64,000 nucleotides of DNA, taken from NCBI GenBank assembly GCA_950295325.1, contig OX485805.1, forward strand, positions 15,549,501 through 15,613,500, written 5' to 3'. This DNA is from Polytrichum commune (taxonomy: Eukaryota; Streptophyta; Polytrichopsida; Polytrichales; Polytrichaceae). The translations under genes and the position numbers were made by a program. The notes under the pieces are model-generated. The model was given only the letters and a program-made list of their open reading frames with translations. It was not told the origin of the DNA and did no database searches. Shown here one piece after another: positions 1 to 64,000 of this stretch. The first letter of the stretch is position 1. Each line of letters opens with the position of its first letter.

Positions 1-203
1 TTAGGCTTTGTTGATGAAAAAACCTTATGATTATTACATATTCACATTGAGTAGGTTTGTCCACTTACAGAATACCCTGTTTGATTTGGATGAAGATATA
101 GCAGTATTATTTTGGAATATATATGCTCTCATTCTGGAACCTTGTCTCACCATATATATCACTTGACCCCCTGTCTCAAAATATTTTGGTGCCTTTCTTG
201 TAG
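1..203 (+). other. Partial intron of the lipase gene
   Basis: This is sequence upstream of the first visible exon, ending in a pyrimidine-rich tract and TAG acceptor (TTTCTTGTAG). I looked for the preceding family exon (the HGVLDSSMG-type segment) in all frames and did not find it, so it lies outside the window. Confidence 0.7.
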
Positions 204-2342
204 GTGGGTGTCCAGTGGAGTGGTGGGCTCCCCAGCTTTTGCTGCATATGATCAGGGTATGCAAATTGGAACATCACATATAAATGCAAATATTATTTTC
301 TAATAGTCATGGATCAAAATAAAAACCAAAGCCAGCATGGTGAAATTCTGCTACAGAGTTTGAAGGTTGCATGGTGAAAAGGAGGGATTAGGTGGTGTTA
401 CAAGACAGATCAGATCACTGACAAAAGAACATCCTGTATGTTATTACAAGGAGTCAAAAGTGTGGTATTTTTTGGTGTCACAGTGCATTTGCTCGTTTAT
501 CTGTGCTAAAAGCTGAAGTTGTATTTTTTCTTTTCTGCAGGTTATGATGTCTTTTTGGGGAATCTCCGAGGGTTGGCATCGAAAGAGCACGTTAACCAAA
601 ATATCTCAGCTCGAAGGTAATTCGTCATTTATGAAAGGCCCCAGTCAATTATATCACTTTTGCTTTGCACTCCCTACTCATACATAAAACATATCTCTTT
701 GTCTAGTGTGGTTGTCACATCTCATCTCGAAAATCACTTGCTCACATTCAGAAAACTATATTTTCTTTCAAAAATACTTTCTGGATTCCGGTCAGGATTT
801 AGGGTTTTTTAACCCCTAAAGGACCAAGGGTTCAACATATGAGCTATACGCACAATTTTACAAGTCTCACCAAGTCTTCACATCAAATACTCTATATTAA
901 TGAATTTGGAACTTTTTTTAGTGCATTGTCTTTTGTCAAGGAGAAAATATTAGTCCTATGTGAAATAGATGATTAAAATATTACATACGTATTTGCATTC
1001 AAGAGAACTTATGCTATGTATGTGAACCCAAAACTTAACAACACTAAGTATGTAGCTCAACCACACATTTTTGTCTGTCAAGAGACCTCTCAGATGCTTA
1101 GGAGTTTAATATGTGGGTTAATGCTTTTTTTGGTGCACTTCGCCTGACAGCTATTGGCAATACTCGGTGAATGAACACGGCACTCAAGACATACCAGCTA
1201 TGCTAAGCAAGATACACGAGATTAAGACATGCGACCTAAAAGACATAAAAGACGACGTCAGCATGTCCAACCCAGTAAATTCTCACGGCGAGCGGTTGCC
1301 CTATTCCTTATGTGGTGTGGCGCACAGCTTAGGTGGCGCATCCATTTTGATGTATGTCGTAACACAGAGGTTAAAGGACAAACCCCATTATCTTTCTAGG
1401 CTAGTTCTCCTCTCACCAGCTGGGTTTCATGATGATGCGCCACTAATTTGTTGGTTCATGAAGTACGCAATACCCATGTTAGCGCCTATTTTGAAACCCT
1501 TCATTCCCGGACTCTTCATACCTACAAGGTTTTTACGGGGCCTTTTCAACAAGCTCGCGCGCGACTTTCAAAATTACCCGGCTGTCGGGGGTTTGGTGCA
1601 GACAGTGTTGAGCTACTTGGTGGGTGGTGACAGCTCAAATTGGGTCGGTGCAATCGGGATGTCGCATTACAACATGAACGACATGCCAGGAATTTCGTTT
1701 TTAGTTGCACAGCATTTAGCCCAAATGATGCACTTGAAGAAGTTTACCATGTTTGATTATGGGAGCGGGAAAGCGAATTTTGAAGTGTACGGGACACAGA
1801 AGCCACTGGATATTGGGGCGCACTACGGAGTCATCGACATTCCGGTGGATTTTGTGGCGGGTCTGAAGGATAAGCTAATTCCTCGCTCGATGGTGAGGAA
1901 ACACTATGAGATGCTTAAAGATGCGGGGTGCGAAGCCTCGTACGATGAGTTTGAATATGCACACTTGGACTTTACGTTCTCGCATAGAGAGGAATTGCTA
2001 GCATATGTGATGTCACGCCTTTTGTTGGTAAAACCACCTGAATTGAAGTCTGGAGTTTCACAGCAACAAACGATTGGTAAGGTGAAAAGTATGAAGAAGT
2101 TGACGACGTCTTTGCCTATAAAGAAATACTACAAAAAGCCGGCAATCATTGTCGACAACAATGGTGAGGTGGAAGATAAGGAAGTTGTGAGCGAGAGTTT
2201 GGGAAACCCTAACCAAAATGGTGACGATTCTTTGGACGCTTTCCACGACTTGGAGCCTGAATTTTTGGAGGATAACCCGCCTTTTGTGTTGGCACCAACA
2301 GTGCAATCAGAAATTGAGAGCATTGATGAGCACAATCAATAA
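204..2342 (+). CDS. Lipase-like alpha/beta-hydrolase gene, 3' part (three exons)
   Basis: Three exons join in frame: 204-256, 541-616 and 1151-2342, with GT donors at 257 and 617 and AG acceptors ending at 203, 540 and 1150. The joined product, about 439 residues, reads WVSSGVVGSPAFAAYDQG, then GYDVFLGNLRG, then SYWQYSVNEHG, and matches from memory the plant lipase family that includes Arabidopsis At1g73920 and At1g18460. The likely nucleophile Ser (codon 1326) lies in AHSLGGA, a variant of the GxSxG elbow. The likely acid is Asp at codon 1869 (GLKDKLIP) and the likely base is His at codon 1962 (EYAHLDF). Family members are annotated as probable ester or triacylglycerol hydrolases; the substrate is not known here. 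The N-terminal region, including the oxyanion-loop exon, lies before the window. After the hydrolase fold there is a Lys-rich then acidic tail of about 90 residues. The stop codon overlaps an AATAAA hexamer. No frameshift or premature stop was seen, so the gene looks functional. Confidence 0.93.
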
Positions 2343-2890
2343 AGTCTGAGCACTGTAATGGCCTGCTCAGATGCGAGGGACTGATGAGGATTTTTTTTTT
2401 TCTCAAATGGACAGACTTTCGAACTTCAATCTTTCTACAAGTCTAGTCTTTTTGCATTCCCCTGGTTTCTATTATGTTGAGGGGTGGGTTACTACGAGGG
2501 ACGAGTAATAGTGAATCCAACATGGAGCGGGGTTTTGATACAAGTTTGAAAGTAGGGGAAAATGTGGCGCCGAAACTTGATAGCTTGAAGGAATTTTGCA
2601 AGAGTAGTAGGAGTACTTTGAGTAGAATCATGTGTGGGTTAATCCGAAGGAGCTCAACTTAGGAATTTTTGGGTGCTGCCAATTCTTTGTACACTATAGC
2701 AGTTCGTGGGAATGGTCTGATACTAGGTGTTGGATAGCTACATAGCTCTTTGGCAGATTAAATTGTAAATATGCCAGAGAAAACCCTTGGTATCCTGTAG
2801 CTGCTGACAGTTGGGATTTATTTTGTGGCAGTAAGTTACACTTCTGTATTTCAGATTTCACTGGAAAAATCTAAATCTTTCATAGGTGTT
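2343..2890 (+). other. Probable 3' UTR / downstream flank of the lipase gene, with a 62-codon ORF
   Basis: The region follows the lipase stop without an obvious repeat. It contains an open frame at 2474-2662 (starts MLRGGLLRGT, rich in Ser and Lys, ends IRRSST) in a different frame from the lipase. This could be 3' UTR, an alternative terminal exon, or the old C-terminus after a frameshift; nothing decides between these. No clear polyadenylation site could be fixed. Confidence 0.4.
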
Positions 2891-3967
2891 CAAAAGGTTC
2901 TAACCCCACAGAGGGTTTAGTTTATTGTTGGCAGGGATGATAATTTTAATACTCAAGGATGCTGAAGTCGACAGAAACTGGTCGAGTTCAAAATTAAGTT
3001 ACATGACATGTCAGACACATAATTTTCTTATAGCATTGCAGTAAGTTACTGATGTTTTTCAGATTTTGTGGACTTTGGCTTGTGCTATGGTACATGAGCC
3101 TTATAAAGCCTTCTCAATTGGATACCTATATTTGAGTGGTATATGTGCTATGATGATCTGTTCACAACATAGACATCATTCTAGGTTCAATAATCAACAC
3201 AATTGGTAAGGCCTATGTTACCACCCAAGGAAGAAAAGAATCTTCACTTTGACTTTTAATTTTTTACAGCATAACTCTGATCTTTATACTTGAAATGACA
3301 TAGACTACACAATTGACAATTGCTAACCATTCCATATGAAATGATTCCCAGACATATATATCCATCGACTAAAATTGTCTGAAGTGTGGGAAGTCTATCT
3401 CTACTGAAAAATTTCAAGCACCCGATCTCTGCCAGAGGAAATTGCTACATACTGCAGTCATCTATCCATGTTGAAAACCTACCCCTCCATAACTTTCTGG
3501 TTAATATATCTCAAAAATGTTGTGTTAGTCTGACTTGGAATCTTTGAAGTTCTGTCTAGAGTCAATTTTTCTCAATAAAGTAACATGTGGCCTCTGTACT
3601 GCTTCAAGCTGTTTTTGTTGGACGAATGAGAGATGCGCTCGTAATTAATAATTCCCTCTCGCAACGAAGCTCTTACCATAAGGATAAAAAGTGGGATAAG
3701 AAGTGGTTTCACAAAGGGAGCATGAAGTTATCCCAGTTCTTTTGTAGTTTGGATTTAAAAACACCCAGGAACACATGTGTAATTTTAGTCTAGTGACCAT
3801 CATCACAATAATCATGCCTTTGTGAGCTCGTCCCTGGCCCTTCACTTTTCGTGCCGAAGGAACCAATCTCCAAGAATTGGGAATTTTTAGCAATAAAAAA
3901 GAGAGTAGAGCAAAGGTTAGTGGCAAGCTCTCATTGGGCCCTCACCTCTATTGAGCAATTGCTCTAA
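2891..3967. other. Intergenic, nothing recognised
   Basis: AT-rich sequence with short open frames only (3587-3793 plus, 3645-3926 minus). Neither shows recognisable motifs. No terminal inverted repeats were found until the element starting at 3968. Confidence 0.5.
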
Positions 3968-4314
3968 GAGCATCCCCATTCTTGAAGCCATAAACATGCC
4001 TCTACCATCCGGTTTTTAGACCTTTAAAGGCAAGGTCACATGTTTCATCCTTCTCCAAAATCTACATATATTTTAAATTCTTATTGTTCACTAATTATGC
4101 ACTAGACAGCCCTCTCTCTGGAGCCCTTTTGACTTTGCACGTGTAGGAAAAAACCAAAGCATTTTTTAAGTCCCTCTAGTACATAATTAGTGAGAAATAA
4201 GAATTTAAAATATGTATGGACTTCGGGAAAGGATGAAACATGTGATCTTGTCTTAAAAGGTCTAAAAGGCCGATGGTAGAGACCCATTTACGACTCCATG
4301 AGTGGGGGATGTTC
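3968..4314. mobile_element. Foldback MITE, PIF/Harbinger-like (TAA duplication)
   Basis: The ends are inverted copies (GAGCATCCCC at left, GGGGGATGTTC at right), and the two halves are inverted copies of each other almost throughout, e.g. CACATGTTTCATCCTT in the left half and its complement in the right. TAA flanks both sides (3965-3967 and 4315-4317), the duplication size expected of Harbinger/Tourist elements. No coding capacity; the 61-codon frame inside is incidental. Confidence 0.75.
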
Positions 4315-4397
4315 TAAGAGTGTGAAATCAACACACATTTACTAGATTCAATTTAATCGATGTACATAAAGAAACCCTTTTTGGCATACCTTTGGTA

Positions 4398-4760
4398 TCA
4401 ATTGAATGAAATGCAAATGTAAAGGAGAGTCTTGTAGCCACCCAAGAAAGCTAATATATTTGCCTTCAAATTGAACTCTATAAACAACACTAAAACAATG
4501 AGATTCCATTCCGTATGACCTATCATTGGTTGGCCATTAACCGGAGACCCAACCATTGAGGTGTGTGTTAAAGGCTTTGAAAGTTGGGTTTGGTGTAGAA
4601 GGAACCATCTTGTACTTGCACTCGCCTTCGGAAATCTAGTCATAAAGTGCATATATAATTCATTCGGAACATACCATGATGTTTTCGCGTCCATGAAGCA
4701 CTCCATACTTTTCACATTACAAGGACTAGGTGTCTTCTCCACTAAAATCATTGCCACCAC
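4398..4760 (-). pseudogene. Possible coding remnant of unknown family
   Basis: A 120-codon open frame on the minus strand, with protein-like composition (segments such as SWYVPNELYMHFMTRFPKA and MVGSPVNGQPMIGHTEWN). I do not recognise the family. It has no splice context, the flanks are repeat-derived, and there is no sign that it continues upstream in frame. It may be a fragment of a transposon ORF or a captured gene, or a chance ORF. Confidence 0.2.
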
Positions 4761-5689
4761 AAGGTAGATTTTGGGGAACCAAATCTATTGCAATAGCTCA
4801 TTTTCATACTAATAATCTACCTCCTAGTGGCAAAGAACAATGGGAATGCTTTGTGATCCTTGTAGTGTCAACATGCTCAAAAGCTTAGTCATTGTACTAG
4901 GAGAACTGGATCCCGCGATATTTGCAAGTTCTCTTTATATCTTTCTTGGAACCAGGTGTTGAAGACTCATGGATATGAATTCACCTTACCGGCCCCAGGG
5001 GTGCACTCTTCATACCACGTACGAACTAACTTGAGTGTAAAAAGGGACATAATTTGAGGCATTAGCATACATAATATACATTAGGAGAAGGTGTTGTTTT
5101 CTTCTACAGTGTACAAATAAATAGGCCTTTAAATAGAGGTAGATGTACAAAAAAAGGGTCCTACATGTTAGAGATACACTTTGATAATATGTCTCCCATT
5201 TATTTCTAGTTCATTGCACTAGCTTCAATGACGTATGTTGTAGGGTCGGACTATTATGGGTTATATCCCATGGATGAAAAAATCTTCAACGTCGTTATCA
5301 TAGGAGAGTGATAGTGGATCATAAGAACAATAAAGACTTAGTTTTTCATGGTTTATATTTTGTGTATGTAGTTGAGGCATTTATCAATTTAAAATTGAAT
5401 GTTATAGGTTGAAGACTGGAGCCTAAGGTCTAGTGTGCCATTGCTATGTATACTTTTGTTCCTCTTTTATTTTTCCATATATAAGGAGTTTTATTCTATA
5501 GTCACTCACGCATATCGTGTGGAATTCCAATCAAGAGTGCATCCCCTAAGCTTATTATTATTAAGATAAGTTAAGTGGCCTCATGGTGGGCGCTTCCACC
5601 TCCACATAAATTTATGGCCATTTGTATAATTTGGGTCTTCCAATTAGCAACTCCAATCAAGAAGTATTCTCATTTTAAATCATAGATTT

Positions 5690-5880
5690 TGAGTTGAGAT
5701 GCAAAACTTAAAAGAGGTCAAAGCAAAGACTTTTTATATTTCATATTTTTTCAAAATGACTACAAAGGCCTTATCCATTGCACGTCGACTATTGAACTTA
5801 GAATGATTGGATTATTTTTTAGCACATAGTCCAATCTCATCATAATGTGAGTCTTATTGGTGTCCTATGATAACTTCAAG
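5690..5880 (+). repeat. Dispersed repeat D3, degraded copy
   Basis: It shares with the copies near 19.8, 28.3, 42.6, 47.2, 54.8 and 55.1 kb the order 'TTGAACTTAGAATG ... GCACATAGTCCAATCTCATC ... TGGTGTCC'. The ends cannot be placed. Confidence 0.55.
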
Positions 5881-6029
5881 CTTTGATGTATACAATCCAA
5901 ATATAGGCACATGATTAAGAATAATGACAAATTAGGTCCACATGCCTTCCTTACTCTCTTCCTTACTTATTGGAACCAAGTGTTAAGGATTCAATCCTGG
6001 GTAAGTAGGCCTTATTTGGTTACTTATCT

Positions 6030-6320
6030 TAACCAAACTCTAATAACGAGTGGTTTGTGGTTAGGTGTGGATCTAAGAACAAAAAAATTTACAAACATTA
6101 AAAAAAATTATGAAATTTTATAATTATAAAACAAAAAAACACATGTGTTCTAAAGATATTAGACTACCTGGTCAAAATTTGCTAACTGTTACAAGTTCAA
6201 TTGTGAACATAATTGGGGGGGGGGGCTATATGACCACTTAATGAGCTTGAGATCTCTCACTTTGATAATTACTGAGATATTCATATGAGCTCCAACAATT
6301 ATGAGGAAAATTGTTGTGGA
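6030..6320 (+). repeat. Dispersed repeat D1, degraded copy
   Basis: Contains the D1 landmarks 'ATATGACCACTTAATGAGC', 'TCACTTTGATAAT' and 'CATATGAGCTCCAA' in the same order as copies at 12.5, 22.2, 25.9 and 53.9 kb. A run of 10 G interrupts it. Confidence 0.6.
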
Positions 6321-6498
6321 CATGATTTGGAATCAACAACGGTCCTTTAAGAAGCAAGATAGCCTTTTAAATCAATAACAACTGAGATGAGTCATATAAA
6401 TGAGGAAATGCTACAACCTCAATTTGAATAAGTTGACTTAGACAATGAAATTTTGTTGATTTTTTTTTTGCATAAACAACATGTTAACATCAAAATAA

Positions 6499-6648
6499 TA
6501 ACATTATTAGACAATGTGTATTCATTCCATTAGCCCTAGAAATATAACCATAGGATGCAAAACCCTGCGCATGGGGACTCAGATTCAAACTGAGCTCCCA
6601 CCATCCCATGGTTATATTCCCAGGGCCCACAACTACTTAGTAATGTTC
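6499..6648. mobile_element. CATAAC-type foldback MITE, copy 1
   Basis: The ends TAACATTATTAG and its near inverse CTACTTAGTAATGTT bound ~150 bp. The interior has the family's paired motif ATATAACCATAGGATG / CATCCCATGGTTATAT. Related copies lie at 13830, 15925, 32198 and 62576. Confidence 0.65.
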
Positions 6649-7719
6649 AAAATATACTTGGTAGATTACCTTAGAATGCAATATCAACAAACGCTCATAT
6701 TTGCTACTTTTGAATTGAGTTTGACATATGTGAACAAGGTAAGTGGAAGAGTATTGGTATGATGATAAAGCAACAGAATGGGTTGGATGAAATTGTGGCA
6801 ATTTGCAAGTAATGGAATAGACAAGACTTACTCAATATCCTTAGGTACCATCTTTGTTTCGTTGAGATTGTGGGAGAATATTTCCTCTCTATTTGAAAAT
6901 AGTAGGTATCTAATACACTCTAAACTCCATAGTATCATAACTATGGCAACCAAAGTGTATGTGATATTACGGAGTTCTGTAGTGTTAACATGGATGCATG
7001 ATAATAGAGAATAGTGAAGCGTCTGACATTATAGAACAACACAAAGCGCAACATTGGAATGTTGAGATTGATGATTTCACACATGGGACATGAATGCATA
7101 TACAAAGCTTATGGTATGATCGGGCATATTATGGTATGTTTAGGCAGTCCAAGAAGTCAAGAAACACTTTGCACAAGACCCAACATGGAGCATATCAAGA
7201 AAATTATGAAGAGGGCAATGGGAAGAATGATACAATTATGGATCTACAAAACTTTGGAGATGATGATAATTGGATAGGTTCTTTGGTGGGTGGGAAACCA
7301 AATGATCTTGATTTTGGGCTGAGTGAAGATATGGAACTTTGGATGTAGGAGGGAGGCATTTGGGCGGCCAAGACATTCAACGTGGGCTTTATGCAGATAA
7401 TGCATATGAATAAGAATACGAACTTTGATAATGTTTGGACGACAATAGTTGTGAGGTGGAATCTTGGTGTGTCTGTGTCTACCTAAAGTGAACCTTTTTT
7501 AGATTTGAATCTTACTCTTCCTTTTGCCTTCAAGCATAACACTTTATAGATTTCAATCTTAGTAGAAAACTGCATTTGTTTAAATGATGAAAGGAACTTG
7601 CCATCACTATTAATTTATGTCATGTGTGGACCAAAATGAAGTGATGATATTGAAATTTGTGCAAAAAATAGACACTAAAGACAATAAGCTTAGGGTGGAG
7701 TAGTTTTGATTTAAGAGAG

Positions 7720-7870
7720 AAGAGAATGACTTTACCTTGATTTTATCCATTTAGAGGAATTTATTCAATTTAGCAAAGAAACAATGAAAGATGTCAACAT
7801 GTAACGGTTGGTCTTGGAAACACTAGGATATTGACCGATCATGCCCAAAATCCTCCCTAGATACTAACAA
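7720..7870 (-). repeat. Dispersed repeat D4, minus-strand copy
   Basis: On the minus strand it carries D4 landmarks: a GGGCATGATCGGTCAATATCC-like start, 'TGTTGACATCTTTC', then TAAATTCCTCTAAA. It aligns by eye with 45.2 and 48.5 kb (same strand) and with plus-strand copies at 13.4, 25.3, 58.1 and 61.2 kb. Confidence 0.5.
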
Positions 7871-8524
7871 CCATGTATGCATAATGGTCGAAACTTTGGC
7901 TCATAGACCCCCCTATAACAAGCCTATAATTAGGCACCACATCAACCCCTCAAGCAAAAAGGATCCATTATTTTCACATTTTGACTGACTCATTTCCCCT
8001 TTCAGATTTCAAAGGTTAGGAAATTCTTCCCTCTTGATTTGGAGACAACCAACACATCAAATTCCTAACAAAACCCCAAGCATTTGATGAAGAATTCCGA
8101 TGTTTGCTGAGAAATATTTACAGTTCTCGAAAATCAGTGTATGAAAACAAACTTTGAAGTCACCATTGTCATCCAATGCATAAAAGATTGCTTCTACATC
8201 TTCATTAGCAACATGTTGTGGTGCTCAATCTCAAATTCAAAACAATTCACCTTCTAAGGATATGTAAGAAGCATAATTTATAGGGCTTGCGTTTGAGATT
8301 AGTAAGTGGTGACCTTCACAATGAGTAGTGCATGCAAATGTACATATTTGACTCCTCAAGGAGCTTACGAGATTGGTGGATTGAATTGCTGAGAGATGGT
8401 GAGAGGGAGAAGACTAGGGTTCACGATTAAGGTTTAGGGTTTAGAACAAATCCTCACACATGATGTATATGGTATCATAACACATGATCCATCTTCACAA
8501 TTCAACCTCCCACTTGGTCTTCCC

Positions 8525-8975
8525 AGGCAATGTTGTGGATCAATGCACACGGGGAGGTCACTTCATTGTCAAGTTGACATCACGTGTGGACAAAGTTTGC
8601 TACCCCTATATTACATGCCATATATATTTTTTAAATTTATGATATTTTTCTACATATACATAACCATTGATAGTATCTTTTGTATATTTTTTTGAAATTT
8701 TTAGTCATCTTTTTTTTTAGTAATTGTTTTAGTTCAATTTTGTGTCATTCTAGTTAGAAATGGTATGTTTTATGAAAAAAAAAACAAATCATCAAATTTA
8801 GTTACCACTTTTGACTATGTCATAGGTACTGTGTATATCTACTCATGAAAAAAGTTTGATAAAATTTTGACCCATTTTGGTGGTGCAACTTACCAAAAGA
8901 AGATTTTTTTTGGTCGCACGTGGTGTTCAACTTGACAATGGAGTGACCTACCCATGTCAATGCACCAACCATTCA
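8525..8975. repeat. Long imperfect inverted repeat
   Basis: The left arm near 8540-8590 (GGTCACTTCATTGTCAAGTT) and the right arm near 8920-8960 are inverted copies with few mismatches. Homology extends outward to 'AATGCAC' on both sides. About 300 bp of AT-rich sequence separates them. Probably an old foldback transposon; no target duplication was resolved. Confidence 0.5.
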
Positions 8976-10416
8976 ACAAGTGGCCTAAGAAGATGATGAA
9001 AAAGAAGAAGGCAGTGCACATGTCGACACTTGGTGCAATGCAAGGGTGTGGGTTGACTTCTTTGGCGGTTTGCATTAATGGCAAAACCTTGATACAAGGG
9101 AGAGAAATGTGACAATAAGGAGTGAGATTTGAACTTAGAACATCCGTTCCATAGGGTTTTGAGATATTAGAGAGTGAGTGACATTATGGAGGTTGATATT
9201 ACGGAGTTTAGGGTGTGGATTTTAATATTGTGAGTGTGCAATGGATGACAGTTTTAAAAAGATTGTGTAGGTAGTCAAACTGAAAAATATGACCGTGAAG
9301 CTTGACCAATTTGGATTGGATTTTGTTGCTTAGCATCTACTATAGATGCAATAAAAAGTATACCTTGATCATGTTCATTTTGGATTCATACTAAATTAAT
9401 TTCAATAGATTAACTCAAAATCTTTCATCTCAATTTTAAGTGTTCACTTGGCTTTCAAATAGTAACATGTGAACTCTACATAGGAATCAACATTTTCCAC
9501 CCTCCCCAAAGGTAAGTGTTATAAACACGTACCCATGTGGAGTCCTTGAAGGATTGAGAAATCGTGGCTCAAACACCCAAGACTTAGAGAGATGAATCTC
9601 CATCTACTTTGATTGATACTTCATTTACCTTAGGTCCAAACCAACAAAACTCTCATTACTTAGTCACGATTTCCAAAGGTCCTTCCTCTAAGCACGGGTA
9701 GATCACTCTAAGGCATTTTTGTGCACCACGTGCGGCTGGGGGTTTTTTTGTTGTGGGGCTATTTACCTTCAAGGGCTAAATTAAAGCCTCCCTATAATTA
9801 CTTAAATTTCAAAAATGGCCCATTTGTTTGCACCCTTCCATTACTTATATTGTCCAAGTCATTGCAATTTTTTGTACTCTATATTCCTTTTAAGTAATTT
9901 TGCACAGACGAAAATCCCAATTATCATCCATCCCCGTGAGTCCTAAACCCATTTACATACCATACTAAACATACCTTCTAGGATCATTATCTTCAGCCCC
10001 TATATTAATTTTACAAAAAATAATGGCCTACGTTTTATGTCCATCTAACTTACTTATAATGGGATTGTCTACATTTAATGGGCCCTTCAGTATTTGGAAT
10101 TCATTTATAATTTTTATTTCAAATGATTTTAATCCTCTCTATATTATGCCGCACGTCGTTTTTAAAATGCACTAAGTAATCTACCCGTGCCTCTAAGTAA
10201 GCTACTTTTATGACCAAATTTACAAGATCAAAGTATATATAGGCCCATGTCCAATCTCGATCGCAATCTTGAAAGTGTTGAAGAATCCGGGCGGAAGGAA
10301 AGTTGAGGCAAAAATCCCACCTAGAAAACCTTTGGGCATATTCCCCTCTTGTGCACGTTGTATCTATAGACAAAATGTGTGTCTACATTGAGTCACTACA
10401 AAATTGATAATGTATA

Positions 10417-10440
10417 TAATAATAATAATAATAATAATAA
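10417..10440. repeat. (TAA)n microsatellite
   Basis: Eight uninterrupted TAA units. Confidence 0.9.
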
Positions 10441-10623
10441 AAGGCCAGGTTTTAATGGTGTCTACATAAACTTGTCCATTTGGAAGGTGAAACACCAACG
10501 AACAATTTCACATTCTAAAAAGTGCTACAGTTTAGATGAGTTGACTCTGGAAATGGCATAAGAGACTTCAATTTAGTCTAGTGGGATCAAGTGGGAATGA
10601 AATGGCTCTCAACAACATATAGG

Positions 10624-10863
10624 AGACTACACTAAATATTGTATTTAATGTCACATACTATTCAAAATTACGCATGTTGTATTTTTATTTTTATTTTTTT
10701 ACTATTGGTGTAATTTTTAAACCAAGAAAAGTTGTTGATGTTCTATAATGTCTGAACAACCAATTTGACATTTGTTGGTGAAATATGATATATACAGTAA
10801 ATAAATATAGCATTGCGTAATGCCAAATAGTAGTGACACTGAGTACAATATTTAGTGTAGTCT
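10624..10863. mobile_element. MITE with AGACTACACTAAATATTG ends
   Basis: A 240-bp element whose first and last ~20 bases are perfect inverted copies (AGACTACACTAAATATTGTA). The inversion continues with mismatches for ~45 bp (ATGTCACATACTATT against GTGTCACTACTATT). No clear target duplication. Its ends resemble those of the 11275 element. Confidence 0.7.
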
Positions 10864-11012
10864 TTGCTAGAGCCCATCCACAACGGATAAGTTTTAGAAA
10901 CCACAAACTTCAAGCCTTGTTATCAACAGTGAAATCAACAACAATACTTTTTGAATATAATTGTAGATTCTAATATTCATCATTAACTTGTCATGATTTT
11001 TTTATTTTTTTT

Positions 11013-11038
11013 GGGGGGGGGGGGGAGGGGGAAGGGGT
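11013..11038 (+). other. G-rich run with quadruplex potential
   Basis: A 13-nt G run followed by A, G5, AA and G4. This satisfies a simple four-tract G-quadruplex pattern on the plus strand. It follows a T-rich tract. Confidence 0.6.
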
Positions 11039-11274
11039 GAGTACAACTCATTGTTTTAGACCTTTCACCTCAAATAGTGTGGACTTTAGAAGAAAAAAGT
11101 TGGATAAAAGTTAAAGTGATTTGAGCATAAAGAGATTGGAGATGTTGAATATGGAGCGTAAAGGGCTTTTGGGGCTCATGTCACAATCTACTAACATTAG
11201 AGGACTAGATGAACGGTGAAGATGCTTTCATTCGTGTACCTAAGTAAGATCTCTTGGTATGAAAGTCCCGGCGC

Positions 11275-11637
11275 TACACTAAATAGTTCTATTAGGGTGG
11301 GTGGAAATTAGTGTGGGCCACACTAATTTTCTAGTCAATGTGGAATCATTGTGGGTCCAACATCCCAGGTCATCCCCTAAACCTTAATGAAGACTTTCGA
11401 CCTACACGTTACATGACATAAAATATTAACATCACCTTACAACAACAATAGTACAAAAACAAATGATCAACCGCAATTTTTTACAAAAGAAAAACAAATA
11501 TGATGACCCACAATATTTTCTACTAGAAATTTAGTGTGGGTTGAGAATCGATGTGGCCCATGCTAATTCTCATTACGAGCATTAGTGTGGGCTCTAGAAA
11601 ATTATTGTAATCCATGATAACAAGACTATTTAGTGTA
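11275..11637. mobile_element. MITE with TACACTAAATAG ends
   Basis: TACACTAAATAGT at left and its inverse CTATTTAGTGTA at right bound 363 bp. The interior is strongly self-complementary, with repeated ATTAGTGTGGGC in both orientations. A truncated relative occurs at 57180-57303. No target duplication is clear. Confidence 0.6.
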
Positions 11638-12499
11638 CCTTTAGAAGACATTGTCCCATATAACATTATTCTAAAATATTCTAAAATTGTATGCGATTCC
11701 ATGTATGTTGTATTTCAGTGAATCTAGGCATATTTTCAGAATCTGAACTTTTTGGTTGCTTCAATTCTATCATCGGATCCTACAAAATGTTTTAAATACA
11801 CTTAAATTTTATGGGAGATGTGTGAATCCTTAGGATTACTTGAATTTTATGCTATAAAAATATGATGGAGAAAATCAAAGATCTTATTCTTGAAGTTAAA
11901 TAAATATTACAATTGATATTGAAAATAAAAATATTATCATATTATCATAGTCAACAATGCATATTGTATAGGAGATCTTACCATACAATCCTATCATAGG
12001 ATCCTATTATAGAATATAGCATGTTATAATTCTACACTTGGACTTAGTCTAGTTTTACTTAAATATGTATTATGTGTATATACAACCTCATTTAACACAA
12101 AACATGGGACATCATTATTGCTCCTTGGGGCAAAGTTTGCTACAAATATTTAGGACCCACAAGATGCTCCTTGTTGTTGTAGGCATCATTTGGATCCCCT
12201 CACATTACATGAGTTAAGGAGAGTGATTTTTGTTTATTGACCGCTGCACTCTATTACTCTAGAAAATTAGCCTTCTTGACATTATCTTGATGTACTTCCG
12301 AGTCCCACAAGTCTTTTGGCTTCTTGAACTCTAAATTCAATTGCTTTTCATTGGCAAATAATCGCCATTTTCCAAGATTTGAACTTGCAACATGCCCTTG
12401 TCGATTTCAGTAGTGTCATTGAAAGGATGCAAGAGGATTAGAGTTTATTGACCAACCAAATATGTGTTAATGTGAACACAATTAGACATAGAATGTTTT
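11638..12499. other. AT-rich intergenic, nothing recognised
   Basis: Short direct and inverted motifs (e.g. CCTATCATAGGATCC near 11990) but no gene, element end or family relationship that I can support. Confidence 0.4.
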
Positions 12500-12930
12500 G
12501 AAACATTTTGAGTTCAAATGATGGAGTAACCACTTTATTGATTATAGATAAGGTAGACGTGCCTAATTCAACTACTTATGTTAATCAAACACCTTATTTT
12601 GAGTGGTGTGTCGTTAGGTATGGCTCCAAGAACAGACACCAAAAATTCATGTGTCTAGAAGAGATTGCAATACATGGTCAACTGTATTAACCACTGTAGT
12701 TTCAATAGTCAACACAATTTAAGGAACCTATGTGACCATTTAATGAGCACAAGAATCTTCACTTGGATCATGAATAGGGTATCATATTAGCTTCCAAAAT
12801 TAATGAGGGAAGTGGTACAAACTCAAATTAGATTTGCTAACCATCTCATACTAATCGCATATTTCATATCCATATCCTAGGAGAAGTGGGCTTATTGGAC
12901 AAGTATCCGTTTAAGACCCATCCACCTTAA
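12500..12930 (+). repeat. Dispersed repeat D1
   Basis: One of the better D1 copies. Landmarks in order: 'GGTAGACGTGCCTAATTCA', 'GAGTGGTGTGTCGTTAGGTA', 'AAGAACAGACACCAAAAA', 'GTGACCATTTAATGAGCAC', 'CATCTCATACTAATCGCAT', 'CCTAGGAGAAGTGGGCT'. No coding sequence; no ends found. Confidence 0.7.
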
Positions 12931-13009
12931 TAACTAGAGTAGGTTTCAACGAGACAAATGGTGGTCCTAGCAAACTAGTCGGGGAAGTTGGGAACTCATT
13001 CAAATGTAT

Positions 13010-13395
13010 GTAGGTGTTATTCAATTTGTTTTTCGTATTATTCGACTTCTACCGGTTAGATACACACAACAAAAGCGGTGTTGCATCAACAAATCTATAG
13101 TGAAGCATCAACAAAACATGGATTTTGGAAAACAAACTTCCCTTGCTTTAGTTATGGTTATGAGAAGTGCATGGTTGTTGATTCCTTAACCAAATACACA
13201 AGTCCTCCTGATTGTGTATACTATCGAGTGTGGAGTAGTTGAAAATTTTGAAGACATGGTCCAATCTCTTTCAAACATGTGTCTTCATGGAGTTTGCTCT
13301 TTGATCCTCACTAAACCACATACCAATCAAATGTAGATGTTCAATTAAGAAAAGTAACCAAATAAGACCCACATAACTTAATCATGTTAGCCAAA
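13010..13395 (+). repeat. Dispersed repeat D2
   Basis: It shares with 19.4, 31.2 and (minus) 29.2 kb the order: 'GTTAGATACACACAACA', 'GCATCAACAAATCTATAGTG', 'TTTAGTTATGGTTATGAGAA', 'GAGTGTGGAGTAGTTGA', 'GATCCTCACTAAACCACATA'. No ORF or terminal repeats seen. Confidence 0.7.
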
Positions 13396-13404
13396 CGAGG
13401 CTTT

Positions 13405-13575
13405 GAAGCAATGTCCAGGGAGATTTTTGGGCATACTTGGTCGAGATCCTAGTGTTTTCAAGTCCAAGTGGTTACATGTGGACTTCTTTCAGAATTGTCT
13501 TGTTAAATTGGGGTTTATTCTCTAGATTCCTCTAAAATGATCGGTAATTTTCTTGAAGTCTTCAACTTCAACCGG
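13405..13575 (+). repeat. Dispersed repeat D4
   Basis: Landmarks: 'GGTCGAGATCCTAGTG', 'TTCCTCTAAAATGATCGGTA', 'TTCAACTTCAACCGGTTAT'. It directly abuts the D2 copy on its left, so D2 and D4 may be parts of one larger old element. Confidence 0.6.
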
Positions 13576-13580
13576 TTATT

Positions 13581-13703
13581 ATGTGGCGGTGTTTTGCGTC
13601 CGAGGGGCCATGCCTCCCTTGAAGTGGGCGCATTTTCCTTTGATTATTTTTGCATTTGGCATTGGCTTTTTAGCCTTTTGTCTCAAAAAAAAAACAAAAA
13701 AGA
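13581..13703 (+). mobile_element. Short A-tailed retroelement-like repeat, copy 1
   Basis: A ~120-bp unit from 'GTGGCGGTGTTTTGCGTC' through 'GGCATTGGCTTTTTAGCC' to 'TTTTGTCTC' followed by an A-rich tail. Four copies are in the window, always ending in the A-rich tail. This suggests retroposition, but no polymerase III boxes are clear. Confidence 0.55.
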
Positions 13704-13829
13704 ACAACTTCAACTGGTTATTTTTCAATCTCCACCAATTCATCTTGTATTCAATTATCAATCAAATAATTGAGTTCGTAAGTAAAAAATAAAGGTTGAT
13801 GAACAATAATAAGCCCTGAAATAGAGGAA

Positions 13830-13997
13830 CATAACATTATCAAGCATTGTGTGTTCATTCATGTGGACTTTGAGAATATAACCAAGTGGATGCCATAGCT
13901 ACTGCAAATTCACTTTGAATGTGCACTAGCTACGGCATCCCATGGTTATAATCTTGGGGTCCACATGAACGCACGCACATTGCCAAATAGTGTTATG
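13830..13997. mobile_element. CATAAC-type foldback MITE, copy 2
   Basis: CATAACATTAT at left and GTGTTATG at right bound 168 bp. The internal arms pair (GTGTGTTCATTCATGTGGA with its near complement; GGATGCCATAGCTA with TAGCTACGGCATCC). Confidence 0.7.
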
Positions 13998-15353
13998 AAG
14001 GGTTACTCCGAAGATCCGTATACTTAGAGGACCCTATAATATTATAAAATAGCACAAGTGGACTTGATCGTTATCGGCCAAGGCTAGAGACCAACCTCTT
14101 TGAGTTGAGCCCCCACCACTATTACCAAGGTAAAGTAGGTGTAGAATAAAACATGATACCCATAGGTGGAGAGAGGGAATTATTGCATACAAGCATATCC
14201 CATATTCATTCAACATAAAAGCCCTGAAATAGTTTATGTTCAAGAGGTTATTATTTCTAGTTGATTTGACATCATAATTATTTTTTAAAGATCCTAGATC
14301 AATTTGGTTTAAGTTTATAGAGATGATGGAGCGTAAACCTATGAGGGATTAGGTTTTATGTTGAATATAGTGAGAGGTACACTCATATGCGATAATTATC
14401 TCTCTTCCCCATAGGTTTGTGGTTTGGGGAGCTCAATTGTGTTTGTTTGCACTTGTTTGGGGTCCCTGATGCTAATTTTGGTATCAAATGATCCCAAATA
14501 AGAACATGCATGCTATCACAAGATTTCCTTCATTTCCACCTCAAATGATAGTGGTAGGGGTCCTACACAAATAGGTGGGCGTCTAGCCCTCGTTGATGGT
14601 TATCATACATTGACCTTAAATCAGTTTCCTTGTGCCAGCTTAATGTCACGGTCTTATGCATAAATTTGGAACATGGAAATTACTTTAGGGTGAGTTTACA
14701 TTAAGGTTGAAGCGCCTACCATGGACACTTTGAGCAACACTACACCCCTTACCTAACGCTAACAAACTATCCAAGATTCTTTTGGATTAGCAATTATGTC
14801 ATGAACACAATGACATTAAGAGTATATAGATCACAACAAATCTTAAATCTGTAGAAGTGTTCAAAGTCACAAACATGATTTCACACTTCACATAAACCCT
14901 CCCCCCTCCTACTAAATGGCCAATGTTGATGGTTGACATCTTGTCTCTTTCAACCCATGAGTTGCATTTTGAGTCCTTCTCGTGATGAAGTACGTAGGTG
15001 CCCATTTTTGGGAGGAAATGCATGTCGGATTTGGGGCCAATATCAAAATTGGGTGCTTCTACCTTATATTCCAAATCCAAGAAACTTGGAGTCCAAATCA
15101 CCCCCCCATTAGTGAATCTTGCTTTCCAACTCAAGACTAGACACAAGCTTCGAGATCGGTTTGTTAAACTAAGAAGAGTATCTCCTTGAGTGGGAAACTA
15201 AAACGCCGAGATTTGACATGAAAGTGATGCCACATTAGGACCACGTCCATTTCCCATACGTCGGACTTGGATCATAGTGTTAATTCCTTGAGTCCAAAGT
15301 TTTTCTCTTGACCAAGAGGATTACTCGATTTTGGATATTCAAAGAAATCCTCA
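13998..15353. other. Intergenic with old repeats
   Basis: No gene recognised. A minus-strand 115-codon frame (14799-15146) has no recognisable motif. The stretch 15130-15340 resembles 40310-40520 (shared 'CAAGCTT', 'GTGATGCCA/GTGGTGCCA', 'CTCGATTTT'), so it is probably a degraded dispersed element. Confidence 0.4.
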
Positions 15354-15372
15354 ACCCTAAACCCTAAACCCA
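15354..15372 (+). repeat. Interstitial telomere-type motif
   Basis: About two and a half tandem copies of the plant telomere unit CCCTAAA. It is too short to imply a telomere and could be chance or a promoter telo-box. The same string occurs as single units elsewhere. Confidence 0.6.
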
Positions 15373-15924
15373 CTCTCATGATAATGAAAATAAGCTAGTT
15401 GTTTGTGTTTTAAGGCTTTTTGGTTTTCTTGTTTCCATTGACTAGCACTTTTCCAATGATGAGAAGATACACATCTCACAAAACTCCTCAATTCTCCCAA
15501 GTTTAGGGCTTCAGAGAGAAACTAAGATAAAATTTTACAAATTTATTTATTTAAAATAATACATAAATAAATAAAACCTTGCCCATGCCTGTGTGGGTAT
15601 GGAGGGGGCAAAGCCATGATAGTAACACCCTAACAAAGACCAGCCAATTTGTAAGTAAAGACTTGCTCCTTGGAAGCAATTTGCATTGGAGGTGCTCAAG
15701 CAGCAATATCCATCTGACAATTAAAGGATTTTTCACTGTTATATCCAGTATGAGAATTGTATACCTAGGTTAACCTCAACACTTATGTGTCGAGGTAACT
15801 TAATTTTGGAATCGTAAGGACAAAAATTCATTTAAAAAAATAAGAATGGATGTATGGGAACATGACTGATCTTTGAGTTTCGTGGTTTACAAAGAATTAT
15901 AAGGGTTTAGGGATTCATGTTATT

Positions 15925-16079
15925 CATAACATTATTAAGTAGTGGTGGGCCCTGGGAGTATAACCATGGGATGTTGGGAGCTCAATCTGCATTTTAGTCT
16001 CTTTATGCATGGTTTGTGCATCTCATGATTATACTCTTAGGCCCCACAAAACTAGCATGCACTACTTAGTAATGTTATG
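15925..16079. mobile_element. CATAAC-type foldback MITE, copy 3
   Basis: CATAACATTATTAAGTAGTG at left and its near-perfect inverse at right bound 155 bp. The halves pair around ATAACCATGGGATG / CATCTCATGATTAT and GGGCCC / GGGGCC motifs. This is the clearest copy for the terminal consensus. Confidence 0.78.
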
Positions 16080-17178
16080 TTTCTTGGGCATTAGAGTTAT
16101 TCATAACTCTCTGATCAAACTTCAAGTAAGTGTGAGAGCATCTTGAAATACTCCCAAGCTTTCTTAAATTCACATTTTGAAAGAGTGGTGTTGGGTAGAA
16201 GAAAAAACAAATGTTTTGGTTCATCTTATTGAAATGGGTGGACCAAGCTAACCTTGGATAGACAGATCCCATATTTAAGATTACGGGTCCCTGTGTAGAC
16301 CTTAGTTCAGATCTTGAACATCTCTTGATTTTTGGGCGGTTGAAAGAGGAGAACATTAAAGGAGTTTCACCCAACTAACAAAATTAGTCTCCAACACAAG
16401 ATCATGAGCTAATGCTCTTAATAGAGAAGTCTCTCAGAGAGGGATCAGCCTCCTAGTTCTATCTATCTTTGAGGGACTTTATGAATACCTTGTTTCTCAA
16501 AGATTGGACATTAGAATTGTTCCTAAAGTCTCTTGAAGAGGGATGAAACTATGGGTTTGATCCTTCTATGAGATCTATTTTTCTTCATAGCACATTAGAG
16601 TAGTCCATGAAGTCCCTCAAAGAGGTATGAAACCATGGGTTTGAACCTTCTTTGAGATAACTTTGTACTAAGAGCTCCTTAGCTCTTCGTGTCTTTGAAC
16701 CTACTTTGAAAGTTGGGTGATACTTTTCATACCTCTTTCCACCTCTCAAACATTTATGAGAAGCTCAGAATCTGAAATAGGGTATGTACATGGGATCCAT
16801 TGTCTTAACTCCCAGACCGGTCTATGCAAGACTAGCTTGGCCCACCCATCCTAGTAGGACAATCTAGAAAGCCAAATTTAAATAACCCAGCAACACTCTT
16901 TGAGTAGGGTAATTTAAGCATTAAGAAAACCTGAAGCACAACCAACTGTAAACTACCAAGTTTTGGTAATCGCAAACTCTTTCTGCGGAAAGAGACCATC
17001 AGATGTAGCTCTTTCATAATGTAGTGTTTCAACGAGCCTCACCACACGTACATCTAAAACACGGGTGTCCGATCAAGAGGAGTAAACCTCATCAATGCCC
17101 ACATGCGACGTTTTTATATAACGTACACACAAACGCACACAAACTCATCAGGGGGAAAAAATCACGATGCAACACTTA
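16080..17178. other. Intergenic with a local degenerate direct repeat
   Basis: Between about 16370 and 16700 a ~110-bp motif recurs two to three times (GGATGAAACTATGGGTTTGA / GGTATGAAACCATGGGTTTGA, each after 'AGTCTCTTGAAGAG' or 'AGTCCCTCAAAGAG'). No gene recognised. Confidence 0.45.
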
Positions 17179-17540
17179 GGGCCGGTTTACACTACGGTGG
17201 AGAAGGCCTCCGGTCAGTCAAGAATGCTTGGCCAAGACATGGTTATATGAGGCAAATGGTGGATGTGCCGGAGAAGAATTAAAGGCAATAACATATTTTT
17301 ATTGAGTTGGGCTTCTCCGGCCTCTTGAGGCCGGACAAGAAACTCCTCCTCCGGAGAAGCCCAACTCCAAAAAGTGCCGCCATGTCATTTTATCATCCAT
17401 GAGAAAAGTTCACCACCATTGTTTTCTTCACCTAGTGTAAACACCCACTGATCAAGAGTTGCATTTTCGACCAATCACAATTGAGAAACGCCCTTTTTTT
17501 CATGACCGGTGGACTTCTCCACCGTAGTGTAAACCGGCCC
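17179..17540. mobile_element. Tourist-like MITE (TTA duplication)
   Basis: Perfect 27-bp terminal inverted repeats begin GGGCCGGTTTACACTACG, at 17179-17205 and 17514-17540. TTA flanks both sides (17176-17178 and 17541-17543), the hallmark of PIF/Harbinger insertion. A second perfect inverted pair of 17 bp (GAGTTGGGCTTCTCCGG) lies at 17304-17320 and 17351-17367 around the centre. 362 bp, non-coding. The perfect ends indicate a recent insertion. Confidence 0.9.
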
Positions 17541-18067
17541 TTACCACCACCACCACTACCACTCCTCCTCCTCCTTCAAAACTTTGATTTCTCTACCACG
17601 CACTCAAGGGAGCCAATGGCCGAGCTTCGCCCCAAATAAGGCAAAGTGTTAAGTCCGGAACCAACCACACGGAAACGGTGTAAGGCATATGCCCCCCCTG
17701 ATATGGTAGTAATCCCATCCTCCCGGGAAGGGAATATTATCCTGGCGGGGGAGGAATATTCCGCTCCACTCCACTCTGGTGCATCATAATCAATCACGAG
17801 TGTGAGTCAACGTTGAGTGTGTGAGATGCAAAAGGCGGTTTAATCGGCTGCCACAGATTCCCAAGCACACGGGGCCACTATATCATCCTCCGAGCGAGCA
17901 TCTTGTGGGATCTGTAGCTCAAGAGCTCCCAGCGTTCGTTAGGGTTGCAGTGAATTTAGTCATGTCACGAGAATTGGGCCCTCTGTGTGTGTGTGTGTGT
18001 GTGTGTGTATTGGTTTTGGGTACGAAGCAATGCCTATTTGTAAGAAAAGGTCAGCTTTCCAACCGGT
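17541..18067. other. Intergenic, GC-richer, unique-looking
   Basis: Includes a CCA/CCT-rich stretch at 17543-17575 and the TG microsatellite. A 93-codon plus-strand frame runs across the microsatellite and is not credible as a gene. Confidence 0.4.
17983..18008. repeat. (TG)n microsatellite
   Basis: Thirteen TG units. Confidence 0.9.
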
Positions 18068-18075
18068 GTGATGAC

Positions 18076-18735
18076 CTATGTTCGGGGAAAACCGACGGCT
18101 AGTTCATTATCAGCCGATGGATTTCCCCTCATGGCCGGTCCAAATTTCCAACCACCGGATGGCAATCCGACTGTAATTTCAATCCTCTGGCAATTAGCCG
18201 ATGGACCAAAAAATGTCCCGGAAATGTAGCCGATTTTTCTTGTGAGTTACTGGAGTTCAGTCGGAAGCATCCAGAGCGCTATTTGTCTGGGGCATTTGAT
18301 GATGCACTTGAGGAAGTACCCTAAACCTTAAACCTTTTGAATTATGCAACCTTTCCATGACCAAATCCAATTGCTTCTATGAAGAATTGGGGGACCCTTG
18401 GCCTTCAAGCGGTGAAGGCATTGCTAGGTTCAATTCCTGCCAAGGATATTAACTCTTCAAATTTAAAGTTTTGAACATGCCTTTCTTTTCACTTATTCAA
18501 GAATTTGTACTAAGAAATGATTTCTAATAACTTTTCATACATTTTTAAAACAATTAGTGTCGATATGAATTCCATTTAATCGGATATTGGCCAATGAAAA
18601 TATGAAAATATAGGCAATTGGCCGATTGATTTTACAAAAGACCGGCTCGTGCCGATGTAAATTGGAAAAAATCCAACCCTTCGTAGCAACTACCGGCAAT
18701 TAGCCACTAAGGCTTCAAAAACTTCCCAAACTCTG
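18076..18735 (+). mobile_element. hAT-like non-autonomous element, copy 1
   Basis: A 660-bp element from CTATGTTCGGGG to AACTTCCCAAACTCTG. Perfect 8-bp target duplications GTGATGAC lie at 18068-18075 and 18736-18743. The left end and the complement of the right end (CAGAGTTTGGGAAG) are only partly similar, i.e. short imperfect terminal inverted repeats. GCCGAT/ATCGGC and GGCAATTAGCC motifs cluster in both subterminal regions, as transposase-binding motifs often do in hAT elements. No ORF. Copies of the same length occur in the opposite orientation at 33642 and 50352. Confidence 0.85.
18396..18445 (+). other. tRNA-like fold inside the hAT-like element
   Basis: A 50-nt block closes with a 7-bp acceptor-like stem CCTTGGC / GCCAAGG. 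It has a D-arm-like hairpin CTTCAAGCGGTGAAG and a T-arm-like GGTTCAATTCC that fits the polymerase III B-box consensus exactly. An anticodon arm is absent. The same block is conserved at 33932-33981 and 50643-50692 (minus strand). It may be a tRNA-derived remnant or coincidence; it cannot be a functional tRNA. Confidence 0.45.
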
Positions 18736-18790
18736 GTGATGACCACATACATCCTTTCTTCACTTTTGTAGCAAACAGTGGATTTTCTTA

Positions 18791-18794
18791 TGTG

Positions 18795-18840
<46 letters not shown>
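18791..18840. repeat. Compound (TA)n(TG)n microsatellite
   Basis: Eight TA units followed by about fourteen TG units. Confidence 0.9.
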
Positions 18841-18843
<3 letters not shown>

Positions 18844-18923
18844 TTATGTATGTGAGCGTTCTCACGTGTTTTACAGTGCCTGCCAAATGACGCTCGGCCG
18901 CTTTAAGATTAAGATATAAAGGG

Positions 18924-19299
18924 GGCCGGTTCACACACGCGTCCCCGAGTCCAAAGTCCCACTTCACCGTGCCAAACTCGGCCGTTGAGGCGCATGCAAG
19001 TGGGGGCTCCCCGTTTCATACGGGTCCCAAGTCCCAAGTGTCACATGGATGCTTACATGGCAACGCTTTTTGGGAGGGGAGGTTGGCTCCGGACTTGTGT
19101 TGAGAGTTGGGTCGAGCAAAAAGCTAGACCCGACTCTCAACACATGTCCCAGTATCTCTTGCATCAAACAATTAAGATCCGACTTTAATGAGTGTAAGCC
19201 ATGTTTTAGTGGTTTCCTTGAGGTTCGGAAGCTGGGACTTTGCCTCCGTGTTGGGACTTGCTAACATGAGTGGGACTCGGGACCCCGTGTGAACAGGCC
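18924..19299. mobile_element. Foldback MITE with GGCCGGTTCACAC ends
   Basis: The ends GGCCGGTTCACAC and GTGTGAACAGGCC are inverted. Homology continues inward (GTCCCCGAGTCC against GGACTCGGGACC; AGTCCCACTT against its inverse). A central hairpin at 19096-19144 has arms TGTGTTGAGAGT / ACTCTCAACACA. Whole-element foldback, ~376 bp. The exact target duplication could not be fixed. Confidence 0.7.
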
Positions 19300-19399
19300 A
19301 TAAGGTATATATGCACGTTGGCTGTAACAAGCACTTCCGGCTCCATGTACACGCTTGCTTGTTGGACAGTTCGTTGATTGTCTCCTTCGCTCCGGTACG

Positions 19400-19770
19400 C
19401 AAAGGTACGTGGGTTTTATTCAGTGCATTTTTCATGTTCTCCAACTTCCACTGATTAGGTTTACACATCGAAACTTGTCTTGCATTAGCAAATCTATAGT
19501 GAAAGGTCAACCAAAAAATAATAATGGATCAAAAATTGGGCCTCCTCTGATTTAGTTATGATCATCAAAAGTGCATGTTTGTTTATTTCCTGATTGAATA
19601 TGTAGGTCCCCCCCCCCCCAATTGTGTTCTCTATTGAGTGTGAATTACTTGATAAAATTTGAAGACGTAGTTCAGTCTCTTTTGAAACGTGTGACTTTAT
19701 GGTGTTTGTCCTTCGACCCTCACCAAACCACACACCAATTAAAATGAAAGTAACCAAATAAACACCCACT
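19400..19770 (+). repeat. Dispersed repeat D2
   Basis: Same landmark order as 13.0 kb: 'GATTAGGTTTACACATCGAA', 'GCATTAGCAAATCTATAGTG', 'TTTAGTTATGATCATCAAAA', 'GACCCTCACCAAACCACACA'. A C run (19608-19619) interrupts it. Confidence 0.7.
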
Positions 19771-19819
19771 TACCTTATTGTGAACCATGAAGATTGTTGT
19801 TTCAAGTCTCATACCCAAA

Positions 19820-19990
19820 GTCGAGATGCAAAAGTTATAAGACATCAAAGCGAAGATGTTTTTTCTCATGACACAATCACATGATCGGCCCTCCCAAATG
19901 TGTTAATTATTGAACTTAGAAGGATGTCTTTACTTCAAGCACATAGTCCAATATCATTGCAAATATGTGTCAATTTGGGTGTATGTTCTT
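19820..19990 (+). repeat. Dispersed repeat D3
   Basis: Landmarks 'GATGCAAAAGTTATAAGA', 'TTGAACTTAGAAGGATG', 'AAGCACATAGTCCAATATCA' as in the other D3 copies. Confidence 0.6.
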
Positions 19991-22189
19991 AACTACATGC
20001 CTATAGATGGATAGATAGATAGATGTTACCACTCAAATATAGGCATATGCATAAGGCTAGTATTTGATGAAGGTCCACATACCGTAGAGCTCGAGTGCCT
20101 AGGAAACAAAGTGAGTATGAATGGATGCATAATATGTGCAAAGTCCTACATGGCATGCCATGGATGGTGTTTCCTATTCTGCCATATTTTGAATCAAGTT
20201 AGGCCTCAAAGAGGTGGGTCAAGAACAACACCATGATACATGACACTTCAAAACCTCACAACCCTTGACTTAGCATAATTTTATTCTTAAAAGAAGGCCC
20301 ACCATGATTAAGATGGAATTGAAATAGCATTTAAATAAGAGCATGGCCATGTGTGTCTTGAACAGTGCACTTGAAGACCCATAACCACACAAATTTGAAT
20401 CTCAAACTTCCATAGTACAACCTTCGGATGAGTCTCAAGGTCCCTTATAATTTTATGGTCATGACCCTTGGTCATAGTTTAAAGTGACCCTAGTTTAAAC
20501 ATATGATCTAGTGTGGCATTAAAACCAATATACCATATAACTTAGAATGATTTTCACGACTTGTCATTTAGCACCAAATGTCATATGACACCTCTCCAGT
20601 TGTCACTCAGTCATTGTAAGACAAACAACATGGGTCAATGATGGCGCAATAAGTTGTCGGCCACATTAAATAAGATGTTTAGTATAGTGATAGGGATCCA
20701 CCCTTTGCATGGGTATATGTGTTTCAATATAACTTTGAGTGTGTTGTCAACAACACATACGACTTTTTGTTGATGTTAGTTGTGTCGCATGCTCTTTGAC
20801 CAAACGCTTTTTAGAGAACACCAACACGGTATTCTTCCCATACTACTATTAGCGGAATAGGAATCGATCATGTGCATGTTCATATCTTCCAAACCACTGC
20901 ATCGGCATCGGTGACCTCCTTGGTAGGGGTGCATGTCGCAACTTGATGGTGGTTTTTGAATGTGCATGATTCTCGACTTAGTGCCGCTTAGGAAGCATTG
21001 AAGATAATATGTGTTGGAGTGATCAAAGGTAACCTAATCACATTATTTCCAAGGTAACCTACTCTTAACCCCTACTTATAGGGAGACTTTGCTATGGATA
21101 GATGAGAGGCATGCTTGCATGCAACATTTTCCCTTTCGTCATGAATGTCCGGGGTTGAATATTTAACCAAATATGGTATGTAAGAGGGGTGGTTATCTCA
21201 TGTATAGGTTGGATTCCCTTTCCGCCAACAATACTTGGTACATATTGAAATACACCATGGGAGAGATTCTATCTTGATAAGAGTTCTTGCCTTGTATGCA
21301 CTGGTGAAAGTGTGGTACATTACATTCAATGAGATTATTGTGAGGAGGATGAAAAATCCTTAACGATAGCATGAAAAATCGTAAAGAGATGAAATTTCCC
21401 AATCAAGAGGGAATCCTCCTACTGCCAAGGAACAGTGATTGGTTCTAGTGCAGGCATGGTATTAATCTCCTGCAACACATTTGCAATGACTCGATCCTCA
21501 ATATTTATGGAGAAGGTTTTTAACATGGATGGATGAGGATATGCTCATATGCAACAAATTCCCCTTCGATATGAATGCTTGAGGTTGCAGATGTAGCACA
21601 AGATGGTACGTGAAAAAGGGCAATAGTCACATGCATGGGTCAGGTACCCTTTCCACCAATCGTACCTCGTACAAGTCAAAAGTCTTCTATAACACATTTG
21701 AAATGAATCGACTACAAATGTTCAGGAAAAGGTTTTTGAGCTTATTTGGATGAGAGGTAAGCTTGTATTTAACATCTCCCTTTTGCTAGGAGTGCTTGGG
21801 ATTGCATAATTGCTAATTTCATAAATTTATTAACATTTTCCTACAAACATTCACAATTTAATCACATGATATTATAATGCATGAAGAGTTTATCCAAGTC
21901 CTTCGTAAATACATATATGCTTTCATGCTATGAAAACGTTCACAATAAGTGTGGTCACCTTTAACAATTATAGCATGTTTTTATATACAAATAATGAAGT
22001 GAACAAAGGCCAATTTATGAATTTTTGTTATTTTTATTCAATTTTCTTGTGATCGCATACTTGAACATACCAAACTGACACCAAATGCTTGTCAAAGAGA
22101 CTATTTACAGTCCAGCGAACTAGTTAGCAACCTTCCTAGAAGGTTTTGGTAAGATGAGAGGATTGTATTTAATCATCCATCAACCACTA
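19991..22189. other. Intergenic, with locally duplicated segments
   Basis: A ~150-bp segment recurs in direct orientation at about 21093-21245, 21516-21668 and, shortened, 21730-21815 (shared: 'GGATGAGAGGCATGCTTG', 'CATGAATGTCCGGGGTTG', 'ACCCTTTCCACCAA'). A GATA run lies at 20003-20024. The minus-strand frames here have no recognisable motif. Confidence 0.45.
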
Positions 22190-22600
22190 ATATGGCCTCA
22201 CACGTATCTACGGTCAACATGGATGAATGGATGCGATATAAGGAATACAACCCTTATTCAATTGCTTTTCTTAATCATATGCCCATACCTGAATGGTATG
22301 TAGGTAGGTATGGCTACAAGAATGGACACCAAAAAACCATGTCTTCAAAAGAGTTTGCACCATGTGCTCAAAATATGATAACCGTGTTAAGCTCAACAAT
22401 CAACATTATTGAGAGGACCTACATGACCATTGAATGAGTATACGAATCTTCACCGAGAGTATGAATAAGATAGTCATATGAGCCCCACAAATTAAGAGGA
22501 AAGTGGTCACGGCCTCAATCTGGATTTGCTAACCATCTCGTACTAATTGCATGTTTCATATCTTAGGAGAAGTGAGTTAGTCGTGGATAAAGTAACCCTC
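22190..22600 (+). repeat. Dispersed repeat D1
   Basis: Same order as the 12.5-kb copy: 'AAGAATGGACACCAAAAAAC', 'AAGCTCAACAATCAACATTA', 'CATGACCATTGAATGAGTA', 'CATCTCGTACTAATTGCAT', 'TTAGGAGAAGTGAGTTAG'. Confidence 0.7.
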
Positions 22601-22789
22601 TAAGCAAACCCAAATTCCCGCTATAAAATCCCATTAGGCCTACGTTCAAGTGTTGACCCAAATTAAAAATCCACACAATCCTAGCCAATGTTATCCATAC
22701 TTGCCATGTGAGACTCCATGTAGATTTTTCATCTACCGAATATGTTATGAGATGTGGTCCAAAACCACCCTCTCGTGTAAACCTAAAGC

Positions 22790-24130
22790 ATGGGAGCTTA
22801 TGACACTCTCAATCAATGAGAATTCAAGGAATTTCATGAGCCATGGCCTCATGGCTTTTGTGTAAAACAAGTCCCAAGACCCATCCACCGTTTAAGCTCA
22901 TATGCAACAATATTTTTCTTTCTCTCACCGGGAATATTTTCATGCAGATTTTTCTTTCTCTCGTCAGGAATACTTTCATGGGATGTGGTCCAAAACTACC
23001 CTCATGTAAACCCTAAAGGAGAGTGCTCATGACACTCTCAACCAATGAGAAGTCAAGGATTCTCAAGAGCCATGGCCTCATGGCTTTTTGGTGTAAAACA
23101 AGTCCCAAGACCCATCCACCGTTTAAGCTCATATGCAACAACATTTTTCTTTCGCTCACCGGGAATATTTTCATGAGATGTGGTCCAAAACTGCCCTCAT
23201 GGAAAGAGCTCATGACACTCTCAACCAATGAGCACTCAAGGACTCTCAAGAGCCATGGCCTCATGACTTTTTGGTGTAAAACACGTCCCAATAAGACCCA
23301 TCCATTGTTTAAGCTCATACGCAACAACATTTTTCTTTCTCTCACCGGGAATATTTTCACGAGACGTGGTCCAAACTTGTCCTCGTGGAAACCCTAAAGG
23401 AGAGTGCTCATGACACTCTCAACCAATGAGAACTCAAGGACTCTCAAGAGCCATGGCCTAATGGCTTTTTGGTGTAAAACAAGTCCCAAGACCCATCCAC
23501 CGTTTAAGCTCATATGCAACAACATTTTTCTTTCTCTCACCGGGAATATTTTCATGAGACGTGGTCCAAACCTGCCCTCGTGGAAACCCTGAAGGAGAGT
23601 GCTCATGACACTCTCAACCAATGAGACCTCAAGGACTCTCAAGAGCCATGGCCTCCATGGTTGTTTGGATGTAAAACAGGTCCCAATAAGACCCATCCAT
23701 CGTTTAAGCTCATAACACGCAACAACATTTTCTTTCTCTCACCGGGAATATTTTCTCGAGACGTGGTCCAAACCTGCCCTCATGAAAACCCTAAAGGAGA
23801 CTACTCACGGCACTCTCAACCAACGAGAACTCAAGGACTCTCAAGAGCCATGGCCTCCATGGTTGTTTGGATGTAAAACAGGTCCCAATAAGACCCATCC
23901 ATCGTTTAAGCTCATAACACGCAACAACATTTTTCTTTCTCTCACCGGGAATATTTTCACGAGACGTGGTCCAAACCTGCCCTCATGGAAACCCTAAAGG
24001 AGACTACTCATGGCACTCTCAACCAACGAGAACTCAAGGACTCTGAAGAGCCATGGCCTCCATGGCTGTTTGGGTGTAAACCAGGTCCCAATAAATAAGA
24101 CCCATCCACCATTTGAGCTCATAATACGCA
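22790..24130. repeat. Tandem satellite, ~195-bp unit, about seven copies
   Basis: The anchor 'TGACACTCTCAACCAATGAG' (or a close variant) starts at 22801, 23030, 23213, 23411, 23606, 23808 and 24011, giving spacings of 229, 183, 198, 195, 202 and 203. Each unit then carries 'CAAGAGCCATGGCCT', 'GACCCATCCACCGTTTAAGC', 'TTTCTTTCTCTCACCGGGAA' and 'CGTGGTCCAAACCTGCCCT'. The first spacing contains an internal partial duplication. Spacings of 183, 198 and 195 are multiples of three, so open frames of 100-124 codons cross unit borders on both strands (e.g. 23013-23360 minus, 23023-23397 plus). These encode repeated peptides and are most likely non-coding by-products. Confidence 0.92.
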
Positions 24131-24877
24131 ACAACATTTGTCTCTGGCTGGCCATGGCCAGGAATAGTGGAGGAGGTTGCAAATGTGGGCCGTGTAGGGT
24201 AGTTTGGGAACGGCAGCTTTATTTCACAGGCAAGGTATGGGCTGGGCTCCTGCCTTCTTTAAATTTCCTTTCCTTCTCCACACACACGAAGTACGTGCTT
24301 GGTAGCCAGTCAACTAACTTACCCACCAGCAGCCAGGCTCATCATAATCGGTTTGTAACCGCAATCCATAACTGCAACATAACTATCAACCATCACTTCG
24401 TTTGATTCCCAAAACATATATATATACATGCACTGTCCTCGCTCCCAAAACTAATTTAGTTACTGTTGAAGCATTCAAGTGATAACCAACCAACTCCCTC
24501 CCTCTGACCACACACACAGCGAGCCTCTCATCTGTCCAATCATCACTAAAAGCTTGACCTCGTACACACTCGTGGTTGGTTCATCTCAAAACGATGACTT
24601 GGATGAGAGAGATTGATGTTGGGGGTCTTAATTTCAAAGCTAATTTTGGAATCGAATAAACTAACGGTGGCTGTGTATGTTTCAGGGTTGGTTTTTTTTT
24701 AATGTTTTGGATGCATATATATAGGCACATTCATGTGCGAGAACTCTGTGTTCTGTGATTTCCGCCTTTCTTTGACCTCCGTATTAGCGATGAGATTGGA
24801 GTGCTTCTACTTGTGATAGTAAAGACATCGTTTCAGGTTCAACAACAAACACGATTGGTATGTATGGTCTATGTATT
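24131..24877. other. Unique-looking segment, no gene identified
   Basis: The low-repeat sequence contains TATATATATACATGCA near 24418, CA-rich pyrimidine tracts and a D1/D2-like tail. The composition resembles promoter or 5' UTR DNA, but I can identify no exon. Confidence 0.3.
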
Positions 24878-25008
24878 AGGTAATCGTTTTATTGGAACTG
24901 TTATCGGTGCAGAACCGGTTATGTCAAGGTGGCGAGCCCGCGGGCGAGCCAGCTTGCTTGACATAACCGGTTCTGCACCGATATATGGTTCCAATAAAAC
25001 GATTACCT
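24878..25008. repeat. 131-bp near-perfect hairpin
   Basis: Arms of about 53 bases: AGGTAATCGTTTTATTGGAA at 24878-24897 and its exact complement at 24989-25008, then TCGGTGCAGAACCGGTTATG and its exact complement further in, then GTCAAG. One short unmatched bulge separates the blocks. The loop contains GAGCCCGCGGGC. A transcript would form a long stem, as in foldback MITEs and siRNA or microRNA precursors. Confidence 0.85.
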
Positions 25009-25259
25009 GACGTAAGCGGTTGGCGTCTTTGTTGAGCCGCGCAGGTGACCTAAACAGTGAGTCACCTGTCACCATAACCGATTTAGATGATCATAACCGG
25101 CTGGGATGTCGAGGTTATCGTATGCAAACATGTGTGCTCAGAGCCAATCGTGTAGTGCCACCTCGGCAAACCAAAGCGGCCAACCGGTTACGTGATCAAT
25201 GAAGATGATTGGGACTCTTCACTTTGACCTCTCAAACTCTATGCATCTCTCATCAACTC
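25009..25259. other. AACCGGTTA-rich spacer
   Basis: A short inverted repeat (CAGGTGAC / GTCACCTG at 25043-25069) and several AACCGGTTA-type motifs shared with the hairpin arms suggest this is part of the same element. No gene. Confidence 0.35.
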
Positions 25260-25470
25260 AGTGATCGGGGAGATTCTTGGGCATAGTCGGTTGAGATCCT
25301 AATGTTTGCAAGTCCAACCGGTTATATGTTGATATCCTCCGGTTTTCCTTTATTAAATTAGGGCATATTCTATAAATTCCTCTAAAATGATCGGTGATTT
25401 TTGTGCAGTCTTGAACTTTGACCGATTATTTCTCAAACTCAACCGGTTCACGTGTAACTAATTGCCGGTT
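25260..25470 (+). repeat. Dispersed repeat D4
   Basis: The best D4 copy: 'GGTTGAGATCCTAATGTTTG', 'AGTCCAACCGGTTATATGTT', 'ATTCCTCTAAAATGATCGGT', 'TCTCAAACTCAACCGGTTCA'. Confidence 0.65.
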
Positions 25471-26708
25471 CTCCCTGGTCGTTGCATCAACTCCATTTTC
25501 GAAACATGAATTGTCAAACTTAACTTTTTGTAATTGTCAAGTTTTCAATAAGCGCCCCCCATTGTAATTCATAGAGTCTCCGAAAATCGTGAAGTTCCAC
25601 ACCTGTAGTCGTCATTTTGTAATTTGGGATGCCTAGAATAGATAGTGGCCAGGTGAGAGAGGAGACATGGCTCATAGCCGTTGGGGAGTTCAACGTGATG
25701 GAAATAGTAAGATTAAAAAGACACATATTTGGGGTTTTTTGGCAAAGGGTACTCACTGCACTCAAGTTTTTGTGTGCCAATCATCATAAATAGGTCAACC
25801 TATAGTATGAACATTGATTGGGAGAGAACCTTGCCTTTGGAAACCAATCACTCCAAATAGCACGCTTGTACCGCACTCAAGTTATCGAGAATGGGTATGT
25901 TTACCTTGTATGACCATTTAATGAGCACAAGAATCTTCACTTTGATAGTGAATAAGATGCTCATATGAGCTCTAAAAGTGCATGAGGATAGTGGCTACGG
26001 CCTAGACTTAGATTCATCAACCATCTCATACTATCTAGAGTAGACAAACCCATTTTTTATACCCCCCCCACACACAATCTCAATACATAGAGTCCTATTT
26101 GGCGTGATGGAAAAAGTAAGTCAAAGGGCACGGATTTGGGTTCCTTGAAAATGACACTAATTATTCCCAAGTTTTTGTTTCCCAATTATCGGAAATAGGT
26201 CGATCTATGTTGTGAATATGGGTTTGGAAAGAATTTGACCTTTAAAAATTTACAATCTACATTTTTTCATGTTAAACAATGTGATATCAATTTCCAAGTT
26301 TGTGGGAAAAAAACACACCCCAATATCACACACGCACTACACTTCATAACAATTAGTAGCAATGCTAGGGGGGGGGGGTACCCTTTGAGTACCCGCAATA
26401 TTACCTCAACAAGAAGGGATAAGTTTGCAAAGCAAGGGTGCATGAATGGATAATTAATCAAATATAGTAGCTTCTAAAAGCTATCAAGGAGGTTTCCAAT
26501 ACGTGTGTCGGGAGACTTTTCCCAAAAGTGCAACTACCTTTTTGACCTCACCAACTTTCCCGTTGCTTTATATTAGAACCATTACCACCACTTGGCATTG
26601 GTTTTATCGTAGAAATTGGCATAATTAATTCTAAGCATTGAATGTAGGTACCCAAATAGATTAAAAAGAGCCTAAGCAAAACTCAAAAGTAGTGCTACCT
26701 TTGCTCTT
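25471..26708. other. Intergenic, old repeats
   Basis: Contains a D1 fragment (25890-26040) and a segment at 26095-26240 resembling 25680-25840 ('GGCGTGATGGAAAAAGTAAG', 'AATAGGTCGATCTATG'), i.e. a local direct duplication. G and C runs at 26060 and 26370. No gene. Confidence 0.45.
25890..26040 (+). repeat. Dispersed repeat D1, fragment
   Basis: Landmarks 'TGACCATTTAATGAGCACAA', 'CTTTGATAGTGAATAAGATG', 'CATATGAGCTC', 'CATCTCATACT'. Confidence 0.6.
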
Positions 26709-26752
26709 GAAAGAGCATCAAACTGGCACATGCCGGTTTGATGCTCTTTTGA
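26709..26752. repeat. Short hairpin
   Basis: AAAGAGCATCAAACTGGC and GCCGGTTTGATGCTCTTTT pair with one G-U-type mismatch around a 4-nt loop. The stem is short and perfect enough to be a microRNA-like or foldback remnant. Confidence 0.6.
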
Positions 26753-27370
26753 GAAAGTCATTCCGGGCTTGCTACTTAATGTTATGTTAGGCTAAATTGC
26801 AAATATAGGTATATCTGTCTACTCTATTCGTGTGTTTCATATCGATTGAGAAGTGGACGTGTTAGGGAAAAGTAACTATTTAAGACCCATCTACTTTATG
26901 ATGTCCGGTAACTTCTACCAGCCCTAAGGGCCACTTCACACACGAGGCTGAGAGCCCATGACCATTACACTTCAAGCACTCTCATCGGTGGAAAAGGGCG
27001 GAGCCGGTCCAAGTTCGCTTCACACTACGCTTGAGGGACCAACAGAGTAAGTGAACGCAAGATGGATGTAAAGTCCACATGGATTCCTACGTGGCATCAA
27101 ATAAATCATGTTTCATGGTCACTTGGACTATTTTCAAAAACCACCTCTTGGAGGTAGGCCCAACACAAAATTGGGAGACCACGGCACTCCAAACGCTCGC
27201 AACCATTGATTTATTCTATTTTATCATGCGTGAGGACCCGCATGGATAGAAATTCATTGAAACATCATTTGGTTGAGGGCCCGGTCACATACAACTTCAC
27301 ACTACACGTGAGGGTCCGTGACCACACTACACGATGTTGGAGGTGTGGTGGGACGGCCTTTGGACACTTA

Positions 27371-27939
27371 GGGTCACTTCACACATGAGCCAAGAACCGT
27401 GACCTTGTAATGGTGAGGACCCTTGACTCTTATCCAAAGGCCGTACCATGGGTGTTGGGAAAGCCATTTTATGTAGTCTTTGGCCCTCAAGCATAGTGTG
27501 AAGTGAGAATGAACCATGTTGCGGGACCATTGCATATTTTGTTGGTGGAAAAAGAGGGGAGGATTTGGTTTAATATCCAAGTTTATCAATTTAAGATAAC
27601 TACTTGGTGGTGTTTGTCTGTCTTGGAATCTGCCATGCAGTTTGTCCTGAAATCTATCATGCTGGAAAAAATATTAAAAAAATCATGGTCTACCGGAATT
27701 TGTGTCAAACCCACCTCTTGGAGGTGGGTCTGACGCAAATTCCGGTAGACCATGCACCCTTATCCACAACTAGCCATGTAGGACTCCATGTAGACTTTTC
27801 ATCCACGAACTTTTCTTTGGGCCTTTAGGCCTTCACCTCCTAGTGTGAAATGAACTTGAACGGTCTCCACCTTTTCGACCAATGAGAGCTCTTACATTGC
27901 CATGGTCAAGGGCCTTCAGCCTTGTGTGTGAAGTGGCCC
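27371..27939. mobile_element. Nested Tourist-like element of the same family, inverted
   Basis: GGGTCACTTCACACATGAG at 27371 and its family inverse ending at 27939 (GTGTGTGAAGTGGCCC) bound 569 bp. TTA lies on both sides (27368-27370 and 27940-27942). Its left-end sequence (GAGCCAAGAACCGTGACC) matches the outer element's right end and vice versa, so it sits in reverse orientation inside its relative. Host sequence 'GACCTTTGGACAC' continues as 'CTTTCTTTTGGGCTCTCAC' after it. Confidence 0.87.
27684..27754. repeat. 71-bp hairpin inside the nested element
   Basis: CATGGTCTACCGGAATTTG at left pairs with CAAATTCCGGTAGACCATG at right. The inner stem ACCCACCTC / GAGGTGGGT closes a TTG loop; only two or three positions mismatch. 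It marks the centre of symmetry of the element. Confidence 0.88.
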
Positions 27940-28114
27940 TTACTTTCTTTTGGGCTCTCACAATTTCATGGTCACGGCTCTTGGCTCGTGTGTGAAGTGG
28001 CCCTAAGGTTATTGTCCATGGCCCGCCCACCCACCAGCTCCTCGTACTACACATTCTCCACCTGGATAGATAGATTGATTCCGGTTTCCGTACGCCAACG
28101 AAAAGCTAAGAAGA

Positions 28115-28141
28115 TACACACACACACACACACACACACAG
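28115..28141. repeat. (AC)n microsatellite
   Basis: Thirteen AC units. Confidence 0.9.
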
Positions 28142-28289
28142 CAGGAAAGGAGTGATGAGCTATGGTTATAGTTCCCATATATAGCTTCTTAACCTTAACC
28201 GCCTGGGCTTGCCCTCGACCAATGAGAGGGCCCCCATGAGCCCCCCCCCCCCACGCTCGGGAGTCGCGACTCGCTAACGGACACCTCCA

Positions 28290-28640
28290 CCTCGACCATT
28301 GGATGGGATCGGTTACTTGTTTCATCCGATGTGGTTGATAGTTGTGAATCGTGAAGATCCGTTTTCCAAAGTGTAGAAATCGGAGTTGGGATTCAAAAGC
28401 TATGAAGGTTTAAAGTGAAGAGAGGTTTTTTTTAATAAAAAAAATGTTTTTTGGAAATTAAAGTGATTACGTATTTAGGTTCGCTCAATTGTGTTTTTTT
28501 TATTGAGTTTGGAATGATGTGTTTATTCTGAGCACATCGTCCAATCTCATCGGACACATATATGTTTTTGGTGTTTGTGTTCAGCTGTAAGCTTTCTTCT
28601 CATTGACCGTCTTGTTATAGGTGTTTGGTTTTTAAGGTCC
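28290..28640 (+). repeat. Dispersed repeat D3
   Basis: Landmarks: 'CCATTGGATGGGATCGG', 'TTGTGAATCGTGAAGAT', 'GATTCAAAAGCTATGAAGG', 'GAGCACATCGTCCAATCTCA', 'TTTTTGGTGTTTGTGTTC'. The same order recurs at 47.15, 54.77 and 55.1 kb. Confidence 0.55.
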
Positions 28641-29214
28641 ACGTGCCCTATTGGCCCCGATTTGGGCACTTGCAATTCCTTATACAAATTTTGCTTGTTG
28701 GATTGGATCAAGAATTGTCTCATCTGGCCAAAGTTCTAAGGCGTCAAAGTGAAGAGTATCTTTGTTTCCAAGTGATTGCTTGGTAGGGCAAAAGAGGAGT
28801 GTTCCAAAGTAGTGGCACCTATCATCCATCCGTGTTGGAAAATCTGCCCCTATAAGTTTGTGGTTAATCCACTTTCAAATGCATTCCACTATACTAATCC
28901 AAGGTCTTTGAAACTAATTCCGGTCACTCAAATGTTATAAAATAAACAACCCCCCCCCCACCTACATGTTGTGTAAGGGTGCCTTTATTAAATGAATGAG
29001 AGATAGGCTCGCGTGCATATTATATTCTAATGGTCACATACATAATTTTACTCATTTGGCTCCCACATCTTTGTGAGGTTGGGAAGATCACAAGAATTGT
29101 GCGGTGCATATGACCACTTCCAAATTCAACATTGAATCCCATAGTCCCTCCCACCTCCATCCCGCCTCAAATATAGAAAGAGGAAAATGACTAAGCGGTT
29201 ATTGTGATAAGGTG
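28641..29214. other. Intergenic, nothing recognised
   Basis: Contains a C run (28951-28959). No gene or element ends seen. Confidence 0.4.
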
Positions 29215-29490
29215 GATGGGTCTTAAGCGGCCTTAATCAGGCCCCTAGATTTGATTGGTATGTGATTCGGTGAGGATCAAAGAGTAAAACGTCATCAAGA
29301 CACATGCTTAAAGAAAGATTGAACTACATCTTCAAATATTAACAACTACTCCACGCTCGATAGTGAGCATAATCATCGGGAGGTACAATGTTCGATTCGT
29401 ATTTGTTAGTCCAACTTGTTTTTGCTAATGCAACATGAGCTTTGTTGTGTAAATCTAATCGGTAGAAATTGGAGAACATGAAACACGAAC
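29215..29490 (-). repeat. Dispersed repeat D2, minus-strand copy
   Basis: Read on the minus strand it shows 'TAGATTTACACAACAAAG', 'GCATTAGCAAAAACAAG', 'CACTATCGAGCGTGGAGTAG' and 'GATCCTCACCGAATCACATA' in the D2 order. Confidence 0.65.
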
Positions 29491-29497
29491 CAAAGTA

Positions 29498-29946
29498 AGG
29501 TAGAGATACCATAAACCGTAAAAATAAGGTGATTCACATTGAAGATGTGGTCTTAAAAATCATGAGATAATTCTCCAAGATAGAAGAGAAGGATCCATGA
29601 AGAATGCAAGTTGTTTCATATTCATATTCCCTGTAAAAAAAAGTTCTACAATTTTTTTAAGTGGAAATTTTGTCAAACCCCCTACTCGTTCACTTGATTC
29701 TCCTTAAACCGAACACGGTAATGCTCATTTCCACACAAAACATCACCTAAACCGGTTAACTCATGAGTACATTCAACTGTGATTGATGATAGTCCAACAC
29801 TCCTAAATTTGGCTAAACTGACTGTAGTACACGCATTTCAAGCTGCCAACCTCACAATTATCAGTTTCAAAAATAACACTCCACTATAATAACGGAAGTC
29901 TATTGCACAGGTAGAGGGTAGTTCACGGTTTATGGTATTTCTACCT
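29498..29946. mobile_element. MITE with AGGTAGARATACCATAAACC ends
   Basis: The 22-bp terminal inverted repeats differ at one base (AGGTAGAGATACC / AGGTAGAAATACC, then ATAAACCGT). TA lies on both sides (29496-29497 and 29947-29948), a 2-bp duplication compatible with Tc1/mariner-Stowaway insertion, though the ends are not canonical Stowaway. 449 bp, no ORF. The internal part of the repeat resembles the CCGTTTATGGTATT ends of the 49.5/56.2/62.8-kb family. Confidence 0.75.
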
Positions 29947-29948
29947 TA

Positions 29949-31234
29949 GCACCCACACACCTTCTTACGTAGGCCCTCCCTCGCTCCGTACGGAAACGAT
30001 ATGAGTGATGGCTAACGGACCATCTTCAAGTCGGTCCTCAGACCAATATTCTTTTCCTCTTTGATTAAACCCTAGAACAGATGTCTATACTTGGACCAAA
30101 GGCCTAGTTCAATCTCTTCGCACCACATGTCTTTTGGTGTCTGTATCTATCCTCACTTCAAAGCCTCGCCAGATACCACTTAAATGTGAGGTGTCCACAT
30201 GAGCACACGTACCTCCCTCAACAAACAAAGCTGGAAGGCTGCGATTTGACTTACTCCACTCACAAAACATGTAAATACACATGCCCATGTAAAATATCAT
30301 ATAGTTTAGCAAGTCTAGTACGACTCGAATTACTACTGCTACTATTCTATTATAAAGACTGGCAGGCATCATACACACATGATATTCAAGTCCAGGTCGC
30401 TCCAGAGTCCAGACGGCAGAAGCCACGAAGGCATTGACGTCGCGTAATTAAGAAAAGCAAAGCATTTTTGCGGTATAAGATATAAGATATATATATATAT
30501 ATATCATCTTGTCTTTGTCCTCCTTCACAATCATTGACATCTGCTTGCCCGCTCTTTGCTCGAGTCTCCAGCTCACAAGATATTGCTGTGTCAAGATGCT
30601 TCCGCAGGAGCTTTGAATTTGCAAGGGAGCCATTGGAAGGCGGTTGGGTTGGAGCCAACTGAAACCGTTTGTGAGTGTATGAGGGTGGGGTGAGTTTGCA
30701 TGTAGGCCGCTCGCCCACTACATTCTAGATAAATAGTGGGTCGGCGGTGTTTTCGTAGACGAGCCGTCAACCAAACCACATTCTGGTGGCATGCTAGAAT
30801 GTGGAGGGTGGTGGAGATGTGCCGCTAGACTTTTCCGTACGTTCGCTAAAGCACGTTTTAATCTACATGTGTTAGTCGTTGAAAGATTCGAAGACCGGTG
30901 GTCTAGTACTCCATCCTTGGTGACTTGGGGGGGGAGGAGGAGGAGGTTAGCAGGTGGGCCCGGATTTGAGAAGATGGAAGTAGCTAGTTGGCATAGACGA
31001 AACCCTACCCCACTAGATTCCATTTACATTTGGGCGAGCTTGTCCTTCTTCCCACTACTATTTGGTGGGCAAGTGGTCTGCATGGGAACTCGCCCTCAAT
31101 AGGATGGCCGGTGCGTTGGCCACCCATAGTATGTTGGTTGGTTGGTTGGCAGGTAGGTAGAACTGTGTATGTGCCCACCGCCCCGTGACAATGGGGTGAA
31201 TATCGATGAATTTTCATTGATAAGTGAGTGTGTA
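29949..31234. other. Unique-looking GC-richer segment, no gene identified
   Basis: Several overlapping frames of 60-110 codons occur on both strands (e.g. 30386-30718 minus, 30791-31102 plus), with no motif or consistent coding signal. Includes an (AT)n tract at 30484-30503 and GGAGGAGGAGG near 30935. It may be a decayed gene or promoter region. Confidence 0.3.
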
Positions 31235-31590
31235 TTCGGTTGGTTTTTCTCCATTTTCTTCAACTTCTATTGAGTAGGATTACACGACGAGAGTTGTGTT
31301 GCATTAGCAAATCTACGATGAAATACCAACATAAATCGGATTGAGAATTGGACCTCTCCTAATTTAGTTATGGTTATTGGAAAGTGCATGTGTGTTGATA
31401 CCTTCGTTGAATACATGGGTCCTTCTAATTGTGTTCATTGTTAAGTGAAGAGAGTAGTTAATGGAATTTGAAAACGCAATTTAATCTCTTATAAATTCGT
31501 GTCTCTATGGTGTCCGTTCTTTGATCCTCACCAAACCACGCGAATCAAATATAGGTGTCACGCCGATTAAGAAAAGTAACCAAATAACAC
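31235..31590 (+). repeat. Dispersed repeat D2
   Basis: Landmarks: 'GTTGCATTAGCAAATCTACG', 'TTTAGTTATGGTTATTGGAA', 'GATCCTCACCAAACCACGC', 'AAGAAAAGTAACCAAATAAC'. Confidence 0.7.
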
Positions 31591-31909
31591 ACGCATGCCT
31601 TAAAGGGTTTTTCGGCACATGTGAATGGTCATAACATTACACAAGGGTCATTGACACGTTGAAGGTGGTTGTGGTTGTGATAGTGGCAGTGATTAATCAC
31701 AATAAACAACCACAATAGTGATCTTTTTAAATCACACTTGTCTTGTGCGAATCCTTGATGTTGTGGTCAATGGTGGGGTCAACCCTCTAAATCGCAATCT
31801 ATCATTGGTTTAGGTCTTGGACTTAAGAATCAATTGGTTGTAGTACCCACAAGCATGCCATTGAGGCAAGTTGGGCTAGCTAATTGGGTGAGGGGGGGGG
31901 GTTTAGGGG
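31591..31909. other. Flank of the transposase remnant
   Basis: Has a GTGGTTGTGGTTGTGATAGTG-like run and a G run (31889-31899). The expected N-terminal part of a Harbinger transposase could not be recognised here. Confidence 0.35.
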
Positions 31910-33174
31910 TTGGACACTCTATGTGCACAGTATGGCATTAAGTGGGAGTTCCATGGTAAGATACTTTCCCTAGGAGTCACTCTATTTGCTATGCAGAAAT
32001 ATTGTAGGCTTGTGGAATGTATTGCAAGAGGTGGTGTGTGGCATTTCTTGCTTGTTTTGAAGTATTCACTTGAGGAACCCGTCGAGAAAGATATTGTAAA
32101 ACATGTGAATGTTAATGAAAGGAGAGGGTTTCCATGTATGCTCGCTAGTTTGGACTGTATGCTTGACAATATAAAAATTTGTCCAGTTGCATACTAACAT
32201 AACATTATTCACATTCATATCAATGTTCTGTGGGACTCAAAATATTCCATGATATTCCCACATTCATATTGAATGTGAGGATATCGTGGAATCTTTTTGT
32301 GGAATATTGTCAATCCCATAGAACATTGGTATGGATATGAATAATGTTATGAGTGGGCATACCAAGATTGAAAATAATAATGATATACGTGTAATATTAG
32401 AAGCCATTTGTGATCAATCGCTTCATGTTTAGCATGCTTTTCTTGGCACTCCCGGGGGATGCAATGGTATCAATGTTTTGGATTGCTTCCCCCTCATCCA
32501 TGATAACTTGCAGGGTGAATCAAAGGATTAGAAAGATCTTGGGTTAACGTGAATTACTATCCTTGTTATTACTTACTTTCGGATGGAATTTATCCAAATT
32601 TGTTGTGCTTTGTTAAAAATGTCCGCGAACTTGAAGATGAAAAGGCATCTTACTTTACAAAGGCTCATGCCCCAATCACACCAAAGTTTCTGTCCGGTTC
32701 CAGCCGTGAAATTGTTGGGGATTATGTTGAGAAATCGATGTTGGCCCACCACCTTTCAGACTACTACAACTGGAGACGCTGACGGATGGTGTTTGAACTG
32801 GCCGGTGTGATCAGCCCCTCAGGACACCTGTCACAAGGACGTGGAGCGATATTTTGGTGTCTTGCAACAACAATGGGCAATTATTAGATTCTTTGCACAA
32901 AAGTTGCACACGTATGCTATAGCCAACGTGACGAACACATCCGTCATTTTTACATAATATGATATTAAATGAGGTGCTTGGGGAAAACCTTGAGAATATT
33001 GATGAGTGTAATTCAGACAACCCCTTCCAACATGTGCTCACTGTTGAGGGTCTTCAGCAAGGAATTGCTCGAATCGAAGGTTCCAATGAACATGTCTCCC
33101 TCCACGGCGACTTGAAAGGGCATTTGTGGGATGAGAGAGGACAAACTACTACTGACGGATGTGTGTTAGTGTAG
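31910..33174 (+). pseudogene. Degenerate PIF/Harbinger-type transposase
   Basis: Segments in at least four frame states follow the order of plant HARBI1/ALP1-like transposases. (1) 31955-32197: AMQKYCRLVE, then NERRGFPCMLASLDCM, where the last Asp corresponds to the first catalytic Asp, and CPVAY. (2) 32355-32531: VILEAICDQSLHV, a TAG stop at 32430 where the family has Trp, HAFLGTPGG, INVLD (second Asp region), stop at 32529. (3) 32549-32670: NYYPCYYLLSDGIYP. (4) 32829-32940: KDVERYFGVLQQQWAIIRF (catalytic Glu region). (5) 32959-33174: NMILNEVLGENLE and LHGDLKGHLWDERG, resembling the C-terminal helix. A foldback MITE interrupts it at 32198-32351 and ~145 bp of unrelated sequence sits at ~32672-32817. 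Function in the family: DDE-type cleavage and integration at TWA targets. This copy cannot make a full protein. Confidence 0.85.
32198..32351. mobile_element. CATAAC-type foldback MITE inside the transposase remnant, copy 4
   Basis: CATAACATTATTCACATTCA at left, and its inverse with few changes ending at 32351. The arms continue through CAATGTTCTGTGGGA and ATTCCATGATAT, so the whole 154 bp folds on itself. It separates the CPVAY motif from the LEAI motif of the transposase. Confidence 0.82.
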
Positions 33175-33633
33175 TTAAGTTCGGGGACGATCATAAACAC
33201 ATTAACTTATTATGAAATTTGACCTTTCACTGTTGTTTAGGAATCGTTGTATGATGGATGCGTTGTAAGTTAGTGAATTCAAGTTGCAAAAAGGGTATGT
33301 GATTAGGGGAAGGCCTTGGTATACAGTGAATGAAACTTGTATTGATAAACCAACCTTGCATTAAGGTTGATGCAACTTCCAAACGATATTGAGCTTGCAT
33401 TTTTATGTATTTTTTCATCACATTACCTCATTCAGACTTACAAAATATCATCTGTGTGTATTGCAAGACAATGTGCAAGGTAATTTCTAATTATGGGAGC
33501 AAGCACGGTCAAGAATTAAAAAATGGTTCCAGTATACTAAAACCATAATTTTTTGGGTCAAACATTTAGTAGTAGTAGTAGTAGCAAAATGTTGTTTAAA
33601 TTGGAATGCTTTTCATAGCGCTCATTTATTGTT
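33175..33633. other. Intergenic, nothing recognised
   Basis: AT-rich. Includes a short (TAG)n run near 33570-33585. No gene. Confidence 0.4.
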
Positions 33634-33641
33634 GTGTTAGG

Positions 33642-34301
33642 CAGAGTTCGGGAAGTTTTTGAAGCCTTAGTGGCTAATTGCCGGTAGTTGCTACGAAGGG
33701 TCAGATTTTTCCCAATTTACATCGGCAACAGCCGGTCTTTTGTAAAATCAATCGGCCAATTGCCTATATTTTCATATTTTCATTGGCCAATATCCGATTA
33801 AATGGAATACATATCGGCACTAATTGTTTAAAAAATGTATGAAAAGTTATTAGAAATCATTTCTTAGTACAAAATCTTGAATAAGTGAAAAGAAAGGCAT
33901 GTTCGAAACTTTAAATTTGAAGAGTTAATATCCTTGGCATGAATTGAACCTAGCAATGCCTTCACCGCTTGAAGGCCAAGGGTCCCCCAATTCTTCATAG
34001 AAGCAATTGTATTTGGTCATGGAAAGGTTGCATAATTCAAAAAGTTTAAGGTTTAGGGTACTTCCTCAAGTGCATCATCAAATGCCCCAGACAAATAGCG
34101 CTCTGGATGCTTCCGGCTGAAATCCAGTAACTCACAAGAAGAATCGGCTACATTTCCGGGACATTTTTTGGTCCATCGGCTAATTGCCGGAGGAATGAAA
34201 TTACAGTCGGATTGCCATCCGATGGTTGGAAATTGGGACCGGCAATGAGGGGAAATCCATCGGCTGATAATGAACTAGCCGTCGGTTTTCCTCGAACATA
34301 G
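33642..34301 (-). mobile_element. hAT-like non-autonomous element, copy 2
   Basis: Same 660-bp unit as 18076 in the opposite orientation. It starts CAGAGTTCGGGAAG and ends CTCGAACATAG. Perfect 8-bp duplications GTGTTAGG lie at 33634-33641 and 34302-34309. The tRNA-like block is at 33932-33981. Divergence from copy 1 is low by eye (a few percent, scattered substitutions). Confidence 0.87.
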
Positions 34302-34309
34302 GTGTTAGG

Positions 34310-35155
34310 TACTCAACTATAGACTACCAAGATGAAATCTTCAAAACTTATCAATTAAAAGTATTGCTCAAAAGGTAATGGTTAAATATGGATTTGGATG
34401 TAGATTTCACAACCTTAAATATTTTGAGGTTTAATGATTTTTTTCATATTCCTTGATTTCACTATAAACCTTAGGGCACCATTACAAAAAAAAAATAGGA
34501 AGAAATCAATTTAATCTAATTCTATCATGTCTTAAACAAATTTCAGACAACCATGTGTCCAATATATTCACTTGCACACTACTTGCATCATCTTTTACAA
34601 TATGTAGACTTTTCTTGAAAAAAAAGAACGTCAACATAAATTGCTTGCCTTTGTAGATCAACGTGTTCTTTCAAATTTTTGTTATTTTTTTTTCCTTGAC
34701 AAAATTCTAAGTCAGTATATAGTTTTGAATCACTTTCACTTAAACTTGTTCAGGGTAATGGAGTTGTGTACTTGACCGTGCTTGCGACCTGCCTCTGGTT
34801 CAATAGTTTGAAAGTCTATGCTAGGTTCAGGTAGAGTATGATTGAGCTTATGGGTACAGTATTGAGCTTGAGACTTGAGTCAATGTATAATCTTCATGCA
34901 CTCATCAGATGTTAGTAGCCAAAATGAAAAATTCAGCCGAATTGAACTAGAATCAAGCCAAGATCCATGGCCGATTGAAACCAAGATGGATCAAGCAACC
35001 TGTGCACTTAAACATCAAAGCCACGTCTAAACATTAACAAAGTCGCCGTCTAAGCTTGAAGGAGAGTCGCAACATGCATGCTTCATCAAGTAACAAATGT
35101 GCAAGCATGCAGAAGAGAAATGGGTAAGGAGTGAGAGCATGTGTGTATAGGGTTG
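34310..35155. other. Intergenic, nothing recognised
   Basis: AT-rich to balanced sequence, with no gene, element end or known repeat landmark. Confidence 0.4.
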
Positions 35156-35167
35156 TTGATTAGCTCA

Positions 35168-35468
35168 TGAATAAATCTATAACCAACGTCGAACAATCTT
35201 ATGTGAATTTGAGTTCGTTGACCCTACCCTGCTCAAGAATCCTCTTGGTGCAAGGTGGGGTTTACTGCCCACCTTAGAGTGGGTGGGTTCTTGGCTTCCT
35301 ACTTACCTTTCTTCTTCTTCTTCTTCTTCTTCTTCTTCTTCTTCTTCTTCTTCTTCTTCTTCTCAAGTAGACAGAAGATTTCACAGCGGGAATCGAACCG
35401 CCAACCACTTCATTTGGAAATGGGTACCTCTTCACTATCACCTAGTACTTTAGGGTCATCTTGGACCT
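35168..35468 (-). mobile_element. tRNA-derived SINE, copy 1
   Basis: On the minus strand it begins GGTCCAAGATGACCC. It has an A-box-like GATAGTGAAGAGGTACCC and a B-box-like GGTTCGATTCCCGC, then TGTGAAATCTTCTGTCTACTT, a (GAA)n tract, and a body with GGCAGTAAACCCCACC and GAGGATTCTTGAGCAGGG, ending GTTGGTTATAGATTTATTCA. Flanking 12-bp duplications TTGATTAGCTCA are at 35156-35167 and 35469-35480. Non-coding; SINEs of this kind depend on LINE enzymes for retrotransposition. Confidence 0.85.
35310..35362. repeat. (TTC)n microsatellite inside the SINE
   Basis: About seventeen TTC units at the position where the other SINE copies have a short A- or G-rich linker, so it arose by expansion within this copy. 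Confidence 0.92.
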
Positions 35469-35540
35469 TTGATTAGCTCAATTTAATGGGACAATGCAAT
35501 ACAATTGCACATTCGATCTACAAGTTATCCAACCTACCCA

Positions 35541-35853
35541 CACTAGTAGAAAACTATGCCCCAAAAAAACCGCAATCGAAATCGGTTGCGGTTTTTTTGA
35601 CCAACCTGATCTACAATCGCTAAATAATTACAAATTTCTCTTTTATGTTTTGCGATTGCAATTTTTTAAAATTTGAAGCATGTAGTATATGTGTTTTCCA
35701 ATGATATATTATACGCCCCCAACTTCCTAAAATTATAGTCATTAAACCAAAAAAAACAACTTTACAGTCATTTAGCGACTGCAGATCAAGCTGGTCAGAA
35801 GAACCGCAATTGATTTCAACTGGAGTTCTTTTTGGCATAGTTTTCTACTAGTG
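35541..35853. mobile_element. CACTA-type non-autonomous element
   Basis: Perfect terminal inverted repeats of 20 bp begin CACTAGTAGAAAAC, typical of plant CACTA (En/Spm) elements. CCA flanks both sides (35538-35540 and 35854-35856), the 3-bp duplication of this superfamily. Subterminal foldback motifs include ACCGCAATCG / CGGTTGCGGT and CGCTAAAT / ATTTAGCG. 313 bp, no coding sequence. Confidence 0.92.
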
Positions 35854-35856
35854 CCA

Positions 35857-38661
35857 CATCCTATCTGAATCTATCTTGGAACTCCAAGTCTTTGATTCCA
35901 CGAAGATGTGTTTCTTGTATGTGTGGCAAGAGGCTCTGAACTTGAGAGGGAGTCGAGAAATTTAGTTGTGTTTAATGAGCCATGTGCGCTAGTTGTTGTC
36001 CAAACCTAGAGGAGGCAGATAAACAAATTCTAAGGAATAATAATAGATAAATAAATAAATAGATAGATAGATATATAGATATGAATATGGAAATTACTAC
36101 AAAGTTCGAAGCGACAAAGTTAGGGTAACACATAGTCGATCTATAGGTTAACCCATAATTGTTCATCTAACTGCTAATGTTTGGCTATAACCGTTATTAA
36201 AACTCTTACGAAGGTAATCAATCCTAAGCCGCCGCTGCCGCATCAAACTTAATTCTATTTGCCTACAAAAAAATATATAGATCTCATCCATGTGGACATT
36301 ACATGACCCTGGTGAACAATTAAATACTCAACCTAGCCGACTACGGATGCCTCGACCAAACATACTTGTCGCGAAAGGATGGCCCCTTGTAGAGTATGTC
36401 CTTCCATTCGGTTAGGTATAGAAACAATGAAAGTACGAGAGGTTTAGTGGGAAATGGAATAAAGCAAAGTCACATACATAGGAGAGTTGGACGGTGAAGG
36501 TTGGTAGGCATCCAATGCATCTTATTAACCGCCCCAAGCACACGACCTCGTCATTTTGGATAGGGCATCTTCCTTGGGGGAGCCCCCTTCGTCTCCAATA
36601 AACACGGCCGGGCCGCACGGGAATTGGGGGAGAAAATTTTAATGGATAAAAACGTAAGTCACGTGTCCTCGGCCCAAGCAATGAAATGAAAAGTCCAATC
36701 TATATATAACAAAATGTGTCTGTATAACCACCCCTGACTTTACAAAGGCATTGACCATTTTTAGAATTTGGAGTTTTGAAGGTTTGAAGTTTTTTTGGAG
36801 AATTTAAACCATGAGGCATTTCAATGAATGTGGGAACATATATATGGCCCATTCAAATTGCACGGGTTCCTCAAACTAGTGTGTGTTACTATGTGGAGTT
36901 ACACGGTGCAATAACATCTTACTCATGAGTTCGATTCGTACTGACAAAGGTTTAACAGGTTGTTAGGATATTATAGAACACAAATGACTTCACTTGGTAG
37001 AACATTACATTCTCGTTGAATAGTTATAGCATTTTGTAAGTCTGAATAGTAACACGCACTAATTGGGATAATCGGTGTAGTGACCAAGGGTTGTAGGAAT
37101 AAATGACATAGGATGTCTCACGGTCACCACCCTTAGTCAGGAGCCATGACGAAGAGAAATTCAAATCATTTCTTTAAGCATTGCTCCCAAACATAATAAA
37201 AAGTGGGCGGTCAGTTTTATTTTTCTTCGTTGTAACAACTTAATATGGTCATGGGGGTGGACTCTTGTAGTTAGGTTTTGGCTATCACTTAAACTAACTC
37301 AAGGAAAAGAACTCAAGGTACAAAGCCTCAAGGAAGACTAAGCTATTGTCTATAAGCATTAATGTCACATTGGATTAAGGTTTCTAACAACATTCCATGT
37401 CTCTCGCTCCTTCATTCCCTCTTGATAAAGCTTGATTCAGACTCTTTTGGTTCATTGGTTATTTCTCAATTATGTGTGGTTCCATCCTATGTGTGTGAAC
37501 TCCTATCACTCTAATTCCATTCACTTGTCAGTTGTGAAGCTCAAAAGCTTGGCAAGTAATCAATGGCTTATAGTCTAGACAAAGTCCGGGGTAGTGTCTT
37601 GTGAGTAACCACACATTCTTTGATTGCCATGAATTATGCTTGTGATGATCTCAAAGTTATATTCACTTAATCAACTTACAACCATCTTTCAAATTTTCGC
37701 AATTGTAATCACCACCTTCGTATTCGGTGGACATGGCAACTTGTCTCAAGAATCACCCGTTTTATCACATTAAGTTGAAAAGCTTAATATAGATACATGA
37801 GCCCATTTTCTAGCATGCCATTAGTACGTATGCATTTGTTTTTCTTTATAAACGTCTCATATACAGGGGGGTTGATTTCATAGTTACCCACGCACATCAT
37901 TTAGGTCAATGAAGAGTCAACCCCCTAGGATTTTGTTGGTCTCATTGCTAAGAAATGGGTGAGGTCTCGAATGTTGCTTCTAGAACTTAATCAGTTGAAC
38001 GGTTTTTTTATTTTTTATTTTTTAAGTTATAGTAAATAATCTTCGGTCTTCCACCTCCATTGTTGATGACTTGACATGAGCAATAGGAAGTCATAGCCCA
38101 CCACTACATTGTGCACATTTTGGAGATGGGGAGTTATTGCATATGAGCGTACCATGCTTTCATCCAACAAAATTAACTTGAAATATTATGTACTAGGTCA
38201 TATGCTACTACTTTTGAATACTTTGGCACATGAACTCGCTTCCAAAACTCCGAATTGGTTTTAACATGACACATTTGAGTTGTTTCAACCACAACCTATT
38301 GAGGGCAGGCGTTCAACATGGATGGATGAGAGGTACACTCAAATGCAACAATTCTCTCTCATTACAGGATTTCATGCATGTGCACATGAGATATCACACT
38401 TTAGTTGGATTTGGATGTTATGCTTCAGAAGACAATGATGATGTGATATTTATTTCAGAAGGCTATGGTCACCCCCATGGTGTAAATTTGCCCCACCTCC
38501 AAAGAAGGCGCAAAGGGAAAAAGGAGAAAATATCACATATGAACATAATTCTCATTCATCCAACATAAAACCTTGAAATAATATGCAACTTGGATATTAT
38601 TATTTTAGTCAATTTGACACCGGATCAAATTGAAAGACTTCTAATTAGTGCAGGCCAAGTA
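35857..38661. other. Repeat-derived intergenic DNA
   Basis: No gene recognised. It contains a tetranucleotide tract (AAAT/GATA) at 36040-36080. A segment at 38290-38580 resembles 21510-21600 and 14140-14230 ('CATGGATGGATGAGAGGTA', 'CATCCAACATAAAA..GAAAT'). The 112-codon plus-strand frame at 38230-38568 falls in this repeat and is not credible. Confidence 0.45.
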
Positions 38662-38676
38662 ATTTGAGATAAATTG

Positions 38677-38966
38677 TTGTCCGAGATGACCCTAAAGTAC
38701 CGGGTGGTAGTGGAGAGGTACTCATTTCTAAATGGAGTGGTTGACAGTTCAATTTCTGCTGTGAAATCTTCTCTCTACTTGATGAAGGGAGGGGGGGGCA
38801 ACAACCCCAAAAAAACTAGTTAGATAGGTAAAAAGCCAAGAGCCTAACCACCACAAGGTAGGCAATAAACCCCACCCTGCACCAAGAGGATTCTTGAGCA
38901 GGGTAAGACCAACGGGCTCAAATTCACTTTAAATTGCATGGCGTTGGTTATTTCATTTATATATTT
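38677..38966 (+). mobile_element. tRNA-derived SINE, copy 2
   Basis: Same element as 35168 in plus orientation: TTGTCCGAGATGACCC, GTGGTAGTGGAGAGGTAC (A-box-like), CAGTTCAATTTCTGC (B-box region), linker with a G run, CCAAGAGCCTAACCACC, GAGGATTCTTGAGCAGGG, GTTGGTTATTTCATTTATAT. Flanking 15-bp duplications ATTTGAGATAAATTG are at 38662-38676 and 38967-38981, perfect. Confidence 0.88.
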
Positions 38967-38981
38967 ATTTGAGATAAATTG

Positions 38982-39276
38982 ACAATAAAAATTGAGGGGG
39001 TGAAGTTGGGTTCCTTCACAAGGGCTCCAAGCTGAGTCTAAGCTACATATAGCCTACACAGGCCTAGTGAAAAAATTAAACAATTATGACCACTATAGGG
39101 ACAACTTCTCGGGAGCTCGTCGAAGAATACTCTTTAATTCGCCACCTAACTTAGCAAGTGTAAAGTGAGGACCAAAACTCTTGTGATGGGACATGTCTTT
39201 AGAGCGACTTAAGTTACTTTCTATTGACGGCATCAACCATGAAAAGTTCCAAGCACAGTACCGAAGTATTGGACTG
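38982..39276. other. Intergenic, nothing recognised
   Basis: It includes a short CACCTAACTTAGCAAGTG motif that might relate to the following duplication. No gene. Confidence 0.35.
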
Positions 39277-40258
39277 TAGTTTCCTAGCAACTTGGGTATA
39301 AAATCTATAAATAAAAGGGTGCCTAAATTTCTAGGAAATTATTGATGTAGTTTGTGTAATTGTTTTTCTAGAAGATCAAATCAATGCCCAAATTGTAGAC
39401 TTGTCTTGGCTCACATGTGTTGTGATTCAATACGTTAGCTTTTATGTATCAATAGGTCTAAACATGTAGTCCAAAGTCGATCGTGAGTCTTTTGTGTCTC
39501 GTCATTTAAAAACTTCTAACCCATAATCTTTCATGAATGCAACATATCTCTCACATGTAACAAACCATGTCACATAAGAGTTTAGGGTAACTAATGAGAG
39601 CTTTAGAGGGGACGGTAAGAGTTTAGTGTAAATCGGCCGCCTTAGGTGGAATTAGCAATAGCCATCCAAAAACAATAAGAGAAACTTGGATGAATGCCTA
39701 ACTTATTGAAACTGCCTGATTTTGATATATTATATACCGGGTTGCCTAACTATTTTGGTCGCTTTAATCAATTATTAGGCAAAGACATGCCCAAGCTACA
39801 ATGAAACTGTGGTAGTTTCCTAGCAACTTGGGTAGAAAATATATAAATAGAAGGGTGCCTAGATTTCTAGGAAATCATTGACTTGATTTGCATTATTTAA
39901 AATTTTAAAAGTCCAAATCATAGAAGCTTAGCTCACATGTGTTGTGATTCAATCAATTAGCCATTCTAAACAGTTCTAACCCACAACCTTTCACAAATAT
40001 AACATTTCTCTCGCACATGACAAAGCATGTCACAAAATAGTTTAGGGTAACTAATGTGAGCTTTAGAGGTGAAGGTAAGGGTTTAGTGTAAATCGGCAAC
40101 CTTGGGTGAAATTAGCAATAGCCATCTTAAAATCATAACAAAATATTGGATCAATGCCTAACTTTTCTTGATTGTATTTTGAAATTATACAATTTGGATA
40201 TATTATTTTTCAAGTTGCCAAACTATTTTGGGCACTTTATTTAAATATTAGGCAAATG
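39277..40258 (+). repeat. Tandem duplication of a ~500-bp segment (period 536)
   Basis: The copies begin TAGTTTCCTAGCAACTTGGG at 39277 and 39813. They share in order 'TAAAAGGGTGCCTA/TAGAAGGGTGCCTA', 'TCACATGTGTTGTGATTCAA', 'GTTTAGGGTAACTAATG', 'GAATTAGCAATAGCCATC/GAAATTAGCAATAGCCATC' and 'CAATTATTAGGCAAA/AAATATTAGGCAAA'. Each has a TATA-box-like ATAAATA near its start. They could be two LTRs left by an internal deletion, but no TG..CA ends or flanking duplication were found. Confidence 0.75.
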
Positions 40259-42147
40259 GAAGACATTGTAAGGTGGGTTATATTAGGTTCCAAAACACCC
40301 CTTAGTGAACCTTTCCTCTACACGCAAGCTTGGACTCAAGATCGAAGTTGAAATCTGGCAGGAAAGTGGTGCCATCTTATCACCACTTCATTCATTCATT
40401 CATACTTTGGACTCGGACCCTAATGCGATCCCCCCCCCCCCCCCTCGGGATCCAAGTTTTTCACTCCCTCAACCGATAAGGTTGCTCGATTTTAGAGTTT
40501 TCTATGGTCTTAGACCCCCAAAGTAAACCTATCCTTGAAGCATCAAGGTCCCCGCATTAACTTCTATGTTCAAACCTAAGGACCAATGTTCAAGATTGCC
40601 TTTCAAATGCAATTTGGCCCTTCAAAATATACCTCTCTCAAAACAACCCTTCAAAACGCAACCCCAAATTGAAAATGAAGACGTCACTTGAAGTCCTAGA
40701 TATAATCTACCCACCACAAGAACCAACAAGCATAGGACATTTGTCACTACAAGAAGTCGAGTTCAATGGTTGATTCTTAATTCTTCACATTACACTGGAC
40801 ACACGTACCATATAACTCATGCACAAGTTCAATACGAGTTTTGCATCTCATTTCTATATTCTTAGATTGACGTCTTGGATTTGAACCAACCCTTCAACTG
40901 AACCGAAGGACTGAAACTTGTGGGCCCTTCAAAATGAAACTCATACGAGGGCCTCAATCTCGAACACTACTTACTAAAAGAACCAACACGTTCTCACACC
41001 TAAAGTCTCGAAGGAAGGGCCTAAAATCTCAAGACCACACGTCACAAGTGTCCCATTGTAGTAGGCGTCTCCGCCATGTGGCACACCACCCCGTGCGCCC
41101 CCTCCTCTCCTCTCCCGTTGGAAGAGCAAAAACCGAACCGACCTCCTTTTGGAGGTCAAATCGAAAGCTCTCCTTTAATTTAGTAGGGAGAGCACGACTT
41201 AGCTTGTCTGTGGCATAAATAAGAAGCTATACAAGTACCCCATTCGAGGGGGGGGGGGGGGAGAAAGTGTTTGGTGGCGATCGACAACATGAATCGAGGC
41301 GCCCTATCATAGCTAATGGAGTGTCATCTAGGAAACCGACGTCTTTGTATGATGTTGTTGCAACATATAAGGTAAAGGTAAGGTGAGGTAGGCCCATGTG
41401 TGATGAGTGCAAGGAGCCTGCTGTCCGTGTGAGGAGAAGAAGCTAAACGTATGGCTAGCTAGGCCTATAACGCCCTAGCTTGTGTAGGTTGTGGGCTTTA
41501 TTGAACGTCGGACCGAGTTGGTTTCGACGGTTTCAGGCTTTATAACATAAGCCCCCCGCCCCTCTCCCGCCCGCTTCCTTTTAGGTGTATCTTATGTAAA
41601 CAAACAAATAAACATATATAGCAATATATATGACCACGTCCCAAGGCACTTGAGGATCGGAGTCGATTGAAGAGGAGAGAGAGAGAGAGAGGGGGAGAAG
41701 GAGCTAGGCTTGGCTTGGCTTTGATTTTCCTCACTAAAATCATGCCGTGTGTACTTGCGCGTTGGGGGCCACCCCGCGGCACGCGATTGGCCGAGAGGAG
41801 TTCCGTCCGAGTCACTCGGGGCCCACGTATCCCGACCTTTGCTGTTTTTCTACTCCTTTGGGAACCCCCCCGCCATACCTACTTTTGTCTTTCCCCACGT
41901 ACGCATCCCGGGCTTGGGGAACGGGCCCATGATGGTGCCCTAAAGAGGAGGACCGGGCTAGAAGGAGGGAGGGAAGAAGGAAGGGAGCGAGGGAGGGAGG
42001 GTCAAATACTCAACCGCCCTAACGAGTCACCAAACCCTAACTAAGGAATCCGGTTGTGCTTTCAAACGAAAACGAACATGGCATGCATGGGAAACGCATT
42101 TTTCAAAGCCCGGGGAGGCCGAACGAACGAGGCTAATAATGATGGGA
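40259..42147. other. Intergenic, partly GC-rich, no gene identified
   Basis: 40310-40520 resembles 15130-15340. C run at 40431-40442 and G run at 41249-41262; (GA)n at 41671-41690. The stretch 41690-42000 is GC-rich with overlapping frames on both strands (41540-41815 minus, 41667-42044 plus), as expected from base composition rather than coding. Confidence 0.4.
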
Positions 42148-42500
42148 GTGAAAGTGCATCGCGATGGTTTCAAACCGGCTGGCTAATTCCCCTAGCGTGG
42201 CGGAGTTAGCGGTAGCCTCCGTGAGATAGAGGCTCATCTCGACATGCTGGTCCAATCGGAAGGATGACTTGAGGGGTTCCTAGGATTACATCTTTTAAAT
42301 AATGATGGAAACTTATCTCTAATGCGGTTGTATAGGGGACACTCCTCCAACACAAAGTGTGTCGCCTCCTTCTTTTCAACTACATTATAAGAGCGAAAGT
42401 GGTAAGGTCTATCATCTCTAGAGATAGGGACGCTTGACGAAATTTTAATGGCAAGTCTACTATTGTTCTTTTGAGTCCTTGCAATTGCATGCCTCCACAA
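42148..42500 (-). pseudogene. LINE reverse-transcriptase ORF, C-terminal fragment
   Basis: The minus strand reads MWRHAIARTQKNNSRLAI, then YNVVEKKEATHFVLEECPLY, then NRIRDKFPSLFKRC (42234-42500). After a frameshift near 42270 it continues SSFRLDQHVEMSLYLTEAT to about 42150. This is the pattern of the region after the RT domain in non-LTR retrotransposons, where a zinc-knuckle-like motif precedes HF-x-L-x-CPLY and IRDKF. The two leading Cys of the knuckle are replaced (YHFRSY), while the His and last Cys remain. The RT domain itself is absent, consistent with truncation. Inactive. Confidence 0.75.
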
Positions 42501-42589
42501 ATGCCCATAATAAGATATGTGGCTCTATTGTGGCCACTTCCAACTCCACAAACTTTTCATTGGCCGTTGGATCCAGCTAGCCGGGAATC

Positions 42590-42850
42590 GTCTTGTACAT
42601 TTCGATGATGTGAACCATCGTGAAGGCCGTCGTTTCAAGTTAGTGAATTGGAGTTAATATTCAGAAGTTATAGTAGATCGAACTGGAGATTTGAATTTAT
42701 CAGGTGGTCACATAGGCCTTCCCACTTGTGTGTTACTTGCTAGAGTGATTAACCTACTTTGAGCACACCGTCCAATCTCATTGTAACATGTGTGTGTTTT
42801 GGTGTCCGTTCTTTAATCACATGCGTTGTCACGTACCACCCAAATATAGG
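42590..42850 (+). repeat. Dispersed repeat D3
   Basis: Landmarks: 'GTGGTCACATAGGCCTTCCC', 'TTTGAGCACACCGTCCAATC', 'TGTGTTTTGGTGTCCGTTC', 'ACCCAAATATAGGTG'. Confidence 0.65.
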
Positions 42851-43079
42851 TGCCCAACTAACAAGGAACAAGGGTGACCACGTAATGCCCAAGACACCCA
42901 ACACACATACACATGGTTTCAGTTGACCACCGGTCGACGCATTAAACCACATGCTCCCAACGACCTAGCCCCCATTTACATGATGGTGTCTTTCAAACAT
43001 CGGGCCTTGAGCATGGCAAGCAAGTGTTGTAGATGTCTAAGTAAATGATGGAGTTTCTACTTATAATGTATCTTTTCCT

Positions 43080-43360
43080 TGGTCCGAGATGATTCTAAAT
43101 TACCGGGTGATAGTGGAGAGGTACCCAATTTTGAATGGAGTGGTTGGCGGTTTGATTCCCGCTGTGAAATTTTCTTTCTACTTGACTAAATTTTTTTTAA
43201 AAAAAACTAGTCAAGTAGGTAGGAAGCCAAGAGCCCACCCACCGCAAGGTAGGCAGTTCACCCCATCTTGCACCAAGAGGATTCTTGAACAGGGTAGGGC
43301 CAACAAGCTTAAATTCATGTCGGATTGCCTGATGTTGGTAATTTTTGTATATTCATGTTT
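43080..43360 (+). mobile_element. tRNA-derived SINE, copy 3
   Basis: GGTCCGAGATGATTC, GTGATAGTGGAGAGGTACCC (A-box-like), GCGGTTTGATTCCCGC (B-box-like), a T8A8 linker, CCAAGAGCCCACCCACC, GAGGATTCTTGAACAGGG, TGTTGGTAATTTTTGTAT. The polymerase III boxes are best preserved in this copy. Its target duplication is not clear; a T-rich tract follows the 3' end. Confidence 0.8.
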
Positions 43361-44378
43361 TTTTTTTCTTCTTGTAGGAATGACTTAGACTTGTGTTCTA
43401 ATATCACATATGTGATTCTTAGATTCCACTCGGTTTCAAAATGAATATTGGGAGCTCAACTTAAACATGACTCATATCCATAGACACAAGACTCTTCTTG
43501 AAGACAAATAACGTTGTTAGTAGCGATGAGTAGCAATCAATTCTCCCCTTTCTTTCCATTTCTTTTCCCCTTAATCGACCCTAACCCCTAAGCCCTAAAA
43601 ACCCTTTGCTTGCTTTGGGGAGCTTCTTTGTCGGAAAGGCAAGGGAGTGCTCCGAAACTGCACGTTTGGTCTTACGATGTCCAACTCAAGGGTGGTAACG
43701 ACTTTTATTATTATCACACCCAACAAAGGCCGTGCTTGGGCTTTGTGCTCCTACAACAACATGCAGGCCCCAACCGAAAAAGAAAGAATGTTCTTGTAAT
43801 CTTTCAACCCAAGCTCAAGTGATTCTTCACGGAGCCATTAGGGTTTGGCCCCACCATAGCCGAGCCATGGCATGACCTTTTTCGCTCCACAATGGCTCGT
43901 GTCCACAACTCTCCTCATGGTACGAACCTAAAATGATCCGGACCATGTGTATAAGTTTTTTCTATACGTTAAAAACATGCAAACGCCTCCCCAATGCGCC
44001 ACATGTAAGCTTCGATTCGGATGCTCCACATCTAAGGCACCCCGGCTCACCCCGAGTTCGTGTGTAGGAGTCGAAGCCGCATTTTTGGGGTGGGAATGGT
44101 TTGTTATAAGCATGCGCCCGCCTCCTTTTTGATGAGACGGGGGAATATATATAGGGCCTCGGGCTTTGGACTCCCATTATGAGCGATCATTGTCTATCCC
44201 GCTCTCCCACTCAACCAACTTGCAAGGACTCATCCAATTGTATCATGCTCACTCGCTCCTAAGCAAGCAACGTATGAATGGGGGAACACGGACTACGACA
44301 CAAAACATGGCGTTTAGTGTCATATAGTATTTTAAGCCACCATGGTAACTTTTTGGGTGCCACGTCTTATGAATACAA
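43361..44378. other. Unique-looking segment, no gene identified
   Basis: Balanced composition with overlapping 61-71-codon frames near 43930-44180 on both strands and none with motifs. A candidate site for a decayed gene, but no evidence supports one. Confidence 0.3.
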
Positions 44379-44860
44379 TCCACCCTCGATAAATGTTACA
44401 CTTATAATCGTTAACTCATTATATTTGTTAACAAAATCGTACTCCCCTCATATTGCTAACTAGAATGTTAACTATGTTAAATGTTAACAACAATTTACTC
44501 CCCTCTTTGTTAATTTGCCACTTATAAATGTTAACCTCTGAAATACGTCCAATATTGTGTGATGGCATCCATTACATTGACTCACAACCTTTCAAAGTGG
44601 CAAAAGCCACCAAATTTGACTTTTGTGATCAAATTATTCATATGGACTATATTGATTCTTATTTTGTTTCATAAAAATAAAAGATTGATTTGATACACAT
44701 ATTTTATATATGATAATTTTGCAAAACTCTCCCTCCATAATTGTAATGAATTTATATTTGTTAAACATTCAAAAAGCTCCCTTTATAACTGTTACAATGT
44801 TAACTCACTATAAATGTTAGGAAAATTTTACTCCAGAGCCTAACATTTATAGAGGGTGGA
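44379..44860. mobile_element. MITE with TCCACCCTC...ATAAATGTTA ends
   Basis: TCCACCCTCGATAAATGTTA at left and its inverse (one mismatch) ending at 44860 bound 482 bp. Internal inverted pairs of GTTAACTCA...ATAAATGTTA extend the symmetry. AT-rich, with no coding sequence. Target duplication unclear. Confidence 0.7.
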
Positions 44861-45229
44861 CTATAAGTGAACGAATATTGTCATTGGGAGAGGGGGGGGG
44901 GGGATGGTGGATGAGTTCATCCGTTGGCCCAAAACCCTACCTTCTCTTGTCGCCAACCTGTGATGAACTATTGTCATGGGTGATTGAAATTTGGATGAGA
45001 AAATCGCTTGGTAAGTGACGGTGATTGCAACATTGTAAATCTATAATCCTTCAAATACTTACCTGGAATGACAAATGATGTTGGGTTAACATTTAGTGTT
45101 GGTGACATTGTACCGCGGTTTACGATTAATATTAGTATTGAGCGAGACGTTGTCGAATTGGTGACACTAGATACCATGTTTAGTGTAGTTATAGATGAAC
45201 CGGTTGAAGTTACAAGGACTTTGTTCAAG

Positions 45230-45375
45230 AAAATTGCCGATTAGTTTAGAGTAATTTAGAGAATATACCTCAAACTTATAAAGAGAAACTGAAAGATGTC
45301 AACATGAAAGTGGTTGCTCCTCACTTATGGGCATCTACGAGGCCCTATCCGGGCCTCGACATGCACAAAAATCAG
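45230..45375 (-). repeat. Dispersed repeat D4, minus-strand copy
   Basis: Shares 'GAGAATATACCTCAAA', 'TAAAGAGAAACTGAAAGATG' and 'TCAACATG' with 48.6 kb. Confidence 0.5.
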
Positions 45376-46722
45376 TAATTTAAGCTCCTTGGTTTTCATT
45401 TATAGTGAGTGGCGCCAAAATTGACTCTAAAGTGGATGGTGCCAAAATTTCTTATCTTAAGCATTGCATGCATACATTATATTAGATTGGTAAAGTTATA
45501 GATGTTGTTGCTCATGAGCAATTGAAAGGGGATTCGAGTGCGGAAAAGGATGTCTTATTTGAACTTTTTATGCAAGAGTTGTATCTAGAGTTCCAAGTTT
45601 TATAGGTAGATGATCTAAAATTAACAAACAAACATGATGTTAAAGGGGTTGACATTCTCCCAATCCATATTTGCTTATTATGCGAGACGTTAGGGTGTTG
45701 GTTTAGGACGGGGTGTCGGTTTTAGCATGTTGGAACTTGTCTCAAATCAACTCGTTCATCAAGTTCGTCAAGTTGGATATCTTAATGTAATTTATGATTC
45801 ATGGTTCAAGTACACAACATGGGTGGCCTTGGAGGCCAAGACATACTTAGGATAACGAAAATCAATGTCACACATACCGCCATTCTTATAAAAAAAATTA
45901 AAAAAAAAACTCCCCTTGGTGTTAAGTCATGCAATAAAAGGAATTTTTCAAACTCATAGAGCTATGAAACTTCGTTTTAAGATGTGTTTGAGGACTTAGT
46001 ATAGGTATAGTATAGGTAAGTTGTACATTGGGCCCCTTTACCCCTTTCAAGGCTAAATTTCACCAATAGCCCACTAGGAGGGCAACATGGTCTCAACTAT
46101 TATGGTAGTAAAATCGGCACTAGCAATCTTTGAGGACTCTAGATTGAGCATGTCGGTTTAACAAAGCCATTGTTTGGTACCATGTCCTTTACTCATACAA
46201 TATGCAGCCTTTACGTGGTCACTATTTTTTTTCCACTAGAAACATATATTTGAGCGGTAAGACTGGACACTACTAACACATGCGTTATGTTGAGATCAGA
46301 CTACGTGCCCAAAACTTACACGCCATTCTAGATTCATGCGGTAGCACAAACCTGGAAGGCATGTAAAGGGAAAGAGCGCCTTCAGTTTGACCTCCCATAA
46401 CTTTTGCATCCCAACTCCAATTTTGAAACTGAAAATGACAACCTTACTAACGAGACCAAAAACAAACCGTGGTCCAATTCAACGTCCCAACTTGTTTATG
46501 GAGTTCAAAGTGGGCACAAGAATGCCACATATAAGATACACCGATGTGCCTAATATAACATGCTCGATTCGGGAAACTTGGAGAGGGAGGGTCAACGTGA
46601 TTTGTAGCAAGACTTACAAGCCACAAGTTGTCTGTTTTTTTAGGGCTTTGACATTCTTACTTGGGGTCCGAGAGAAACACGAGATTTGCGCAGATTATAT
46701 GTTGCCGAGTTTTGTGGGTTTT

Positions 46723-46743
46723 GGGGGGGTGGTGGGGGGGGGG
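46723..46743 (+). other. G-rich run with quadruplex potential
   Basis: G7, T, GG, T, then G10. It meets a loose G-quadruplex pattern on the plus strand. Confidence 0.5.
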
Positions 46744-47149
46744 TGCTAGTATCCAGGAAGAAACAAACGAACAAACAAATAAATAAAGAAAACAAAGGTG
46801 CAGTAGTAGTATCGTACGTTTTAGGGGGACGCAATGAACTCCTTTATTGAGACGCGGGGTTTGAATGAGAGAGAGATGGTGCAAGTGTGCACTAAGTGAG
46901 AGAGAGAGAGAGAAGCTAAAACCCTAGCTACTCGAGCTCCCACCCCCCTAACTTAAAGAGTAGAAGCACCGCCGGATAACGGCCCAGTTTTAGGGCCCAA
47001 AAGTCCCAGACCGTGGCATGCAAGAAAACTCCCAAAAAGCCTCACCCACCTTCACGTGACTAACTAAGGAACGTAGGTGTACGTGTTCTCGGTTTGTTGT
47101 TGCTCTAAGTTGAGGCGAGGTATATGTGGCTCTAATGTGGGCACTTTTA

Positions 47150-47300
47150 GACATTTACGACCGTTGGATCGGATCGGATCGGAAATTGTCTCCTGCAGTT
47201 AGCAGTTGCGAAGATTTATCATTTCAAGTTTTAGAATTAGGGTTAAGATGTGAAAGTTATAAGAGTTTGAAGCGAAGATTCTTTTTTGTCCTTCTCGAAA
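47150..47300 (+). repeat. Dispersed repeat D3, fragment
   Basis: 'CCGTTGGATCGGATCGG' (three GGATC units), 'CATTTCAAGTTTTAGAAT', 'AAAGTTATAAGAGTTTGAAG' as in 54.8 kb. Confidence 0.55.
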
Positions 47301-48436
47301 GGTCACCTTTACCCTCTCAGTTTTTGCATACAAGTATTTATTTAGCAAAAATGTTTGCATATCATGTCTCCTCGTGAAAATGAGTCACCTAAATAGCAAA
47401 AGATCACGCACGAGTCGAAGACTCTTTATTTTGGTCAACCTTGTCTCCTTATAAGTTTTGACACCATTTGACGTACATGGAGTTGATTGTTTGTAGGAGC
47501 GATCTTATTGTCCATTGGAATGACAAAGACCCAAATTACAGATGTGAATTGCTTGGCACCCTTGAGATACGTACCCAAAATTAGGCTATCCCATCTCGTG
47601 ATTTTATATTTTTTTTCTTAACAAAATTAAAATGATGTGTCCAATAATTCTAATCAAAAGTAAGTAAAAAGCACCCAATAAAAAGTCATCAAGGGGACAT
47701 CATAGCAAGAAAGATGTATTGACTTTGAGCCTAGACTCGACTACATTTACTTAACAAAACCTCTAGGGGTTAAGTTAAGGGCTCATATATATATACATAT
47801 CGCCTCGTTCCGAAGGTGGACTCCAAGTCTCCCACCGGGAAAGATTCTCCACAAGTACTAACTCATGTCATTGATGAAGTTGACTTAAAGGTGTTGAACA
47901 TACGTTCACTTTGGTGAGGGTGTTGAAACGAAAGGCAATGTTGGAAAAGGACGACTTTGTACTACTTGTAAGGAGTTATAGGAGGTCACATGGATCATGT
48001 GGTGTTGCCATTAGACCCATGACGACATCGAAATCCTTTATCCTTGTAGATTTCTAGAGTATAGCTAGGTGTAGCTAGGTCATTAGTTGTTGTGTTCTTC
48101 CAAGAGAGTGCACCGTGCTTTCGAGGGTGATCTCCGAGGCCCATATGGGAGAATGACCAACAACACAATCTCTAGAACCGAGTGTGTCGTTGGAAAGTTG
48201 ATGTTTGTTACTTCCTTTGCTCTCCAAAGTGTTCATTCAATGAAACATGTAGGACTCGATAAGTAGCTCACAATCTAACATCTCAAAATTGAAATTCCAT
48301 GATGTTTTTCTATACTATAAGAAATAAATAGTATCACGATGATGTTTTCTACATCAATATGAGTTGTTGCAAATACCGTGAGATTGAGGGATGTGGTCAT
48401 CAACATCAAATAATCAAACTAGTGTAGCTTGCAAAG

Positions 48437-48462
48437 CGAAGATCACACGTGTGTGATCTTCG
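48437..48462. repeat. Perfect 26-bp palindrome
   Basis: CGAAGATCACACG followed immediately by its exact complement. No spacer. Confidence 0.95.
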
Positions 48463-48499
48463 GGATGACATTCGTTGCTACTACGTGGAGTAGTTTTGG

Positions 48500-48710
48500 T
48501 AAACCAAGACCGAGGGAATACTTGCAAAAAAATAACTGGTCGGAATTCATTACTTCATGAAAATTTCCGATCATTTTAGAGGAATCTATGGAACATACCT
48601 CAAATCGATAAAGAGAAACCGAAAGATAGCAACATGTACGTGGTTGGAACTTGGAAACATTAGGGTTTTGACCCATTATGATGCCCAAAAATCTCCCCGG
48701 ACACTCCATC
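48500..48710 (-). repeat. Dispersed repeat D4, minus-strand copy
   Basis: On the plus strand: 'CCGATCATTTTAGAGGAAT', 'AACATACCTCAAATCGATAA', 'GATAGCAACATGTACGTGG', 'CCCAAAAATCTCCCCGGACA'. These are complements of the D4 landmarks. Confidence 0.6.
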
Positions 48711-49500
48711 TTGTTTGCTCCTCTACGTTGCATGTACATGCATTGGCTCTCACCATCCCCCAAAGCTCCCAACCACAACCCCCGTTCAAGTTACCAAAAG
48801 TTATACTCGCAAAAGTTGCACATGCACCAAGTTTTGAATAATTTGTTTGTTTGTTTGTTGTGGCACGTACAATGCACAAAAATATCATTGTTAAGAGAAA
48901 CTTAAAATAGGCATTATGCCATCCCCATCCTTCATAACCACATGATCATGGATAAGAGTTGGTCAACGGACATCCCATGTCAATGTAAAAACATTGACGT
49001 TGTTTTCTCTTTCTTTTCTTGTTTTGTAGGTGAACGAACATGCTCAAAGTGGATGGATGGAGGGGTTCATTTTGGATGACACGTGTATGAGGTCTTCCAT
49101 GCCAGAGTTTGAGCGTTCTCTATGAAGTTGTCTCCATGCCAACAAATACAAGGTCCTTAACCCTTAAAGGACAATGCTGCCCCACGGGCTTGGTATTATT
49201 TTGGGAGAATCTTGTTCAAAACTTCTACTCCATTGCATCAAATGGGGCTTTTAGAATGCCAAATCGAGCACCTTAACAAGATCTATACTTCTTTAGAATA
49301 GAGCCTATGTAAATTAATTGGTTAATCATGCTTAAAATGAATTTTATAAGATATTTTGGGTGTGGTATCGGGAAAGCATATGTCCTTTAAGGGTTAACAA
49401 ACAATATTTAAGCATAACCAAAGCACCACTTTGGTTTATGCCATGTGATTTTATCTATTGTTAGATATGTTAAAGTCTAAATTGGGATCAAACACCCCGA
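48711..49500. other. Intergenic, nothing recognised
   Basis: Contains a (TTTG)n run near 48843-48858. A 94-codon frame on the plus strand (48557-48841) lies in repeat DNA. No gene. Confidence 0.4.
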
Positions 49501-49771
49501 ACTACTCTACACCATTTATGATAATTAGTGTCGCGCACCGAATTACTCTATTTGCAAAGGGCCTACACTACATGCTTAAGATAGGCATGCACCTCGTAAC
49601 ACTATTGAACCCACTCATGCCAAGATATCAGTAAGCGCACTTGAACGCCAAGTGTCATGAGGTGACACTTATGATAAAGTTGGTATTCATCACTGTAACC
49701 TAGCATACACCTCAAAATGGGGTAAGTGACACTATTACGCATGTGACACTAAACACCATAGACGGAGTAGT
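49501..49771 (+). mobile_element. GTGACACTAAA-type element, short copy
   Basis: ACTACTCTACACCATTTATG...TTAGTGTC at left, and its inverse (GTGACACTAAACACC...GGAGTAGT) at right. The internal block 'CCAAGTGTCATGAGGTGACA' is shared with 56.2 and 62.8 kb. At ~271 bp it lacks the middle part present in the other two, so it is a deletion derivative. Target duplication not fixed. Confidence 0.72.
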
Positions 49772-50343
49772 GAACCTAAATTGGGATGAATTAGCAACCA
49801 ACCTACAGGGGTCGGTTTTTACCTTTACCCCCTCAACGGGTTTTAAGGAACCAAAGTGTTCATGCTTCCTGATCAGTGCTAGCAGTATTAGAAAATGTGG
49901 TCTTAGAACATTCCTAGTCCACTCTTTAACAATGATTGTTATAGATTGGACTTGACACATATAAACGGCGTTAGTTTGTCTACCCCTACGAAATTGAAAG
50001 CGTGTTCTAGCTAGACCCCACAATCCTAATGAGTTAGTGTTGACTAAGTTAATTAGGTATGTTTTCTTACGAAGCCAAGGCTCATTATAATTAAGTTCGG
50101 AGGGGATTTAATTCAAACCGGTGACCCCGATTCAATGAGGGATTCCATGCACAGGGTCAAGAATGTCAGCAATATTCTTGCGCAACAGGTAGCTTTACCA
50201 ATCCGGATTCCGGATAGGCCTGAGGTGGAGATGCTCTTTTGGGCAGGGAAAAAAAATAAAAAAAATAAAAATACTGACTACACATAAGGCATGTGGGGCC
50301 TTTATAATTGACATTTGCGACTCTGCCATTGGAAGTGCTATCC
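49772..50343. other. Intergenic, nothing recognised
   Basis: No gene. It includes an A-rich (AAATAAA)n tract at 50250-50272. Confidence 0.35.
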
Positions 50344-50351
50344 GCCAGCAC

Positions 50352-51012
50352 CAGAGTTGGGGAAGTTTTTGAAGCCTTAGTGGCTAATTGCCGGTAGTTG
50401 CTACGAAGGGTCGGATTTTTCCCAATTTACATCGGCAAGAGCCGGTCTTTTGTAAAATCAATCGGCCAATTGCCTATATTTTCATATTTTCATTGGCCAA
50501 TATCCGATTAAATGGAATTTATATTGGCACTAATTGCTTAAAAAATGTATGAAAAGTTATTAGAAATCATTTCTTAGTACAAGATCTTGAATAAGTGAAA
50601 AGAAAAGGCATGTTCAAAACTTTAAATTTGAAGAGTTAATATCCTTGGCAGGAATTGAACCTAGCAATGCCTTCACCGCTTGAAGGCCAAGGGTCCCCCA
50701 ATTCTTCATAGAAGCAATTGGATTTGGTCATGGAAAGGTTGCATAATTCAAAAAGTTTAAGGTTTAGGGTACTTTCTCAAGTGCATCATCAGATGCCCCA
50801 GACAAATAACGCTCTCGATGCTTCTGGCTGAAATCCATTAACTCACAAGAAGAATCGGCTACATTTCCGGGACATTTTCTTGTCCATTGGCTAATTGCCG
50901 GAGGATTGAAATTACAATCGGATTGCCATCCGATGGTTGGAAATTTGGACCGGCCATGAGAGGAAATCCATCGGCTGATAATGAACTAGCCGTCGTTTTT
51001 CCCCGAACATAG
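50352..51012 (-). mobile_element. hAT-like non-autonomous element, copy 3
   Basis: A 661-bp copy of the 18076/33642 element, starting CAGAGTTGGGGAAG and ending CCCCGAACATAG. The 8-bp flanks GCCAGCAC (50344-50351) and GCCGGCAC (51013-51020) differ at one base. The tRNA-like block is at 50643-50692. No ORF. Confidence 0.87.
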
Positions 51013-51043
51013 GCCGGCACCACCTAGTTAAGCGCGTACTAAA

Positions 51044-51170
51044 GGGCCACTTCACGCACAAGATTGAAGGCCCGTGACCATTGCATTCCAAAATTTGTCA
51101 TTGGTCGCAAAGGTCAAGACCGTCCAAGTTCACTTCACACTAACTGAGAATGTGAAGGTCTACACAAATT
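51044..51170 (+). mobile_element. Tourist-like family T-A, truncated end
   Basis: GGGCCACTTCACGCACAAG then AAGGCCCGTGACCATTGCA and GTCCAAGTTCACTTCACACT match the left ends at 26928 and 59785. The other end is missing. Confidence 0.6.
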
Positions 51171-51179
51171 AGTCTCTAA

Positions 51180-51950
51180 AACTAGGATTTAAGTATATTT
51201 GAATTGATGCATTCTTTTTGGGACAATTTCTACCGCCAATGTGACGTTAATTTGGTCAATCCCGCATAGAGTAGTTGCCGTTAGTTTATGGAGAGCCATG
51301 TTTATCGTGGACATTGACGACAAATGCCACATGTCCATGAATGACATTCTGGAAACCATTGCCCACAAATTTTGCGACTGAAGAGTGGCTCACACAACAT
51401 GGAAATTCACCATTGGAATCATCGATTCCATGAAAGCAAAACCTAGGCACAAATGCATGTGGAGACCATTAGATTGGCAAAATGGGATCTTTGGAAAGAA
51501 CATTGTCCTCCCTTAGCAAGCACTCCATAATTTGGGTTCTTTTGAGGGGGATCACGTTATGCTCAATATGAGTGGAAAGGAATGATTTTACGTTTCACAA
51601 TAACATGTGGGACATCATGAAAAGGTCAATAATAATAACAAGGTCTCCTTGAGTATGCTACACATGCATGGGATGCATCTCGTAGAGGAGCAGCCAAGGA
51701 CATTACTTACAAGGATATGCTAGGGACTGTGATGAAATATGGGGAGGGAACGAGCTTCTTTACCACCAAGATAACACTAAAACTATGCATTGGAATGTCA
51801 AAGCATCTAATCTTGTCTTTGTCAACCATGCTTAGGTTGTATATGGATAAAGGTGTGTCAAGGCTTCATTGGGTGCACCCAAGAGCGTTTTACCACGCTC
51901 TCTTTAAGAAGTTCATGATGAGTTTGTTATGTTTTGGGGCATTGATATAA
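51180..51950 (+). pseudogene. Possible degenerate coding remnant, family unknown
   Basis: Short plus-strand stretches read like protein across several frames, with stops between: DNFYRQCDVNLV, then AHAWDASRRGAAKDITYKDM, then MLGTVMKYGEGTSFF and ITLKLCIGMSKHLI (last frame 51717-51950). I do not recognise the family. A decayed transposon ORF is the likeliest explanation, but chance is not excluded. Confidence 0.25.
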
Positions 51951-52314
51951 ATATTTTCAATTAAAAAATAACCGCCAATATGGCATACACTAGATAGCAA
52001 AACTACACAAATATGGTTGTTGGCAAACATGGTATACAAACATTCAAAGTTGTGGTTGTTGTGTTGTTGCTTTGGCTATTGCAGTTTGATGTCTTTGTCC
52101 CCACAAGTGCACATCCCTTTCTATTTTGGACAAGTGGTTTGTCCAAATATACCCAAATGTCAGTTCTAAGAAGACTAATTCCATCACAAGATGTGGGAGG
52201 AACCACACATATTGTGGACTACTCTTGAAACACAATTGTTCTACTCTCTACTCACATCATGAACCTAATACTTAGACAAGCAATGCCGGTGGAAGTGTCC
52301 CCTTCCTCATCAAA
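51951..52314. other. Intergenic, nothing recognised
   Basis: Short frames overlap on both strands with no motif. No repeat landmark seen. Confidence 0.35.
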
Positions 52315-52400
52315 CATGTATGTGATTTACAATTGCTAACTAGATGAGACAATTCATGATTGTTTTCTCATCTAGTCATCAATTATAAATCATGTATATG
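52315..52400. repeat. 86-bp imperfect hairpin
   Basis: CATGTATGTGATTTACAATT at left against CATATACATGATTTATAATT read on the other strand from the right. ACTAGATGAGA and TCTCATCTAGT form the inner stem. A related half lies near 53745-53780. Confidence 0.8.
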
Positions 52401-53859
52401 TATATTGCCTTCAAGTACCTAAGGTTCAACCTTATCTAACATTTTTCTGAGCAACAAGAGCCTCACGCCATGGCCAATTTTTAAACTCTTTGGAGAGAGA
52501 GAGACTCTTCACCTTGATCATAGCCACGAGCTCCATATGTAAATTCGGAACGCCATCCCAAATAGGTGACCAATTTAGAGAGGTGAGAGAAATTTGTTTG
52601 CTAGCCTTAAGGTATACAATAGGTTAATAAGAGGGTTCTTGGTTTGATGGTGAGCCCTCCAACAATCTATGACATTTGAGAGCGTCACTACTAAAGAGTG
52701 TTGGGGCACACAATATCCTTCCAATTAACACATATTTTCTACATTAGGGTTTGTGGGCTATATTTGGTCACTCTTCTTTATGAAACACCTACATTGAAGT
52801 GGTGTGTAGCAAAGTTCGTAATTATGAAATGTCATCCAAAATACAAATTTTACGATGAGAATTTTCCTCAAAACAAATCAACCATCCCATATTCAATGGT
52901 TAACCCTTAAAGATCAAAGTGTATTCATGAGAATTAGAATAAAGTTTGAATGATTACACTAAAAAACAAGTTGTTACAAATTTACATGGAAGTTACATCC
53001 ATACAGTTGAACAGTGAATTTTACATCTCACCATGGCAAACCCATGTTTGTGATATTAATTGCAATTAGCCATAGACAATTCATAGCAATGTACTATTTA
53101 ACAAAATTATGTCCCAATGCTCAAAACTAAGTTATGCACAACATGGTTTGCAAGATGGAAAAACACAAGTATACATAGAAATGGTGGCTACCTATACTTA
53201 GATATCTCATAGAATGTATATTGAATCCATTCACATGCTTGACCGTATTTGTGCCCTAATTTCAACTTCTTTCTTCAATTCAAGAATCAAATTGAAAGAA
53301 TAAAGCTATTACAACAAGGATCAATAAATGATTGAATATGAAGTCATCAACAACAGATTTCAATCACATGAGTTACAACTTACAAACCCATGCTAAGGTT
53401 TTGATTAGGTTTAAGATGTAAGACCGTTGATAGCCTATGTGATTAATCAAAGAGAATAGAAACCTCCACTTTGACCTCCTACAATCTTTGTATGTGAACT
53501 CCAAATTTACGTCATAACCCTACTACGCAGTTAGATGATGGTCTTTTCCTAAAGGAGCAAGTTTTAATCTCAAAAAAAACGAATCTATAGTTGCTTGTTG
53601 AAAATTCCACAATGTGCATCATGAGTGCTCCCCATAAAAGGGAAACCCTCGACTTAAGTGAGGATTATTTTGCTCGATACATGGTCCCACAAAGCAAAGC
53701 CAAGGAGTTGAGTACAATTATGGACTTGAGATGAACACACGAGTGATTTACAATTGTTGACTAGACGAGACAATTCTTGATACGATTCAATGGCCAAAAG
53801 TGTCATGGAGTTGAAAATGCCCACAATGGGACCACATACCCCATAGTTGCTTTGTGCCA
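52401..53859. other. Intergenic, nothing recognised
   Basis: AT-rich. Small frames only; no element ends found. Confidence 0.4.
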
Positions 53860-54240
53860 CCAGAGCTGAGGTAGACGTGTCTGATTCAGTTTCTGAATCA
53901 GACACGTATATTTGAGTGGTAAGTGGTTTGGTGTGGCTTCAAGAATGGACACCAGAAAGACACATGTTGAAAAATAGATTGGACTGCACAATCAGAACAT
54001 GATGACCATTCTAAGCTCAATAGTCAACATATTTTGGGGGACCAAAATGACCAGTTTAACGAGCATGAGAATTCTCACTTTGATAACGAATAAGACAGTC
54101 ATATAAGCTCCAAACGTTATGAGAAAAGTGACTATGGCCTCGATTTGGATTTGCTAATCACCTTGTACTAATCGTGTGTTCCATATCCTAGGAGAAGTTG
54201 GCTAGTTGACAAAAGTAACCATTTACGGCCCATCTCCCTT
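53860..54240 (+). repeat. Dispersed repeat D1
   Basis: Landmarks: 'GAGGTAGACGTGTCTGATTC', 'AAGAATGGACACCAGAAAGA', 'AGCTCAATAGTCAACATA', 'CTTTGATAACGAATAAGACA', 'CTTGTACTAATCGTGTGTTC', 'CCTAGGAGAAGTTGGCTAG'. Compared with 12.5 kb, the segment after GATTCA is replaced by the palindrome at 53875. Confidence 0.7.
53875..53907. repeat. Perfect short hairpin inside D1
   Basis: ACGTGTCTGATTCAG, a TTT loop, then the exact complement. In other D1 copies only the left arm is present at this point, so the right arm is an inverted duplication made in this copy. Confidence 0.9.
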
Positions 54241-54764
54241 CGTATGAAAACCCCGCAAACTTTTTGGGCACATGTTGCGACACGCACATCATGTGTGAGT
54301 ACCATGATTGTAGGAGAGTGCAAGGCCTTGTACTTCCAACAAAGGGGAGGGGGGGGGGGCTCCACTCCCAAGGGGAAAGATCAATGTTGCTTTTTTGCGG
54401 TTGGTGTTTGGCTTACACGAAAGGAACGGCCTACGTGGCTTCCTTCAACCCCACATTTCAAGCCTCAAGATTTTCGTCCAACACTATGCATGTGGAGACC
54501 TTTAATTTTGCTCCCAATGCACCAATTGGGCGCGAAATAGGAGCTCCAATCGGGTGCAACCAAATTTTTGTGGGTGGGCCCCAATCCTACTCAGCAAGGC
54601 TTTGGCCTCCATTCTTGCTTGCTTGTGGGTGAGAGAGACTTGGCACCACATGCGTTCTTGTTGTTGTTGTTGTTGCTTCATTAGGTCGTACAACCGACCG
54701 TTTAAGGCACCTAGTGTCACGTGGACCCACGCTGGACACTTCCAACTCCTTGTACGATCTCGCC
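54241..54764. other. Intergenic, nothing recognised
   Basis: G run at ~54348-54358 and (TTG)n at 54658-54676. Frames of 72-122 codons overlap on both strands (54244-54632 plus, 54502-54720 minus) without motifs. Confidence 0.35.
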
Positions 54765-55420
54765 CGTTGGATTGAATCGAGAATTGTCATATCTGCTCAA
54801 CAATTGTGAATCACGCATATTGTCATTTCATGTATCATGATAAGAGGCGAGGTGCAAAAAACAGGAGAGGTTGAAGTTGAGATTTTTCTTTTCTTTTCTC
54901 TTCTCTTCTCTTTTCGTGGTCACATAGGCCTTCCCAAACTGTGTTGCCATTGAACTTGGAATAAGTAATATGCTTTGGGCACATAGACCAATTTCATCAA
55001 ACGATATGTCTTTCTGGTGTACAACCGTGTAAGATATCTAGTATTACATGTCCCTGTTGCGGGCACTTCCAAATCCCAATACAATCTTGCCAGTTGGATG
55101 AAATCGGGAGTTGTCATATCTAGTTAACGATTGCAAATCATGCATATTGTCATCTTAGGTTTCATAATCAAACGTGAGATGCACAAAATACAAGAGGTCA
55201 AAATTGAAATTGTGTTTTTTCCTCTTTAAGTGGTCACGTAGGCCTTCCCAAAGTGTGTCATTGGTTGAACTTATTAGAATGGGTAATATGTTTTCAACAC
55301 ATAGACCGATTTCAACAAACGACGTGTCTTTTTGGTGTCGATCCCTTAATACAAGCCTTGCCATATGCCAATTGAGTATAGAAGTCCAAATAAGAGGAGT
55401 GAGCACATAAAGCCCACATA
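54765..55420 (+). repeat. Two tandem copies of dispersed repeat D3
   Basis: Copy one (54765-55035) and copy two (55085-55350) share in order: 'CCGTTGGATTGAATCGAG / CAGTTGGATGAAATCGGG', 'ATTGTCATATCT/GTTGTCATATCT', 'GATGCACAAAATACAAGAGG', 'GTGGTCACATAGGCCTTCCC / GTGGTCACGTAGGCCTTCCC', 'GCACATAGACCAATTTCATC / ACACATAGACCGATTTCAAC', then 'TGTCTTTTTGGTGT'. This gives the fullest D3 unit, about 270-320 bp. Confidence 0.75.
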
Positions 55421-56198
55421 GCTTATGTTGTCACCCATGGCAACCCATTGATTATTGTATTGCGCATGTAAGATTTGGGATATTTTAATCAACTTTTTTG
55501 TTCATGCTTTTTTTAAAGGAAAAAGAGAAAAAAAAAACCACAATCAATCAATTTTTAAAAACATACAACTTGTATGCCCAATAATGACAAAAAGATTGTA
55601 AACAAACAAGCATCCCTAAGATGTGCAAAACGCATGTATCAAAGAATCAATTTCATCTAATCACATGCAGGGGCATCTCCATGCCTAGGCTTAGGTAAAT
55701 CGGGCCAACCTTGGGCCCACTTGAAAACCCAGGTCATATACAAAAAATGACATTTTTCCTACAAAAATATGCACTAGATAAAATTTGATTTTCTGAGCGT
55801 ATCTACCTTGAAAATCAAGGCTCGCAACACCCCTGACCACCTGGAAACCCCCGCATGATAATACCAACCTACTTTCAACAAATTTACACACTACACATGC
55901 ATATGTTCATCAAGTCCAAGATTTCAACATTTTGAAATAGTGCATGGAAAACTGAGAGTTTAGGAATGTTCTTGAATTCACTCTCCCAAACTTTCTAATT
56001 TTTCAAAGGAGCTGCCCAATCATCCACATATCAAGAAATTTAAATACTAGACAAATACAAAGCCAACCTTGGCCGAAAGTACAATAATACATGTACATGG
56101 ATGAAAATGGAATGAACCGTGTATAGGACGCCAGTTGAACTTTCACTCTTATCAGGTTCCAAAAGTAGCATATATAACTACACTAGACACCCATAATT
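55421..56198. other. Intergenic, nothing recognised
   Basis: AT-rich. A minus-strand 66-codon frame (55691-55891) has no motif. Confidence 0.4.
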
Positions 56199-56997
56199 AC
56201 ACCATACCGTTTATGGTATTTGGTGTCACATGCATTACTTGCAAAAGGCATAAACTAGATGCCTAGAGGTCTCAAAGTGTCATGTCCTCTAATTTCCAAC
56301 ATGGTGCTATTTGCCAACATAAGTAACTTCTTTAAGCGAAGAATATCTAAATCATGACATTCAACGTAGCACGTTAGACTACTTGAGATGATAGTTTTGC
56401 ATTTTTAGTTTGCAAGGGGACGATTTTATTGAGCATACTAAATATTAATGGTCAAGTGCCATGTGTTTACAAGAGGAAGATATTCTTGAGCATCCTAATG
56501 TCAAGTGTCATTCATGTCGGCCGGGGATTCGTGGCACTCACTAACAAATCATCCGTGTGGATGAAAAAAACACAGGAATCATCTAAATGGATATTTTTGG
56601 GCAATTTTATTCCGGAAATAGAGTCAAAGGCCCCGAATTAGTCTAGTGACGTCACATTCAAATGAATCGGCCCTCAACCCCATAGGGGGGCTTTTTTTTT
56701 ATTGGAGCCACTTCATCCACGATATCTTGGATGGATGATTCTTAGTGAGTGCCACGAATCCCCAACCATTCATGTCCACTTTAGTTAGCCCATAGAACAT
56801 TGTGTGACACAGGCGTACACCTCGTAACATTACTGAACATACTCATGCCCAAGATATAAGTAAGCGCACTTGAACGCCAAGTGTCACGAGGTGACAATAA
56901 TGATGAAGTTGTTGATCATTAGTGTAACTTAGCATACACCTCCAAATACAGTAAGTGACACTATTACACATGTGACACTAAATACCATAAACGGTCT
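56199..56997 (+). mobile_element. GTGACACTAAA-type element, longest copy, carrying an insertion
   Basis: TACCGTTTATGGTATTTGGTG at left and its inverse CACTAAATACCATAAACGG at right, with subterminal 'GTGTCACATGCATTA' / 'ATTACACATGTGACAC'. Internal 'GCGCACTTGAACGCCAAGTG' is shared with 49.5 kb and, in reverse, 62.8 kb. A 249-bp Mutator-like element sits at 56519. Without it the element is ~540 bp. Confidence 0.75.
56519..56767. mobile_element. Mutator-like MITE with 9-bp duplication, nested
   Basis: The ends GGCCGGGGATTCGTGGCACT and GGTTGGGGATTCGTGGCACT (read inward from each side) match except at two positions and continue as CACTAA. Perfect 9-bp duplications ATTCATGTC lie at 56510-56518 and 56768-56776, as expected for Mutator-like elements. 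The related copy at 62.8 kb lacks the insertion at the corresponding place. Non-coding; includes a T run near the right side. Confidence 0.87.
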
Positions 56998-57179
56998 AAT
57001 TAGTCCTATCAATATGGGTGAAAAAATGGCACGGAGATAGTTTATGCGGTCTAATTGTCTACCCAAGTGAAAATTATGCAGGTCCAAGGATCTGGGTCTT
57101 TCCCTCGGTCTTCTTTGAGACTTACGATCAATGTCTTACATCATAGACATCCATCACCTTACACCCATATCAATTTCCT

Positions 57180-57303
57180 AGGAAACAAACAATGCATGTG
57201 GCCCACAATGCTTCTAAACTAGAGATTTGACATGAATTGGAAACTAATGTGGGCTTTGGAGAATTGATGTGGCCCATATACACTAGTAGGACTATTTAGT
57301 GTA
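57180..57303. mobile_element. Truncated relative of the 11275 MITE
   Basis: It shares 'ATGTGGCCCA', 'AACTAATGTGGGC', 'GAATTGATGTGGCCCAT' and the terminal 'GACTATTTAGTGTAG' with 11.3 kb. The left end is missing. Confidence 0.5.
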
Positions 57304-58129
57304 GAGTAATTACAATTGAAACCATGGAGAGAACAGTATTTGCCCGATGTACACGTAAATTATACCATAATTGTCACTTTGTTATATTGCCGCCCTTCGT
57401 TCCATTTTTGTTTCATCCCAAAATGTAGATGATCTTTTTACATATCAATTTTTATTTTTATACAACATCAAGTTACCATATATCAAAGACTTCAACATGA
57501 AGCCAATGATTTGAATGGTTGGGTCTCGTCTCCATCTTGCAAATGGTGTGGGTTCCATTCTCCAATGAACCTAATTAAAGAACGATGAAGGTGTCTCCGT
57601 TATAGCCGTTAAGAAAGTGTCTACGTCACTATTGAAGCCACAACCTTCAAGCAAAGGAGACTCTCCAATTATGCTAATGTTGGCAAAACATAGGCGTTTC
57701 CCTTCCTTGCTTTCTTCCAATGACCATGTATTAAAGCCATTGTTTTGGATCATTGAACCATGTAGTGGTGAGATCAATTATGAGAGAATGTCCTCCACCA
57801 ACAAGTGAATGTGGTCACAACTAACATTACACTTATAGTTTCACACGGTGCACGAAACGGATGGACGTAACATCACAAGATGGACCTCGTTTTAGGGTTA
57901 TAGCAATGCTTAACTCCAGATAGTAAGTGACACTAAACATCATGTAGACCTCCTTTACATTGGTAATAGTGGTGGGGCCCAACTCACGGTAAAAATACAG
58001 CGCCCATAAGTTCATGGATTATTTGTTTCAAGTGAGTCCCCCAAAACTAACGAATGGTTTCTAATACTAATTTCATGATCAAACAATCCAAAAAAAAGAA
58101 ACATGCGTGCTACAATAGAATTGCTTGTG
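57304..58129. other. Intergenic, nothing recognised
   Basis: A GTGACACTAAACATCATG fragment near 57925 resembles the end of the 49.5/56.2-kb family. No gene. Confidence 0.4.
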
Positions 58130-58345
58130 TTTTCACCAATGTCCAGGAAGATTGTTCAGGCATAACCAATTGACATCCTAGTATTCTTAAGTCCAACCAA
58201 TTACATGTTGACATCTCTCGGTTTTCTATATTAGTTTGAGGTATATTCTCTAAATTCCTCTAAAATGATCAGTAAAGGTCTGGAATTCTTGAACTTCAAC
58301 CGGTTATTTCTCGAACCCAACCAATTCATATGTGACTAGTGAACA
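58130..58345 (+). repeat. Dispersed repeat D4
   Basis: Landmarks 'CAATTGACATCCTAGTATTC', 'AAATTCCTCTAAAATGATCA', 'GAACTTCAACCGGTTATTTC'. Confidence 0.65.
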
Positions 58346-58922
58346 ATTCTCCCCGTTCATTGGTCGTTGCCTCATGTAGTAGTGGTAGGGGCCTAGCTAG
58401 TGTTGCATCTTTTATTCTACAAGTCAAAGGCAACATCATAAAACACATTTGAAAAAAAAATCAAAACATTTTGAATGTTTTTTATTTTATTGAAAGCCAT
58501 TGAATACATCAATCCTTGAGGTCCTTTATGGTAAATCATCGTGAGAAACATTCCCCTCTTCCAAGATCAATTCTCCAAGCTCTTCTCCGCCCAAGTATTG
58601 ATCCAAGACTGCGCCTAGATTATCCCCTGATGCAAAATCCGTATTTGCTATTGCTCAGTTCGTGTGGCATGGCTTAGGGCTTCGACACTGCCGTTGAGTT
58701 CGACTATACTAATGCTATATGGTAATATGGAGCAATTGACGAAGTTGCGCGTGTCTATATTTGCCCTATAATTGGCATGGATTGAATGTAGTAGTGAATT
58801 TATAATTAAAAACACTGAAAACACCTCAAAATTTGTTGAGTATTTTAAAATACATTGAAAAACCCCTTCGCTTGATGGGTGTGGTGGGTTGTCTGCGGTG
58901 GGGGTGGGTTGTTGTTACTCTT
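58346..58922. other. Intergenic, nothing recognised
   Basis: AT-rich then GT-rich before the A-tailed repeat. No gene. Confidence 0.4.
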
Positions 58923-59033
58923 TACGTGGCGGTGTTTCACACCTAAGGGCCCACCCCCCCCCCCCTCAATGTGTGTGCGGTTTCTTGATTTTAGTTTTGG
59001 CATTGGTTGTGTTGGCCTTCAATCTCCTAAAAA
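58923..59033 (+). mobile_element. Short A-tailed retroelement-like repeat, copy 2
   Basis: 'ACGTGGCGGTGTTTCACACC', a C run, 'TTTTGGCATTGGTTGTGTTG', 'CTCCTAAAAAAG'. Same unit as 13.6 kb with a degraded tail. Confidence 0.5.
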
Positions 59034-59212
59034 AGCTCCCAATCCCTTGAGCCATGATCACCGACCTTGTCAATTCGTTCGATCCAAATGATCCAATTTA
59101 CATATTGAGTGGAATTGGAAACAACAACGTAAGTAGGATGTCCAACTCTTTGTGAAGGGTATCTTGGTGGTATGGGGCTTGTCCTTGGTTGGGTAAGATG
59201 TTATTACCTTTC

Positions 59213-59335
59213 ACGTGGCGGTGTTTCGCATCTGAGGGGTCCTGCCTCCCCTCGAACTGGGTGCATTCGCTTTCTTGGTCTCAATTTCTTGACGTTGGCT
59301 TGTTGACCTTCTGTCTCAAAAAAACAAAAAACAAA
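59213..59335 (+). mobile_element. Short A-tailed retroelement-like repeat, copy 3
   Basis: 'CACGTGGCGGTGTTTCGCAT', 'CTGCCTCCCCTCGAACTGGG', 'GACGTTGGCTTGTTGACC', 'TTCTGTCTC' followed by an A-rich tail to ~59335. Confidence 0.55.
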
Positions 59336-59784
59336 ATTATTATCAAATAAATAAAACAAATTTTTTAAAGGACAATGCTAGGATGTCAACCGATTATGCC
59401 CAAAATCCTGCCCGGTCACTGATCCAAACCGGGCCGGGGCTTATTGGGGAGCCCGGCCGGCAGGAGGGCCCACCCGAGCCAATAAAGCGAGCGGGCAGCC
59501 TGGGTTGTCGGTTTCCCAGGAGCTGGGCATTCAACGGCCGGGGTGGGCCCAGCATCCCGCCCGCCCGCGCGCCCGCCCCCCCTGCCTGCTGGAACGGGTC
59601 CCGAGCAGAGCCACGTGGGCCCCGCGCGGGGTGTGGGGGTTGGTTCCGGTTAGCTGTTAGGGTTTGGGGGGTGCAGTGCCGCTCCCAAGTGGCTGCGCCA
59701 TTCCAGGCCGGCCGCCCGCCCATCCAGCGTTAGCGTTGCCGTTGCCGCCTATTTTGGCAACTCCCTTCGCTGCCCGCCCCATTA
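59336..59784. other. GC-rich island, no gene identified
   Basis: 59400-59760 is strongly G+C rich with many CpG and CCGG sites (GGGCCGGGG, GCCCGGCCGGC, CCCGCCCGCCC). Frames of 109-116 codons run on both strands over the same bases, which is a composition effect. The left border carries the D4-like 'GATTATGCCCAAAATCCTGC'. It could be a CpG-rich promoter remnant or part of a GC-rich transposon. Confidence 0.35.
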
Positions 59785-59917
59785 GTCAACCACTCCGCAC
59801 ACGAGACTGACAGCCCGTGACCACCCCACCTCAACCTCTCTCATTGGTGCCAACGGTGGACCCGGCCGGCTCACGTTCGCTTCCCACTACGCTTGAGGGA
59901 CCAACGAAGTATACTAA

Positions 59918-60759
59918 GGGCCAAGTTCCATGTGCCGGTCCCTGTCCGTTTTTTAAATGGGTGAGAAACGGGTGACATCATCTAAAAAATGGGTGATGTC
60001 ACCCATTTTATGAAGGGGTACTTCTATGTGGAGTGCTGGTTTATTTCAATTTCTTACTTTCTAACTAAATTTGGTGAGTGATAAAACATGACACTTTATG
60101 AAGGTCACCGGCAATGGAGGTCATCATCATTTAACTTTTCATATTTGATTTGCACATCAATTTCCATACATTTATTAAATGAATTCCAAATTATGTGTTG
60201 TTGATATGCATAGGTTGGTATTACTGTCATCTATGGAAATATATATACATATGTATGTATGTATGTGTATATGTATATGTATAGTAGCTAAAATTGTCAT
60301 TGTACATTGTTTATAAGTGATTCTAACTGTGAAACCTAAATGATACCAATTTAATAGTTTTTAAAATATTTCATGAGTGTTTCCTTTGGTTTGTTTGCCT
60401 TATATATATAGTTAAGAGCTAGATTCTAAAAACATCGTAAAATACGCGTTCCCTAAGAGTACTCCTCAAAAGAAAGGACTTAAAGAACAAAGTGACCTTT
60501 AGTATCCAAGGGTGTACCCTAGGTGACCGACCGATCTGGTCACCGGAGCTTTCTAACCGGCACATGTCCTTCTTGTGACCATTAGGACCACGGGTCCTTT
60601 AGCACCTGTTCTTGCACGACACGAAATGTGGGACACCCATCCATGGGGGGTACCGGTCCTTGGGTGAGAGGGATGGGCACATGGCACCACCCTCTTTTCA
60701 CCGGCCCACCCATTTATTTTGAAAAAAATGGACCAGGACCGGCACATGGAACTTGGCCC
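59918..60759. mobile_element. Tourist-like element, 842 bp (TAA duplication), nested
   Basis: The terminal inverted repeats GGGCCAAGTTCCATGTGCCG... are identical for 24 bp and similar for ~30. TAA flanks both sides (59915-59917 and 60760-60762). The related T-A copy at ~27046-27060 (AGAGTAAGTGAACGC) has no insertion at the corresponding point, giving a paralogous empty site. An internal palindrome GGGTGACATCA / TGATGTCACCC lies near 59970-60004. No transposase. Confidence 0.92.
60241..60290. repeat. Imperfect (TATG)n / (TA)n microsatellite
   Basis: Interrupted GTAT/GTATAT repeats within the 59918 element. Confidence 0.8.
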
Positions 60760-61179
60760 TAAGTGAATGCAAGATGGATGGAAAGTCTACATGGATCCCT
60801 GCATGGCATCGAATGGATCGTGTTTCATGGTCACTTGGACTATTTCCAAAAACCACATCTTGGAGGAGGTGGACCTAACACAAAACTGGGAGACCATGGC
60901 ATTCCGAACGCTCACAGTTGTTGATTTATTCTAATTTATCATGTGCGAAGACTCGCATGAATAGATATTCATTGGAATGGCATTTGGTTGAGGGCCCGGT
61001 CACATACGACTTCACATGACACTTGAGAATCCATGACCACATTACATGGTTTTGGATGTGTCTTGGGACGACCTTTGGACTCTCGCAATTTCATGGTCAC
61101 GGCTCTTGGCTCGTGTGCGAAGTGGCCCTAACCTTCATTATTCCTCACATTCAAATCGTGGCAGTGTCCATGGAGATTT

Positions 61180-61385
61180 TGGACATAAATGGTCGAGATT
61201 CTATTGTTTCCAAGTCCAGCCGGCTATATTTTGACATTCTTCGGGTTTTTCTTTATTAATTTGAGGTATACTCTTTCAATTCCACTAGAGCAATGGGTAA
61301 TTTTCTTGAACTTTGGAACTTCAACCACTTATTTCACAAACTCAACCGGCTCATTTGTACCCACACCATTTTTATCTCATTAGCA
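61180..61385 (+). repeat. Dispersed repeat D4
   Basis: Landmarks 'CAAGTCCAGCCGGCTATATT', 'TTGAGGTATACTCTTTCAAT', 'GGAACTTCAACCACTTATTT', 'CACAAACTCAACCGGCTCAT'. Confidence 0.6.
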
Positions 61386-62575
61386 TGGGTTACCATTCGG
61401 AGTTATGTGTTCCTATAACTTTTTACAGTCATTATCTTTCTCACCACATAAGTTATGTCATATTCTTCAATATGCATACTGATTACTTATGTTAATATGG
61501 TAAAAAATGATGCTCGCATTAAAATGTTATAACAATGCGTAATTTCAAATGGTAACCCACACTACTTAGACAAAATAGTGTAGTGGCCAATTCTCCTCGT
61601 TCATTGAATTATTGTTTTAGGAGAGAGGGAATAGCTAGGGGTTTGTGGTGTCTACATGAACTCGTTTGTTAGCAAGGTGAAAATGAAACATAACTACTTT
61701 TAAGTAAGGAAAATGGCTATTCGTAGACCAAATGGCTCTAGAAACGACATAAAAGACCCCAAATTAGTTTGGTGGATAAATTTGATTTTTTTTTCTTAAA
61801 AAAACTTCGAGAATGACTTTGAGGGTGCACACTATTTATCAATCACAATACGTAAAAATCAAAAGTCCACATTATAGGTTACAATATTTCTATTGGGTTG
61901 AAAATAGTGTGCATTTGAAGTACCTCCAACCTAGGGGAAGGAGGTGGGAATATCATGGGGACATGACAAGTATAACTAGGGTTGCACGTTATTATTTCAT
62001 GTGATGGTGTTCATTGTGGGCCACACTATTGGTTGTCCATTGTACCTCAAATTATTCACTACACATAGCTAGATCGTTTGCCATAATCAATGTAGTTATA
62101 GTGTATCACACACACACATTTCACATGTCCAATTTCATGGCCATTTTTATGTAGATTGAATGCCAAAAGCCAATTGATCATTGTCAATAGTAAGTGAAAA
62201 CTATCTTTCTACCAATCTAATCATCTAGCCCCCCTCTCCCCCACGTGTATTGATTAGTGAGCCTATAATAGTTAACAAATTAAGTGCATGTCTCCTTATC
62301 TCTTCTAAACACATGTCTTTTTAATGTATGTTCTTAGATCCACACCTAATCACACACTTAATAAAGATGAGTACCTTATTGGTGTAAGTAACCAAACTAG
62401 ACCAACTTACTTTATACAAGGGTACCTCCCTTGCATCCAAACTAAATCCATGTTTAAAGAAATATTCATTCTAATATGACATTGTATTTGGAACTGTACT
62501 TTGGTGTACGTATAAATCAACTTGTCAATTTCAATACATGGTTTTGAAATACACTACCGTTTACTAATCCATAAA
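61386..62575. other. Intergenic, nothing recognised
   Basis: A segment at 61505-61575 resembles the inner end of the 10624 MITE (AATGCGTAATTTCAAATGG). Otherwise no landmark or gene. Confidence 0.4.
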
Positions 62576-62730
62576 CATAACATTGCTTTGCGTTGTGGGT
62601 CCTCGTAATATAACAGTTGGATGTTGGGAGCTTAGTTGAAATTTGAGTCTCCTTGCACAACTTTCTGGGCATCCGACTCTTATATTCCAAGGGTCCACTT
62701 AACGAGCACTAAGTGTTCACTAGTGTTGTG
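62576..62730. mobile_element. CATAAC-type foldback MITE, copy 5
   Basis: CATAACATTG at left, CAGTGTTGTG-like degraded inverse at right. The internal pair 'AATATAACAGTTGGATG' / 'CATCCGACTCTTATATT' is diagnostic. Confidence 0.65.
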
Positions 62731-62840
62731 CAACTTTAACAAACTTATTCCCCTCGAAATTACACAAAAGCAAACAAGTGACTCGCAAGTTCATTCCATA
62801 GACTTATATATACCAACTAAAAGTTCACGACTTTCAACTT

Positions 62841-63312
62841 CAGAATGTTTATGTTATTTAGTGTCACATGCATAATAGTGTCACTTACCCCATTTTGAGC
62901 GTATGGTAGGTTACATTAATGATTGATAGCTTCACCATAAGTGTCACCTCGTGACATTTGGTGTTCCATTTGCACTTACTAATATCTTGGCATGAGTGTG
63001 TTCAATAGTGCATGCCTACCTTACTCAATGGTCTACAAGTTGACTAAAGTGTACATAGTGACTTTGCCATCTGCTCAAGAATATCTTCCTCTGCATAATA
63101 AAATGTAAACACATGACACTTGCCATTAATGCGCTCAAAATATCTTCCACTTGCATACCAAAACACAAGATTATCATCTAAAGCATCCTAGTGTGCTACT
63201 CTAAATGTCATAATGTAGATTTTTTTTCACTTGAAGAAATTACTTATGTTGACAGATATAATCATATCGGCCATTAGTGTACGTGACACTAAATACCATA
63301 AACGGTGTAGTG
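62841..63312 (-). mobile_element. GTGACACTAAA-type element, reverse copy
   Basis: 'GTTATTTAGTGTCACATGCA' at left, 'GTGACACTAAATACCATAA' at right. Its interior is the complement of 56.2 kb (e.g. 'CACCTCGTGACATTTGG', 'AGAATATCTTCCTCTGC') and lacks the Mutator-like insertion. ~472 bp, non-coding. Confidence 0.75.
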
Positions 63313-63629
63313 CTCACAGGCAGAGGACCTAAAGGATGGTCTTGTTGGGCAGAAGGCCCTCTTGAGAAGAGGGAAAACGGACCCGCCCAAAATGTGTGTG
63401 CATTCAAGGGAGTTGGTTCCTTTCCATTTGGATGACAATAAAATAAAAATAAAACAAAAACGAATATAAATAACATTAGTCTTCTCATTTGGCGAGCTAT
63501 CTTCTCACTATTTTCTTTATGATTAAGTGACTTTTAAGCGGACTTCAATCCGCTTCCTTTTTGTCATTTAAAAAAATCAAAGTCAAGAACCGAGGAGATG
63601 GAGGCACCCACTTCATTTTTATTTTAGAT
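63313..63629. other. Intergenic, nothing recognised
   Basis: The minus-strand 82-codon frame (63240-63488) runs into the mobile element and is not credible. Confidence 0.4.
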
Positions 63630-63870
63630 ATTTTATTTTATTTTGAGACAAGAGGCCAAAAAGCCAACGCCAAATGCAAAAAGAAACAAGGAAGATGCGC
63701 CCACTTCAAGGGGGAGGCAGAGCTCTTCGAACTCACCACACCGCCACACAAAAAGTAACAAAGGCCCAAGAAACTATAACCCCACAAAGCCACCCAACCA
63801 ATGACCACCCCCACTCCACTAATCAAGGACCATTCCCGCACAACTAAGTGGTCAATGACAAACAACCTAA
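63630..63870 (-). mobile_element. Short A-tailed retroelement-like repeat, copy 4 with extended head
   Basis: On the minus strand: 'TTTGTGTGGCGGTGTGGTGA', 'CTGAAGTGGGCGCATCTTCC', 'TTTGGCGTTGGCTTTTTGGC', 'CTCTTGTCTC' then an A/T-rich tail. Upstream homology to 59.16 kb ('TTGGTTGGGT...') suggests the full unit is ~230 bp. Confidence 0.55.
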
Positions 63871-64000
63871 ATACGCTGATGTTTCTAGTTCCACATGACT
63901 TTCATCTTCTCCCGTCTACAAAAAATGTTCCTAGCACGTCAAGAAAATATTTTTAAGAGGGCTTCGGCTAAGGAAGTGCTAATGTCAAGAAATTTAACAA
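63871..64000. other. Window end, nothing recognised
   Basis: Short AT-rich sequence to the end of the window with no landmark. Confidence 0.4.

Follow-up and report, generated by a model that had tools for sequence, protein, structure and literature searches.

The three elements described here, all from one window (the whole stretch of 64,000 nucleotides that was analysed), are very probably insertions of a single non-autonomous hAT family with an Ac-type target preference, resembling Ds elements and hAT MITEs. They are of equal length and each is bordered by an 8-bp duplication. An earlier note, made from the letters of the window, had proposed a high-copy and fairly recent hAT-like family. 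This interpretation is supported and largely right, and the three copies of 660, 660 and 661 bp with their 8-bp duplications that it listed are exact to the base. Full-length identity is 96.5% between copies 1 and 2, 95.5% between 1 and 3 and 95.8% between 2 and 3, with a single 1-bp indel in the alignment of the three. Their flanks match at 8/8, 8/8 and 7/8 positions in copies 1, 2 and 3, respectively. When duplication lengths of 4 to 12 were tried, length 8 alone matched in every copy, the next-best match being 8/11 in copy 3. Among 63,100 spans of 660 bp placed arbitrarily in the window, 3 gave 8/8 and 53 at least 7/8. Searching the window with the copies by BLAST (E up to 0.1) yielded one 19-bp match and no fourth copy. 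Around the elements, the flanks of copy 1 match other places through TG repeats only, and an unrelated dispersed repeat starts about 20 bp past the duplication of copy 3.

Features of the three copies, in positions of the window
Feature	Position	Strand	Remarks
Copy 1	18076..18735	-	660 bp, from alignment and ends; left CAGAGTT.. from 18735, right ..ACATAG to 18076
Copy 2	33642..34301	+	660 bp, from alignment and ends
Copy 3	50352..51012	+	661 bp, extra A inserted; from alignment and ends
Copy 1, 8-bp target duplication, one side	18068..18075	.	GTGATGAC
Copy 1, 8-bp target duplication, other side	18736..18743	.	GTGATGAC
Copy 2, 8-bp target duplication, one side	33634..33641	.	GTGTTAGG
Copy 2, 8-bp target duplication, other side	34302..34309	.	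GTGTTAGG
Copy 3, 8-bp target duplication, one side	50344..50351	.	GCCAGCAC
Copy 3, 8-bp target duplication, other side	51013..51020	.	GCCGGCAC, 7/8
Left terminal repeat, copy 2	33642..33652	+	CAGAGTTCGGG; base 8 differs in copies 1 and 3
Left terminal repeat, copies 1 and 3	18725-18735, 50352-50362		base 8 = T and G
Right terminal repeat, copy 2	34291..34301	-	CTATGTTCGAG
Right terminal repeat, copies 1 and 3	18076-18086, 51002-51012		CTATGTTCGGG, also the family consensus
Left subterminal array, copy 2	33721..33818	+	ATCGGC at 33721, 33751, 33813
Right subterminal array, copy 2	34143..34264	+	ATCGGC at 34143, 34175, 34259
73-codon open frame, copy 1	18103..18321	+	present in all three copies
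73-codon open frame, copies 2 and 3	34056-34274, 50767-50985	-	

The family was surveyed in the whole host genome (408 Mb), where a first look gave 1,087 candidate copies. Its end sequences are CAGAGTTCGGGAAGTTTT on the left and GGTTTTCCCCGAACATAG on the right. The exact right-end 18-mer occurs 398 times, against 0 for the reversed-pattern control, so that the family is indeed high-copy, and 40 scored copies are spread over contigs 1 to 7. Thirty-two copies, 30 of them the best-scoring ones, were read with their flanks. The earlier note had suggested looking genome-wide for fixed ends and 8-bp duplications, and both were found: all 32 copies end in the same way on both sides, with at most 3 mismatches per 24 bp, and the duplication is 8/8 in 25, 7/8 in 5 and 5/8 in 2. 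At least 7/8 in 30 of the 32 is what is expected of hAT insertions, and at lengths 9, 10 and 11 no copy of the 32 matches in all or all but one of the bases. Short, non-coding, numerous and uniform in length (657-661 bp in 32/32), these elements have the properties of MITEs. Divergence from the consensus has a median of 1.2% and a maximum of 2.4% in this sample, which is biased to young copies because 30 of the 32 are best-scoring; with that leaning, the median agrees with the proposal of a fairly recent family.

The terminal inverted repeats are short and asymmetric, yet real. They had been called very weak on the basis of CAGAGTT against CTATGTT; these heptamers do match at only 4/7, but the wording was somewhat overstated, since the match runs on as GTTCGGG at both ends. 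In the consensus of the 32 copies, CAGAGTTCGGG and CTATGTTCGGG match at 8/11 around this perfect core, a score reached by a fraction of 0.0011 of 20,000 shuffles (0.001 for seven matches in a row). The consensus of the three window copies gives 7/11 (shuffle fraction 0.008) because base 8 differs in all three. Among their first four bases, the two ends have C alone in common; hAT tips are usually matched, in contrast to CAGA.. and CTAT.. here. hAT ends usually begin CAnnG, and their pattern is C/T-A-A/G-N-G. The left end CAGAG fits this pattern, and in the right end, CTATG, the second base is T. A length of 11 bp falls within the relatively short repeats, 5-27 bp, given for the hAT superfamily in the excerpted text of PMC3517528. 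Outside the three copies, the window contains no recognisable pair of such tips at up to 3 mismatches per 14 bp.

The target sites and the subterminal regions both point to the Ac group, of which a preference for nTnnnnAn serves as a mark. At position 2, T is found in 18 of the 30 copies that reach 7/8 or better, and A is found in 18 of them at position 7 (binomial ~0.0007 and ~0.0006 against the base content of the window), while positions 1 and 8 are G or C in 25 and 26 of them, so that the family preference is of the nTnnnnAn type. The same preference is reported for Hermes in the part of PMC10368747 consulted. A motif is also repeated within the subterminal ~200 bp, as in Ac-type elements: all six ATCGGC and all eight ATCGG of the consensus lie no more than 180 bp from an end, and 26 of its 27 CGG fall outside positions 191-460. 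No dinucleotide shuffle out of 1000 reached six ATCGGC, and with every shuffle represented by its best G+C-rich hexamer, six was reached in 2/500. The corresponding pentamer and heptamer counts were reached in 13/500 and 243/500 (best G+C-rich word each). Of the 28 ATCGGC in the window, 15 fall inside the three copies. ATCGGC is a candidate transposase-binding motif. According to the available portion of PMC8097297, which concerns animals and fungi, not plants, hAT-derived CGG-binding proteins usually favour CGG or CGC.

The element encodes nothing recognisable. The six frames of copy 1 gave nothing above cut-off in Pfam, the one match (E 0.032) lying below its own cut-off. The 73-codon frame starts within the subterminal repeats and is best explained by chance; for the frame of copy 1 there is no family match, nor any structure in the PDB at E up to 10. 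In the window, Pfam searches covered one plus-strand frame of 1-14997 and one of 15000-29996, the six frames of copy 1, the frame of what is presumably a lipase-like gene and 10 selected frames; a plant transposon protein among the window frames, together with that gene, indicates a plant host.

We infer that such an element would be mobilised in trans: a hAT transposase encoded at another genomic locus would bind the ATCGG repeats and then cut at the terminal repeats, the element being re-inserted at a cut staggered by 8 bp. In this way, the family may have spread fairly recently from one or a few near-identical sources. hAT transposase sequence is abundant in the genome, with 150 scored PF05699 matches, all above cut-off, of 1,060 candidates. 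The earlier note had envisaged an autonomous hAT with the same terminal ~20 bp; none was found in the 54 hAT loci examined of the 150 scored, most of them over 1.5-2 kb only, and neither of the exact 11-bp tips occurs in any of these 54. BLAST of the ends or the consensus against the loci gave weak matches only: 33 bp in L053 (E 0.056), 47 bp in L069 (E 0.001) and 27 bp at 85% in L064 (E 0.007), the last lying 1.2 kb downstream from a 716-aa hAT frame. By local alignment L064 scores 40, and the best of 30 shuffles reaches 42. Higher scores were obtained for L063 (45), L069 (44), L048 (42) and L073 (41); when each of these loci was shuffled 200 times, 6, 1, 3 and 5 shuffles, respectively, did as well, which is unremarkable for 54 loci tried. 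The family's ends are absent from L061, which has a 1075-aa hAT frame with DUF659, and from L062.

Duplication length alone does not discriminate, since P-like, Merlin-like and some Mutator-like elements can also make 8-bp duplications. A non-autonomous element of one of these superfamilies would agree with the right end CTATG, atypical as a hAT tip, and with the failure to link a transposase to these ends among the 54 hAT loci examined. We consider this origin unlikely in view of the nTnnnnAn preference, the left end CAGAG, the CGG-containing subterminal hexamer arrays as in Ac, the abundance of hAT transposase sequence and the lack of alternative duplication lengths from 9 to 11. Against the hAT assignment itself weigh the absence of an end-sharing partner in those loci, the CTATG end, the 5/8 duplications in 2 of the 32 copies, the pentamer and heptamer counts and a sample leaning to best matches. 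Three copies within 64 kb could also have arisen without transposition, as tandem or segmental duplications of host DNA, but this is scarcely credible: at E up to 0.001 no match is seen between the 300-bp flanks of different copies, every copy is bordered by a different 8-bp duplication, and the scored copies are distributed over seven contigs.

A SINE-like retroposon with duplications of 8 bp by chance is highly improbable too. A string near 18428-18438 that looks like a B box, as judged by eye alone, could be a hint of it, as could the least variable stretch of the consensus, positions 301-360, where 7 derived states are observed for 16.9 expected. A minimum as low as this, however, arises in 73 of 1000 permutations, and for this reason low variability is not claimed for that stretch. 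The tRNA-like aspect of the middle was not borne out: copy 1 has no match to the tRNA families of Rfam at E up to 10, only two non-tRNA families appearing far under their cut-offs (E 3.8 and 9.4), and ARAGORN predicts no tRNA anywhere in the window. Moreover, the elements have no tail. The hAT reading is favoured because the ends are fixed and the 8-bp duplications constant, instead of 3′ ends and lengths that vary. One could also imagine, with little probability, a hAT lineage whose tips (CAGA../CTAT..) are functionally asymmetric and whose central block of ~60 bp (301-360) is under selection; if so, this block might be, for example, a transcription or silencing-escape module aiding the rise to hundreds of copies.

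The family is of an ordinary kind and leaves the knowledge of hAT elements unchanged. We did not encounter it in the literature searched; as text strings, CAGAGTTCGGG occurs in 5 papers and CTATGTTCGGGG in 1, none of which is about transposons judging by title and one of which deals with grass microsatellites, and viral contigs gave 0 matches to an exact pattern of 31 bases taken close to the left end. As a clean non-autonomous hAT family for which exact ends, a target logo and the candidate binding motif ATCGGC are available, it helps to annotate this genome and can serve as bait for the autonomous partner, and each insertion, with its defined 8-bp footprint, can be scored as a presence/absence marker.

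The closest parallel is maize Ac/Ds. In the sections of PMC3260210 available, Ac has an 8-bp duplication, 11-bp terminal repeats and the transposase-bound hexamer AAACGG repeated within 200 bp of either end, and Ds1 elements, shorter than 500 bp, have little more than these features in common with it. The present family shares this organization of short elements, presumably moved in trans, but it differs in its motif (ATCGGC/ATCGG), its length of 660 bp, its terminal repeats matching at 8/11 only and the Ac-like partner not found among the 54 loci. Whereas only 17 of 331 B73 Ds1 elements have three or more AAACGG, the present consensus has six ATCGGC. The insect hAT Hermes, in the excerpts of PMC10368747, shows the same duplication length and target preference, imperfect terminal repeats and subterminal repeats whose arrangement differs between the ends; unlike it, the family described here is non-autonomous, resides in a plant and uses another motif. 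The Drosophila hAT MITEs Mar and Vege (610 and 884 bp, terminal repeats of 11 and 12 bp) are likewise non-coding with 8-bp duplications, and Mar has a Buster-type target, nnnTAnnn, instead of the nTnnnnAn favoured here (PMC3517528, in part). By their description in the text seen of PMC7385995, BniHAT-1 and BniHAT-2 of Brassica nigra are also high-copy plant hAT MITEs.

Duplication, short terminal repeats, target preference and subterminal repeats were all found when tested, and hence the three related segments of the window very probably belong to a non-autonomous hAT family of Ac type that resembles Ds elements or MITEs. The coordinates and lengths proposed for them were borne out by direct reading and alignment, with pairwise identities of 96.5% (copies 1 and 2), 95.5% (1 and 3) and 95.8% (2 and 3). 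The 8-bp target duplication claimed at each copy is seen as well, matching at 8/8, 8/8 and 7/8 positions in copies 1, 2 and 3; among lengths of 4-12, 8 alone matches, the next best being 8/11 for copy 3. Since arbitrary 660-bp spans of the window seldom match (3/63,100 with 8/8 and 53/63,100 with at least 7/8) and the copy boundaries are fixed by homology, three successive duplications are not due to chance.

Features of the window and of hAT locus L061
Feature	Location	Strand	Details
Copy 1	window 18076-18735	minus	660 bp
Copy 2	window 33642-34301	plus	660 bp
Copy 3	window 50352-51012	plus	661 bp
Foldback element	window 35541-35853		tips CACTAGTAGAAAA...TTTTCTACTAGTG; CCA flank on each side
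Plant transposon protein fragments (PF04827)	window 31907-32194, 32519-32779		E 2.3e-7, 4.8e-5
Two palindromic elements	window 13830-13997, 32198-32351		common tips CATAACATTAT
Tandem array	window 22738-24143		1.9 copies of a 231-bp unit, then 4.7 copies of a 202-bp unit
Near-palindromic segments	window 3962-4320, 16234-16849, 24878-25008, 27684-27754, 52314-52401, 61370-61575		
406-codon open frame	window 1122-2339	plus	weak alpha/beta hydrolase matches
hAT frame, 1075 aa	L061 865-4092	minus	DUF659 and hAT dimerisation domains

The family was searched with copy 1 in the 407.8-Mb assembly (64 contigs; window on contig 3, 15,549,501-15,613,500), which gave 1,087 first-look candidates. The 40 of these that were scored lie on contigs 1 to 7 with 97-100% identity and span query positions 1-660 (37/40) or 3-660 (3/40). 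Thirty of them, including L001 (copy 1 itself), were read with flanks along with copies 2 and 3; as best matches, the 30 make the sample lean to young, intact copies. All 32 are 657-661 bp long, and the duplications that the earlier note proposed to look for genome-wide match at 8/8 in 25, 7/8 in 5 and 5/8 in 2, thus at least 7/8 in 30 of 32. Its suggestion of high copy number agrees with the 398 genome sites of the exact right-end 18-mer (192 forward, 206 reverse; none for the reversed control pattern). Because this 18-mer terminates just 22/32 aligned copies and 1/3 window copies, the family probably exceeds 398 members. The window copies (18068-51020, three within 64 kb) have the appearance of a local cluster, the mean expected from the 1,087 candidates over 407.8 Mb being about 0.2 per 64 kb.

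The 32-copy consensus starts with CAGAGTTCGGGAAG at the left and, read inward, CTATGTTCGGGGAA at the right. These ends agree at 8/11 bp, 7 of them consecutive, as reached by fractions of only 0.0011 and 0.001 of 20,000 shuffles; the three-copy consensus gives 7/11 (fraction 0.008), and base 8 of the left end differs between the window copies (T, C and G in copies 1, 2 and 3). Terminal repeats are therefore present: of the very weak repeats described initially, shortness and asymmetry stand, while the match itself is genuine. The left tip, CAGAG, fits the usual hAT end pattern C/T-A-A/G-N-G; the right tip, CTATG, has T at position 2.

Divergence from the 32-copy consensus (median 1.2%, range 0.9-2.4%, in a sample biased to best matches and hence to young copies) agrees with the fairly recent spread that had been suggested. 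The window copies differ at 38 two-state sites (23 transitions, 15 transversions), one three-state site and one indel, with 12, 10 and 16 private changes in copies 1, 2 and 3; C>T or G>A accounts for 16/38, 6 of these 16 at CpG. Consensus 301-360 is the least variable 60 bp among the 32 copies (7 derived states versus 16.9 expected), a minimum reached by 73/1000 permutations, so selection is not claimed there. By eye, a string near this segment looks like a tRNA B box.

In six frames, copy 1 gave a single Pfam match, below cut-off (E 0.032); a 73-codon frame had no PDB match, and Rfam at E up to 10 returned two matches far below cut-offs (E 3.8 and 9.4). The fold of copy 2 taken as single-stranded DNA beats those of all 20 shuffles tried (z -3.8). 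The element would be moved in trans, in the manner of Ds. String searches for its ends found no transposon paper with them among the papers covered, and the family may be undescribed so far.

An autonomous hAT partner was sought among 150 genome hAT dimerisation-domain matches scored out of 1,060 candidates. Neither exact 11-bp tip occurs in the 54 loci examined, of which 30 were read with 1.5 kb to each side, 4 with several kb and 20 with about 2 kb downstream; the family ends are absent at L061 and L062, both examined over several kb. At hAT loci L063, L069, L048 and L073 the right 120 bp of the element matched weakly, with scores equalled by 6, 1, 3 and 5 of 200 shuffles; the match at L064 scored below the maximum of 30 shuffles. 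L069 carries at 629-1275 a foldback element with long inverted repeats and tips AATGAACGGGGAGAACCG. These tips resemble the family right end (72% over 47 bp, E 0.001; 1/200 shuffles equals the score), and the element is possibly a related MITE family. Recurrent open-frame lengths among the scored matches (1084 aa in four, 420 aa in six) suggest recently active hAT families in this genome.

Other elements lie in the window. We take the foldback element at 35541-35853 to be like a CACTA-type MITE with 3-bp duplication, and the PF04827 fragments, which are PIF/Harbinger-like, precede copy 2 by 0.9 to 1.7 kb. The two palindromic elements have no exact duplication of at least 7 bp within 12 bp of their tips. 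The further near-palindromic segments are perhaps old foldback elements; those at 27684-27754 and 52314-52401 match microRNA precursor families weakly, well below cut-offs. The 406-codon frame is likely a host gene exon; neither Hydrolase_4 (E 0.0002) nor Abhydrolase_6 (E 0.0015) reaches cut-off, and no PDB match was found.

The consensus carries six ATCGGC (80, 110, 172, 502, 534, 618) and eight ATCGG, complement included, all of them in the outermost 180 bp at one end or the other. Six ATCGGC were reached in 0/1000 dinucleotide shuffles; when the best k-mer having three or more G or C was picked from each of 500 shuffles, the observed count was matched in 2/500 for hexamers, 13/500 for pentamers and 243/500 for heptamers. 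Moreover, 15/28 ATCGGC of the window lie inside the three copies (5, 6 and 4 in copies 1, 2 and 3). This hexamer is a putative transposase-binding motif. Ac resembles the Polytrichum family in having hexamer repeats near both ends: its transposase binds AAACGG within 200 bp of element ends, and three or more AAACGG are found in just 17/331 Ds1 (PMC3260210). In animals and fungi, the CGG-binding proteins that derive from hAT elements usually favour CGG or CGC (PMC8097297).

In the target logo of the 30 copies with duplications of at least 7/8 (binomial against window base content), position 2 is T in 18/30 (0.0007), position 7 is A in 18/30 (0.0006), and positions 1 and 8 are G or C in 25/30 (1e-6) and 26/30 (2e-7). 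Buster-type elements such as the Drosophila MITE Mar differ, with nnnTAnnn targets (PMC3517528), whereas the nTnnnnAn preference of the Polytrichum family is that reported for the insect element Hermes (PMC10368747).
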